Assembly: GCF_000003815.2 (NCBI RefSeq)
Contig: NC_049979.1
Location: 35,249,400-35,313,399 of the forward strand
Reading direction: 5' to 3'
Source: Branchiostoma floridae
Taxonomy: Eukaryota > Chordata > Leptocardii > Amphioxiformes > Branchiostomatidae
Length of the DNA: 64,000 nucleotides
The notes under the pieces: model-generated
Databases searched by the model: none
What the model was told of the DNA's origin: nothing
Seen by the model: only the letters and a program-made list of their open reading frames with translations
In this document: positions 1 through 64,000 of the stretch, piece by piece
Position numbering within the stretch: position 1 is the first letter of the stretch
Layout of the letters: each line of letters begins with the position of its first letter
Program-made: the position numbers and the translations under genes

Positions 1-1016
1 TATATAGCAACCTACTTTAGTACTACTCGAGTCTCGAACTTAAATCATCTATATATGCATTGAATAGTAGCGGGGATAGCAGACTCCCTTGCCTTACACC
101 ATTTGATACATAAAAGCAGGGGGACAAAACATTGTTCCATCTAATACACATTGTTTGGTTCTGGTACCAGTAAACCAGAAACCTCTCTAAATACACCGGG
201 ACCTTTCTGTTTTTTAAATAGGGTCCAATGGTTTACCCTATCAAAAGCCTTGGAGGCGTCCAAAAAACAAGCAAAAACTGGAGAGCCGAGACCCCGGTAG
301 TACTCAATTGTCTGTTTTAAAGTAAATACACACATGTCAAGACCATGTCCTCGTTTGAAACCGAACTGATGAGCAGTGGTTTGAAGATATGGCTCTAGCC
401 TGTTCAATAAAACAGCCTCCAGAACTTTGGATAATGCTGATGCAATTGCTATTGGTCTATAGTTATCACTATCAGAAATATTACCAGTTTTGTATTTAAC
501 AACCGGAATGATGGTAGTATCTAACATACTTTTCGGAATGAAGTTATGGACAAGCGCGGCTGAAAACAATAGTGATAAGCATATGCTAAGCTTAGGCCTC
601 GCATATTTAAGGTGTTCATTACTGATTCCGTCAGACCATACCGCTTTTCCATTGGGTAAGTTTCTGATATCATATACTTCCACAGGAGAGATTTGCATCC
701 CCGAATCAAATTCAAAAGGACAACCTGTCGACAAATCAGACATAACAGCAGGTCTATGTACCTCACTATTAACAGAGTTCAGCAGTTTATCAAAATGACT
801 CCTCCACATGTCTGCGATCTGCTCAGCTCCAGAGCAACCATCTATAGTATTAGGTATTACAGAATGAGAGGATTTAGTACTACGGACCTTTTTCCAGAAT
901 TCTCTAGTATGGCCGGCATTGAAACTTCTTGCAGTCGAGTCGGCTCATGCCCTGTTTTCCTCCTGTTTACACTGTTTTAGGGCGTACTTAAACTTTGCCC
1001 TGGCTTTATTCATTAG
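1..1016 (-). mobile_element. LINE reverse transcriptase fragment, decayed
   Basis: Minus-strand reading from 1016 gives FKYALKQCKQEENRA, a stop near 950, then SFNAGHTREFWKKVRS and an open stretch 809-141. Reverse transcriptase motifs: DNYRPIAIASALSKVLEAV, FACFLDASKAFDRVNH (first catalytic Asp) and, after a frameshift near 215-230, SNGVRQGSLLSPLLFNAYID (about 62-110). The FADD block is off the left edge. At least one nonsense codon and one frameshift mark it as dead. Non-LTR clade not determined. Confidence 0.87.
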
Positions 1017-1065
1017 GGAAAAAATGGGACCTGAGCGAGGGCGGCCACTTTCCCTCCAAAGAATG

Positions 1066-2010
1066 TTTGTTCCTTGGTACATACATTTGTTCAGGGTTTA
1101 CGAAAAAGGCTGGGCTGTCTACCTGGGCTGTCTGTTTGTGCTCATCGAAGAAACTGTGTCTGAAGGATCTGTGTGTTATCATGTGAATGAGCTGTGTGAT
1201 GTGGCAGTGTGAGAAGGAGCTGTTTGTGAAGCAGCTGTGTTTGAAGGAGCTCTGTATGGTACATAACCCAGAAGTTCTGGGTTTGAATCAGTTGATATGC
1301 CACCGATCTTGTGTGCTAGGGAAGGGCTCTTAACATGACTTTCCTCCCTTCACTAGGGTAGAGAAAAGCTTCGGTAAGGGCCCTCCCTCAGATAGGGCAA
1401 AGAACCCACCACACTTACGGAAAAGACTAGGGGTCTTTCCTTCCCAGTGTAAGTGGTTCAAAACCTTAAGTCCTACGGCTACATCTGGGGTAATTGCTGT
1501 CGTATTGAGGTCACCTGAGTTAGCACCGAATGGCAGCAATTCCAGACCCTTGTACTCCTCACAATTCAATTGTCGATCCTAATGTATGGCACAGAAGACA
1601 GTCAGCATAATCTTCAATTAGTTGAAGGCAGCTGCCTTAATTCAAAGAAGAAGAAGACTAGATGCCTTTGACCAACTAGTCACCAGTCTTAATTAAGACT
1701 AATCCAATCAGCCCGATAAGTCGTGTTCAATAGCCTGTCCCAAGGGTACAAAATCGGTGACATATAAACTGATTTGAACCCAGAACGCCTGGGTTATGTA
1801 ACACACACAATAGCTTCACACATAGCTTCTTCATTGAGCACAAATAACCCCTCCTGCTTAAACATCTTTTGTCCCAATGGGCTTTCGTAGGTCCAAGTAG
1901 CCTGACGTGATAGCCAGCCCAGGTAGACAGCCAAGGTAGCCAGCCCAGGTAGACAGCCCAGCATTTTCCGTAAACCCCATTTGTTCACATTTGTTCCTTG
2001 CACATTTGTA
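1066..2010. repeat. Large imperfect inverted repeat (foldback element)
   Basis: The left arm, about 1087-1310, is the diverged reverse complement of about 1745-1995. Shared blocks include gctgggctgtctacctgggc (left 1108) and acataacccag...tctgggtt (1261 against 1799). The right arm has an extra internal repeat of the cctgggctggctacc unit at 1915-1960. The ~440 bp spacer has no recognisable gene. Confidence 0.6.
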
Positions 2011-2105
2011 AGAAGATTACAGATTGCAGTTTGAAACCAAAATTTCAACAGAAAATACTCAAAACATTGCAGTCTTTGGCATTTTAGAACAACAACACTA
2101 ATCAT
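2000..2105 (-). repeat. Dispersed repeat, copy A
   Basis: Reverse complement of the stretch at 44060-44160: both contain ttctgt(t/g)gaaattttggtt and gcaatctgtaatct. Two copies 42 kb apart show a dispersed family. It adjoins the foldback at 1066-2010. Confidence 0.65.
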
Positions 2106-2330
2106 CAGAAGGAGCCATTTCCCCTGTCGATTTGCATCGACACTGGTGCCGGTGTCGATTCATTCTGACCAATCAGAAGGAGGATACACACCAGCCTGGC
2201 CGGAATCTATGTGTTAACTGCGTCATAACCTATGTGGAACGGGGCCTTCTGATTGGTCCGCAGCGCCTGGCTGCTGGAGTGGTCCATTCTCTGACAGGGG
2301 TGCGAATGCCAACAGGTTTTATTGAATGAA
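2106..2330. repeat. CCAATCAGAAGG-type dispersed element, copy A
   Basis: Contains tcgatttgcatcgacac, gaccaatcagaagga and gattggtccgcagcgcctgg. The same blocks occur in reversed order at 43137-43340, and related ends occur at 44503 and 51109. A small non-coding element family, probably a MITE. Confidence 0.6.
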
Positions 2331-2339
2331 TGAATGAAC

Positions 2340-3959
2340 TTAAATATTGCACAACATTTGAACATGGTACAATGTAAGGCAACGGTAATAGATAAATTTG
2401 TACAATGGCGCTCGTCTTTAAGGTTCCGGTTTGGAGTTTTTTTACGTTTCGGGGCCGATTTGACTGTCTCTGAGAAAAGCACTAGCGCTTCTCAAAACAT
2501 CGTTTTTCGGACAATTCGTTGTTTCCGATAGAAAAGGGTGCCTTGTCGCTGACCGACAGACTCATTTGACATTTTCTGTAGAAATGTTATTTTTGGTAAA
2601 AACCATCGTTAAATACAATTTTCACTCAGAAATTGCTAATTTGAGGCCATTTTTTACCAGTCGCTACACGGCAAAAATGAGTTTTCCTGGGATAATGACT
2701 AATAATGGTAATGAAAGTCAAGACTTCCTCTGTATACTGAGTAAAAAGGAAAAAAAGTTATCCGATATGTTTTCCGCGAGCTCCGATGGCGCTAAAACAC
2801 CCAAAATGCACATAGCACGCACGATCTGGGTAATCAGGCGACGAAACGCTTTACCGCTATCGCGCGCACTAATACCAGGAAGTGTTCGCCGCACGATCAA
2901 ATCCTCGACACCATAAAACGCTACGAACAACAAGCATTTGGATAAAAGATTACACATTGCTAAAGCGATAGCCGGAAAATCGAGTCTCAGCCAAATCTAT
3001 AGAGATAACCTCTGATTTGCGTCTTATTCTTAGGGACTACTAAGGGTAGATATCTGGACACTTGAAATTCCGAACCGGAACCTTAAGTTCTATAACTACA
3101 TAAGTACAGGAATGTGAAGATAAATGGTGTATTGGAGCCTGTGTATTGCCAAAGTAAGTGCTGTGGTAAGGAGGTCGTGGATCCTTTAATGATAACAAGC
3201 CCATAGCAAATTTGGAAACGTTTTCCTCAGTCTATTTGTTTGAGGCCTGGCCTGGAATGGCCTGCCACCAGTGACTCAGCTTCTTTGGTGGTCTTCTATG
3301 ACCTTGGCTTAACAATGTTCCCGGCTTGCACTACCAATGGACCGATCCCGATCGAACGTCATATCGAACAAATAGAACAAGATGGAACCCCCTATTCTTT
3401 TTCGAACACCTCTGTCAAAAATAGCCCCAGTTGAACAGAAATGGCCAAAGAGAAATGCTTTGCTATTCTTTGTTGAAGACTACACCCACTGAGTATAGGT
3501 ATTGTGGGAGCAAGAGCCACTGCATAGCATTACATTGATGGTGGGCAGGTTGCACGTGTAGAGCAGGGTATGTATAAGACACTGGACTCTCCATTGGTAA
3601 TGACTTTGTAGAAGTGTACCATTAGTTGGTGCATAGTACAAGCTCACTCTCCACGAGTACCTGAGCTGCTTTCTTCTTGATTTTGCTTTTATCATGAGCA
3701 TGCATGCAGCTGTTATGCATGCAACTGTTATGCATGCAACAAACGCAGTAGAAACCCAGTCACAGGTATATGTACCCTGGTTTTCACCTGCATCGACCGC
3801 ATGTCAGAAACCGGACACTTCTGTCCACCAACAAGGTAAAGATATGCGGTGCCTCCCACTTCTGCTTTGACTGAAATTATAATTTATAACGCCCTTACCA
3901 CAACTATATCAGCCCCCTCTTCAGATGACATATAGTGGATATAGCCTTCAATAAAGAAG
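2340..3959. other. No gene recognised; CpG-containing spacer and short repeats
   Basis: 2530-3000 is relatively CpG-rich and has a 79-codon minus-strand open frame (2718-2957) with no recognised motif. 3240-3430 is distantly inverted relative to 7250-7360 (shared caatggaccgatcccga), so the L1-like element may have landed inside a foldback element. 3690-3740 has three copies of a ttatgcatgcaac-like unit. Confidence 0.4.
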
Positions 3960-3974
3960 TCAGCGCATTTTTTT

Positions 3975-6900
3975 TTTTTACATTTTTTTTTTACATTTTT
4001 TTTTCTTCTTTTTTTATTGGGTTTTCAAATAAACAAAGACAAAGAAGAGTTGGGGGACCATCCAACAAAATGACAGCAAAATTAACAAAAGTGATTTCAA
4101 TATAGCCATAACAATAATGGACTTAGATTCAAAAAATAATATGAGAACTTATGAACTTTCAACAGTGATATAACAGATCTCAAACCATAACAATAATAAG
4201 TTTAAATTCAAAAGAAATATAACTGAGATCTCAAACCATAACAATAATGAACTTAGATTCAAAGTAATATAACTGAGATCTCAAACCATAACAATAATGA
4301 ACTTACTAATAGATTCAAAAGTAATATAACTGAGATATCAAACCATAACAATAATGAACTTAGATCTAGAAAAAATAATAATATAACTGAGATATCAAAC
4401 CATAACAGTAATGAGCCTAGATTCAAGAATAATATAACTGAGATCTCAAATCATAACAATAATGAACTTAGTTTCAAAAAAGGATATAACTGAGATCTCA
4501 AACCATAACAATAATGAGCTTAGATTTCAACGATAATATAACTGAGATCTCAATGATGAACTTAGATGACAATGATGAACTTAGATTTTAAAAACAAACA
4601 AACAATATAACTGAGATCTCAAACCATAACAATAAGGAACTTAGATTAGTGTTTGACAATGCTTAACTGTAGGTTAATGGATACGATATCAGCTTCATAG
4701 GGAGCCCCACTTCCCCAGATGTTTATCCAGTTTGCTTTTTTTCAAGGCTACATAATATTCTACTTTATTAAAGAAATTAACGTAACGGAGAAAGGAGTCA
4801 AAATTTAAGGTACTGGATTTTCTACATCTATATATATAAATTTTGGCAAGTAAAGTTATAAGGTTTTCAATTGGGGGAGTTCCAAAGTGCAGATTTCCAA
4901 AAATGATATTAAATCCATTCAATTTCAAATTTATGGTTGTTTTACTGTGGTACCAGTTTTTAATTTTGTCCCAAAAGGGGGTTAAGTGTGGACATTCCCA
5001 GAAAACATGCAGGTAAGTTTCTTCTTCCTCATGGCAGAATGAGCATAATGGGGTATCAATACATTTCCAAATATACAATAACTTATTTGTAGGTAAGAAC
5101 TTATGCACAATTTTATACTGGAAAAATCTAGTCGATGAGTCAATTGTACAGAATATTATGGAGGAGTAAACTTGTTTCCAGGGGATAGGGGTGTCAAAGA
5201 GATAAAGCCATTTCAGTTGCACATTGTGTGAAATATCAATCAAATTATAGTATGATAAGAAAAACTGATACATGTCCTTATTAATCTTAACCTGTTTTAA
5301 CCAGCAGCTATTTCTCTGAACAGGTTTACAAACGCTTTCAAAAACATTACCACATAACATGGATTTCCATTTTTGGGGTATGGCAGAAATTAATTGCTTA
5401 TATTTAAAACAATCACAAATAGCACCATATTTTCTTGAGAATTCTTCATATGTACTTATGGTACCCATATCATTGAGAATATCATTGACAAAGATAATAT
5501 TTCTATTTATAAATGTGTTCATGAAAATGGGTACACTATCTATAAGGATGCTATCGTTCATGAAAAGAAGTTGTTGTTTTACTTCTGCAGCACATGTGGG
5601 GGGCTTGTACTGATACTTAAACCATGCATCCAATACATCCAATAAAAATGGACTTAGCTTAAGATGCTTTGTAGACCTTATTTGGAAGAAGGGAAATAAA
5701 CTAGATCCCAAAGATGGGTGCAATCTTATTACCCAGGTTGTTGACCAGTCTTGATTAAAATATAGTCTTGGTACCCACGATGCCTTGATGGTACAGGCAA
5801 AGGCGTAAAGATGTGTAAGATTTAACCCCCCATTCTCAATCGAATTATAAATTGTTTTCCTACTTATTCTCTCTGGTCCTCCATTCCAGATAAATGAAAA
5901 AATTTTCCTTTCATATCGTTGAAAAAAAGACTTATCAGGGGTTTGAAGGACTTGAAAGAGATGTGTGAATTGAGAAGTGATCAATGAATTAATAATAGTT
6001 ACTTTACCAAACAAAGATATTCCCTTAATTCTCCATGGATATAAAAGTCTATCTAATTTTGCTAATCTGGGTTCAAAGTTTAGATCAACAATGGTATCTA
6101 AATCCTGTGGTATGTGAAGACCCAATACTTCTACATTACCATCTACCCATTGAAATGGGAGATGGGTGGGTAATTTAAAATTAGTATTTTTCAAGGTTCC
6201 AATCCTAAGTATTCTACATTTTTCAAAATTCAAAGTAAGGGCAGAAATACAAGAAAAACTTTCTAGATCCTTAAGGAGGGCATAGAAAGATGCTAGAGTA
6301 GGAGTGAAGGGGAAGTCAGTATCATCTGCGAACTGAGAAATTTTAGTACTCTTTCCAAGAATTGACAGGCCGGTCAAATCTTCATTACCGCGGACCTTAA
6401 TAGCTAACATTTCTACTGCAATTATGAACAGGTAAGGGCTAAGGGGACAGCCTTGTCTAACTCCACGATGTAAACAGAAAGGTTGAGATATATATCCATT
6501 GTTTAAAACAGAACTTGTAATGTCATTGTATAAGACTTTCACCCAGGCTGAAAATTGAGGTCCAAAGTTAAAAAAGTTTAATGATTTTATGATGAAGTCC
6601 CATCTGATAGAATCAAATGCTTTTTTATAGTCTGAGATAAAAATAAGTCCTGGTTTTTGTTCTTTTTCATAATGGTCAATAATACCGAGTATACGTCTAA
6701 TGTTCTCACCAATAAATCTGCCCTGAATGAATCCACTTTGGTCTTTATCAATTATGTGTGATATGACAGATTTTACCCTAAGTGCCAGACATTTAGAAAG
6801 TATTCTGGTATCACAGCACAACAAAGTGAGTGGTCTCCAGTTATCTAATAATGTAGGGTCTTTATCTTGACCATTTCCCCCCTGTTTTAATAATAAAGAA

Positions 6901-7161
6901 ATAGCACCGTGTCTTTGTGTATTCGTCAAAAAACCTTGAGTCAATGAAAAATTAAAACATTCTAACATTGGAGCTTTAAATACTGAATAAAACTGTTTAT
7001 ACACTTCCACAGGAATCCCATCCAACCCAGGCGATTTTCCACTTGAAAAAGAGTTAATAGCATCTAGCAATTCATCTTCTGTTATGAGGCCCTCACAACT
7101 TTGCCTTTGGTTTTCTGACAATACTCTACAATAATCTTCGGGGAAAAAGTCGTTACAATTT
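3975..7161 (-). mobile_element. L1/Tx1-like LINE, 5'-truncated, open ORF2
   Basis: Flanked by a perfect 15 bp target-site duplication TCAGCGCATTTTTTT (3960-3974 and 7162-7176). The left end is a T-rich tract, so the element's poly(A)-like tail points left. The minus strand carries an uninterrupted ORF2 remnant (ATG-started part 4695-7121, 808 aa; open from about 7161). Motifs: SGKSPGLDGIPVEVYKQF, NWRPLTLLCCDTRILSKCLA, GFIQGRFIGENIRRI, FISDYKKAFDSIRWDF, HRGVRQGCPLSPYLFIIAVE, QFADDTDF and, near the C-terminus, ETYLHVFWECPHLTPFW. All three catalytic Asp are present. The endonuclease and ORF1 are missing through 5' truncation. Intact frame and perfect TSD suggest a young insertion. Confidence 0.92.
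4150..4650. repeat. ~51 bp tandem repeat in the LINE 3' UTR
   Basis: About eight to nine imperfect copies of a unit containing ataactgagatctcaaacc followed by ataacaataatgaacttaga. It sits between the ORF2 stop (4695) and the poly(A)-like tail, so it belongs to the element's 3' UTR. Confidence 0.85.
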
Positions 7162-7176
7162 TCAGCGCATTTTTTT

Positions 7177-7700
7177 CGGCCTGGTCTGAGAGGATTTCAG
7201 GGTCAAAAGAGCTAAACCGAAGTCAGTCGTTATTATCAGCTACACAGTGGCGGCGGCCAGTTCTGTCCGACAAGCGCTGTTTTTGATGGAGGTGTTTGAA
7301 ATAGAACATGATCGGACAGGGGGCAGGGCTTCGGGATCGGTCCATTGCACCAGTGTGGGAGGACAGAAGCAAAGTTCAAGCCTGGCCGTGGTTATTGCCC
7401 ATCTGCCCAGTACAGGTATCTCATCCTCTTTGTTGGGCGCGAAGGTAACGTCTCATACGAAGGAAAACTGTTGCAAGATGTAAATATGCACCATTTTGAT
7501 TCGCGTGCAATACTAGCAATTCCTGCTTTACGGGCGGCCATCTACACTTTCGCCTGTGTGTCTAAAGACAACTGTCGCCGCCTATTGTAAGATACGGGTG
7601 TGCTTAAACACCACAAACGACCACAAACGACTCAGAAACACCACAAACGACTCTAATATGCAGTGTATATGGGTCAAAAACCTTGTGTCGCGCTCTGGAG
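7177..7700. other. No gene supported
   Basis: Host flank of the L1-like insertion. Open frames of 78-81 codons (7247-7590) show no recognisable domain. 7610-7660 holds a few copies of accacaaacgactc. About 7250-7360 is distantly inverted relative to 3330-3425. Confidence 0.4.
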
Positions 7701-9290
7701 ACATTGTTCCTTCCTTTATTCCTTTATTCAGATACCCTTTAGCCCGTAGGGCTAGTCTTCCAGGGTTCGAACATACAAACAACGCAAACATACATGTATA
7801 TATATACATAACAGATAAAAAACATTCACGATCATTAAAAACTACTATTAACTTGAGAATACATGATGGTGGATTGCCTTTTTAAATCTAATGTATGTGT
7901 GGGTAGAATGGACAGGGATGATGGAGCTGTAAATATTATGGGGCTCCTTACTGACAAGTATTCTGAAAAACATTGTCAATGTGCTGATGGCGAATCTTTC
8001 TCGTACCATGGGCCAACCCAAGTTTGAATGCATTTGCTTAACAGGTGTTTCTAGCGGGCATTTAAGCAACACTCTACATGCTCTGCTCTGTACTACCTGG
8101 AGCTTTCGAGTATTTGACTCAGACATGTTTGCTAGAACTGGTAGACAGTACTGTGCCACTGATAGTACAAGTGCGCATAAAACAACCTTACAGTTACAGA
8201 CTTCATAAGACATGGCCCATGCGTGCCTTCTCACAAGAGCGATATTCCTTGATTGTTTGGCAACAACATGATTAATATGTAAATCCCATGTAAGTGACTG
8301 ATCCATGTGCAGCCCCAACAGAACCGTCTCTTTCACCTGTTCAATACTACTAGTTCCAATAACCAAATTCAGTGAGGTTGAAGGTAAAAGAGCCAGTTTT
8401 CAAGGAGATCCAAAAAGCATGCACTTAGTCTTAAGGACATTCATCACAAGTTTGTTGTTCTTTACCCATTCTACAATCTTATTGAGGTTAGGCTGCAAGA
8501 CAGCAGCAATCTCAGCTATGGACTTAGCGGCTTTGTACATACTTGTATCGTCTGCGTACATTTCAGTCGAGCTATTTGACACTGTCAGAGGCAAATCATT
8601 AGTGAAAAGTGTGAAAATAAGAGGGCCTAAACAACTTCCTTGGGGAACGCCACATTCAAGTACAGATGGTTCCGAAAAGTGCCCGTTAATATACACTTCC
8701 TGCGTTCTGGCATGAAGATAACTTCTCATCCAAGCTAAAGGGCCTGAACTGAAACCATAGGATTGTAATTTGGCCAACAAGAGCTCATGGTCAACTAAAT
8801 CGAATGCGGCACTGAAGTCGATATAAACAACCCCTACCATTTCGCCTTTATCCATGGCGGAGAGCCAATCGTCCGTCATTCGTATTAAAGCAGTAGTCGT
8901 GGAGTGGTTTGGTCTATAGGCATGTTGGAAAGGTGTTACAATATCATTCAGTGCTGCATACTGCCAGATTTGATTGTGTACAACTTTCTCCAATACCTTA
9001 CTTAAAGTAGGCAGTAGACTGATAGGCCTGCTGTTGTTACCGGTCAGTGGTTTTCTGGTGTTCTTACGTAAGGGGCACACCTTAGCTCTCTTCCATTGGC
9101 TAGGAAAACAGCTGCTCAGAAGTGACTGATTACAAATATGCCTTACAGGTGATGCAATATACACAGCAGATAATCTAACTAATTTGTTTTCGAGTTGATC
9201 AATACCACATGTGGATGACATCGGTATGTCTAACAGTAACCTGAGTATCTCATCATCACTGACTGTGTGGAACTGAGTCAACAACAGGAC
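7700..9290 (-). mobile_element. CR1/jockey-like LINE, reverse transcriptase to C-terminus
   Basis: Minus-strand frame 9284-7848 with a single premature TGA (8400-8402). Motifs: NSRPISLLPTLSKVLEKVVH, FQHAYRPNHSTTTAL, VVYIDFSAAFDLVDHELLL, CGVPQGSCLGPLIFTLFTND and EMYADDTSMY (catalytic Asp pair present). After the stop it continues SIEQVKETVLLGLHMDQSLTW and the thumb/C-terminal region. A TAA just upstream of 9284 ends the readable 5' part. 3' UTR about 7700-7847. Clade assignment is by motif only. Confidence 0.88.
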
Positions 9291-9357
9291 TTATCTGACA
9301 TAATTTGTTGATCAATAAACTCATTGTTGGATGTCCATCGTCACTTCGATGATGACT

Positions 9358-10375
9358 TCAATGGCGTCTCTGGTGCGACCGAAGGCCGAAGGCCGAGGCG
9401 CATATGCGTCCGCATGTCGGGCACACGACAGCGGTGCTGGGGATGGGTCTTCCCTCCTTCTCTTTCTCCTTCCTGTCTTGTCGTTTCTTCTCTATTTCAT
9501 TTAGTCTGTTGTTTTCAAAGTTTTTTACTCCCTGATGGACAGCATGACGCCATGCGCATCTGTCCGTTGCAGTAGTCTCCCATTCCCGGTGTGGAATGCT
9601 GCATGCGGAGAGGGACGACTTCAGTGAGTCCTTGTAGCGCTTGTAAGGACGTCCGACTTTTCTCGTGCCGGAAGCAAGCTCACAGTAGAACACTGTCTTC
9701 GGGAGTCGTGCTTCGTCCATGCGCACCACATGGCCAGCCCATCTCAGCTGAGCTTTCATGATGAGCGCTTCAATGCCCATCATGTTTGCTCGACGGAGCA
9801 CTTATGTGTTGGGAACCTTGTCTGTCCTAGCCTGGGTACCATCCGGATAGTAGTTCGCTCCTATGTTCACTTCTGCTATCCGTCTGGAGACATGCGCATT
9901 CAAACCGTTTGGTGGTGACGCCAGTTGATGAGCAAATCAAGGAATGGGTTCTAGAGCACTCGTTCGATGACAACAGGCCGGCGCCCACATGCGCTAGGGG
10001 ACGTGGGGCTTTTCCGGTGTTGGAACACCGGTTCGAACGATCACATGAACCCATTCCATGATTCGCTCCTATGTGGGGACCAATCAGCGTCTGCGTCCAA
10101 AATTTGGACGATTCCAGACGTTGAGATGGTCCGCGTTCCCAGACGGAAACACAGAGAAGCGACTGTATATAGTGTATAATGAATGTCAGAGCTAGAAGCG
10201 ACTGTATATAGTATATAATGAACGTCGGAGCGAACTACTTTCCGGATGGTACCCAGGCTATGTCTGTCCAGGAAATACCCATAATTCTGCGCAGGCAGCG
10301 GAGGTGAAATCTGTCCAGAGCTTTCAGCTGCTTTTTGTACAGTGTCCAGGTTTCACAGCTGTAGAGTACCGATAT
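9358..10375 (-). mobile_element. LINE C-terminal fragment with C2H2 finger, split by a 9-bp-TSD element
   Basis: The right part (10375-10270) reads LYSCETWTLYKKQLKALDRF then HLRCLRRIMGISWTD. The left part (9827-9358) resumes, with one stop near 9800, as RRANMMGIEALIMKAQLRWA, GHVVRMDEARLPKTVFY, KVGRPYKRYKDSLKSSLS and ends in a zinc-finger-like CPTCGRICASAFGLRSHQRR. Removing 9828-10260 and one copy of the duplication restores the frame (ISWTDKVPNT). The reverse transcriptase core is absent. Confidence 0.85.
9828..10260. mobile_element. Inverted-repeat element with 9 bp TSD, short copy
   Basis: Termini TAGCCTGGGTACCATCCGGA and its reverse complement at the right end. Flanked by perfect 9 bp duplications TGTCTGTCC (9819-9827 and 10261-10269), and inserted in LINE coding sequence. 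The interior contains two copies of gcgactgtatatagt-x-tataatgaa. A longer relative lies at 54556-56375. A 9 bp TSD fits Mutator-like elements; no transposase is present, so it is non-autonomous. Confidence 0.85.
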
Positions 10376-11137
10376 ACTGTGGATACTGGATAGATCCTAT
10401 TGATTTTTGGTAGGTGGGTAGGGGTTGGCCTGGGGAAGGAGTTATACTTCACCTGAAAGTAATCAAGCAGACTTTCAGCTCGTGGTATACATGTAACTCC
10501 AGGCCAACTACCGGGTACCTTTCTGGCAAAGAGAACTGTACCCCAATATACAATGTACAAATGTTGGAAATCTCGAATAAGAGCTCTGAGAAAACATTAA
10601 ACACATACTAGTACATGTAGTACTGTACATGAATTTTCAAAATTGAAGAATGGCCAAACTACATGTTGGGCTGCAATTTAGGGAATTCAGAAGTAAATTA
10701 GTACTTGAGGCAGACATGAATGCCAAATAGTTGTCACGTATCAGTACCTATTCTTAGGGTATTTGAAAGACATTTGTTTGTTCCCTCAATGCTATCAAGT
10801 CTGTGACTTTTAGCAGGCTTACAGGAGGCCTAATGTAACTTATCATAAGAAACCACAGGTACAGTGAAGAATGAAAATTTAATACATTGCATAATCAGAA
10901 AATGTTACATAATATTGATAAAGCAAAGAAGAGCCCACCCTGTAAGCCTGCTAAGGAGGATACATCTCACAGGGGTGTCTGGAAATGTTCATTTTTGTAT
11001 GGGGTGGTCAGATTTGGAAAAAGGGACTGTGTGGTTGTATCTTCCTAGAAAGTGTTTTTTTGAGTGCTTCAAATATCAGATTGTCATTACACAGATTGCT
11101 TCAGATGTACATGAACTCCTATTTTGTTTCTCTGTAG
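10376..11137. other. Upstream region of the Death-NHR gene; no gene seen
   Basis: AT-rich. Holds a short inverted repeat (agcaggcttacagg at 10813 against cctgtaagcctgct at 10939). No convincing TATA box, CpG island or 5' exon could be placed, so the promoter of the main gene is unknown. Confidence 0.35.
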
Positions 11138-11209
11138 CGCATCAAGTAGAAGGGAGAAAATCTTCCAAGATGGCCACGCCTCAAACCACACCTAAGAAAG
11201 ATGTACCTG
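11138..11209 (+). CDS. Exon 1 found: start codon exon
   Basis: Begins after the acceptor ...tctgtag and ends before GTAGGT, leaving one base (phase 1). The ATG at 11170 has a good start context (aag ATG g) and encodes MATPQTTPKKDVPG. An in-frame TAG (11146-11148) lies 5' of the ATG in the same exon. The AG at its left edge suggests an upstream non-coding exon, which I could not place. Confidence 0.72.
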
Positions 11210-14200
11210 GTAGGTTTGTATATATTCATCATCATCATCATCATCATCGGCGTCAGCTCGTGACCGAGCATTAGTTCATGTCCATCCAGTCTCATTTGTT
11301 GATTGTTGGTGGCGGTGTCTGAGGTGGCTGCTCAGTCCCAGGGCAGTGTGGAACAGTCTGGGACACTTTGTGCAGGGCAGAGTGGGTGGGGAGCGAGGAA
11401 GTATATATGTATATATTACAGTAGATAGTTTTAGGCACGGTTGTTTCTCAAAAGAAATGTTTTTCATGATGGCAGATTCTGAAAGGGCTGCTGTGTTCCC
11501 TGTGAATTGTCATTGCTGGGATTTAATTTGACTTACACAGACTGAGGCAGGAATCAAAAACTAGAATTATGATTTGTATAAAATTAAAGGTTCCAAGTTC
11601 ACTAACATCAGAAGAGCATTTTGCAAAAAAAGTCTGCTCATTGAATAGTAATCATTCTTGATTGAATGCTATCAGGTACTGCAGGTGTTGTATTTTATTG
11701 TCATTGTTGGCATTTTATAGATGATCTAGTGCGAGGTATATCCAAAGTATGGATTATATCATCAAGACTTTGTATCAAGATCTAGAGGATTCATGAGAAA
11801 AACAGACTGCAGGATGGGGTTGCAGTCATTCAGGACTGTCTATGTCAATCCACACCACGATTTCTATAAAGGACCCATCAAACTCATCATAAAGGGGTTT
11901 TGTGTACATTGTTTGTGCCCTACCATGCACGTCAATGAATATTCTTCGCAGTTTGTTAATTTCACTGGGTTATTTTGTACATCTGTACGTACAAAGGATT
12001 CAATTTTGTAAGCTCCATGAAAAATGCTGTAGTCCTGTTTTTTTGATAAATTAATGTGTTCTTACATTCTGCTCTCTATACAGATGACTCTCAATTTTAC
12101 TATATAAAGACAGAAGCAGGCATGAAGTGGAAGGACCTTGCCCGAAAGCTGGGGTTTACAGAGGCACACTTACAAGTGTTTGAGCACAAGCACAAAGACC
12201 CACGGGAGAGCTGTCTGGAGATGTTGAACAGCTGGCGGCAAATGACAGGTGATGATGGGACAGTCGACACTCTGAAGGAAGCTTTGGTAGATGCCAAGTT
12301 GAAGAACATTGCAGACCACTTGGATGACTATAAGTATAAAGGTGATTAAAGTTCTATAATGATAAATGGCAGGCCAGTAGTTTAACTGCTACATGTGTGC
12401 CCTAGCTCTCCTTTGTCAAATTATAAGTAGTTGAATTCCTTGTACATTCCAAGATTTCCTAAGGACGACGTCCTGACAAGTGTTCCTGGACGACCTTTCT
12501 CCCAGGGAGTCTTGGAGACTTCAGCATGTCTAGAACATAAGATATCAAAAATGGAAGTTCCATTGCAGTACCTTAGAAAGCCGCCATGGACCATCATTGT
12601 CTTGACCCCTAGCTACCTAACAAATATATAAACAAGATCCATCAAAGAAGTCTTCTCCAGTTATGCTGTTCACACACACTGTTAACCTGTGATTCAAATC
12701 GATCTTTTCTTAAGCTTGCTATTAACTTTGTATGATTTTAATACACTTTAAGTTTTGGTAAATGATTATTTGTTTGTTCTAGTCCAAGGTGTGCTTCCAG
12801 CGATGTTGATCAACAATACTACAAGTGACAAAGAAGGAGTGATTGACAATTCAAACACGAACCCTGTTGACGTAAATACCACTGGGCCATCCAATATTTA
12901 TCAAGAATGCACCATAAAGTTAGCCCAAATGGTAATCGATTTAACAAGACACGCTCCTGGTAAGTTAAGCAATATTTATTAGATATTTTTGTACAGTAGT
13001 TACAGTGTTATATCACAGACTTTTGCTTGATTGAGCATGTAGCATTTGAATTTAGTCATGGAAAAGAAACCTATCCAGTGACAGTAATAAACCCATTAGA
13101 TAATTACCAGGATCCACAGAGTCGACAACTGAATTTTTTCAACTTTTGATTTGCATTTATAAAGATATATTAAATTTTTGTTATACCTATTAAGACAAAG
13201 ACTACATTGATGAATGATGAATGGTGATCCAGAATGGTAGTACTTGTGCAACAATTATTGAGATGTTTATCTATTTTGCAAACCAGAAAAAAACGGCAAA
13301 TATTAGAATGGAGAAATTAAAATGGTGTGACCTAATGATAACTCAATCTCTAATTAGTTTCCCATACTAATGTATGTAATCTGAAGGTAACATTTCATCG
13401 TACAGATTTATTTAGATACAGTGACTGTGGTAGTGTGTTTTGATTTCAAAGTCCGAAACTGATAGAATTTAGTTAGAAAGCTAGAAGAATGAACTGTTGG
13501 TGACCACAGGCATAATTTTGCTGTGTACACTGCACACTACACGTAAAAAGTTTAGAAAAAAGATAATTTAGATGTCCATGCCGATTGTAATAGCATTTTT
13601 TTAGGTACCAAGGGCATGTAAGCTCCATACCTGGGAGTATACGATGTAGCCAGGCATCAGAAAACCTGGACCCTTAACAACTATCAGTCCTGGAATAACA
13701 CTATCAGTGTCTGGCAGACAGCACTGTTTTGCTACTGATCAGTGACTGTATGGAACAGTTGACAACTTGTGAATCATGACTGACAGTCATGGATTCCCAG
13801 TGACTGACAGTCGTAGAACAGTCGTTGAATGACATGACTGACAGGTGGATTCCACAGCAGATGAGAAGTGGAATTATTGGCTAACAGTTGTACAATGTAG
13901 ATCTGCTCTTACATAACAAAACACTTCTGCTCACGTACTAGATTTTGGAGGTAGAAATTATACAAAAACTGAACAATAGAAAGATTTTTGCTTCACAGAT
14001 CTTCATAGAGTGCAGAAATGTATGCAACAACTACAAATGCTTTAAAAAATTACAGAAGCAGAAACAATAGACAAGAATGGGACATCATCAATGCCTCCTC
14101 CGTCATTGATTTGACAATTATAAAATGATTAATAATATATAATAACTTGAATTTCTGAATCCACAACCAAAGTCTCTTAAAGAACAGGACAACAACTTAC

Positions 14201-17200
14201 TACACAAATGTACAATGTAGTTAATTCTGTACCTTAAAAGTTTGTGTTTAAAGTGTCTAAACAATAGTTAAGCCCCCTTTACAAATCAATGATATAGCTC
14301 GGCCGAGTTGTCAGCGAGGTCTACATTACGAGGAGGTATGACCCTGATGCCGACGCAGAAACTTTGCCATTTGTTCGTGGGCATCAGCGTTATGCCTCCT
14401 TGTAATTTAGAGCTCGCTGACAACTCGGCCGAGCTAAATTATTGATTTGTAAAGGGGGCTTTATGACAATTAGTCTCTTTTCCAAGTTGGAGGCCAGATT
14501 GAGAGTAAATATCCCTTCTTGTCCTTCCACTAGCTCCTCAACGTAAAAGTTCAAATTTCCCAGGGCCTGCTATCAATTAAAGGAGCTGGTATCTCATTTG
14601 CCAGATGCCTAAATATTACAAGTCTGTGATTTGCCATGGCTGACAGTGTTGGGACAGTCATCGACAGTCGCATTTCAGGCCTGTCAAGACATTCCTATAT
14701 CAGTGCAGAGTGTGATTTGTACTTACTAGTCGTATTGCAGGCCTGTCAGTGGAAGTCTTCTGCTGAATTAGGTCTGAAATGCAACTGTCAGTGACTGTCC
14801 AGCCACTGACAGTGCCATTCCAGGACTGATGGTTTGCTACGGGCAGCCATGTCAGGTTCAGAAAATGACACATAATACTAAGCCCCACCCCACAGACAAG
14901 TGTCTACGGAAGCTAAATCTCACGATTACTGTTGTTAGAAAGTCATCCGACTTGTAGAGGATAAAACAGCCCTCTTAATGTTTCAGGTATGAACAGCCCA
15001 GAGTCACCTCTCCTTGCAGCAGCTCCTACAGGTGCCCATGATTCCTCCGGAGCTGAGGACTCTGAAGGTAGCTTAGTGGAAGGAATGCTTCAATTCCATC
15101 CCACAGTGCATGGATCACAGGTCTGTATTGAGAACAATGGCACTGTGGCACGAAGTAAAGACAGCTTCAACAACAGTATCTGTTTCAGTTCAGCACCTGT
15201 CAAAATTGGAGAGAAGATCAACCTCAAAATCATAGATAGCTGCTCATTTGTTGACACCCTGAGGTTTGGGTTCACCTCCCGAGACCCAGACTCTATGATT
15301 GTTGAAGAATTACCACCACACTCCTACCCAAACCTGGCTCACGAACCCAGGTACTGGGTTAAACCTGTCCCTGGTAGCCAGGCCCACCAGGGGTGTGTCA
15401 TGACATTCACACTACAGCAGTCTGGGGAGGTGAGATTTGCCATAGATGGAGAAGACAAAGGCATGTTCTTCAACACGGTGGATGTCTCCCAACCCCTGTG
15501 GGCAGTGGTGGACGTACATGGCAGCGCAGTGGCTGTTCAGCTTGTTGGTAAATATCAACAACTTTGGAATTATTTTTTGATAGGATTATTCTGGTCATTG
15601 TTGGAACTGTTGTGCTCTTAACTCCAAAAGACTAATTTTACATCATACAACATATGGAAAACAAAAATTAAGTTTAGTTGATAGAACATTGTATGCTCTG
15701 ATTTGAGACTACAGGGGTTTCAAATAAAAATTGACAGTCTGTGAGTCGTATGTTGAAAACAATTACAAGGATCATCTCTTGGGCTCTTTTCGTCTCAGGA
15801 AACGGTCAACAGCTTCAGTCTGGGCCTCAGTGTGGTTATTGGTTATGGTTGAAGTTCTAGCCTGGCAGTGTCTTAATAAATTGTATGATTATTCTAAGAT
15901 TTTTTTGGCGACGCCTCAGGGGCGAGCCTAATGTTTATAGTGTGCGACCGTTTGACAGGAATTCTAGGAATTCCGCAGGCATGCGAGGAATTTTTCTACG
16001 GGTATTCCCTAGGGAATTTGTTTTTGTGTGTGACCTTTAGTCTGTCTTGGGTATGGCGTATACATGTAATATGATGACGTGACCGATGTTATAAACCAGG
16101 AATTCATGTGTTAGATACTCGTTTCACCATCAAGTATACAGCACATTACATTTTTTAACAAATTACCCGATATTATGTATCGTTAGGGGAGAAAAGTGGG
16201 TCAGTCATATTTTTGGCTTGACCATTCGGCGTAATGATGTCGTGTATGTATGAGGATTGTTTTGTTTCGTTTGAAGGTTTTTATTTCATATCTTTCTGTT
16301 ATATCATTTTGTATGGTTGTGTGACTCTTGATTCTTCCCTTTTTTTCATATTGCTGTGATGTTCATTTGGTTCCTAAACCATCGCGACAAAGGGGTGTAC
16401 TTGTCAGTCGATTCTTCCTGTAACCTGGGGGTTGTCATGCCGGCGTTCACCTGTGGGGACAGATTGTGAGAGAGGATTGATATGAAGAATTTTTTGCAAT
16501 AGTGATACTAACTTAGCAACTTTTGTATGTCTGGATCGGTAAAGTGTTGTTTTCTGTTAGTTACAGGCAGTCGGAAGTGATGTAAGGCATCAAAGTAATT
16601 CAGATATAATTTATAGCAAAAGTGATACATATTGAATTACAACGCTTATATTGTCATGTCAAGTCAAAGTCCTTCCCGCTCCACGGTGCATAGGGCGGCG
16701 CCCATGTTCTTGCAGTAACCCTGGGCCAAACAACTGCAATTACTACAGCAGGGGGCCAGGACACTGGTTGTGGTGTGTGTTCAAATTTCATACTCTTTCC
16801 CGAATGCTGAGTGCTAAGCTGAGAAATTAGCACGACCATTTAACACGTCATACCATATTCGGCCGGGGATCGAACTTACGACGTACCGAATGCATGGCGA
16901 ACACTTTTCCCACTCGTCTCATTGCACCGGCGATAACGCTTGTGTAGACAGACCACAATACTCGGGATGCTAACGTGTCGTTACTTTGACCGATGAGGTC
17001 TATTTCTCTTATAACCAAAGGGCACAAAAGTGCATTATCATTTACCTTTTGGTGTAGCCCGAGTTTTGAAACATTAAAGAAGTTACAGAAATAAAATGTA
17101 CCGCCGTGAATAAGAAATAATGACACAACATATCCTTTCTCGGCTTGGCTTCGCACGAACGAAGGCACATCAAAATATCAATATACATGTCGGCCTAAAA

Positions 17201-20200
17201 GCCACAAGCGACGGCTATCGGGTCTAAAATGCAGTGCACTGTTACGTCGGGTGGCGTAAACCAGTATACAGAATATTTCGTCCAACAAACAAGTAAAGCG
17301 GCTGCATTTGCAAGAGATATCCAACTTCTACGTGTGGAAGGGAGGTAAAGGCGATTGGAAAAACATCCTGTTTACAACGGCTATATCATCACTAGCCTGT
17401 AATAAGACAGAATGAAATAAGTCACAGGTACGCTCACCGCTATTAAACTGCTCGGTGGACAAGCTACCCGCTAAGGCCACAGCATGTTAATTTTGTCGGT
17501 CACTTCAAGAAGAGGCTGACTCAGATAAGATAGATGCCGTATAGTTCATTCGGACCAGATGTTGATGTTACTAGGTAGCTAGCCTATTTTAGGAATAGAA
17601 TATTGTGACTAGACCATATATGTAGCATCGACCAATAATTCCCACGTCGATCCAACTTACATTCTGAAAATTACGTAAAGATTTGTAAGATTAAACACAG
17701 ATACGTCATGCATTTACTGATGGTTAATGAGGGATTTCCGAACCGCGATTTTTATAACGTATCAGAAGTGTATCGACGTAACGGACGCGTGCCATTTTCC
17801 CGTTTGGAACGTCATAACCAGTAAACAGAAAGGCCAACAACACGCATTTGAGCCTGTAACGGACTAGGAACAGTTAAGTGGAACAGTGATGGTACGCCAC
17901 TCGTGACATTTCCTACCTGGGCCCGGTCGGGCTGTTTAAAGAAACAAAAAAAGTTTGTGCCAATAAATATGCACAAGGCATGCTTTTGAATCATTTTTGG
18001 TCCGTTTGGGGTTTTTTTCTGTCTTTCCTATCGTACTTTTCGTTCACCAAAGGTCCCCGACCGGGCCCCTTTGTGGAATTATGTAACGTTGGCCTTATCG
18101 GGAAAATGTTTGATATCTCTGTAATCATTTTCATATATAGAACGAATCGTATGTTAGCCTATAACAAATCTTTGGAGCGTTTGCTCACCTGCAACCTTAA
18201 CGATCATACTACCGAGGGAAAACAACGGCAGCAATGTTTCTGTTGAAAGAGTAATTTTCTTTATGTTCAAAATTGTTTTCTACTGTAGTGCTACGTCGGT
18301 TGAACCCATTTCCAGATTTTTTTCCTGAATCTTTGCAGGCTGTAGTGTCAAGGCCAATGTCACCGGATGAATCTAATTAAAGCAACTGTCAATCCCTAGT
18401 GGTATGAACATTGATACAGCGTTTCTTTACGTCCAGTTGCTGGAATAAATGATCCAGTAGTCCCTAACTGTTGATAAAAATCTGCAAAACTACAACATCC
18501 CCATGAATTAATTGCGAATACATTTTTTATACAATGTATAAAACATTGTTAAGTTCGGTACGTCCAAACTGTTCGGTTACTTTTTAGAATGGCCCATATT
18601 TACGTTTAACTGCACAACTGGCCGAAAACCGCCAGAAGTATAGAAAGACCTTGTGAACTAGTCTGAATGCCCCTACGGCCACCAGCTACCACATGTTTGT
18701 CTTCGAGGGGTTTTCGAGGACGAAATTCGCTAAGTTCTTATAGCGCTCAACCACGCTCCTTTTGGCCCCGACCCGGATGGCTTTCTCCTGCAGGCGCAGC
18801 AGTGGCCCGTGGAGTTTTGCGGGGTAGCGGTGAACGAGGGGGTCCAGGCACGCCTCCTTCGCCTTGTCCAGCTCTCGCTGAAGTGAGTTCTCCTAAAGAG
18901 AAAATTAAATGAAAACAACGTCAGGTTTATTTTTCAACTGCTCCAATTTTCCGCTCGCTGCCGCAATCATTTGGGCCTGGCGGTTCTGGCTGACACATGT
19001 TACCAAACCCGGGACGGTAGGGAGCCTTTGTCGGCACTCGACTGTGACGTGGTGGAATGTTATGATCGATTAGGGAATAATGAAGACTTGTTTCATGCTG
19101 TGAGAGCACGTTGCTGACACCCCGGTTTGTCTCTCGCTAGGCCTGGATGTAATTAGAAGCCCGGTGCGATAACTGTCTTCTCACGAATAGAAAATAAAGC
19201 CACCTGGGCGAAGCTAAAAACTTTTGGATTTGAAAAAGGCGAGAATACACTGAATACAGTCACCCTCTTTTAACCTGTGCTTAGAAATCTGCACAAGCTA
19301 ATCAAGAGGTGGGGGAAACCGAACTGGGGCAGGTTAATTTTTGGACGGAAAAAAACAGAGAAACTAATGGTTTTCTCGCAAGCGGGGAGAAACGACGTCG
19401 TTTTGTTGGTGCTGGTGGGGGAAGCCAAACTTTCCTGTGTTGTATTTGTGGGTGAAGTTTTCAACTTAGGTCGCACTATGTACCAAGTCAGCGAATAGGT
19501 TCGTACTTATAAAATCGACTGGGGGATAACTAATACGTGTTTCATTCGTTTCGTGTCAAGCCATGCATAGGTCCTTTCTCATACGCCGGGAACAACTCAT
19601 GTCTTTCATGTCCGTCATAGTTACCAACTTCAAATCCGATCAGCTAAGGAAACAAACTCGTTTCCTCCGTTTCTGCGGGGATACAACGTCAACCCGCCCG
19701 TTCAGGAAAAAATGTTGTTTTTTCGGTTCTGTGGGGTGATGTAACTTGAACTCGCCCATCCTAGCAAACAAAGTGTCGTTTTTTCCTGTCTGTGGGGAGA
19801 TAAAAATTTAACCCGCCCGTCCTGGGAAACAAAATGCCGTTTTTTCGTGTCTGCGGGGAGATATAACTACAACCCGCCTGTTCTGGAAAACAAAGTGTAT
19901 TTTTTCGATTCTATGGGGAGATACAACTTCAACCCGCCCGTCCAGGAAATACAATGTCATTTTTCCGTTTCTGCGGGGAGATACAAGGTCATACAACTTC
20001 AACCCGCTCGTCCAGGAATCAAAATGTTGTCTTTTCCTTCCTGCGGGGAGATACAACTTCGACCCGCCTGCCTATACTAGGAAAACAAAGTGTTGTGTCA
20101 ACGTTTTTGCGGAGGCTACCACTTAAACCTGTCCTGCCAGCACTATACCGCATTGTTTCGTTCGTGTCCGCGGTTGGCCCATGCATCAAGTACTTAATAC

Positions 20201-23200
20201 ATCTTTCAAAACCCAGGTGTACGAAAAAAAAAAAACATTCCGGAAAAACCGTACTAACCTCGAGATCGCTCTCGCTACCGGAGCTTGAGTCCCCCTCCAG
20301 TGGGACTGGCTTTGCCTTTTTGGCTGGCGGAGGGAGGCCGGACGAACTGGTGGCGTCGGGTCCAGTCTCGGGGCGGTTCGTCGGTGGGGTCCAGGAGGTT
20401 TGCGACCGCCTGGGCTGCGGTTTTGCCGGCCTTGGATGATCGGATCGGCTGCCTGGGTGCCGCGGCATCGTTGGCTGCCATGATCAAGAAGTGCGCCAAG
20501 CGGACGATCGTCTCGTGTGCCTTGAGGTCCTTTCCCGTCATGTCTAGGAGGAAAACGGAGTTCTCTCCCGTGAGGGTCTCCAGCCGCTCCGCCAGCTCGT
20601 CGTCGCTGAGGCTTCGGGGCGGCACGTCGGCTTCGAATCTAGCAAGGAGAGCCTCCTCCAGGAGGGGAGCCTCTCCCCGCACCGCTTTAACAACATCTAA
20701 CAAATTCTGCCCCACAAGGGTGGCATCTCCGCGCAGGACGGGTGGAGCCGGAGCGCTCATAGTGAGGTCCGTGCCAGTCCAGTTTGCGACACGGATTGAG
20801 CCCACATGTAAGGTTTGTTGCATCTAACCCGCTCATCGCGCGAGACTTAGAAATGGTTAATCCATATGGTCTTAGTTACAGGGAACCCAGTAAGGCCACA
20901 GTAAGTACATTTTGTGGGTGACATACCTACAGACTCCAAATTTTATACGATAAAAAAACAAGATGAGTAAAAAACAAGATGCCTAAATTTTCAAAATGGA
21001 TATAAAAACCTTGTAACAACAATATTGTAGTGACAAACGATGGTCACCTATCACTTTGAGCCAACAAGTCTTTTATTCCTGAATTTCAAGCAGGCACAGT
21101 GCGCAAAGTGCCTTTATAATAGCCAACATGTAGCCTGGATACCATACCCCAACCTCAAATCTTTCGTGATACTTGAGATCGGGCTGGGGTTTGGATACCA
21201 GGCTAACATATAGGCTACCACAGTCACACAGGTGTTACCTCTACAACTACGAACCAAGTTTCACTTCTACAACTTCACTCATGACTACCTTAGGAGTGTC
21301 ACTTCTACAAGTACAATCAAGGCTACAAAGAGGACATATTTTCTATTTCAGTATTTTCTCGTCATTGAAACATGTCTTGAGGAGAAAGATGTCTTCCATA
21401 AAATCTACTTTCTGTTACCTAATCTTAGGTGAGGCGAAATGGTCAACACATGTTATTCAATTAAAAGAACCAATACATCTCCTCATTGGGTTAAGTTTAT
21501 GAAACTCGAGTAAGATCTTCAAAACTCCTCAAAGTTAAGGGATATGTTACTGTCACATTACCCTGAACCGGGCGGTCGGGCAGCTCTCGGGAACGAATTA
21601 AAAGTATTATATAAAGGTCTGAAAACACGCAAACTGTAAAGAAAATAAGTCATGACCATAATTTGTGAATTGATAGACAGCTATATTTTTAGTTTTTGTT
21701 TCCGGCAACATTCCGACAGTATCTACCATTTGGGGGGTCTTTCACTCTAGTAACAAGAGGTCGAACTCGAAATTTTAGACGCATACCTTCTTTTAATACT
21801 CTCATCTTGTGTCATTGGGTAGGTTTCGAACTCTGTTAATCTGAAACAGAGTTAACGTTTGAACTCAATCGCAAATTTCAGCTGAAGCTTTTCTTCATAG
21901 CTATAATAGTGATGTTTTGGGCGCATGCGCAAAACAATTAATTAGCTGCCCGAACTTTCACCCATGACCTGTGACCTCTCAGTCTTCCTACGCATCAATG
22001 GTGGCTGGTGGTTCGATCTAAGCACCTCTGTCAAGTTTCATTTTATCGGAAGTTTATGCGGTTTTGACATGCCAAATTAAAACACGCACCGTTTGCTGTA
22101 TAAGCACCTGGATAAGATACCAGTGCGGGTGCTTGCCCTTCCGCGGCTTTATAAGAGCGCAACGTTATTGTTGGGTGGAGCACTGATCAAATTTCGTACG
22201 CGTACGCTCCCAGGCTCAGCATGGCAGCTCTGTTTCAACAAACTGCCCACGGTATAGCACAGTAAACATGAATACACTCTTCATGCCGTGTAGGCTCAAA
22301 TATCAAGATGTACTTGAGATACACAGCAGGACTGGTCCGATCATTTTAAAGCTAAGGGCACAACCCGCCGTACGTGCAACTGCGTGGTGTCTACGTGCCA
22401 CAACTGGTGCTGGTAAAGCTAAGGGCACAACCCACCGTACTTGCAACCGCAAGTATACAAAAGTAACGGGTTCCGCACTGGTGTTCCAGTGCTGAATCAA
22501 TGGGTCGAATCGGCCTCAGCACTGGTTTTCCAGTGCTGAAGAAACGTCAGCACTGGTTTTCCAGTGCTGAACGGCCTTGTTGCAGTGCTGAAGCTCCCTC
22601 AGCACTGGAATTCCAGTGCTGAACTTTTCCGAGCACTGGTTTTCCAGTGCTGAACTTTTCCGAGCACTGGTTTTCCAGTGCTGAACTTTTCCGAGCACTG
22701 GTTTTCCAGTGCTGAACTGCCTTCAGCACTCGGGTACCAGTGCTGAACTCGCGGCGGAGAGGCGGCGAGCCAGTTCAAAGGTCATTCAGCACTGGTTACC
22801 CAGTGCTGAAACCGGCGTCAGCACTGGAACCGAGTGCTGATATACAAAAGTAACGGGTTCCGCACTGGATTTTCCAGTGCTCGGGAACTTTTCAGCACTG
22901 GAAGACCAGTGCTGAAAAAACTTCAGCTCTGGGCTTCCAGTGCTGACGATTATACAGCACTGGAACGTTCCAGTGCTGAACATAATATTCATTCGTAGCA
23001 TGCGTCCGTACGGCTGAGTTATTTCCTTTCGACTTGTTACCTTGTTTGGCGGAGATTGACATTACACATGACATTGACAACAACAGTTTTATTTCATGAA
23101 ATAAAGAATAAAAAGAGGCCATGACTTTGAGCTTTTATTGAATTGTGTGAATGTGATAGATATAGCCCTTTCGGGAATCATTTCGGTGTCCCTCTTGTTG

Positions 23201-26200
23201 TAACTAAATTGGGACCTTCCAATGACCTTTGGCCAAGAAATTTAAACGTTAGACGATGGCGTTACATGTGAGGTGAATGAGTAATGGACCATGTTTACGG
23301 CTCGAGCTGCGGTAGATATCTATGTATATAACGTTACCACAGTTGTTTTGACAAGTTACTAACGTGATTGAAGACGTTTTAGACAGGTTAATTTCGTTAT
23401 AATTGTAAACAGCAGCTCATGCCGCCTTGAGTCGTGTCGCTAGAGTCGGCGGCTTCAGCACTCGGTTTCCAGTGCGGAATATTTGTCAGCACTGGATTTC
23501 CAGAGCTGAAACGTCCTCAGCACTGGATTTCCAGTGCTGAAACGTTCTCAGCACTGGATTTCCAGTGCTGAAACGTCCTCAGCACTGGATTTCCAGTGCT
23601 GACAGGAGGACATTCAGTGCTGAAGCTGCCTCAGCACTGGATTTCCAGTGCCGACGGCGGCTCAGCACTGGACTTCCAGTGCTGACGACCACTTCAGCAC
23701 TGGTGTTCCAGTGCTGACAGAGGAGACCGTTACTTTTGTATATTTGCCTTGCAACTGCGTGGTGTCTACGTGCCAAAACGTGGGAAATCGCACAGAGATT
23801 GTACGTTGTAAGCACGTACAACTCACTTACCACTTGCGCAACGAACGATGTACGCGACCGGCTCACGGCCAGGCGTGGCGTGCAGACCACATAGCTTACA
23901 CCTTAGCTTGCGCAACCGTGCGAGAGACGTGCGTTGAGACGTACTCCCTCCCTGCTCTTACCAGTCCTTCGCCACGTTTTCGGAAAAACGTGGCGGACGT
24001 GACCTCCAAAAAACGTACGGACAAAAAGCACGTACGGCGGGTTGTGCCCCTAGCTTAAACGGGCTGCTAACTTCAGCTCGGTCTTGCTGATGGGGCCCTG
24101 TGGACGGTTATAATTGTTACTTAATTCGAGGTAAGATATGGTCAGTGAGATGAGATCGGCCCTGTTGTGTTTTATAAGGTCACCTAATAGCGTTTGACGG
24201 TTCATTGCTTATGAGATCCTATACTGGTCTTCCCATAACTGTTGGTAGGCATAATTTGACAAGATGTTAATGTTTTGAAGGCATAATAGACAAGTAAGAC
24301 ACGTCCTAGTCACAAAGAGGTTTGATTAGAGGATGTAGTGCTAAAAGATGACAAAACAGGACAGCCCACGATACAGAGCTAGTGATGTCCATTTTTTGAC
24401 GAGCATTAAAGTTGGGTATCACCGTCCTACACATGGTTTAGCGGTTTCTGTGTTTGTTCAGGCCTAGTTGACAGATCAGAATACATGCGTTACTGATAAC
24501 AAGAGCCACCCGTGAGAGAGGGCCACGAGGAAATAAGTACCACATGATCGCCTCCCCCTTCCACGGAGATGTAAACAAACCGCCACTGATTACTAGAACA
24601 GAACCACTCACACTCACAGAACAGAGCAGAACCATCGCGACGATAATCACGCTCATGCAAATGCATGACATGTCTCTTTCTCCCTACATAACTTTAAACT
24701 AAGATGCCCCATCTCATGTTTTCCCTGTAGCGCCCAGCGTCCGTTAAGGGCCCCGGCCACCCAACTCACCAAGCGGCAAGCTTATACAAATCATCACATT
24801 CATCACACAATACGGCTAAGTAAAAGGAAGGCATACATGACATCTATACACCAGATATTTCTAAATACAATCCAAATCATATGAGTGACCAACTTACCTC
24901 CCCTTTTGTCAGTTGTTTTGTAACAAAAGATAATGTGCTGCATAGTTATTCTGCCATAGACGCACGGCAAAAGCCACCACGTAGGTCACATGGGAGGGCA
25001 CCCCGTGGCTGGCATGGGCCCGACGAACACGTGTCCCGGCGGAAGAGGCGGTACCCTCCAGATTGACGTAAACCCGACCTCACTACCCTTCCGGGACACC
25101 AAATGAAATCGTTCATCGCTGGGTCACTGCACCAAAACGTGGACGTATGGGAAAAACTAGCAAAATTCTTGGGACAAGGGCCTGGAAGTCCTTGTTTGGA
25201 TAAAGAATAAAGTTCAGGATAAGAAATTCTTCGCCCCGCGTTTGAGGGTCGGAACAGGTCATCGACCCGAATTGCCACCGAAGTGACAAGTACACCGAGG
25301 AGCACGGAACAAAACTAAGTCGGTATGAACAGTGGCTTCTGCATCATAATCACGTCCTACTCTCGCGGAGAGTATTCCAAAGTTGGAAGTCCCCGATGAA
25401 GGAGTGTCCGTTTGCGTTTTAATCACAGCTGGCACGTTTAAAGATCCACGAAACGCCAAATCTTTGACCCGTATTTCAACGGAACCGAGAAGTTTTTACC
25501 CGCAAGCACCAAACTACCGTAACTTGGTTGTATCTCCCTGTATGTCACAGAAGGTCGTTCAGCTCTTGATCTTTAAGCAGATGTTATAGAATGGCTTATT
25601 CATACACCTATAGATGTCAACATTGCGGCGTTAGCCAGATACCTTGCTTCCTTGGAACCGATGACATAAAATGGATTACCCGAAACCCAACACTTATCTG
25701 GCCTGGCGCAGATTATTGCACAATATCAATGTAACATGTAGCATGCTTGAAATAAACTTTCTAATTTCAACTTTGTTAATTGTTTTGATATTTCTCTATG
25801 GTAATATTTAACTTGTGCGAGGTTATATGCATCTTACAAACGAGACGTTTAAATTATGCCGTAATTGCGCGCGCGTTCAGCTAAGGTTGTCGTTTGTCTA
25901 AAGTACAAATCTGCGGTGGAATTTTGCGGTCCCCCTGTAATTAGAATCTATAACATTGCAAATTACGCTAATTGGGTAACGTTATATTTCATTGCTGCAT
26001 ATGATCTGAGCATTTCCACACCGCCATGGACCATGTTACGAAGCGACATCCTTCCTGTTGGCCATGATCACCTTGGCGTACAGCCATGTGTACCTTTGGT
26101 CCGCTCAGAGAAGTCGCTATGGACGTAACAGTACAACATAAAAGCTCATATGATAATGGGGTTCACTCACACGCACAGACATAAGATTGTAGGGACTAAT

Positions 26201-29200
26201 ATGTTTTGCATTCCTTTTATGCGCGTATCTATATCGATGTACTTAAGGTGTACAGAAAAAGCACATACCTCAATGTTGCAGTTGTTTCCAATATCTTGGT
26301 ATTTGTTGTCATCGGCAAATTACAGACGGTTTCACATGAACATTGTGATAGATTACAACAGACCGCATCTATGTATTTGATTCTACACAGGTGACAATAT
26401 ATTCACTTTAATAATACAGACCTTGCTACCAATCCATATACAACACCATCTAAACCACACCATTAACAACATCATACTAGACAGCACATCAAGGACAACG
26501 TGACGCGACACTACGACACTAGCACATACAGCCCGGAACATGACCATGACTTATCAAGCATACAATTCCTCAATCATCTCTATCAAGATACCACATACAT
26601 GTATAACAAAGACAAACGATATTACCGTCGCCATGGCAATGCTTTTTGATTGCCACGCTTTTTTGCATATATTATGTCTTTAACCTTTGTGCTTCTTTAT
26701 GCTATCAGATGAGCAAGCTGCATCTGAAGCTTTTGACCAGTGGATCCATGAGGGGGACCAGGTACAGCTTCAAGATGTTGAGATACAGACATTGCGTGCC
26801 ATGCATGATAGATCTAAATCAGATCTGGAAAAGGTAAAGTAACCATCCCTTATATTTGTACCTAGTGGTGGGTACTGGTACGGTGTACTGGCACACAACC
26901 GGTTGTTATTGTTGGACATTTCTGGACCTGAAAAAATCAATGAACCGCATATTGGACAGATTAGAAAATGAACAGCATATACCAGCACTATGACGGCAGG
27001 TGTTCACATGTTTTGGGGCTTATTGGTCCTAGAGCAAATTAGAGGAGAGTTGATAGTCATTACATCCATGAAAAATGGAGGTATAGTCTTTAGTGTGTCT
27101 GTGTGTCTGTCTGTGTTTTCCAATATTTGTGGTCAAACAAGTCAAGAACCTCTGAATGTGCATATATTACAATGATATTTGGTACTAGTATGTGGGTAAG
27201 GGTTGGGAAGAGGAAGGTCAACGTCGATTTGGGGCTCCCTGGTGTGTGACCTTGATACTGCAGCTGCAGAACTTTGGAATGATTAATTTCCATGATAATT
27301 AGTATCCAGGTATCTTTGGCAGAGATGTACATAATGAAGTACATGTGATGCAAATTTAGACTTAATTTGCATACTAATGAGGAAAATCTATATGTTGAGT
27401 GCTTTCAATTATAGGACTCAAATACATGCAACATATAATTACATGTAGTATGTGACAGTTGGATGATTTGCAGACACCAATTATGTAAATAAGTCTCTAA
27501 TTTGCATAATTAATGTGAAAGTGTCCTAATTCTTCCAAGTAATATGTAGTAGTAAATGATTGAATCGTAACATTGTTACCTGTGTGAGTTAGTTAAAGGC
27601 TTACATAACCAAGCATCAATATGCAGAAATCTGATGTGAAAGTCATTTGCATAATCAGAATATTTCATTTAGGTATGAGGTGTCCAAACTCTTGTTTTTA
27701 TCAAGTTAATTTGTTTCTACAGTCTAACTGAACAGAGACAGTTGGCATTGTTTATGTGAATACAATGTATCTCTTTTGTAGTGAGGTGGACCATTGTTTT
27801 GAGCACTGCCCATTGACGAATAATTCAGTCCGAATTCAGGACCGGACCTGGACCTAATCCTCTGGACCTGGACCATGCCTGTACCTGAATTTTCTGTACC
27901 AGTACCCACCCCAATTTGTACCCCTGGGCAGAAATTAATTAAACACACTCTGTACATATGAGTTGGTGATATTGACTGATAATTTGCTTCAAACAAAATG
28001 ACCCAAAAACATACTGGAAATGCTGTTGCACTTGAAGAATGAATGTCTGTTTTGAGATTTTAACGACACTATGATTGGGTCAGCCTCAATACCGGAAACC
28101 ACAGGAAAACACAGGAAACCACAGGAAACCACATGAAGGAGTGTATAATCTACTGAAATACAGTGTGTTATGATGTGTTTACATGGCAGGTTGCTATAAT
28201 TTTTGCCAAAGAATAATCTACAAATGGCCCTGGAATGAAGAAATCGTCAGAAAATGCCCGAGTACATGTTTGTTTAGCGGGTTCTGATAACTTTCACAAC
28301 AAGACAGCTGATATCTACCGAACTTCAGTGCAAAAAGCTGTTATATATTGGCATAAATATTAAATATACATGTATATAAATCTACTTGGATTGTGATAAA
28401 TTCCTGTATTTCTTCAAAGCTTGCTTCTTTCATCCGTTAACGTTACATATATTTGCACAAGCAGCACGTCCAGTCCACCAACGATTACCAATAAAGCGGT
28501 GTCCTACGTACTTTCGAGTGTAATATTCATTCCACAGACACACATTTCCCAAAGTCGTTTCTCACTAGATGCGTCAATTATACCTAGTATATTGAAGAAA
28601 TAAAACTATATTTTCTGCTCAATTCTCCGCGTAGTGTGTACGTTGGGTCAACAATGGCAAAATTTCCTACCCAAGCTATAACGTGATGCTCTAGCGGTTT
28701 GCCTGCCCCGACCCGGGACATACAATTTTCTGAGTGCCGAGTTGTATTGTTGAGGGGAGAGTGCTGATTTGTGATATGATCGGGGTCAAGTTCTAATATG
28801 CCGTGTCTGCATTTTTCCGCGTAAGAACCTAGTCCCAATATGCTGGAAATCGCGAATAAACGCTAGTCGTGGAAGGCCGCAAAAGCCCAAAAGAAGCTCC
28901 TTGCTGAAACCAAGGAGGTTAAATTCATTCTGGAAACTGAATTTGTTATATTTTTGGCTGCTATCTAAATTCTTCCTGTCTTCTCAGGCAACAGACATTT
29001 TTTTTGGTTAGGAATTGGACCACCCATGGCTTAAATAATTTCTTACAAAGATATCAACCAATACAAATGTTGTGGTTTACCTTTTGTAAAACATTTTATG
29101 TTGTGGGAAAATGAAGAAGGCCATGGTGCTGCTTGTAATTTGCTCTATATCAAGTTGTAAATGGCAACAGCATTTGGCACATTTCAGTGAGAATGACTCA

Positions 29201-32200
29201 ACAGTGATGCCCGGTGACGATTATCAAGGTAGATGATAATAGACAAGAGCACAAAATTAGCCATGTTACTACTCTGTCTGATCACAATGATTTTGATAAG
29301 CTTTCATGTAAATTGTACATTGCAGTTCGCACTGGGCAGCCATGGTGGTGGTTCGGGTGGCGGAGGAATAGAGGCAGACGACATAAGTCAAGTAAGTCAA
29401 GTACACAATAGCTTGTACTGGTGGCTCAGCATATTTGTGACCCATAATTTATAGGTCAGATTCTTTGGACCCAATGGTTGGACTGGAATTCTGATCAGCA
29501 CATCATGATCACAGGCTGTAGTTGCAAAATATTATATTTTTACAGTGTTGATAAGAGGGTGTGTGGGCGCAGTGGCCAAAATGCTGGTATAACCAGCCCC
29601 GAATTTCCACTGTTGGCCAATTTGTTTTTGTTTGTAAAATGTACAGTCTGAGTGTGTCACATTAGAATCATGCTTGATACTTGAAACAAATTATTTCAAA
29701 TACCCTTCGTGTACAGTGGCTGACATGTCTCAATTGCAACACACATCCGAATAGAATTAAATCTGTATTATGTTGTTTACCCAGGCAGTAGGAGAGGTTG
29801 GTATAGCCACCAGGATTGACAGTAATGAGGATAAAGTGCATGTCTTCTTCCCAAGCATCAACAAAGGGTAAGTCATTTTGTGTGTACAATTATGGTTTGT
29901 TGTTATTAATTGCACATCCTTGTATCATGCTAAGTTTTGTAAGGTTAGAGCCACATTTGGCAGCAACTAAGTTTTAATTTAGCAATAACTTTATTACCCA
30001 AATTGTTGTCATAATCAGTTCAGATATGATTTGCGTCAATAGTTGTCCACAATTTACGGCACCCTTTATACTATTCCGAGTGCCACACCTGGCCCGCGCG
30101 CCAAAGCCAGGTGGAATCTTTTTGTTCCACTGACCCCAGGTGAAAGCATAGTTTATGCTAATGAAGATAGGGGGCTTGGGTATAATAAAATATAAGGTCC
30201 AGAATAGAGAAATACGTCTTTCTTACTGGGGAGGAGCCGGGAGGGAGGCATATGTATCAGCATGTCGCAAGTACCCCAACAACCACGGGCGGGAGGCATA
30301 CGGGCGGCAGCGGCGGCTGTCGCGGCGGCTCCACAGCAACCGAACCTGCAGGCACCACCGGCAGCGCCCCCGCCAGCCCAGGGAGGGCCTCCGGTAGCAG
30401 CAGCGGTGCAGGGCGGTCAGCAACAAGCGGCGGCGGCGGTGGCAGCGCCTCCTGGTCCGCAGGCAGGGCCGCAAGCGGCGGGAGCAGTACCCCCAGCGCC
30501 GCAGGGACCACAAGCGGCCATAGCAGCGCCACAGGGACCACAAGCGGCCATAGCAGCGCCACAGGGACCACAAGCCGCCGCAGCCGCCATACCAGCTCCT
30601 GGCGCGGTTCCGGGCGGACAGATTCCGCAGGCAGTGGCTGCACATATGCCGGCGCCGCAAGCTCAGGGTACAGCGGGAAATGCGCCTCAGGAGGTAAAAT
30701 CAGCGTTTGTGTTACGATTTAGCGGTTTAATTTTGTTTACGACTCATTAGATTGTAGTCGTTTTTTGTTAAGATTGAGATATTTGGTTTGCTTGTTTGTG
30801 AAAGTAGTGAAGAGTTTTGTTTGTAAAATTTTCTTGTCGCCGCCATTTTCTTTGTGTTGTCGTTGGTGTTGGGAAATTTTAGTGTGTCATTTGGGGAAAT
30901 TTTGCATGTTTTTAGAAGTACTGCTATTTGTACAGGTATAGAAGATAGTGAAAGTGGGATTTTTTAGTCTTATTGTGTGTGGTTAGTCATTATGTAGTAT
31001 TTGGTCTGCGTTAGCGGTAGTTAATCTGTTGGCATTTGCATATTAATGCAGGAAGAGATTGGTGTTTGTATGATGTTTTTATTAGACTAAGTTGTATTTT
31101 AAAGGGGAACATTGCAAGGTTTTACGAGAATAATTTAGGCGCTGGTCTGTGCAACGCTGGTCTGTGCAACGCTGGTCTGTGCAACGCTGGTCTGTGCAAC
31201 GCTGGTCTGTGTGACAAAATGGTCTGTGTGACAAAATGGTCTGTGTGACAAAATGGTCTGTGTGACAAAATGGTCTGTGTGACAAAATGGTCTGTGTGAC
31301 AAAATGGTCTGTGTGACAAAATGGTCTGTGTGACAAAATGGTCTGTGTGACAAAATGGTCTGTGTGACAAAATGGTCTGTGTGACAAAATGGTCTGTGTG
31401 ACAAAATGGTCTGTGTGACAAAATGGTCTGTGTGACAAAATGGTCTGTGTGACAAAATGGTCTGTGTGACAAAATGGTCTGTGTGACAAAATGGTCTGTG
31501 TGACAAAATGGTCTGTGTGACAAAATGGTCTGTGTGACAAAATGGTCTGTGTGACAAAATGGTCTGTGTGACAATGGTCAGTGTGACGCTGGTCTGTGAC
31601 AATGTTCGTGTGATGAAGTTCGGACGACATTGCTTGGCCTGTGGGGCAGTGAATTTGTGTAATAGTGTGGAGTATTTATATGGTGTTTGTTTGCTGCCAT
31701 TTTCTGCTACAGGAGTTATGGCAGTTAGTGAGGATACAAACAACTGTAGATGGAATATCAAGGGGGAGAAGAAGTGTCGACTCTATCTTACAAGATTTGA
31801 GAAGGATTGCTGCAAGGCCTGACGATCTGTTTGAAGCATCTACGACACTACAACTGGTAGACGATCTCATAGAGGCGGCGACAAGAGAGAAACACAAGAA
31901 ATTGGAGGAGTTCCAAGCCTCGGCAGAGGAACTGAGGGAACACAGGAACAGTAGTAGGTTAAAGAGAGCTGTGAAAGAGGTGTTCTCTTCAGAAGTAGTG
32001 CGTAAAGTCAATAAAAGATTGGCCCCAATTTTTGGCGATGATTCCAATTCTGACACCCAACCTAGCATTTCGGTGATACAGGCAGCACCAGTGCAAGCTT
32101 GGCCAGTACCAGTACAGAATGCACAGTTCCCAGGGCAGAACTTCCAGTTTCCAGTACACACACAGTTTCCGGCACAGAACTTTTCCATGCAGAACCCACA

Positions 32201-35200
32201 GTTCCCGTTCCAAAATACACAGTTTCCTCTGGCTATGCATAACACACTTTTTCCCATGCAAAACACACAATACCCCATGCAAAACACACAACTCCCCATG
32301 CAGAATACCCAGTTTCCCATGCAAAGCACTATGTTTCCGATGCAGTACCCACAAGTTATGCAGCAACCTCAGGGTTTGGTCTTGCCTCAGCCACAAGTTA
32401 TGTCTGTACATAAAAGTTCTGGGAGAAGTGGTAATAACAGGAGGTGTTACGAATGTGGTAGTTACAACCACTTGGTGGCTATGTGCCCACGGCTCAAGTG
32501 ATACGGTCAGTATCAGAGAGGCTCAAAATAGAAGCCAGTAGGAAAGTGATGTATTGAAGAGTGTTAGAAGGATCTTGAACAATGTAATGAAGAATTTGTT
32601 TGCTCTGCCTCATGATAATTCACGCCCAAGTTGTTATTGATTTAGAGTTACAGAAAGATGATCTTTGGACATTGTATGAAGTTTTCTCATGATATTAGAG
32701 CCGCATGTATAGGTGTTGGTAAAGATGAGTCGATGATTATCTTTTGAAGATTATTAATGATGGTAGAGCTGAGTTTGTAGAAAGATGATTGTATGAGCCT
32801 TATTTAAAAGTTTTGTTAATGATCCTTTAGAGCCGAGTTTACGTGATTGGTAGAAAGATGATTTTGTGAGCGTTATGTGAAGATGTTAATGGCGCTTAGA
32901 CCTGAGTTGACATGTGGTAAAGATGATTTTGTGCTTTATATGAAGATTGATGTTAAAGTGGCGTTTATATGTGGTCGAATATAGAGAGTATTTATAAGCC
33001 TTACATGAAGATATTTGTTAATGATGTCTATGATATATTTGTGATGGTAGTAACATATCTATTTTTGGTAAGATGTTGTTGAGATATGTTCAGTGAAATA
33101 GTTGATTTTTGGTGTGACCCGGAACGGACATGGTATGAGCGTCAATCTGGTTTCAAATGTTTCTACAAGAGTTGTTAAAGCCTGTAGAACAAGTGCAGTG
33201 GCTTTGTATCAGATCAAGTGTTGTTGAAATTTGGTCCAGTTTGAAAAGTTGTATATATTAAAGTTGGAGTATTTTTTCATATACAAAGTATGTGGTGTTT
33301 TCTTTAGAATTTTTAGAAATTACTCTAGTTTGGCTTAACACCGTGGTAAACACCAGGGGTCTCCTAGTACCCTCATCCCCACCTTTGTGGGTTGGTGTTT
33401 TCCCAGGGTTAAAAAAAAAAAAAATGTTTTTTACTCTGAAATTGATAGTTATCGTTACTCATTGTTTCAGCTCGAAGAAAATATGAGTTTCTTGTTCCTG
33501 AGTGGGAGTTAGAGACTCCCTTTGATCCGGAAAGAGCAGCGCAGTCTAAACAGACAGCACATTCTTGGGTGAACTGGGAAGGAAAACCCTGGGATGACAC
33601 CAACCCACCAGCTTTACATGAAATTGTCGAGGGTGCTGAAGTCGAATAGCCCGGCCCAGAATATGGTAGAAGTGTTAAGTGGAGAGGCAAGTAAGGAAAG
33701 GGGGTTTCAGAATCTTGTGCAACTGTATAAGAATTTAAACAATCTGACGGGTTTTGTGCCCCTGTTTAAGGAGAATGAGTAGATTGGTTTTCTGTGTAAA
33801 ATGTTTGTAATAAAAGAACAGGCAAGGTGATGTGTTGGTATTTGTTATGTGACTAATAGTATAAGGAAAGGGTGTTAAGGAATGGGAAGTTTAGGATTGG
33901 GGAAAAAGGGGGGATGAGTGGGAAGAAGACTGGGGAGAGTGTGGTATCAAAGGCCGATGAAGGGGCAGGTGTGGATGAGGGGTTTTATATTTTCCGCATA
34001 CCTTTCAACTTATCCCCACTCTGAGCTTGGGCGAGAGGGGCGGGTGTGGCACTCGGAATATTTTACTATTCCGAGTGCCACACCTGGCCCGCGCGCCAAA
34101 GCCAGGTGGAATCTTTTTGTTCCACTGACCCCAGGTGAAAGCATAGTTTATGCTAATGAAGATAGGGGGCTTGGGTATAAATATAAGGTCCAGAATAGAG
34201 AAATACGTCTTTCTTACTGGGGAGGAGACAGGGGAGGGGAGGCAATGTGGATCAGGAGGTTACAAGGGCATAAAACTTAAAATGAGAGAAGGATGTTAGT
34301 CATTAATGTTGTAGTTGTTGTTTTTTTTTTTTTAATATTTATTTTTGGTACCCTCCCACCCCCCCCTCTAGGTTTGTTTCTTGTTGTCGGTTCAAGCCTC
34401 TCACGCCCAGCTTCAGGATGAGGGTTTCATATTTTCCGCATACCTTTCAACTTATCCCCACTCTGAGCTTGGGCGAGAGGGGCGGGTGTGGCACTCGGAA
34501 TATTTTACTATTTAGCCTTGCAAGTCTGAATCAGGTAAGTCGCATTCCACAGACATTTGATCACGTCCAACAGCAAACCTGTTCGAACTACATTCTGCAC
34601 CCCCTCCCCAGCGCCAGCACTTTATATCTCCAGATATGGTGGGGCTTGTCATAGAATGGATTACGCTATTCTTCCGTTACCCGTCTTAGAGTTGTGTACC
34701 TGTTAGTATTTGAGCTACCCCTTAATTTCTGCGCCCCTGAAGATGAAGTACCTGCGTGTCTCAGGACACAAACTCGCTGATTCTAGCGTCATGTCTGCCA
34801 TAGGATTCACGAAATATTCCATCAAAACTACTTTGGTGTGGAGAATACCTACATGTAAAGTTTCATATGAACACGTGACCCATGACTGTGGGCCAAATGC
34901 AAACTAAGCCGTCTTCGAGCCACATCTGCATTCATACTAAGATGCGATTCACGTGAGCCACATAGATACTACCTATGGGAGGTGGTTTGCAAATTTAGCT
35001 GACTTCAGTGAGACTTCAAGTGTTCAGATGGAGCCACATTAATCCTGCTTTGGTGGTTTTGGCTCATAATCCATTTGGCATTAGGCTTAGTATGAATGAG
35101 GCCCAACAAAGAGTCTTGTAACATGTTCTCATGCAAAAAAGTGTAATCACTGAAAAGTACAATAGCTGTCACATCATGCAGGATACTGGTTGAATGAACT

Positions 35201-38200
35201 TAAAATCAATACAACAGGTGCGCCCTTGTCAAATTAAAGAGTTTATATGAAAAACTTGCCGTGTCTCTTGATTAGTGCAAAGTAAGAACAACAAACTGTA
35301 TCTTTGACTTGTCCAAGGTGGCGGCTGAGCTCAGCTCTCTTGCGGAAAGTGAAGACACCAGACAGAAAGTCTGATGCAGTCATTGAAGGTGACTTGGTCA
35401 AAATTACAACAGACCTGGAGATAGTCAAGAGTGTGCAGAAAGATCTAGAGCAAGTGACTTGGATGGATGACGTGCTGACAATTGCAGCAGATGTGACGAA
35501 TGTAAAGAAAGTTCAAAAAGAGCAATTTGTTTTGGCAGAAGACAGTAAGAAGGTGGGTAGAATATTTCTCTATTTTCTAGTTTGTACATCAGACTCATCA
35601 GAAAGTGCCTTTCACCATGTTTAACTGCTACACATTGCAGATGCCCCTGGCCATATGATTGGTCTGTATTATAACATTTTGTAGGCCTAAAAGCTGAAAA
35701 CATTGTCACAGTGTTTAAGTACCCAGTGATAAATACCCAAGGCTTCAATTTACAGTTCCCCATGTTCCATTGTATTAATTTTGTATTTCATAATGTTTGA
35801 TTACATTACATCATGACTTGTTATGTGGACATTATTTTATTATATTCCTGAGTGGTGAGGCCTGGATTAATTACATGTAAATTTGCCAACTTGAAGAAGG
35901 TTTTCAGTTATGCCATGTTGGAACAATTTTGGTGTGGGTATGTATGTACGGTCAGGAGCATAACTTACTGACAAGAACCTGTGGATGGATTTTGATGATA
36001 TTTGGTATTTGAGTAGTGGTTATGGAAAAGAAGATCATGTAATTTGATGATGGTTTATAGTTTTATACCTGGCATTTTCTGTTAGTACTGCAGCTGGCTG
36101 AGGATGTGTTTGATGTATTCATTGCAAAATATTGAATGATTGTGTATAACAGATCCTAGGAAAGATTGGCAGGGTTCAAGGAGTAGGAAAAAATGGGGAC
36201 ATTGTTGTGAGGGTGGTTGGAGAAGAAATCAACAGGATTCTGAAGCCTCATGCTGTTGAGAAGATACAGAACCAGGGAGGTAAGTTAAACTTTCATCTAG
36301 CATTGTGTAGTGCAAATTCTTTTGCCCAAAACCTATAGAACCAGTCAGGTTTTAACTCTGTCTATAGAGCAGGCTTTTATTTTGTTCCCGTGGCTGTTTT
36401 TTTTTTGGTGTGTGTGTGGGGGGAGGGGGGCGGCTCATTTGGCTTGGCCCTTTGTAATTTCCAAAGGGCTGGGTGTATGATCACCAAATTCATCTTTCCT
36501 GTAATTTTGGTATCGCTATCATGATGTAATACGATGTAGAAATCATTGACGAAAAGTAAAACCGTCTTGAAATTAACGTAAATTAACTTATTATATAGAT
36601 CTAATAAACTAATAAATTAAATCAACTTAAAACTTAAGGTGTCTTTAGGTTATTGATATCTGAGTCTGCTGAAGACAGTCACGTTGATGTCAAAATGGTG
36701 TCCGCCATCTTGGATGGACAGTTTGATGTTTTAATTACGTTTTCTTACACATCATATAACTCCAAAATTCAGTGGAAATTGAATAAAATAGTGTTTTTGT
36801 GAAAAATATAAGGTTGTTACGAAAAAATCGATTTTGCATTCACGTTGTCCACCATCTTGGATTTTGACCAGTGGCATAAAATTAGCATTGATTATGAACA
36901 TTTATCATTACGGTAATTGTAACATTAGATTTGATGTCAATAATGTAGGAAAACTAGAAGTGTGGTTTATCAAGAAAACCTTGAAACCTCATTGTTTAAA
37001 CTGAAACAAGTAGGGCTGGTGGAATGGAAACAAAACCGTTTTTTCTTATTGGACCGGTCCAGAAAAAACAGACCTGAAAAAATTTGGTGGACCGGATGTT
37101 GGGCCTCTTGGAAAATGGCATACACACATTTTGGGGCTTACCGGTCGATGAAAATAACAAGAGCGAACTCGGAGCGAGAAGAGTCTATAGTCATTTCTAC
37201 AAAGTTTTACAATCAATTGTAGCCTAAGGCTTGTAGGATTTTATAAAGCCAGTGGGAGTTGAATACACCACAAAATAGATTTCTTTGTAGCGAAATGAAC
37301 CATTGTTTTGAGTATCGTCCATTCACATAGTTAATCAGGTCCAGCTTCAGGTCCGGACCTGGACCTGACCCTCTGGACCTGGACCGGACCTGCACGGACC
37401 TGAATGTTCTGTACCGTTACCCACCCCCAGAAACAAGTAAATTTTGCAAAATGAATTGGCCCACCCAATAGTATATACAATTAAGTGTAGGTCTGAATTT
37501 CTAGCAGATCACAACTTCTCTGCACTGCATCTTACTCCAGCAATTGTTACCGATGTGGTAGTCATTACTGCAGCAATATAATGATAAGTGACCATGTCTT
37601 GATGAAATAACTCAAGGTGGAATATTTCACACATTTGTCAAGACATCTCTTTACATTTTGCAGATATGTGTGCCCAGGGTCTTCATTACTGGAAGAAAGG
37701 AGTCTCCAAAGTATGTGTCCAATGTGGTAAATGCACCGCAGAGGGAGCAAAGTGCAGTATGAAGAACATGCCACTTCGTTCTCCTGGCAGGTATGGACCA
37801 AAGCTCTGCTGACATCCACACAATGTAGCCTGCCTTGTAATTTGTTGTATATCATCAAAGCTGTCACTGATTCCATTGTTTTTTTTTTAAGTGGGTTGTA
37901 AACAATACAGGGTTTGAATTAACCACTTGCGCACCCCCTCCGTGCAAGTAGTTTTCTCCGTGCGCAAGTTGTTCAGAAAGTCAGGTTGCGCGCGGCGCAA
38001 CTAGATTTTTGGGGTAAACAAAACGATCCTTAAGTTACAGGCCCTTTACTAAAAATATCAGAAAATTTGCGCCCTGTTTTGGGAATGCACGCCTTTGGTA
38101 AGCCGGAAACCGCCGGAAACTTCGCTCAAGTTTTTTTCAAAACCAGGCAAAGCTTTTGGTTGCCTGCATTGGGCTTTTTTGGCCCCGTTCATGATGCAAA

Positions 38201-41200
38201 AAAATGAAACGGTTCTATCGGTTAGGCAAGCTGAAAAGGATTCAGTTTTGTCATCTTGAACGCTCCGAAACGGATGTGAAATGTTTTTTTCGGAACCTTC
38301 TCGGGAGGAAACGGTTTCTAGGTTATCCGGAATTGCGAATTTTCATCATGAACGCAAAAGGGGCGCAATCCGTTTTACATTTGGGCATGTGCGTTCATAT
38401 TTGGTGGCGCCACGGGGAAAAAGTACAATTTTTAATCTGTCATTCGGGTGTTTCGGCCGCTTTTTCAATCGTAAAATTCGTTTTTATTAACGGGCCGCAT
38501 CCTGGTCCACTGAGGAGCCAGCAGTCCTGATATCACAGGGGAATGTGTCAAAAGATCTAGTGGAAATGTCATAGCATCCTGTGTGAAAATTCAAGCGTCT
38601 GAAATTGCCTGGACGCCGTTTACGACCGTCTAACAGCGTCTGGGCCCGTTTTAAACCTTCTGGACACGTCAATTGCCGTCAGAAACGGTCGCGGACACAT
38701 CGTGAGCGTCCGGGCCATCTTGTCAGTTTTTATGTAGGACGCCCAGACGGCTGAAAGACCAATTCCATTGCCGTCTGAAACAGGGACTGATGGGGCTATA
38801 AAATCTCCGACGCCGGCAGCCGAATTCCGTCTCTCCCTATCCCCCGGGGATGTGCCGTTTTTATCTGCTGCACATGCGCAAATTTGAGCGGGTAAATATG
38901 ATTTTGGCCGTTACACACTCGACCGTTAGACACTGACCGATGGAGAGCTTCTGTTCAGTACATAGATGTCTCTTGGACATTTTGGTCCGTTTGTTAAATT
39001 TTGCGCACTCTTGGAGCATGACTTCACTTCTTGGAAAAGCTGCATCTTTTTACGATATTTTGTTGAGCTCGGCTTTGTACCAACAACGGAATTTATGCGA
39101 AAAAAGACGATCAGGAAAATACAAATTTTCCGTGCGCCGGGCCGAATGGGATCATACAGCGACTACGTAAAAAAAAGAGAAGAAGAAAAATACAAAATGT
39201 AGAGATGCCGTCAAAAGAAGAGACTCAGTGTTGTTCCGTTAGCAGACTGTCATTTTTCAAGCACCGGTAAGTGAAAATTTAGCGTTTATGTTGATGTTTT
39301 TAGACACAAATTATGTTGGAAAAGTTTGGTGTCTTACGGTGTCCCCCTCCCCACTTACGCAAATGAAGAAATTACGAATGTTATCTTGATGCTACAAACT
39401 AAAAATACTTCCCAAAACGTTGTAGAAGATGTGCACAAAACATCTGTTGTTATTATAAAGAATTATAATTGTTATTATAAAGAATTATAATTAAAATGAT
39501 TTGGCACCTCGTGACCTACCAGAATTTGCAAGCTGGATTTGCCGACGTCAATCAAGCTGTAACCGCCATCCCCACTCCGGAGGGGATATTAAAGAAAATT
39601 ATGAAACAGAGAGAACTTGTTTTGATAGCAAGGAAATAAGAATAACTTCAAATCATTGTAGAAAATATAACTACGTAGTTACAACATGGTCGTGGGTGGT
39701 CTGCACTCCACTGGCTGCAAACTAGTATTTGATTGTTTGGAGTGCGGAAACACCGCAATAAAAGCTTTGAGCTGTAACCGGGCGGCGTCAGAAACGGCGT
39801 CCGGACAGCCGTGTATACCCGTTCCAAGCGTCCTCCTGGTCCGTATTCTCTTATAATTTGAATAATTCACTAAGTCTTGACTTGAGGGAGAAGAATTCCC
39901 CAATAATTTAAGACGCCTTGGACGGTTGTCGCAAACGGCGTTTCACCGTCTTGGATGCTTGAATTTTCACATAGGATGGCATACCAGGTATATCGGGACC
40001 ACAATGTTTTCAGAGGCATTTCCAAAGTCATGACAGAACCCGGCTTCAGTAAGACAATTTCGATCAAAGACCAATAATTTGACACAGAAGTACAAGTTTG
40101 GGCAAGATTACAACAACCTCAGGGGTCAGAGGTCGCATTACCATGCCTTTTCAAGGAACTGAAACTGTTTGCAAGTTTGCATCGTGAACGCAAAATGCAA
40201 ACCGTTTCCTGTCGTTTGCTGTCAGATTTCCAGGCCAAACTGATAGAACCGTTTCATTTTTTGCATCATGAACGGGGCCTTTGTCTAAGAATATTGAGTA
40301 AAATGCAATATCTATAATTAATTGTAATCATAATTTGTTGCCCTTTTGTTTTCCAGCTGTTGTGGCTGCAGGAGCAAAGATGCAGGCTGTGTGTACTGTA
40401 GACTCTGCAAGTCTTGTGCAGGGGATAAGGATATAATTGATCCGGACTTGAAAGAATTTATGCAAAATTGGACTATGAATTTGTACAATCAGTTTGAAGG
40501 TGCAGTATCATTCCTTGAAATTTGTTTTGACTTGTGGACTGTTTGAAATACAGGCTATAATTATAGAAAATCATGATGGAAAAACATCCTGCAGGTAATT
40601 TTTACAGTGGGGGTGCAAAATCTTCTGTTTTCAGTCACAATGGTTATAATATATCTAAAATATAATCACATGTATGTAATATAAATGGGCATCAGGGTTT
40701 TATATCATCATCATCATCTGTCCTCCTAATCACAAGGTGACATAGTATCTATTATTATTTTTAGTTTATGTCATACCTGGGCAGCGATAATGTTTGATAC
40801 AGTGGTGTTCCGGACCGGGTGCTAAGTGCGGCACGGTCAAGTATTTGAATACTGGATTCGGACGTTGAAAAAATTCCTGTTAACATTAAGATTTTTTGTT
40901 CAAGGACACCAAATTTTCTCAACTTCTGGCGCAGTTCTCATTGAAACATGTATTTTCTGGGACATGAGCGTTTTTCCATACACCCGGGTACTTTAGGCCA
41001 GGCCCTGTTTTAGGCACAAATTTGCACTATAGGGACTAATACTATTACTGCCTGATTGTACTCAATCATTCAGATGAGCTCAATACAAAACCAAGAAGAT
41101 GTACATGTAGCTCACAATTAATGAAATTATTATCCATCAGTTTCTGGTTTATTAGATGCTATTGATGACTGTGGCCTGGAGAGGGGAGATGAGGTAAAAG

Positions 41201-44200
41201 TGACTTTGGACAGGGACACCTTTAGAAAACTACAGGTAGAGAGAGGACTCTTCTGGGATGAGGACATGGTGAAGGTACATGTATTTGTTTTGCTATCTGT
41301 TCTTTTAACATTCATCAAAAAGGTTGATATTATGTTCAGTGACACATAGCGTTAAATGTTACCATTTGTAGCTGCAGCTGCAGTGTAACTGTGAGTGTTT
41401 GTAACAAACTTAGTTTGTAGAAATACAGGTCTTGAGTGTTTCAGTTGCAGATTTTGAATTTGGATAATGCAAAATGTTGTGGTTAACATTGTATGTAAAA
41501 AAATGCAAATTAGATCTTGATTTTCATATGATTACGTAATGAAGAAAAGTTAATGAAGAGAATTATGTAAATTTGGAAGTCATTTGCATGATGATTGAGG
41601 AAATGTTACGATAGCTTCTTGAAGAAGGATACACGATTGTGCATTGTATTTGCTTAAAAGATACTACGTAGGCCAATGCGATATCTGAGCGTTCGAAGCT
41701 TAAAAACAAAGTCACTGCTTTTGGTCATTTTTCCACATTTTATAAATATTGTTGTTACACTGCACAACAATATTCACACGTTTGAATGCGGCTTATTGAA
41801 TATCAAGTTGTGTCATGAGGACGTCTTGAAATATGCATGCATATACTTCCCACTGCCGCTTGAGTTTTCTATCATTGCATCCAACTTTCCACTTTCCAAC
41901 AATTTGAAACAAGAAACTCACTTGAACATGATCGAACATATTCCCTACAGCCCTGTCATGTATGATGTACATCAATAAGTCTTAGACAGTGTAACCGCTG
42001 GGAAATGTTGAACTTTCGCCTGTTTTATCTTTAAAAGTTATTTTAATTTGAATGATTCAATTGCCTTATACATGTAGATCATTGGAGTGCCCGGGACAGT
42101 TACACTGCATCTTGGAAATCATGTTCTTGTCCGCCTTCACAATGGAGAATGGTAAGATTACATTACGATGTCAGCAATTTTTGTTGCAATATCCTGATAA
42201 TCCTTAACTTGTGAAATAATTGTGATATCCTCAATGACTTTGAATACATTAGATAGCGTCTGACTCAGATTTTTACAGTTACTGTAAGTTACAGTACTTA
42301 AAAGCACAAATCTTGATCTAGCTAGATTCAAAGTGACTGTCATACTCTCAGAGGCCAGAGTCATTGATAAACAATTGTATCTGTATAGGGTACCCCTTTT
42401 TGCTGGGTGTTTGACTAAAACCTCTGGTGGGAGAGAAGAATCCATCAAGAAAGGAGACCTGGTCAGGGTGATAATGGATGAAGAGAGGCTGAAGCAACTA
42501 CAAACAGGACCACTAGTTGGAGACTGCAATACTGCAGTGCAGCAAGTACATTTATTGCTAGACTTTGCACTATGATACAGGTATGATGTATAATGGACAT
42601 GTATCACTGTATTTACATGTAATTACATTGTATGTACACATGTACATAGTGGTGCATACCTAAACTCATATTCAGGTCAGGTCCGGATTCAAGTCCAGCA
42701 GTTCAGGTTCAGGTTCAGGTTTGGACTTTAAGTCTGGACCTGAACCCATCATAATGATTGCATATTATGTGCACTAGAAATTTTATTTTGAGGGGGAGGA
42801 GGGATGGGGCATATAAAATTGCATGTTATGAGTTGAAATGCAATGTGAAAAATAATCATGCAAATTATATACAGCCAGTGTAAACACGAAAAGTTTTTTG
42901 TCTCAGTGCAAATTTCACTGTCCATGGAAGGTTTTAAATGGTAAATAGAACAGAAAAAGGGAAATGTAAGTGACAGATTGCTTTTTACAAGTCTGGACTT
43001 GGCTCAGTACATTTAGGTTTTTTTCTGGACTTGGACCTAAACATTTTAGGTCCAATTCCAAGTCCGGGCTTTAGCTACGCACCACTATATGTACATAAAC
43101 TTGATTTTGCTGTAGGTTAAGGATTAAAGAGCATTATCATATAGCCAGGCGCTGCGGACCAATCAGAAGGACCCGTCCCACGTTGGTTATGACGCAGTAA
43201 CATATTGATTCCGGCCAGGCCGGTGTGATTGGTCAGAATGAATCGACACCGGCACCGTTGTCGATTTGCATCGACACCAGCACCAGTGTCGATGCAAATC
43301 GACACCGGTGCTGGTGTCAATTCATTCTGGCCAATCAGATGGAGCAATACAAACAAGAAAATAAGGGATCAGCCTTGTCAGAAACTTTTAAAGTACTAAT
43401 ATCTGAAAGTAGCAGGCAAGCCGCTTTGCGGCTTGCAGCGAGCCACGAAGTGGCAAGCGGGGGGTAGGTACGGGAGGGGGGTTGCCCCCCTCCTGTAGGG
43501 GGGGTTTGTAAAATTTGTAAATTTAGACCCCTAAACATCGTTTTTGGTGTATTCTGGACAACTTTTCTTGTCAGCTTATATCTTGGAATTAACCTCTACC
43601 ATTTTGTGAAAGAATCCATCCACAATCAGGCATGTTGTGTTTCTAGTTATAGTCCAGAAAATAGTCACAGGCACACAGAGCTACATGTAGGCCTATGCAC
43701 TCAAAGGTCCAGATATTAGAACTCCGCCTCCTTGGAGGTGTGGTGGCAGTGTCTGCTGCAAGCTCAGATAATGTAAACAACAGAGAAAACCTAATACACG
43801 TGTGGGACATTCGTCAAAATGACAGTTTTCAGATCCCCAAAGACCCAGTAAGCTATCAGAAAACTGCCAGAGGTTTGAAGACAAATTGCTGGGGGATTTT
43901 GTAACAAAAGTAGGCGGCTGAAAAATGTAAAGTAGGCGGGGAAAAATAGCCGGCTGCCGGCTTGATTTGACAAGGCTGGGGATATGCAAGCATTGGCCAG
44001 TCAAAAGGAGCGAAACATATGCCAGAGCAGAGAGAATAAGTACAGACTGCAAGAGGGGGATGAGTTTTATTGTTCTAAAAAGCCAAAGACAACAGTGTTT
44101 CGAATATTTTCTGTGGAAATTTTGGTTTCAAAATGCAATCTGTAATCTCCTTACAAATGTATGTATCAAAGAACAACGGAATTCACACGTGCATATAGTA

Positions 44201-47200
44201 CTAAGGGATCTATGCGTCATACAGGAGTTTGCAAGTTTGGGTAGGCTATATGATAATAACAGGGCTCGAAATACTGGGTGCATGTGCACCCAGGTGCACC
44301 CAAAATTGGAGCTGTGCACCCAATTATTTTCTGTGCCTGGTGCACAGGGTGGACCCAAATATTTTCTTAGGTTTATGTATGAAAAGATATCAAGTATACT
44401 AGTAACTATACATCATATTCTTGACATCTAAGTGTTAGAAAGATAATAAAAATGTCTGTCATGGTACTTGTTTAAGAATTTGATAGCATGTAACTAAGTT
44501 TTATTATCATATAGCCAGGGGATGTGGGCCAATCAGAAGTCCCCATTTCATGCTGGTTGTAACAGCCGTGCATTAAATTTTTGATTATTGCATGTGTACA
44601 TTAAAAACTTTTGAAAGTTTAAACCAATCAGAAGGACAGACAAACAGGACGCTGGCCAATCAGAATGAGATATCCAGGAATTGTCCATCTGCCAAGATAG
44701 GGGAATAAGTACAGGCATGGCAGGGCGGATGGCTCCCTCTATTAACATCGGTAGTGCGTGTTTCTTTGTTCAAAGAAAACATTTGCCGTCTTAAAGCAAC
44801 ATTAAATTACCTATAATATTTAAGACAATAAAATCTATTTCAAGTCATGTCCAATTTAAACTGCAAATGGAAAATAAAATTATTTGCACCCCCGCCCATT
44901 CAAGTTCAGACGACCATAACACCACGGACCGACATTGAGTAGCGGTCATGGCGCTGGAGGACCAAAATGAGAAGTCGTGTCTGAGTTCGTAGTGAACGAG
45001 ATTCTCAAGAGCTGTGAAGCACAGGGATCCTGGAATGCCTCAGGAAAGCCGACAGAGATTTAGCGCCTGATACGAACGAACTCGACAAACTGAAGAATGG
45101 GCGAGTGGAGAAATACGGAGCGTGCAACAGTTTATAACATAATGAATCGACTTTGTTCTTATTTCAAGCCTTGGAACAGAAATACATTTCACGTACAAGT
45201 TTTATGTTATAGAAATTGCTAAACTTTCTTTCCAACACTGAATTAATATAGGGACTTACCCTAAATTTTCGGCCAACTCCGTCGACCTTGTTCACAGAAT
45301 GACCCTTTCTATCTCCAGCAGTGACGTCAGGAACACGCCACTTTTGCAGGAGGGGGTCATAAGTATCAGAGAGTCTGTGCCGCCCCCCGTCTCTGTTGAG
45401 TGTGGGCCGGTGGGCTCTAATGTACACTGCCTCCTTCACTCCTCGCGCGAAGAAATCCTGTTCTGAATCTAAGATTTTGACTTTGTCCAACGAAACGGAA
45501 TGTCCTGGAGACTCTATATGTATATGTTGCGCCACCTCAGACGATTTGACAGAACCTAGTTTTCAGTGCACGTTCCGTCTCACCAATGTACGTTTCCTTA
45601 CAAGGGCCTTTGTTAGTTTTCCCTTGACACGTGATGTGGTACACCACCCCACACCTACTTTCTTTAGGAGTTTTGTCCTTGGGTGCCACTAGGAACTTCT
45701 TGAGCGTACGTGTCGGCTTGAAACAGGTCTTAATCCCGTATTTGTTGAAGACCCTCCTAAGGGCTTCTGAGGTTCCTTTCAAATAGGGCAAAACGACAAG
45801 ACCTCTGTTTGTTTGGGAAGAAGACCGGTTTTGGGTGGTGTTATTTTGGGGTTCTGATCTTGGTGTAGTAGCCTTCTTAATCGCCCAGTCTGGGTAGCCG
45901 CACACTTTCAATGCCTTAATCACGTGGTCTTTCTCTCTTTGTTTGTTGGCCGAAAATTTAGGGTAAGTCCCTATATTAATTCAGTGTTGGAAAGAAAGTT
46001 TAGCAATTTCTATAATGTATTCTACCAACACAGATGAACTTTCATGCCAAGTTTTATGTTGTTCAAATTCACTGTTCAAATTTATGTACTGAATAAAAGA
46101 TGTATGTTTTAGAAAGGAATTTGTCGCTCCTACTCAACCGGAAACTCTACTCTACCCATTCTACTCTTAAATGGGTCAGTGTGAGTAGGCTATATGATAA
46201 TAGGGTTAATGACCCACCTATTCCTCGGTATATATGGTGTCATAACGCCTGGTCCTTTGCTATAACCACCTCACAAAACCACCTCGTTCGCTTCACTCAC
46301 TCGTGGGTTTTAATCCATGGTTATAGCTGAGGACCAGGCGTTATGACACCATATACACCTCGGGGCGGGTCATTAACCCTTTTTTTTTTTTTTTTCTTTA
46401 TTCAAAAACACAGAACAAGGACAATGTGGCGCTGCACTCAAGTTTAACAACTTATTTTAACAGCGCCACATAACAAAATACAAATAAATTAATAACATTA
46501 AGTAATCTAGGTCAACATATCAGGGCGCCATATCCCCCCACCCCAAGACATATGATAGTATCAATTGGCCTAATTGGGTACATATGAAAAAAGAGAAATA
46601 ACAAAATTAGAGCTGGGACTTCTATATCAACTTGACTGCAGTCATGCAGATCTAGAAGCGCTTAGTGTCCTCAATGTAAGTTTGCGTGAGTAGCATCGTT
46701 TTAAAATTGTAAACAGAAGGTAGCAATGCGGAACCTCTGAGAATAAAATGTAATTTGACATTGTCAGACATATTATTAAGGTTAACACGATGACCAAGTA
46801 AATCTGCAAGATTGCCGAAGAATTCCGATCTCTGATGGATATATAATGGGCAATAAAGCATAAAATGTAATACGGATTCGCATTAACCCTTAATTATTAG
46901 GTAATTACTTAAATTTAAGTGGTGCACCCAAAAATATTTTGGTGCACCCAATTTTTTAAGCTGGGTGCACCAGTGCACCTAATGCCCAAAATGAATTTCG
47001 AGCCCAGTAATAACGTTAATGACCTGCCTGTTCCTCGGTGTACATGGTGTCATAACGCCTGGGCCTTTGCTATAACCACCGAATAAAACCACCGAGTGAG
47101 CGAAGCGAACGAGGTGATTTTATGACACCATATACACCTCGGGACGGGTCATTAACCCTTAATTATACAACACCAAAATACAAAATTTTTTGATTGTATT

Positions 47201-50200
47201 ATTGATATTGATTATACTAATGATTATTCTTGACCTTTACAACCTTATTAATAATATGTATTATAAAAAATTCTCACTTATTATGGAAATGAGGTCCTTA
47301 TTTGCATACAGAATCGGTTGTCTACCCAAATGACAAAAGTTGGTCAAAGTTTGGAATCTAATATTTGTACTATTATAGTGATACTTCTTAGCAAAAGAAG
47401 GCTTTTATTACTATCTTTTTATTATACAAACGAGGCCCTGGATTGCATTCAGTCCAGGTTTTTGCAGCACAATCCCGCAAGATTTTGTAGAGTTCTTGTG
47501 GTGTCTACTGCGAGATTTCATGGTCCGGTTAGATGTCGCTAAATGCCTGCCAGTGGCACGATTCTGCTTGATAGGTCCTTGCGGTAGTTTGCTGGATGTC
47601 TCGCGGGACGTTAGTAGTAGGGAAGCCAAGTCTGTATCCTATTCTGTGGTGTGAGACCTAAAGCTGATCGTGGCTTCCTGACCTGAGCCGGCAAGGCCGC
47701 CATAATAATTATAATATACATGAATTAGACATTATAGATTTGCAATGATATATCAATGTTTATCCCATTCTGTGGGTGAAAACGGTTAGAATTGAATTTA
47801 GACATTTTTTACTCTGGTTGGACCCCAAGGTTGAGTTATTTAATTTTCTTTTAGCATTTTTCACGATCGTGTGCATGTAGGGTGGGAGTTTTGCCCTGTT
47901 GAACACAAAACTCTCCTGGAGTGTCTGCCATAGGATCTGCAAAATATTCCAACAAGCAAAGCTACTTTGGCGCAGAAAATACCTAGTACTTGTAAATCTT
48001 AGATGACAACATGACCCATGACCTGGTCAGTATGCAAACTTAGCCGGCTTCAAGCCACATTTGCGTTCATACTGGAACCGCGAGTTCGCAGAACCACATT
48101 TTGAAACTAATTGGTTTGCCTAATTGGTTCGCAGTTTGGCTCGCTTCAATGTAACTTCGACCGTTCATACTGAGACACATGAATCCGACTTCTGTGGTTT
48201 TGGCTTGAAATCTGATTTGGCAAGCTTAGTATGAACGGTCAAAGTTACATTGAAGCCGGCCATACCTCGAACTACCTAAGGTGGTTAGCGGTTTAGCCGA
48301 CTTCAATGTGACTTTGAGCATTCACACTGAGCCACATGAATCCTACTTCCGATGGTTTCAGCTCAAAATCCGATTTAGCAAGCTTGTTTAGGGCTTTTTA
48401 GATTTTAAAAAATTGCGACTTCAGGCAACAAATTGCCACTGATTACAACTGGTTTGCACCCTTTGGTTTTTCTGAATTGCTTTTCGAAATTTTGGTGAAA
48501 TTCCTCACAGTCCAGTGAGATATATCAATAAGGGAATTGCCATGTACAATGTCATGTATTATACAATTTTTGTTAGGTGCAGGTGCCTCAGAGGAAACTA
48601 TTGTCTTAAAGTGCTAAATCATACAACATATGGGACCAATGTCAATCCTCTACTGTATCAGTTTCCATGCTACTTTATGGTTAATGAGGCCATGGAGGTT
48701 TCCTTGATGAGGCCCATTTATTTAACAAGTGTTACTTTCCGATTGATAGTAAAATTTTATTTAATATGTCATGGTCATCCCATGCATGTAGTGTCCTGGG
48801 AAGACAGGCTGTGTGAAGAAAGTGCTAAAGCGATTTGTCCAGGTTAAGTTTCACTTCCAAAGTAAACTACAGTGGATCAACCGTGCAGCTCTCATTAAAG
48901 TGCCGTCAGGTAAAGGAAGTATCTTTATTTGTTTTATGTTGACGTTACAAAAATGTACAATCATGCAAACGGCACTTTTATAATTGTGTAAAAGACTTTT
49001 AACACCATTAATTAAAATAAACTAGAATCTATAGTATATTTAGCTGTTCAAAATCTGTATTCCATTACATGTATATTTTGCTTGAATGATATGTAATTCT
49101 TGTGCATTTCCTATCAATATAATATTATGTATTTCTTGTACAATTTTTCTATTTTAGTCTGACCAGAAATAGATTAGATATAAAATTATACTTTGAAATG
49201 TCATTAAATGGAGAAAATATTGTTAGCTGCTTAGCTATACTGTAAATGCAGAAATGTTCGCAGTAGTTTTATGTTCGCAGTTTTTGCGGTGGCCACTTCA
49301 CCACGAACACCACAAACATTTTCCATTACAGTAATACTATGTGACTACCGCGAACTTAAAACGATCGCGAAGACTGAGTCTCCATTTCCCGCTGCCGCGA
49401 AAGTAAATCCCTGCAATCTTAAATGCATTTATTTTACTGTAATTGTTTAATTGTTACATTGGATGTTAACAGAGGAAGAGCAGGAAGTTGTCCACCAACT
49501 GAAGGCAGGAGACTGTGTGAAGGTGGCAGTGGATGTTGAAACATTCACAGCTAACCAGCATGGTCATGGTGGATCTGTGCACCCTACATGGAATGTGAGT
49601 CATAGAATGAACACTTCTTAATAGTCCAAAAATGAATTTAAAAAAGACTCTACCCTGCAATAATGGACTCCCATTGTAACAGCCCATGTAAAATGGTTGA
49701 ATAGATGATTCCAAAACAATTCCTGTCATTAGATTTATGGAATTTTGAGTCATCACCCCAGTCTAAAAACAAATTTTGAAAATCTCCCTTTCTGTGGTTG
49801 ATGATTAAAATTGTTGATGGTGGTGGGCATTTCATAAAACAGAATATCGTTATACATGTACACTTGTCAGGGCTAAGCTGTAGTCCTTTTCTTTCCCCTA
49901 TAGAAAGTTAAAAATTTGTTTGTGTAACCTATATCATTATAAGGTACTCATTTTTTTTACAGATAATGGAGACAGCCGGAGTTATCAAATACATTGACAT
50001 TGATGGCGATGCTTTCACCTGTTTCCAGAATGGCCTCAGGTTAAGATTAGAACAAATTTTTTGTATACTTTGTATTATCATGTAATATACTATACATATC
50101 ATAATGATACATGTCATTGGTGATGAATTCCTTAATTTCCTTAATTAAGTCTGCCAGGCAGGTTGAATAGAATTTTGACACAGCAATGGTCAACGAGTGA

Positions 50201-53200
50201 AGGCAGCACTCAAAACTGTCTCTAAACTGAATGATATCAAGCAAACAATAGGTCAAGGCCAAACAGCAATCTCCTTTTTTACAACCAGATGGATAATCAA
50301 CCCAGCAAGTCTGGAGAAAGTGAACCCAGAGGATATTGTTGAAGAGGACAGCAGTGAGCTGAACGTGAACCACTGGGTAAAGGTTGATGCTGACAAGGCC
50401 AGGATCAAACAGGTCCAGACAGCAGCTGGTCCTTGGGATGATGTATTCTATGCTGTAAGTCAAATGTCTGCAGTTCATACAAGATCTGTAACTGTTAATT
50501 GTTTTCCTCAATGTTTTGCATCTTTCATAGGATGCACAGTCATTTCAAAGGGCTACATGTAGTCCTACTGACAAGCTAGGCTTAGTCTAATATCTTGACA
50601 TATTTACAGCCATAGTACAGACTTTATAACTAGTAACTATGTATTCAATGTAGAAAGAATTCTAGCTTTACTTTTTTACTATGAACTGTAAGTTACAGTC
50701 TCAAGATTTACATACATTATATTTCATTTTTAGCAAAAAGACATTATTCTTCAACAAACTATGTAAATTCAATTTTTATACAGTAAGCTGTTGGGGGTAA
50801 AAGCAAGATTGTAATAAAGTATTAATGATTCACTAAATCTCATCCAGGCTGCAGGAAAGGTTGGCTTGGTGACAAAGGTCAATCCTTCTAGGAAGATTGT
50901 TTTCATCCATAATATTACATATTCACTGGACCCTGTGCTTGTCAAGAGGGCAAGTCTTAAAGGTAAGAACCATGAATTGGATTCCAGGAATTGAATATGC
51001 AAAATTTAAATGTACAATCTGATAGATTTTTGTTAAATATAATTGTAACTTACAGAAGTCTAAGAACGAAAGTTGGTGATTGATTTGTCTTCAATACAAA
51101 TGAAGTATTATCATATAGCCAGACGAAGTCGACCAATCAGAAGGCTCCATTTTCTCCATAACCCAGGTCATTAATATCCCGTATACGACCCACATCCGGG
51201 ATATAGGTCTCGTTCTCAGGGCATTGTGAGTAGAGGAATCCTTACAATGCTGGGAACGAGAACCACAAATGGGGCGCAATTCACAGAGGTGAATAAAACA
51301 TGCGAATAGATCACAAACAGTGACGTTACAGCAGGTGCAGGGAGTTGTGGTGAGCTTTTTCCCAGCCACACAGTTAAGAGGGTTCGAAAGGGAGAGCAGG
51401 AATCCGCTCGGCTAACAAGAAAAAGGGCCAGATGAACAAACGGGATCTCGACTATAAGATTAAGCTAACGTTTCTATGTAAGGTAAATGTAATGCGCTCT
51501 CCAGAGCTGAGTTGTCACAGTTCGATATATGACAATGTCTAAATGATGATAACGTTAATGTCCCGCTTTCCTTTGGTGTGTACGGTGCCATAATTTATGT
51601 CCTGTTCCAATTACCACCTCATAGATAAACTTGTCCACAGTCGCTTCATTCGGTGGTTATAGGAATCGGCCATGAATTATATTATGGCAGTCAGTATACA
51701 TCTCAGGGCGGGTCATTAACCCTACATGTATATTACATACTACATACTACTTACATTATGTATATGTCTGCAGCCACCCGTGCTAGAAAGAAGAAAAAAA
51801 GCAATCCATCATCATTCTAAAAGCTATTTAGCTATTAGTAAGTATGATGTTTTGGTTATATCTGGAAGACCTTAATTTCCCTTTAACTAATAAATGTTTA
51901 TTTGGCTATTTGGCAGACATGCAGGAAGAGTTCAACAACAATAGAAGGTCAGACTTTGCCAGAGGAGACCTGGTCAAGATTAGTGTGAGTCTGGACCAGC
52001 TGAAAAGTCTGCAGGATGGACATGGAGGGTACAAGGTAGACATGGAGAAGGTACAATTCGCACTTCAATTACTTGCCAGTCAAAGCTTTTTGTTGGGTCA
52101 CTCAACACTTGTATGAGGTGCTTTCCTGTTCAAACTGAAACATTTTATTCTCAGCTTTTCTTGTTAAAGTAATAATATGTTTTGGGCTCACTCTAGTGAC
52201 ATAATACCATAATTGTAGTCAGACAAAATGGAACTAATATCCGAAACCAAAACGGTTTATTAATATCCAAAACGGAAATATATTTTGAGCTGAAAATCCA
52301 CGTTGAGAGTTCTATATAATTATGCATTTATCTTTTCCATAATCGATTTTGTTTTAGTTTGCTTCATATTGCTTTCCATTTCTCACCATTTTGCACTTCC
52401 TGTACATTCCATTTTGTTTATTCTGTTCAATTTCGCACTTTCTGTACATTCTATTTCATTCATCTCATTCCATTCCGCTCCATTTCATTCAATTTCACAC
52501 TTTCTGTACACCCGATGCTTGGGGTCTGCTTACTTTCATGGAAGGAAAAAGCTGCATACTAGGACTCTTGGCAGAGGGAGAGCTGAAGTACAATGTATGA
52601 CACATTTTTGCTAATCTATTGAGCAAGAGCTTAGCTGCAATGCATGGCATCATTCGTAAATGAGTGAAATTTCATATTTGTGACATTAAATTTGCAAATT
52701 ATGCAAAATTAATCATTTGAAGTCATCTATTATGTAATGTAAGTATCTTTAAATACATTTAATTAGATTTTAGTGGACTGATGTTCTAAAAGCTTTTGAA
52801 CTATTATCATTTTGTACATGCATGACTCATACCTGTTTGATAACTTACATGTTACAAGACATAGTCATGTATATATTATACAGGTCATTCTTTTGGGTCA
52901 GCCTGGATCTGTCGGATTCATTGATGATGATGGTGATGTCTATGTAAGATTTCGCCTTGGAAGGTAGGAAGTCTTGCAGTTACCAGTACATAATGAATGC
53001 TAGCTGATTTACCCAAGTAGAAATTCATGAAAACATATGTTTTTGTTGTGTTTGCGTGTTAAATTTGTGATTGTGAGTGTCCGTAGTTATTGAATACAGT
53101 ACTAGTAGGGTGTCAGGATGTTATGGTATTCTAAAGTAAAGTGGCAGGAGATTTAATTTGACAGATACTTGCAATGGGGGTGGTTTGTGGCTTTTGAAGC

Positions 53201-56200
53201 CAGTGCCAACTTTCATCTCGGGTAACGCTAGAATTGACGGCTCACGCTAGAGCCACCAAATTTTGTGAGTTTTCCTACAATTTAGTAGGAAACAAATTTC
53301 TACAAAGTTTGGAAAAATTTCCTTTTTTTGTGTTGCCATGGTAACCGTTTGTTGACATGCATTTTTAACGAAACTCGCTACTTTCAGTTCTAACAAATGT
53401 ATTTTTCGAATTTTTTCCTACATTTCTGCTATCATTTGGCATCGTGTGAGCCTACATTTGTACATGGCAGAAACCTCAGGTCTAAACACCAGATAACACA
53501 ATTCCACTGTAGAACTGATAGGTATAGGAAGACTACACTACCTTACCTTGTGGACTTGCTAAACAGTTCATAGTGCTAGTGGTATAAATAAGCTTTGTAT
53601 GTATACACAGTTATTTTAAAAATGATTATTGTAATGTTTTATAATGTTTGAAATTGTGCACGATAGCATGCATGGGAAATATTGTGAGAGTACAGCATAC
53701 ATTTTGTACATGCTCCATCAGATCAGACTCCATCCCAACACAAAAATGGACTCAATGTCAAATGTTGTTAAGCCTTTCTAGTCAAATTTTCTTTTCTCTA
53801 CAGAACTTTACTATAAGTACTCTACAATTAAAAAGTAAGTCCTTTCCTGATGAGCCTGTTTACACGCTCACTGAGACTCACACACTGACACTATCCGGTT
53901 TAGCGTCCGTTCCCAGTGTCTGATTCAAGGGTTAAACGTTGGGTGAAGTCATTAACAATCTGATATAAAAAGTTGATTCTACTAAATTGAATGTCTCTGA
54001 GCAGTCCATGTACATTTTGGCAATTTAGTCTTTATCTAATTCAACAAAGGACTGTGGTTTTGCCTTCCCATTTCGATATGTGTTCTGTAACAACTAATCC
54101 GGAGTTCAGTTACAGACACTCAATATGTTTGTAGTGTGTTGCAGGAATTACTATCATTAAGTGACTGTGCATTTCAATTTGATTTTGAACAGAAAAGATA
54201 TGCAATCCGTCCATATGTACCTGCAAGTCGACCATATTTTGATGTAGTCTCAGATGCAAAATGTTGATTTCCCTAGCAGATATAATATTATTGTTTTTTA
54301 ATTGCAGACTATGTTTCAACCCAGCAGCCCTTACCAAGGTGACAAACACGTGTACAGAGGACAAGTTCTATGTTGGTGACCTGGTACAGATTGAGTCTGA
54401 CCTGGAACGGTTCAAGGCTCTGCAGACTCCAGAGGAGCATGGGGGATATGTGGACCAAATGGCTAAGGTACGCGTAGTTGAGGATCTGATAATTTTTGCC
54501 TTCACCAGAATGACAGAAGGTTATGGAATTTTTGGGCCTATATGTAGGTCAACAGTAGCCTGGGTACCATCCGGATAGTGGTTCACTCCTATGTTTGCTT
54601 CTGTTACTAGTATCCGTCTGGAGACTTGTGCATTCAAACGTTTGGTGCTAACAGCAGTTGATGAGCGAATTAAAGAATTGGCTCTAGAGCGCTTGTTCCA
54701 TGACAACAGGCCTCCCGCAAGCGGACGGAGGGCTCGTCCGGAGTTGGAACGCCTGTTCAAACGATCGCTTGGGCCACACCAATTTAAATAGTTTGTTCTC
54801 GGAATCGCCGCTTCTATTTTTCCCAATTTCAAAAAAAAAAAAAAAATCGGATCAGATCCACCACTCCGTTCAGTTGCTGACGAACTATCGGGTTCAGAAC
54901 ATCTGGAAGTACCAGTAGATTTATTTTCTCTCCCCCCAAATCCTTTGTTACCAATTTATTCATTTCTAGTTTGTTGCAAAACATAATTAGGAACATATAA
55001 ATCATCGTAAAATATGAGATACACATGGACAAGCAACGTAGCAGAAGTTCATATTAAATCATGGCTCAGGAGCATGTGCTCAAACACACAGTAAATTTTC
55101 AACTGAAACACAGAAATCGGCACCCAAATAAACAACTCAATAAATAAGTAATACTTTTTCACTCTTGTACCTCCATAGTCAACATGTTTTGGTATGCCTG
55201 AAAGGTAGAAATTCGTCCGAAAGCCGTCCGATTTTCCGAAAATGGAGTAAACAAACCGAGCGGCAGCCATTTTGTGAAGTGTGCAGCAGCGCCCCCTATC
55301 TTACTATCAGACTTCACAGCTGTTGACTTGTACTGTAATACAGTGAAGGGTCACTGGGTTTTTTCAAGGAGGTTTTTATCAAGTTGCATCTAATTTTTTG
55401 CTAACAAACAATTGTACATGTAACAAAAAAAGGGAGAATTAATATATGGTTTATAGTATATAGTACTTTTGGTTGTGCATTTATTTTTTGGGGAGTGCAA
55501 GTGTATTTATGATTTTTTTCATCTGCACCAGTTGACCATGAAATATATTTAGAGCCTTGGATGTATGGATTTTAACCAACACGGAGGGCAAATAATTCCA
55601 GCAATGTTTTTATTTTTATTTCTAGAGACAAACTTATATGAAATTTGTTGTTGTTATTACAGTTGTTGTTGTAGTTAAAATAGAAATTCTACTAAATTAA
55701 ATACAAAATAAGCTTAATTTCTGTAAAAAATACTAACATTATACTGGTCTGTTTAAGATGTTTTGTGCTTACCACGTGATAAGATAAAAATTAGATAGTT
55801 AACTAGAACGAAATATATTATATCATATTATAACAGATAAACTATTTTTAGCACTGTCACGTATACCATGGGGTCTGGGCCTGACCCCCAACTTGTTGCA
55901 AGTTCATTTTTTTTTTTTTTTTTCGCCCTGTCGCTTCAATTTTTTTCTGAAAAAATCCGAGAACCAACAAATTAAATTGGTATGGCCTTGAACCTATGTC
56001 ACCAAGTACAGTAGGGGCATCTTCTCAGATAGATGTGCAAAAGTTAGGGGTAACGAGTCGTTCGGTGTAATATAACCAGCTGCTGCCGCGCCGCGTGCCT
56101 GCGAAGCTGGTGTGTTACGCCGAACGGCGGTTATACCGGCTATATAGATACAGATACGGATATTCCATAATTCGCTCATGTGGGGACCAATCAGTGCCTG

Positions 56201-59200
56201 CGTCCAAAATTTGAACGATTCCAGACGTTAAAATGGTCCGCGTTCCCAGACGGAAACAGAGAAGCGACTGTATATAGTGCATAATGAATGTCAGAGCTAG
56301 AAGTAGACTGAAGTGACTGTATATTGCATATAATGAACACCGGAGCAAACTACTTTCCGGATGGTACCCAAGCTAGGTAAACAGCATATAACTCAAAAAG
56401 TTATCGATGGATTTTGATGATATTTGGTAGGTGTGTAGCAGTTGTGGAAAGGAAGATCAACAGTTTACTTATCTGTTCCTACATTTTCAGTATCACAAAA
56501 AATGTGTTGCTTAAATTTGTGTCCATCCAGCCAAAAATCCGAAGGTGCAAGATTTCTCTTTCTCTACACCTTGAAATGAAAATTGTTACGTGACCATTAA
56601 AAAAAAAAGTTGAAAAAAAAAGATGTGATGAAGGATCATGAAGGAACGTTATCATACATTGGTTCAGTGCGGATCTAAGGCCTAGAATCGCAACAACCTC
56701 AGCGGGAGAGGCTGCTTCACAATGACTTTGTCATTGAACTGAAACAGTTTGCATTGTGAACCATTTGCTGTTTGGATTTTTGCATTACGAATAGGGCCTT
56801 AATTAAAGCAAGGAGCTTTTGTCAACAAAATGACTAATTATAAAAATCATTGAAATTAAAGGTTGGTCCTGACTGATTGGTCTTGACTGATACAGGTCAA
56901 AAGCTTATAATAACTATTTATAATTAGATATCAAAGTTTTAGAAATATTGTATCCATAGGGAAGAATCAATTTTTGTTGTTGATATTACAGTTGTGTGGA
57001 AAGACTGGAAGAGTGTTGAGCATTGCTGACAGCAAGAGAGTCCAGGTCAAAGCTCTCGGAGAAATCAGGACTTTTAATCCAGATCTGCTAAGAAAGATGG
57101 GCAACTCAAGAGCTGGTTAGTCATTTTACATTGAATTTGTTCAGTTTATATCTTTATATTTCAGCCATACATAGCATGGTGAAATATATTGTATTCGTCA
57201 TGTTTCTTCTTCTTTCTTTCTTTCTTTCTCCTGTCAAATCTTCAAAGTGATTCATCTCCGCCGTTCCTGGACCGAATGACCTGAAATTTGGCACAGGGGT
57301 AGAATGGGCCAATACCTTGATACTTTTTTCTCAGTTTTTTCATATCTGCCTCTAAAATGATTTTATTGAGATTTTTTGGTCAATTTTAGACCAAAACTGT
57401 ATATTTTGGCCCCTGTACCCTGGTATTACAACCAAATGAGCTGAAATTTGACAGAGATGTGCCTTGATAATGCCCCCCATATAAATTCGATAACACTTTT
57501 GGTGTACAGTACAACAAAATGCTTATTTTTGCGATTTTTTGACCAATTTTTGACCAAAAAAGGACACTTTTGGCCCCTGTACCCTGGTATTACAACCAAA
57601 TGAGCTGAAATTTGACAGAGATGTGCCTTGATAATGCCCCCATATAAATTCAATAACACTTTTGGTGTACAGTACAACAAAATGCTTATTTTTGCGATTT
57701 TTTGACCAATTTTTGACCAAAAAAGGACACTTTTGGCTCCTGTACCTTGGTATTGCAACCGAATGAGCTGAAATTTGACACAGATGTGCCTTGATAATCC
57801 CTTCATATAAATTCAATAACACTTTTGGTGTACAGTGCAACAAAATGCTTATTTTTGCGATTTTTGGCCAATTTTTGACCAAAAAAGGACACTTTTGGCT
57901 CCTGTACCCTGGTATTACAATTAAATGACCTGAAATTTGGTATAGATAGGCATTAGATACTTGGTAACAAGATTCAAGTAAAATTTTTGATAAAACAACT
58001 TTAAAATGATTAATTTTGGCACTTTTCTGAGGGGAAATTTGTTTTCTTTTGGCCTCCTGACGTGACCTTCCGTGACCCCGCACAGAGCCACACCTGTGCG
58101 CGTCAGCCGGAGAGTTAATTGAATCAAAGACCTAGCCAATCAGCGAAGAGGAGGCCAAAGGCTAATTAATATTCAAAAGCGGGGCCTCATGATCCCGTAT
58201 ATAGCAGTGTTCCCGCCAGGGGGAGCGAAGCCCGCCTAAGGCTCTCGCATTTTAGACTATTCAGAAGGCTTTATATTGTATCAGTTCTTAGGGGCATATC
58301 TATGATAATCGAAGCAGTCAATTAACTTCTCTTCAGGAGTTTAGCGTAACACTATTTCAGGTCAAACAGTCAAAGGCAACTAAAAACAAACTTTAACGTT
58401 ACTGAGTTCAACAGTACTTATAACTTGTTATCCGAAGTTGAAATGCTAGCGATGGTATTTTTGCTGCGCTGTTAGCTCCGTGCGACTGTTGTTGACGGTC
58501 TTATAACGGTATATTTTGCACCCCTGTACCCTGGTATGAGTAACATTTGGTATAGATAGGCATAAGATAGTTGGTAAAATGATCCAAGTAAAATTTTTGG
58601 CATAAAGTACTGTAAAAGGCTTAATTCATCATCATCATCGCGGGCTGCTTGCCCGGACCAAGTCCACCCTCTCCTTCCACTCCAGACTTCTCTGTCCCCC
58701 ATAGCGTTCTTAAGGTCCTCCACCCGAAGCCCCACATCACGTGCAAGTTGGTCTATGTATGTTAGTCTAGGACGCCCAGCATGTGCATACCCGTGTGTTG
58801 GCTTCCACAGAATGCGTCCACTAGCAAGCTCAGCTTTGTTTCTAAAACAATGGCCGGCAAATCTGGTCCTACGCTCCCTGATGATGGTTGATATGGCAGG
58901 AATATTGCCATACAACTGTTCCTTGGTAGGATGTTGCTTCCATAACTTGTTAAGCACGGCCCTCAGCATACGTGTGTACTAAGTACCATCAAGCTTGCTT
59001 TCTAGTTTCCTAGTTAGTGTCCAAGCTGGTGAGCCATACAATAGTATAGATTCAACTATCGCTCTGAAGAAATCCCTTTTCAGGTTGTCTGGTAGTGAAG
59101 ACTTCCATATAGGACTTAGGTTGTGAAGAGCACTCCAGGCTTTGGCAATACGAATCAAAATATCCCTTTCAGTAGAAGAGATGTCACTTCCCAGATACGA

Positions 59201-61030
59201 GAACCTTTCGACTTGTTTCACAGGAGCTCCATTCAGGGCATCAATCTTGCCAATTTGATTAAAACAGATGTACAGTCAAACCTGTCTATAGTGACCACTC
59301 AAGGGACCGGACAAATTTGGCCACTATAGACAGGTGGCCTCTGTATAGAGGTGGTAACTTGTAGATAAAATACCCAAGGGACCGACAAAAAGTGGCCACT
59401 ATGGACAGATGGCCCCTCTGTAGAGGTGGCCCCTAATACAGGTTTGACTGTACAGTCAAACCTGTCTATAGTGGCCACTCAAGGGACCGGACAAATTTGG
59501 CCACTATAGACAGGTGGCCTCTGTATAGAGGTGGTAACTTGTAGATAAAATACCCAAGGGACCGACAAAAAGTGGCCACTATGGACAGGTGGCCCCTCTG
59601 TAGAGGTGGCCCCTAATACAGGTTTGACTGTATTCAGTTTTTTTAACATTAACATAGAGACCAATCCCTGAAGCTGCCTCTTCCAGCGCATGTAATAGTT
59701 TTTCAGCATGTGCAATTTTGTCGGCAAGTAATGCCAAGTCATCTGCATAATCAGCATCTGTGATCTTCTTAGCTGGATATCTACTGCTCCTGGCTTTCTG
59801 TAAGGTGAACCCAAAGTCGTTGTGTGTGTCCACAGAGGTACGAAGAACATAATCCAGAGCAAGAATGAAAAGAAATGGGGCTAGAGTATCCCCCTGTAAG
59901 ACCCCTGCATGGATATGAAAAAAGTCTGTGTCACCATCAGGAGATCGCACCATGGAAGTGGTATTCTTATACATCATCATTATTGCATTTACAGTTTCTC
60001 CAGGGATTCCGTAGGCTTCCAGAATTTCGGCTAACTTCCCTCTGTGAAGACAGTCAAATGCTTTTGAGAAGTCTACGAACAGCATGACTGCTTCTAAGTT
60101 CTTCGCTTTCACCCCTTCAATGATCCTTCTCACTGTTAAGCTCTGCCCTAGTGTTGATCTATTCTGTCTGAATCCATTCTGGTTTGGTCTCAGCACTTTT
60201 TCTACTTCAGGTTGGATTCTATTGCGTAACATTGCATTGTAGACTTTAGCAGCGATAGGCATGAGGGTGATGCCCCTGTAGTTTGCAGTGAGTGACAGAT
60301 CTCCTTTCTTCGGAAAAGGAAGGATGCACCCTTTCGTCCAAATCTGGATAGAATTTTGCAAGTACATTCTATGAATGGAGTTATGTATCAAACTCGTGTA
60401 CTTATATCATTCTGAAACTACATTTTGTGATTTATACCAATCAACTTTTAAAATGTCATGTAAACCCGTTTTTTTTGGGGGGGGGGCGAAATCGCTAAAG
60501 GGGGGCGAGGTAGGGGGGCGAGATCACTAGCCGGGGAGGGCGAGATTGCTAGTGATTTCGCCCCCGGGGGGGCGAGATCACGGGGGGGGGGGGCGAGATC
60601 GCTGTCACACCGATACCCACTTCTAAATTGCTGTGAATGACGACTGAATTTGCTGTTTGTCAGAAGGTTATCATTTCAGAACTCACAGAGAGAAAATTTA
60701 ACTCATTTAATATGCAATATACAATGTACAATAATTTCAAACCATGCATCACCAACCTGAAATGTACTTATATTAGACAATTTCCTTGCTCTTGTACTGT
60801 GCAAGGACTAGGTCTTGTGCCTTGCAAGGACCTTGTACTTTGTGACTTTACACTAAAGAATGATTATGTAAGTTGATTATTGCTGCAGACTGGAGGTCAG
60901 CCACAATCTGTGCCCCTGGCAAACATGACTGGAGCCATGGCAGGTGTCTGATCTGTGTTGTGTGTGGAGAATGTACGGAGCATGGAAAACTGTGTCATGC
61001 ACCAGGAAGGCCAAACAACAGTCCTGGCAG
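11138..61030 (+). CDS. Death-NHR-SH3_15(x8)-Cys-rich protein, 24 exons, 3' incomplete
   Basis: Spliced host gene; coding starts at ATG 11170. Joining the 24 exons listed separately gives 3530 coding nt (1176 codons plus 2 nt) with no stop, and all junctions are GT/AG with matching phase. Domains by residue: Death about 17-96, linker 100-158, NHR about 191-345, SH3_15 domains 1-2 (346-557), Cys module 1 (558-about 630), SH3_15 domains 3-8 (648-1129), Cys module 2 start (1130-1176). From the families: NHR domains of Neuralized and REP (SH3_15) domains of Mind bomb bind Notch-ligand tails, and Death domains mediate homotypic signalling contacts. A cytosolic adaptor or ubiquitin-ligase role is inference, since no RING or ankyrin repeat is inside the window. 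No signal peptide or membrane segment is seen. The 3' exons lie beyond 64000 or were not recognised. Confidence 0.86.
11224..11410 (-). mobile_element. LINE 3'-end fragment with zinc finger and (GAT)n tail
   Basis: Minus strand encodes LPCTKCPRLFHTALGLSSHL then RHRHQQSTNETGWT and a stop, followed by a (GAT)n tail seen as catcatcat on the + strand at 11229-11247. Same arrangement as the finger end of the fragment at 9358. Lies in the intron after exon 1. Confidence 0.7.
12084..12341 (+). CDS. Exon 2: Death domain
   Basis: Phase 1-1 exon, residues 14-99. The protein contains the Death-fold signature: MKWKDLARKLGFTEAHLQVF, then SCLEMLNSWRQ, then VDTLKEALVDAKLKNIADHL. These match helices 2, 3, 5 and 6 of the family, including the conserved Trp-x-x-Leu-Ala and the M-x-x-x-W block. 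Acceptor ctctatacag and donor G|GTGATT. The exon encodes essentially the whole domain, so it is a self-contained cassette. It may contact other Death-domain adaptors; which ones cannot be told from sequence. Confidence 0.88.
12783..12959 (+). CDS. Exon 3: Asn/Thr-rich linker
   Basis: Phase 1-1, residues 100-158, acceptor tttgttctag, donor G|GTAAGT. Polar and low-hydrophobic (INNTTSDKEG, NSNTNPVDVNTTGPSN), with a short amphipathic end (LAQMVIDLTRH). No domain recognised; probably a flexible spacer between Death and NHR. Both splice sites and phase fit the neighbours. Confidence 0.78.
13660..14860. mobile_element. Imperfect inverted-repeat element carrying a nested MITE
   Basis: Left end has atcagtcctggaataacac (13683), the right end attccaggactgat (14817) as its inverted partner. 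Several gactgacagtc motifs lie in both arms. Interrupted by the MITE at 14271-14460. No coding capacity seen. Lies in the intron between exons 3 and 4. Confidence 0.55.
14271..14460. mobile_element. Harbinger-like MITE, 190 bp
   Basis: Terminal inverted repeats of about 50 bp starting AGCCCCCTTTACAAATCAAT, with gctcggccgagttgtcagcg inside each arm. Flanked by the trinucleotide TTA on both sides (14268-14270 and 14461-14463). A TTA duplication fits PIF/Harbinger elements. No ORF. Confidence 0.8.
14987..15547 (+). CDS. Exon 4: Neuralized homology repeat (NHR)
   Basis: Phase 1-1 exon, residues 159-345. After an acidic Ser/Ala-rich lead, the NHR runs from about residue 191. Family motifs in order: MLQFHPTVHG, FNNSICFSSAPVKIGEKI, TLRFGFTSRDPDS, YPNLAHEPRYWVKPVP, VRFAIDGEDKGMFFNTVD and LWAVVDVHGSAVAVQLV. 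The length (~155 residues) is that of one full NHR, all on a single exon. In Neuralized proteins this domain binds Notch-ligand cytoplasmic tails. Acceptor taatgtttcag, donor G|GTAAAT. The next exon is 11 kb downstream. Confidence 0.93.
15548..18685. other. Intron sequence; no gene recognised
   Basis: First part of the 11 kb intron after the NHR exon. Short open frames only, none with a recognisable motif. I looked for further phase-1 exons with NHR or SH3_15 motifs and found none. Confidence 0.45.
18686..18892 (-). CDS. Last exon of an uncharacterised intronic antisense gene
   Basis: On the minus strand the acceptor tttctctttag precedes 68 codons and a TAG stop. It encodes a charged, helical, basic segment: ENSLQRELDKAKEACLDPLV, then LLRLQEKAIRVGAKRSVVER, then YKNLANFVLENPSKTNMW. 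It starts in phase 0 and joins in frame to the donor at 20259. No family recognised. The exon has no internal Met, so ORF scans that need a start codon miss it. It lies wholly inside the large intron of the Death-NHR gene. Confidence 0.65.
   Translation of the reverse strand, partial: ENSLQRELDKAKEACLDPLVHRYPAKLHGPLLRLQEKAIRVGAKRSVVERYKNLANFVLENPSKTNMW
19620..20130. repeat. ~60 bp tandem repeat in the antisense gene intron
   Basis: About eight diverged copies of a unit containing gggagatacaacttcaaccc and gcccgtccaggaaaacaaag, at 19683, 19740, 19801, 19862, 19923, 19996, 20053 and 20115. Spacing about 57-73 bp. Open frames across it on both strands are repeat translations. Confidence 0.88.
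20259..20823 (-). CDS. First coding exon of the intronic antisense gene, frameshifted
   Basis: GC-rich exon ending at donor GAG|GTTAGT. Two overlapping frames look coding. From 20823 (or the better-placed ATG at 20760, MSAPAPPVLRGDATL) the first frame gives helical, acidic sequence (LSDDELAERLETLTGENSVF; HETIVRLAHFLIMAANDAAA) and closes near 20275. The second frame supplies PPPAKKAKPVPLEGDSSSGS (basic patch then Ser/acid tract) and is the one that splices in phase to exon 18686-18892. A +1 shift around 20360-20390 is needed to join them, so this is either a sequence error, a polymorphism or a decaying gene. Function unknown; a mobile-element ORF cannot be excluded. Confidence 0.5.
20830..22345. 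other. Spacer; candidate divergent upstream region of the antisense gene
   Basis: No coding sequence recognised. 21128-21205 holds a short inverted repeat (tagcctggataccat at 21130 against ttggatacca-ggcta at 21190). It is reminiscent of element ends but too short to classify. Confidence 0.35.
22470..22980. repeat. Palindrome array 1 (about 14 units)
   Basis: Units of the form CAGCACTGG-n4/6-CCAGTGCTG, each a 9-10 bp arm hairpin with a short variable loop, mostly about 31 bp apart with spacers such as aacttttccga. Several loops differ while keeping the arms. Lies in the left half of the element 22351-24054. Confidence 0.9.
23455..23720. repeat. Palindrome array 2 (about 8 units)
   Basis: Same unit as array 1 (cagcactggatttccagtgc-tg), about 31 bp spacing, spacers such as aaacgtcct. 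The two arrays are separated by about 470 bp of unrelated AT-rich DNA. Confidence 0.9.
24060..26708. other. Intron sequence; no gene recognised
   Basis: Right part of the 11 kb intron. 24946-25305 has overlapping open frames on the minus strand without recognisable motifs. Nothing else supported. Confidence 0.4.
26709..26833 (+). CDS. Exon 5: SH3_15 domain 1, first half
   Basis: Phase 1-0, residues 346-387, acceptor atgctatcag, donor AAG|GTAAAG. Encodes EGDQVQLQDVEIQTLRAMHD, the strand-turn pattern that opens mind bomb REP domains (x-G-D-x-V-x-V ... L-x-x-L). Opens the first four-exon SH3_15 cassette, which here has an extra exon (29326-29391). Confidence 0.82.
26865..27914. mobile_element. 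Inverted-repeat element, GGTGGGTACTGGTAC termini
   Basis: Left terminus ggtgggtactggtac near 26868, inverse gtaccagtacccacccc at 27896-27912. Blocks such as ggacctggacctaatcctctg near the right end recur at 37330-37400. Begins about 30 bp after the donor of exon 5. No coding sequence. Confidence 0.65.
27915..29325. other. Intron sequence; short tandem repeat
   Basis: 28092-28132 has about four copies of acaggaaacc. No further exon or element ends recognised. Confidence 0.4.
29326..29391 (+). CDS. Exon 6: glycine-rich loop of SH3_15 domain 1
   Basis: 22 codons, phase 0-0, acceptor gtacattgcag, donor CAA|GTAAGT. Encodes GSHGGGSGGGGIEADDISQ, aligned with the HGG(W/Y)...M loop present inside the first-half exon of domains 7 and 8. 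In this domain only, the loop is cut into its own exon and enlarged with glycine. Skipping it would keep frame, so it could be an alternative exon. Confidence 0.72.
29785..29867 (+). CDS. Exon 7: SH3_15 domain 1, second half
   Basis: Phase 0-2, residues 410-436. Encodes GEVGIATRIDSNEDKVHVFF, the G-x-V-G-x-V ... D-V-x-V-x-F core of the fold. Acceptor gtttacccag, donor GG|GTAAGT. The domain is closed by the first residues of the next coding exon, which lies beyond a 5.4 kb intron holding a retroelement. Confidence 0.85.
30176..30196 (+). promoter_or_regulatory. TATA-like box in repeat A1
   Basis: cttgggtataataaaatata about 80 bp before the Gag ATG. The second copy at 34176-34187 reads tataaatataag. 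The repeat-borne position suggests the element carries its own promoter. Confidence 0.4.
30262..30693 (+). CDS. Retroelement Gag, exon 1 (Ala/Pro/Gln-rich)
   Basis: ATG at 30262 opens 144 codons of low-complexity protein: MSQVPQQPRAGGIRAAAAAV, with two perfect tandem copies of GPQAAIAAPQ (30512-30570). Ends at donor GAG|GTAAAA, phase 0. Probably a disordered N-terminal region of Gag. Long open frames on the opposite strand are GC shadows. Confidence 0.65.
31138..31575. repeat. 17 bp minisatellite, about 22 copies, in the Gag intron
   Basis: Unit ggtctgtgtgacaaaat is almost perfectly repeated from about 31204 to 31571. It is preceded by five copies of a related 15 bp unit gctggtctgtgcaac (31140-31204). 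Read in any frame it gives long artificial ORFs, because 17 is not a multiple of 3 and no unit contains stops in the minus frames. Confidence 0.97.
31713..32501 (+). CDS. Retroelement Gag, exon 2 (coiled coil, repeats, CCHC knuckle)
   Basis: Acceptor ttctgctacag at 31712, phase 0. 262 codons: helical region SILQDLRRIAARPDDLFEAS and LEEFQASAEELREHRNSSRL; then a Met/Gln/Phe/Pro-rich array (QNTQFPMQ-like octads, about ten copies, 32110-32350); and a C-terminal zinc knuckle CYECGSYNHLVAMC (C-x2-C-x4-H-x4-C) followed by a stop. The knuckle identifies a nucleic-acid-binding Gag. Confidence 0.8.
   Translation, partial: ELWQLVRIQTTVDGISRGRRSVDSILQDLRRIAARPDDLFEASTTLQLVDDLIEAATREKHKKLEEFQASAEELREHRNSSRLKRAVKEVFSSEVVRKVNKRLAPIFGDDSNSDTQPSISVIQAAPVQAWPVPVQNAQFPGQNFQFPVHTQFPAQNFSMQNPQFPFQNTQFPLAMHNTLFPMQNTQYPMQNTQLPMQNTQFPMQSTMFPMQYPQVMQQPQGLVLPQPQVMSVHKSSGRSGNNRRCYECGSYNHLVAMCPRLK
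32502..33470. repeat. Degenerate tandem repeat in the retroelement body
   Basis: Successive loose copies of a ~60-65 bp unit with gtagaaagatgattttgtgag and gttaatgatc (32640-32960). No open frame. Reverse transcriptase would normally be expected in this part of an autonomous relative. Confidence 0.5.
33471..33649 (+). CDS. Possible further exon of the retroelement
   Basis: After acceptor cattgtttcag one frame is open to a TAG at 33647: RRKYEFLVPEWELETPFDPE then RAAQSKQTAHSWVNWEGKPW. Acidic and Trp-rich; no family recognised. The matching donor is not certain. Confidence 0.4.
34850..35110. repeat. Dispersed repeat related to 47990-48375
   Basis: Shares the blocks tgacccatgac, caaact(t)agccg, gagccacat and gcttagtatgaa with 47990-48375. 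Non-coding. Ends about 200 bp before exon 8. Confidence 0.5.
35318..35552 (+). CDS. Exon 8: end of SH3_15 domain 1 and start of domain 2
   Basis: Phase 2-0, residues 437-515. Starts with WRLSSALLRKV, the closing motif that corresponds to W-x-x-x-P-A-A-L-x-K-V. It then opens domain 2 with EGDLVKITTDLEIVKSVQK. A second copy of that opening follows (DDVLTIAADVTNVKKVQK) before the donor AAG|GTGGGT, making this exon longer than its three paralogues (157-166 nt). Acceptor gacttgtccaag. Confidence 0.85.
36153..36279 (+). CDS. Exon 9: SH3_15 domain 2, second half
   Basis: Phase 0-1, residues 516-557. Encodes ILGKIGRVQGVGKNGDIVVR and the closing ILKPHAVEKI. Acceptor tgtataacag, donor G|GTAAGT. Completes the first SH3_15 pair. 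Confidence 0.88.
36280..37009. other. Intron sequence; no gene recognised
   Basis: G-run at 36415-36432 and a duplicated ccatcttgga block (36705 and 36850). Open frames have no motifs. Confidence 0.4.
37010..37430. mobile_element. Relative of the 26865 element, short copy
   Basis: Right part carries ggtccggacctggacctgac and tgtaccgttacccaccccc, matching 27840-27912. Left part has ggaccggtccag. Non-coding. Confidence 0.55.
37664..37790 (+). CDS. Exon 10: cysteine-rich module 1, first half
   Basis: Phase 1-2, residues 558-599. Pattern C-A-x-G-x-H-x-W-x-x-G ... C-x2-C-x2-C-T-x2-G-x2-C ending in SPG; key stretch VCVQCGKCTAEGAKC. Cys/His spacing suggests zinc binding. I do not recognise the family. 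Acceptor cattttgcag, donor AG|GTATGG. Confidence 0.85.
38181..40279. mobile_element. 2.1 kb element with long inverted repeats
   Basis: Outer termini GGCCCCGTTCATGATGCAAA with the inverse at the right end, matching over about 45 bp. Inner inverted blocks (tgtgaaaattcaagcgtc at 38580 against gcttgaattttcacatagga at 39958) extend the arms to about 450 bp. Flanked by TTT on both sides. A fragment of the right end recurs at 56680-56805. 38966-39202 holds a 78-codon frame (SDYVKKREEEKYKM end) with no recognised domain. Lies between exons 10 and 11. Confidence 0.7.
40357..40499 (+). CDS. Exon 11: cysteine-rich module 1, second half plus linker
   Basis: Phase 2-1, residues 600-647. Encodes SCCGCRSKDAGCVYCRLCKS followed by CAG, then a non-cysteine linker (EFMQNWTMNLYNQFE). 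Together with exon 10 it gives a Cys-rich unit of about 70 residues framed by phase-1 introns. Acceptor gttttccag, donor G|GTGCAG. Confidence 0.85.
40500..41155. other. Intron sequence; no gene recognised
   Basis: Simple catcatcatcat tract at 40707. Nothing else recognised. Confidence 0.4.
41156..41274 (+). CDS. Exon 12: SH3_15 domain 3, first half
   Basis: Phase 1-0, residues 648-687. Encodes ERGDEVKVTLDRDTFRKLQ and ends WDEDMVK, in place of the HGG loop seen in domains 1, 5, 7 and 8. Acceptor ggtttattag, donor AAG|GTACAT. Opens the second cassette. Confidence 0.84.
41275..42077. other. Intron sequence; no gene recognised
   Basis: AT-rich, with one 100-codon + strand frame (41676-41978) lacking motifs and splice support. 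Confidence 0.4.
42078..42151 (+). CDS. Exon 13: SH3_15 domain 3, second half
   Basis: Phase 0-2, residues 688-711. Encodes IIGVPGTVTLHLGNHVLVRL, shorter than its paralogues but with the G-x-V and V-x-V-R core. Acceptor tacatgtag, donor TG|GTAAGA; the split codon restores Trp with the next exon. Confidence 0.83.
42389..42545 (+). CDS. Exon 14: end of SH3_15 domain 3 and start of domain 4
   Basis: Phase 2-0, residues 712-764. Closing motif WVPLFAGCLTK, then KKGDLVRVIMDEERLKQLQ. Acceptor tctgtatag, donor CAA|GTACAT. Same layout as exons 8, 18 and 22. The next intron is 6.2 kb and full of nested elements. Confidence 0.84.
42645..43091. mobile_element. Inverted-repeat element with AGTGGTGC termini
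   Basis: Left end atagtggtgcatacc (42648), right end gctacgcaccactat. ATGTAC occurs next to both ends. Interior holds repeated ggtcaggtccgga and gaccttaagtc-type blocks similar to the 26865 and 37010 elements. Confidence 0.6.
43130..43345. repeat. CCAATCAGAAGG-type dispersed element, copy B
   Basis: Starts tatcatatagccaggcgctg and holds ggaccaatcagaaggac plus four alternating copies of (tcgatttgcatcgacacc / its inverse). Related to 2106-2330, 44503-44540 and 51109-51150. Confidence 0.65.
43420..44260. other. Non-coding repeat-derived DNA
   Basis: 43430-43510 has direct/inverse cttgc-gcaag motifs and G/C runs. 44060-44160 is the second copy of the dispersed repeat at 2000-2105. 44242-44260 (ggctatatgataataac) is the left stub of the element split by the hAT-like insertion. 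Confidence 0.5.
44503..44545. repeat. CCAATCAGAAG-type dispersed element end
   Basis: tatcatatagccaggggatg then ggccaatcagaagtcc, matching the left ends at 43137 and 51109. Confidence 0.55.
45164..45960 (-). mobile_element. Penelope-like element, GIY-YIG end only
   Basis: Minus-strand frame 45923-45537 ends with the nuclease start: SRCGVVYHITCQGKTNKGPC then KETYIGETERALKTRF (the GIY and YIG equivalents are VVY and YIG). After a frameshift/deletion near 45555 it continues at 45535 with VAQHIHIESPGHSVSLDKVK, EAVYIRAHRPTLNRDGGRHR and LSDTYDPLL. This domain C-terminal to a reverse transcriptase is diagnostic of Penelope-like elements. The reverse transcriptase is missing by 5' truncation. Confidence 0.85.
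45207..46015. repeat. Perfect 70 bp inverted repeat bracketing the Penelope-like fragment
   Basis: 45207-45276 and 45946-46015 are exact reverse complements (ttatagaaattgctaaactt at the left start). The left copy is the element's own 3' coding end (RKFRVSPYINSVLERKFSNF). The right copy is the same segment turned round at the truncated 5' end. Confidence 0.95.
46202..46380. mobile_element. Foldback MITE, copy 1
   Basis: Arms gggttaatgaccc...tggtgtcataacgcctggtc and its inverse ggaccaggcgttatgacacc...gggtcattaaccct, about 65 bp each. Relatives at 47015-47160 and 51541-51722. Its right end was the target of the LINE at 46381. Confidence 0.8.
46381..46880 (-). mobile_element. 5'-truncated LINE 3' end with 10 bp TSD
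   Basis: Starts at the left with a T17 run (its poly(A) tail). Flanked by CATTAACCCT on both sides (46371-46380 and 46881-46890). The minus strand encodes the end of a reverse transcriptase ORF: ESVLHFMLYCPLYIHQRSEF then FGNLADLLGHRVNLNN. The rest is 3' UTR (gcgccacat motifs). Confidence 0.88.
47015..47160. mobile_element. Foldback MITE, copy 2
   Basis: gttaatgacctgcctgttcc ... tttgctataaccacc / tgattttatgacaccatata...gggtcattaaccc. Together with the stub at 44242-44260 it forms the sequence into which the hAT-like element inserted. Confidence 0.75.
47161..48791. other. Intron sequence; dispersed repeat at 47990-48375
   Basis: 47990-48375 matches 34850-35110 in blocks. 47318-47700 has open frames without recognised motifs. 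The last part leads to the acceptor of exon 15. Confidence 0.45.
48792..48909 (+). CDS. Exon 15: SH3_15 domain 4, second half
   Basis: Phase 0-1, residues 765-803. Acceptor catgcatgtag, donor G|GTAAAG. Frame chosen by phase: GKTGCVKKVLKRFVQVKFHF and the clear closing motif LQWINRAALIKV. The other open frame here hits a stop and shows no family motif. Ends the second SH3_15 pair. Confidence 0.83.
49235..49440. repeat. Small non-coding element (tgcagaaatgttcgc type)
   Basis: tactgtaaatgcagaaatgttcgcag opening, inverted cgaac/gttcg blocks inside, and closing aaatgcatttattttactgt. Resembles short inverted-repeat elements; family not identified. Confidence 0.5.
49473..49594 (+). CDS. Exon 16: SH3_15 domain 5, first half
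   Basis: Phase 1-0, residues 804-844. Encodes LKAGDCVKVAVDVETF and the loop QHGHGGSVHPTWN with the HGG signature. Acceptor gatgttaacag, donor AAT|GTGAGT. Opens the third cassette, the most compact of the four (49473-50962). Confidence 0.88.
49963..50039 (+). CDS. Exon 17: SH3_15 domain 5, second half
   Basis: Phase 0-2, residues 845-869. Encodes METAGVIKYIDIDGDAFTCF. Acceptor tttttttacag, donor AG|GTTAAG. Confidence 0.87.
50289..50454 (+). CDS. Exon 18: end of SH3_15 domain 5 and start of domain 6
   Basis: Phase 2-0, residues 870-925. Closing motif RWIINPASLEKV, acidic spacer EDIVEEDSSELN, then VNHWVKVDADKARIKQVQ and AAGPWDDVFYA. Acceptor ttttacaaccag, donor GCT|GTAAGT. Confidence 0.9.
50848..50962 (+). 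CDS. Exon 19: SH3_15 domain 6, second half
   Basis: Phase 0-1, residues 926-963. Encodes AAGKVGLVTKVNPSRKIVFI and closing VLVKRASLK. Acceptor ctcatccag, donor G|GTAAGA. Confidence 0.87.
50963..51540. other. Intron sequence with a CCAATCAGAAGG-type element
   Basis: tatcatatagccagacgaag then gaccaatcagaaggctcc at 51109-51150. The following DNA has no recognised gene. Confidence 0.45.
51541..51722. mobile_element. Foldback MITE, copy 3
   Basis: gataacgttaatgtcccgct at the left, ggcgggtcattaaccctaca at the right. More diverged internally than copies 1 and 2. Ends about 200 bp before exon 20. Confidence 0.65.
51917..52050 (+). CDS. Exon 20: SH3_15 domain 7, first half
   Basis: Phase 1-0, residues 964-1008. 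Encodes ARGDLVKISVSLDQLKSLQ and the loop DGHGGYKVDMEK, very close to the mind bomb REP consensus. Acceptor tatttggcag, donor AAG|GTACAA. Opens the fourth cassette. Confidence 0.92.
52051..52883. repeat. Intron with pyrimidine-rich tandem repeat
   Basis: 52370-52512 holds about three copies of a unit with ttcgcactttctgtacattc. Remaining intron sequence shows nothing recognisable. Confidence 0.6.
52884..52963 (+). CDS. Exon 21: SH3_15 domain 7, second half
   Basis: Phase 0-2, residues 1009-1034. Encodes GQPGSVGFIDDDGDVYVRFR. Acceptor tattatacag, donor AG|GTAGGA. Confidence 0.9.
52964..54307. other. Intron sequence; no gene recognised
   Basis: Short open frames only (for example 53648-53923), no motif or splice support. 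Confidence 0.4.
54308..54467 (+). CDS. Exon 22: end of SH3_15 domain 7 and start of domain 8
   Basis: Phase 2-0, residues 1035-1088. Closing motif LCFNPAALTKV, then VGDLVQIESDLERFKALQ and EEHGGYVDQMAK. This exon best shows the mind bomb REP signature. Acceptor tttaattgcag, donor AAG|GTACGC. A 1.8 kb inverted-repeat element lies 88 bp downstream. Confidence 0.94.
54556..56375. mobile_element. Inverted-repeat element with 9 bp TSD, long copy
   Basis: Same termini as 9828-10260 (TAGCCTGGGTACCATCCGGA / inverse ending cccaagcta). Flanked by GGTCAACAG (54547-54555) and GGTAAACAG (56376-56384), 8 of 9 matching. The left 230 bp and right 220 bp align with the short copy. About 1.36 kb between them is extra and lacks a recognisable transposase. 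Lies between exons 22 and 23. Confidence 0.75.
56675..56805. repeat. Fragment of the 38181-40279 element end
   Basis: Contains cgcaacaacctcagcggg, gaactgaaacagtttgca and tttgcattacgaatagggcc, matching 40105-40279. Only this end is present. Confidence 0.55.
56992..57115 (+). CDS. Exon 23: SH3_15 domain 8, second half
   Basis: Phase 0-1, residues 1089-1129. Encodes LCGKTGRVLSIADSKRVQVK and closing IRTFNPDLLRKM. Acceptor gatattacag, donor G|GTTAGT. Last SH3_15 half found. Confidence 0.9.
57260..57965. repeat. ~163 bp tandem repeat, about 4.3 copies
   Basis: cccctgtaccctggtattac recurs at 57411, 57573, 57739 and 57899, followed each time by gagctgaaatttgacagaga and cacttttggtgtacagt. Further diverged material at 58500-58600. 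Minus-strand open frames up to 186 codons here are repeat translations. Confidence 0.92.
58472..60391 (-). mobile_element. LINE reverse transcriptase with C-terminal region, split by MITE dimer
   Basis: Minus strand: KGCILPFPKKGDLSLTANYR, NGFRQNRSTLGQSLTVRRII, AVMLFVDFSKAFDCLHRGKL, GVLQGDTLAPFLFILALDYV and DADYADDLALLAD. After removal of the MITE dimer the frame continues VKKTEY-ICFNQIGKIDAL, ERFSYLGSDISSTERDILIR, one TAG stop (58979-58981), then RTRFAGHCFRNKAELASGRI and GRPRLTYIDQLARDVGL. The 3' end has a (GAT)n tail at 58627-58640. The endonuclease is absent. Confidence 0.9.
59273..59630. mobile_element. Tc1/mariner-type MITE, head-to-tail dimer
   Basis: Two 178 bp units, 59273-59450 and 59453-59630, each starting CAGTCAAACCTGTCTATAGT and ending with the inverse ACAGGTTTGACTG. 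TA lies on the left, between and on the right (59271, 59451, 59631). Units differ at only a few positions. Excision leaving one TA restores the host LINE frame. Confidence 0.95.
60470..60605. repeat. G-run tandem repeat (ggggcgagatc)
   Basis: Repeated gggggggcgagatcgct-like units with at least eight runs of four or more G on the + strand. Can form G-quadruplexes. About 290 bp before exon 24. Confidence 0.85.
60889..61030 (+). CDS. Exon 24: cysteine-rich module 2, first half
   Basis: Phase 1-2, residues 1130-1176. Pattern matches exon 10: CAPGKHDWSHGRC, then ICVVCGECTEHGKLC, ending NSPG. Acceptor attgctgcag, donor AG|GTACAA. By analogy the partner exon with the C-x-x-C repeats should follow. 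I did not find it before 64000, so the gene probably continues past the window. Confidence 0.88.
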
Positions 61031-62580
61031 GTACAATGTAAAATATTATGATTACAATGACTGTCTGAAGGTAGCATTATTGAGACTGTGATCTTGCCAA
61101 TATTAGTGACAGATTTTAACAATTGAAAGTGAAACATCATGATTGTTATGTAATAGTGTGTCTGTTATTATCTCCATGATAATGGGGATATTCAATGACT
61201 GTCATGTAGTTTGGGGTCACCGTGTCTGTCAGTGATGTTGTAAATGCCATGGCCTTCACCTTCTTCACCTTCAATTAATTACCTTATACATGTAATTATT
61301 GCGGCCTTCACTTCATCAGAGTAACAGGAGTACAACAATGTAGTGGGCCCATCAAAGTTTGTGCAAAGATTCGGTTGCAGTGACATTTGTCTTGGTTATG
61401 ATTAGTGTGGGATCCTCAGGAGCTGGAGGATTCTTAGCTAGGCCACTTATTTGGTCCAGTAGGTCAGGTCCCCATGTAAGCACATGGCACTGCAGCAGTG
61501 AATACTGTCCAGGGTCTCTTGTGATTATTATTATTGTTTGGAAGAGGGATCATGCCAACTGTTACCTCTGTCAGCTACCTTGTGAACTTCTGATTTGATT
61601 AAGTGCTGCCAGGCTGACTTTGGAATTGCCAGGTTGCTCTATCAGTTTTTGGCCCATTTTAAGTGGGCACACCCAGTTTATTTGGGGTTTTAATTGGAAA
61701 TGGCACATCCTGAAATCTGACAACCATGATCTCTACCAGGCAATTATCGATCCTGAAGCAATTTTTTTCTATGTCTACCCTCACCTCAGCTTAGCAGCTG
61801 GGTTGACAGATTTTCATCTGCCAGGACGCTGTCGTCATAAAATAACTGTATATCGGATGAGAGCATATTCCTTCAGCTACAAGGCTAACTGAGTCCTTGA
61901 ATCCTTCAACTTCTCTAATTTAAAAAAAATAAAGGGACATTAAATCATTATTCTTATGTCAAAAATAATGCAGATATGAGATAAAACCCATCAAAAAGAC
62001 TTTTTTTGGCAAACACTACCATTAGTACTGGCAGAAAACCTTGAGTGTACTGTATAGTCGAGCCAATTATAAAGAAAATTCTAGACTAAATTCTAGACAG
62101 TTTTTTTTAATCATCTACGCGCATGGCATTGCAACTTCGCATAAACAACACCTCAGAGGTCAATCTAGGTCTATGGAGCCTGTTTACATTCAAGGCGTAT
62201 ATATATTAGGGATATCCGATATCCGGAAAGTTGGGCTGAAACACAATTTGCACCAAAAACACATTATTTCCTACGTTTTTCAGCCATGTTAACATTTATT
62301 AATTTCATTTCGTAGTATATACTGAGAAATGTAAATTCAAACATCGGAAGCCTTTTGTCACTTTTTTGTCGCGCACTTACGACGCTGTACATGTACAGTT
62401 TTTCTGGCTTTCTACAGATAAAAGAAAGGGTTGTTGACATTTGTATCCCACCTTGCTTAACAAAATGTTGTACAGAAATGACTGTAACAAACGTTACCAT
62501 TGTTCGATGCTGTCTAAGCTTTCTATTTGACCGGGTGTTAAAAAGCTGCCCACTTTTTAAATGTTCCTAGGGACGTCCAC
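61031..62580. other. Downstream intron; partner exon of Cys module 2 not found
   Basis: Searched for a phase-2 exon with C-x-x-C pairs like exon 11; none seen. Short open frames (61359-61598, 61620-61892) lack motifs. Confidence 0.45.
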
Positions 62581-62584
62581 TTAT

Positions 62585-62717
62585 ATGAGGGGTGATCAGT
62601 AAGTTCTTGGCCTCACCCAGAAATGATAAGCACAACTCAAATTTTGAGGCACAACTTCATAGTATGGAGCCTTTTATCAATATCCGCCAAATTTCAAATC
62701 ATCGCAATCATTATTTT
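62585..62717. mobile_element. Mariner-like terminal fragment
   Basis: gaggggtgatcagtaagttc resembles ends of mariner-family elements. No transposase ORF follows; instead the foldback at 62718 begins. Confidence 0.4.
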
Positions 62718-63345
62718 ACAGGCATTCGTTTCTTGCAAATCAGAAGGTAAGTGTCGAGAAAAAAGTGGTGTGAATTGTGATCAGACATGTATGGGTCGAG
62801 TTCCCCATGCCGTAAATTAACAAAAGACATTGTCAAAATGTTTGATAATGATTCTATTCCTATTTGAAGCAAAAAGAATTGGGTGATAGAGTTCCAGCAG
62901 CGCAATTTGACCCGCACACCTCAGGTCAGGTCAATTGTCCACATTTTTTCCTTCTCCCTTATTACCTAACATTACTTGGTGTCACCTGCAAAGTAATGAT
63001 CACAATAATTTGAATTTTGGTACATATTTATATAAGACTTTATACTTGACATTAATGCTTCGAAATCTGAGCTGTGCTTATTATTTCTCGGTAAAGCCGA
63101 GGACATAATTTGATAACCCCGCGTACATGTATAAAGTCTTATATGAATGTGTACCGAAATTCAAATTATTGTGATCATTACATTGCAGGCGATACCCAGT
63201 AACGTTAGATAAGGGATAACGGAAAAAAAAGTGGACAATTGATCTGCAACCTGAGGTGTGCGGGTCAAATTGTCTGATCACACTTCAATCACCCTTCTTT
63301 TTCTCGCCACTTACCTTCTAATTTAGAAAAAAACGAATGCCGGTG
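62718..63345. repeat. ~300 bp-arm foldback repeat
   Basis: Left arm (ggcattcgtttcttgcaaat at 62720; ccgcacacctcaggt at 62911; gtgatcac-type aat block at 62995) pairs with the right arm (attgtgatcattacattgca at 63168; acctgaggtgtgcgggtcaaa at 63249; aacgaatgcc at 63332). Centre near 63060. Non-coding. Confidence 0.85.
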
Positions 63346-63639
63346 TTACAGAATTTTGGGGCCCCCCAGAATTCTGCGGCCCCCCTGGTCACGTGACCAA
63401 CATTTGGCATGCGGGGGCGTGGCCTAAAAACTACGATGGCCCACAAGGACATTCCCCATATACACTGGCTGGCACCAGAAACAAGCCTGTCGTCACATGT
63501 GTATCTGTACTGAGGGCCAACATTATGACATTCTGGAGTCCAAATTATGTTGGAAAATGGTCCGTGCAATATTTCCTAAAAATAAACTGTTTTTTTTTAT
63601 GATCATAGGTTTGCGTAGATATCCGCCTTACTAGATAAA

Positions 63640-64000
63640 ACGTTCTGTGAACTAGCCCTGGGTTGAGCCCTGGACTTTTGGGGCCCCCCTTCCCAGGGGA
63701 CGAACGCTTTGCACAATCCCTATCAAACTTGGACGTCAACAAGTTCCCAACAAGTACTTTAATGTCTTACTAAAAAAAGCGGTCTGTGAACTAGCTTTGG
63801 AAATTTAAGGAGGGGGGGCCCAAAATACCGGGTTGAGCCCTTGACTTTTGGGGCCCCCCTTCCCAGGGGACGAACGCTTTGCACAATCCTTATCAAACTT
63901 GGACGTCAACAAGTTCCCAACAAGTACTTTAATGTCTTACTAGATAAAGCGTTCTTTGAACTAGCTTTGGAAATTTAAGGAGGGGGGCCCCAAAATACCG
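63640..64000. repeat. 170 bp tandem repeat, continues past the window
   Basis: ttgagccc(t/t)ggacttttggg recurs at 63663 and 63833, with ggacgaacgctttgcacaat and tcaaacttggacgtcaacaa in each copy. At least two copies; the third begins at the edge. Rich in gggggcccc stretches. Confidence 0.92.

Follow-up and report, generated by a model that had tools for sequence, protein, structure and literature searches.

A predicted amphioxus gene combining a Death domain, a Neuralized NHR domain and an array of Mind bomb-type REP domains

Introduction

Can the recognition domains of two separate ubiquitin ligases belong to a single Death-domain gene, and if so, what kind of protein would that gene encode? 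The question is raised by a 64,000-nt stretch of the Branchiostoma floridae genome (contig NC_049979.1, positions 35,249,400 to 35,313,399), hereafter called the window. The Neuralized and Mind bomb ligases reportedly lack overall similarity outside their RINGs (PMC12678834). Neuralized binds an NXXN site in Delta, for which its NHR1 domain is required (PMC5675594), and in the MIB1-Jagged1 and Mib1-Delta interactions MZM contacts the N-box and REP the C-box, with MZM making the larger contribution (PMC11887331). In the window the recognition parts of these two otherwise dissimilar ligases are combined in a single predicted protein that begins with a Death domain.

Gene Model

Independent rebuilding and splicing yielded a plus-strand model of 23 coding exons, from the ATG at 11170 to the donor at 61030, which encodes 1154 residues without a stop (Table 1). 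The single stop-free frame claimed in a preliminary description of the locus was thus recovered. That description counted 24 exons, and the difference of one may be a 5' non-coding exon; a candidate acceptor for an upstream non-coding part of exon 1 lies at 11138. The exons were drawn from stop-to-stop reading of the plus strand and from motif and splice-site scans, after which intron phase guided the search for two half-domains that were still missing. Pfam analysis of the joined protein, proposed earlier as a check, returned SH3_15 (2.3e-57), Neuralized (6.3e-35) and Death (1.7e-15), so that neither NHR nor SH3_15 was rejected, and the modules follow one another as had been described: Death, NHR, a REP pair, a cysteine-rich module, three REP pairs and a cysteine-rich module.

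Table 1. Features of the predicted gene (positions within the window).
Feature	Position	Strand	Phase	Remarks
Exon 1: start codon, 13 residues	11170..11209	+	ends 1	context AAGATGG
Exon 2: Death domain	12084..12341	+	1-1	Pfam, RIPK1 similarity, fold model
Exon 3: linker	12783..12959	+	1-1	alternative acceptor 12789, same phase, slightly higher score
Exon 4: complete NHR (Neuralized)	14987..15547	+	1-1	Pfam, fly NHR1
Intron 4: 11161 nt	15548..26708	+		CpG o/e 0.93; possible two-gene boundary
REP1: SH3_15 no. 1, first half	26709..26833	+		exon 5
REP1: SH3_15 no. 1, second half	29785..29867	+		located by phase and motif
REP1: SH3_15 no. 1 end, no. 2 first half	35318..35552	+		24-column insertion; uncertain donor
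REP1: SH3_15 no. 2, second half	36153..36279	+
Cys module A, exon one	37664..37790	+	ends 2
Cys module A, exon two	40357..40499	+		weak donor, score 0.1
REP2: SH3_15 no. 3, first half	41156..41274	+
REP2: SH3_15 no. 3, second half	42078..42151	+		located by phase and motif
REP2: SH3_15 no. 3 end, no. 4 first half	42389..42545	+		splice sites weak
REP2: SH3_15 no. 4, second half	48792..48909	+
REP3: SH3_15 no. 5, first half	49473..49594	+
REP3: SH3_15 no. 5, second half	49963..50039	+
REP3: SH3_15 no. 5 end, no. 6 first half	50289..50454	+
REP3: SH3_15 no. 6, second half	50848..50962	+
REP4: SH3_15 no. 7, first half	51917..52050	+
REP4: SH3_15 no. 7, second half	52884..52963	+
REP4: SH3_15 no. 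7 end, no. 8 first half	54308..54467	+
REP4: SH3_15 no. 8, second half	56992..57115	+		REP4 42% identical to MIB1 REP
Cys module B, exon one	60889..61030	+	ends 2	ends at SPG motif

All 22 introns have GT-AG borders, but the sites were picked among GT and AG dinucleotides and this is little proof alone. When the best donors and acceptors were chosen blind to phase, 20 of the 22 junctions agreed in phase (binomial 3e-8) and 17 of the 22 were identical to the model, although the stretches searched were centred on the model and the two exons located by phase (Table 1) had already been found using it; with the four junctions of these exons left out, 17 of 18 agreed by hand count.

The intron phases follow the module boundaries. 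All nine inter-module introns are in phase 1, while all 13 intra-module introns are in phase 0 or 2. Each REP pair consists of four exons, and all four pairs present the phases 1-0-2-0-1, their introns falling at nearly identical places in the alignment (columns 49, 76-78 and 166). This common layout of the REP cassettes is the strongest evidence that the model beats chance, and its fourfold occurrence makes the locus a clear case of exon shuffling. Given that the nine inter-module introns are all in phase 1, the gene appears to have been assembled by exon shuffling from phase-1 modules. A chance origin of the exon chain was rejected on the basis of the junction-phase agreement, the profile searches with MIB1 and with the locus's own repeats, and the introns shared among REP cassettes. 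A pseudogene is unlikely, since 23 exons can be chained without a stop, though the search accepted open exons only.

Death Domain and NHR

The Death exon alone matched Pfam Death at 3e-17. Its nearest solved relative by sequence comparison was the Death domain of RIPK1 (1e-7; 27 of 80 residues identical), and a one-sequence AlphaFold prediction produced a five-helix model with a mean pLDDT of 70.5. In Foldseek the top match of this model was again the RIPK1 Death domain (E 0.012, probability 1.00), none falling below E 0.001, and the leading matches comprised the Death domains of RIPK1, Fas/FADD, DR3 and TNFR1 at E 0.012 and above. The predicted fold therefore gives real but modest support. 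Ankyrins, UNC5 and THO complex 1 were also among the sequence or fold matches. As these matches illustrate that Death domains serve outside immunity too, an immune reading of the locus rests on precedent.

The NHR exon covers the complete Neuralized profile of Pfam (6e-36, positions 1-149 of 149). Among solved structures it is closest to NHR1 of fly Neuralized (4e-27), with 52 of 152 aligned residues identical; KIAA1787, which we take to be NEURL4, matched at E 0.016 only. One-sequence fold prediction of this exon was uninformative (mean pLDDT 42.2). A scan of prokaryote contigs with an NHR pattern returned 85 pattern matches, none of which was confirmed as a relative.

REP Array

The SH3_15 match of the joined protein extends over seven stretches, in which eight repeats, or four REP pairs, were distinguished. 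Scanned singly, repeats 2, 5, 6, 7 and 8 exceed the Pfam cut-off of 24 bits, while repeats 1, 3 and 4 stay under it (17.8, 19.4 and 23.1 bits, respectively). A profile built from the human MIB1 REP only was searched against the 2132 six-frame ORFs of the window, and its top 10 matches were all modelled exons on the plus strand (E up to 0.45). The other six of the 16 SH3_15 exons ranked lower amid chance matches or outside the best 30 listed, and are, judging by sequence, too diverged for a MIB1-only profile. When the repeats of the window itself were added to the profile, which makes the search circular, each of the 16 SH3_15 exons was retrieved with E no higher than 1.4e-4, the next match being an unrelated ORF at 0.08.

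The four pairs are not equally conserved. MIB1 is the nearest solved relative of repeats 7-8 (1e-21), and against 42% identity to the MIB1 REP for REP4, REP1-3 reach 30-32% to MIB1 and 23-27% among themselves. The HG and NP motifs found in both MIB1 repeats are kept only in repeats 5, 7 and 8 and lost in the other five, according to an alignment read by eye. Since REP1-3 have diverged and HG and NP persist in three of eight repeats, binding of the MIB1 ligand is to be expected from no more than a part of the array. A REP4 pattern scan of viral contigs gave six pattern matches, none confirmed as a relative.

Cysteine-Rich Modules and the 3' End

Cysteine-rich module A occupies two exons across a phase-2 intron. 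It had no significant PDB match (best E 0.48), and its best Pfam match was DUF325 (E 0.017), below the cut-off of that family. Only the first exon of module B was recognised, with its intron at the SPG motif and in the phase of module A; its ORF had no Pfam match. The cysteine-rich module, used once and begun again, is possibly an undescribed domain on the strength of these comparisons. No second exon of module B was recognised in 61031-64000, and because the module stops midway, the gene very probably runs past the window.

Pfam analysis of the joined model (23 exons, with a C-terminus probably beyond the window) found no RING, ZZ, MIB_HERC2 or ankyrin domain, nor the MIB_HERC2-ZZ-MIB_HERC2 unit of MZM. 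Likewise, no RING or ZZ pattern occurred in the 2132 six-frame ORFs of at least 20 aa, a scan that intron-split domains would escape.

One Gene or Two

The Death-NHR half and the REP half seem to form one gene, as predicted from sequence. The alternative is that two neighbouring genes, one carrying Death and NHR (exons 1-4) and one carrying the REP and cysteine-rich modules (exons 5 on), were falsely joined over an 11-kb spacer, which we consider possible but rather unlikely. Intron 4 had been named as the weak point of the model in the preliminary description, and its base composition adds to that doubt. The CpG o/e ratio is 0.29 in exons 1-4, 0.18 in exons 5-23, 0.39 in introns 1-3 and 0.62 in introns 5-22 taken together, but 0.93 in intron 4; just past exon 4 it climbs to about 1 from some 0.2-0.4, it drops again near exon 5, and elsewhere it reached a maximum of 0.71 in sampled windows of 11.2 kb. 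The CpG-poor coding exons suggest an animal with gene-body methylation. In the majority of invertebrates, methylation is concentrated on transcribed genes (PMC11292947) and methylated CpG is lost through mutation (PMC8857923), so the CpG-rich intron 4 could be an intergenic spacer. In addition, exon 4 can be read on for 24 codons to a stop, an AATAAA lies at 15723, the exon 4 donor is weak (score 1.3), and a phase match at this single junction would arise by chance about one time in three.

However, exon 4 ends in phase 1 where the NHR profile ends, its read-through tail lies outside that profile, and the start of exon 5 is in phase 1, as it is for the other modules. A high CpG ratio is not peculiar to intron 4 either, as intron 9 (2566 nt, inside a cysteine-rich module and thus internal if module A is real) has 1.06. 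Young insertions would explain the values of both introns, and tandem repeat arrays are present in intron 4, which carries a 61-bp array at 19.7-20.1 kb and 31-bp hairpin-like repeats around 22.5-23.7 kb. Moreover, the gap offers only two candidate phase-1 coding first exons with a good donor, which they share, and this corresponds to 0.18 per kb against 0.16 per kb in intron 13, a count that leaves out non-coding or more internal starts.

Proposed Function and Alternatives

As the explanation that fits best, we propose an exon-shuffled single gene for a probably cytosolic Death-domain adaptor or scaffold, which would use NHR and REP to capture its partners; we regard the chances of this proposal as about even. 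The adaptor or scaffold role is inferred from the domains. The chain would start with the Death domain, continue in the module order given above and end in an unread C-terminus. Short peptide motifs of partner proteins would be bound by NHR, whose fold is SPRY-like, and by REP4 (SH3_15 repeats 7-8) at least, the conserved pair, while the cysteine-rich modules would be structural or binding modules, zinc being a guess. Binding of partners would gather the Death domains, so that an assembly of the RIPK1, FADD or TNFR kind would be nucleated or blocked, probably in immune or cell-death signalling, toward which the Death domain points. Such a protein would reuse what two E3 ligases of Notch ligands employ for recognition, no ligase module having been found in the window.

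Several precedents accord with such a protein. NHR is joined to a caspase in anthozoan NHR-caspases (PMC11251625), and invertebrate proteins combine the Neuralized domain with death or TIR signalling domains (PMC5094078, PMC9334734). A Neuralized domain in place of the kinase within a kinase-death-TIR arrangement has also been noted, a figure legend on Aplysia TIR and COR proteins lists NHR and Death among their domains, and combinations of SPRY-like with Death-like domains are on record. In amphioxus itself, novel Death-domain combinations have been reported, some of them expressed (PMC2575513).

The probabilities that we attach to the other readings overlap one another and that of the adaptor or scaffold. 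Unlikely, in our view, is a decoy or regulator of Notch ligands, in which NHR and REP would bind Delta/Jagged tails, at NXXN and at the C-box respectively, and which, lacking MZM and RING, would compete with Neuralized and Mind bomb. It would agree with the NHR1 type of the NHR and with the identity of REP4 to the MIB1 REP; furthermore, fly Mib1 without MZM appears dominant negative in a REP-dependent manner (PMC11887331), and Neuralized without NHR1 loses Delta binding (PMC5675594). On the other hand, the HG and NP motifs are gone from most repeats, REP is the weaker of the two ligand-binding sites in fly Mib1 (PMC11887331), its partner MZM was not found in the model, and the scheme has no place for the Death domain. 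Nor does the presence of Mind bomb parts in itself imply Notch, as MIB2 acts on RIPK1 and cFLIP via its N-terminal MZM/ZF region (PMC5912950, PMC7815719). Given the five of eight repeats without MIB1 motifs and the NHR-caspase, NHR-Death and NHR-TIR precedents elsewhere, the Death-domain scaffold is favoured, and on these comparisons the Notch reading is weaker than previously stated. A combined version, in which a dual decoy or sensor would read Notch-ligand tails (or mimics of them) and issue a cell-death or immune signal, linking the Notch and Death-domain pathways physically and directly through a chain in which tandem REP cassettes alternate with a cysteine-rich domain not described before, seems to us very improbable.

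Only slightly better placed, and still decidedly doubtful, is the reading as an E3 ligase after all, with RING fingers in the unread C-terminus and the Death domain recruiting the enzyme to death complexes. Module B breaks off at 61030, hence further exons should follow; RINGs are C-terminal in both Neuralized and Mind bomb (PMC12678834), and MIB2 ubiquitylates RIPK1 and cFLIP (PMC5912950, PMC7815719). Yet neither the six-frame ORFs of the window nor the Pfam analysis of the model gave a RING, and of Mind bomb the model lacks both MZM and the ankyrin repeats. Mib has also been listed as a binder of DAPK and cFLIP (PMC3979679). The biology of MIB2 and RIPK1 was rejected as a direct explanation of the fusion, since it is MZM and not REP that acts on RIPK1 (PMC5912950, PMC7815719); as the N-terminal MZM/ZF region is responsible, the MIB2-RIPK1/cFLIP findings were not used as evidence for REP.

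Comparison With Known Proteins

The predicted protein shares with Mind bomb (MIB1/MIB2) the REP made of paired SH3_15 repeats, but it has four REP pairs instead of one, its N-terminus carries Death and NHR, and no MZM, ankyrin or RING was found in it. With Neuralized/NEURL1 it shares an NHR of the NHR1 type. Neuralized carries two NHRs, whereas the model has one, situated between Death and REP, and no RING; the RING of Neuralized would sit C-terminally, where the gene probably exceeds the window. RING-less NHR domains have been reported in non-bilaterians (PMC2770060). The Death domain relates it to RIPK1, FADD and TNFR, with RIPK1 the best match by both sequence and fold, though no kinase, receptor or DED part was found here.

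Anthozoan NHR-caspases and the NHR-death/TIR proteins likewise unite NHR with death or immune domains, but the excerpts of the respective papers mention no REP domains (PMC11251625, PMC5094078, PMC9334734). The innate-immunity combinations of amphioxus resemble the locus in that shuffling has put a Death domain into unusual architectures, of which some are expressed; in the excerpt of that paper, however, NHR is absent as a whole word and MIB occurs only within a DOI (PMC2575513). The order Death-NHR-REP-Cys was not found in a literature search, a comparison that covered publications, and an automatic annotation of the gene may well exist. What may be new is the Death-NHR-REP-Cys combination; shuffled and expressed Death-domain architectures in amphioxus were already known (PMC2575513).

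If the locus is one gene, old parts seem to have been rewired, probably for immune or cell-death signalling, with no enzyme part found. Should transcripts confirm the model, NHR and REP parts would not be tied to Notch, nature would have supplied a REP array, free of any known ligase, for studying REP binding, and there would be more evidence for repeated uptake of NHR into animal cell-death and immune proteins.

Mobile Elements and Repeats

Rfam gave no matches at gathering scores, and Pfam analysis of ten other ORFs gave none up to E 0.05. Four minus-strand ORFs with RVT_1 matches, probably of LINE type, were detected at 144-944, 4698-7196 (also zf-RVT), 8403-9290 and 59582-60406, the last of which sits in intron 22, antisense to the gene. 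Intron 6 contains a minisatellite at 31203-31587 (17-bp unit, 22.8 copies, 99% match) and a plus-strand ORF of 282 residues at 31653-32498, gag-like by eye, with a weak zinc-knuckle match below the cut-off (E 0.0049). In intron 13 a perfect 71-nt inverted repeat (45207-45277 and 45945-46015, 667 nt apart) is perhaps, as a guess, a small DNA transposon. Finally, a 170-bp tandem duplication (95% match) spans 63660-64000 and reaches the end of the window.
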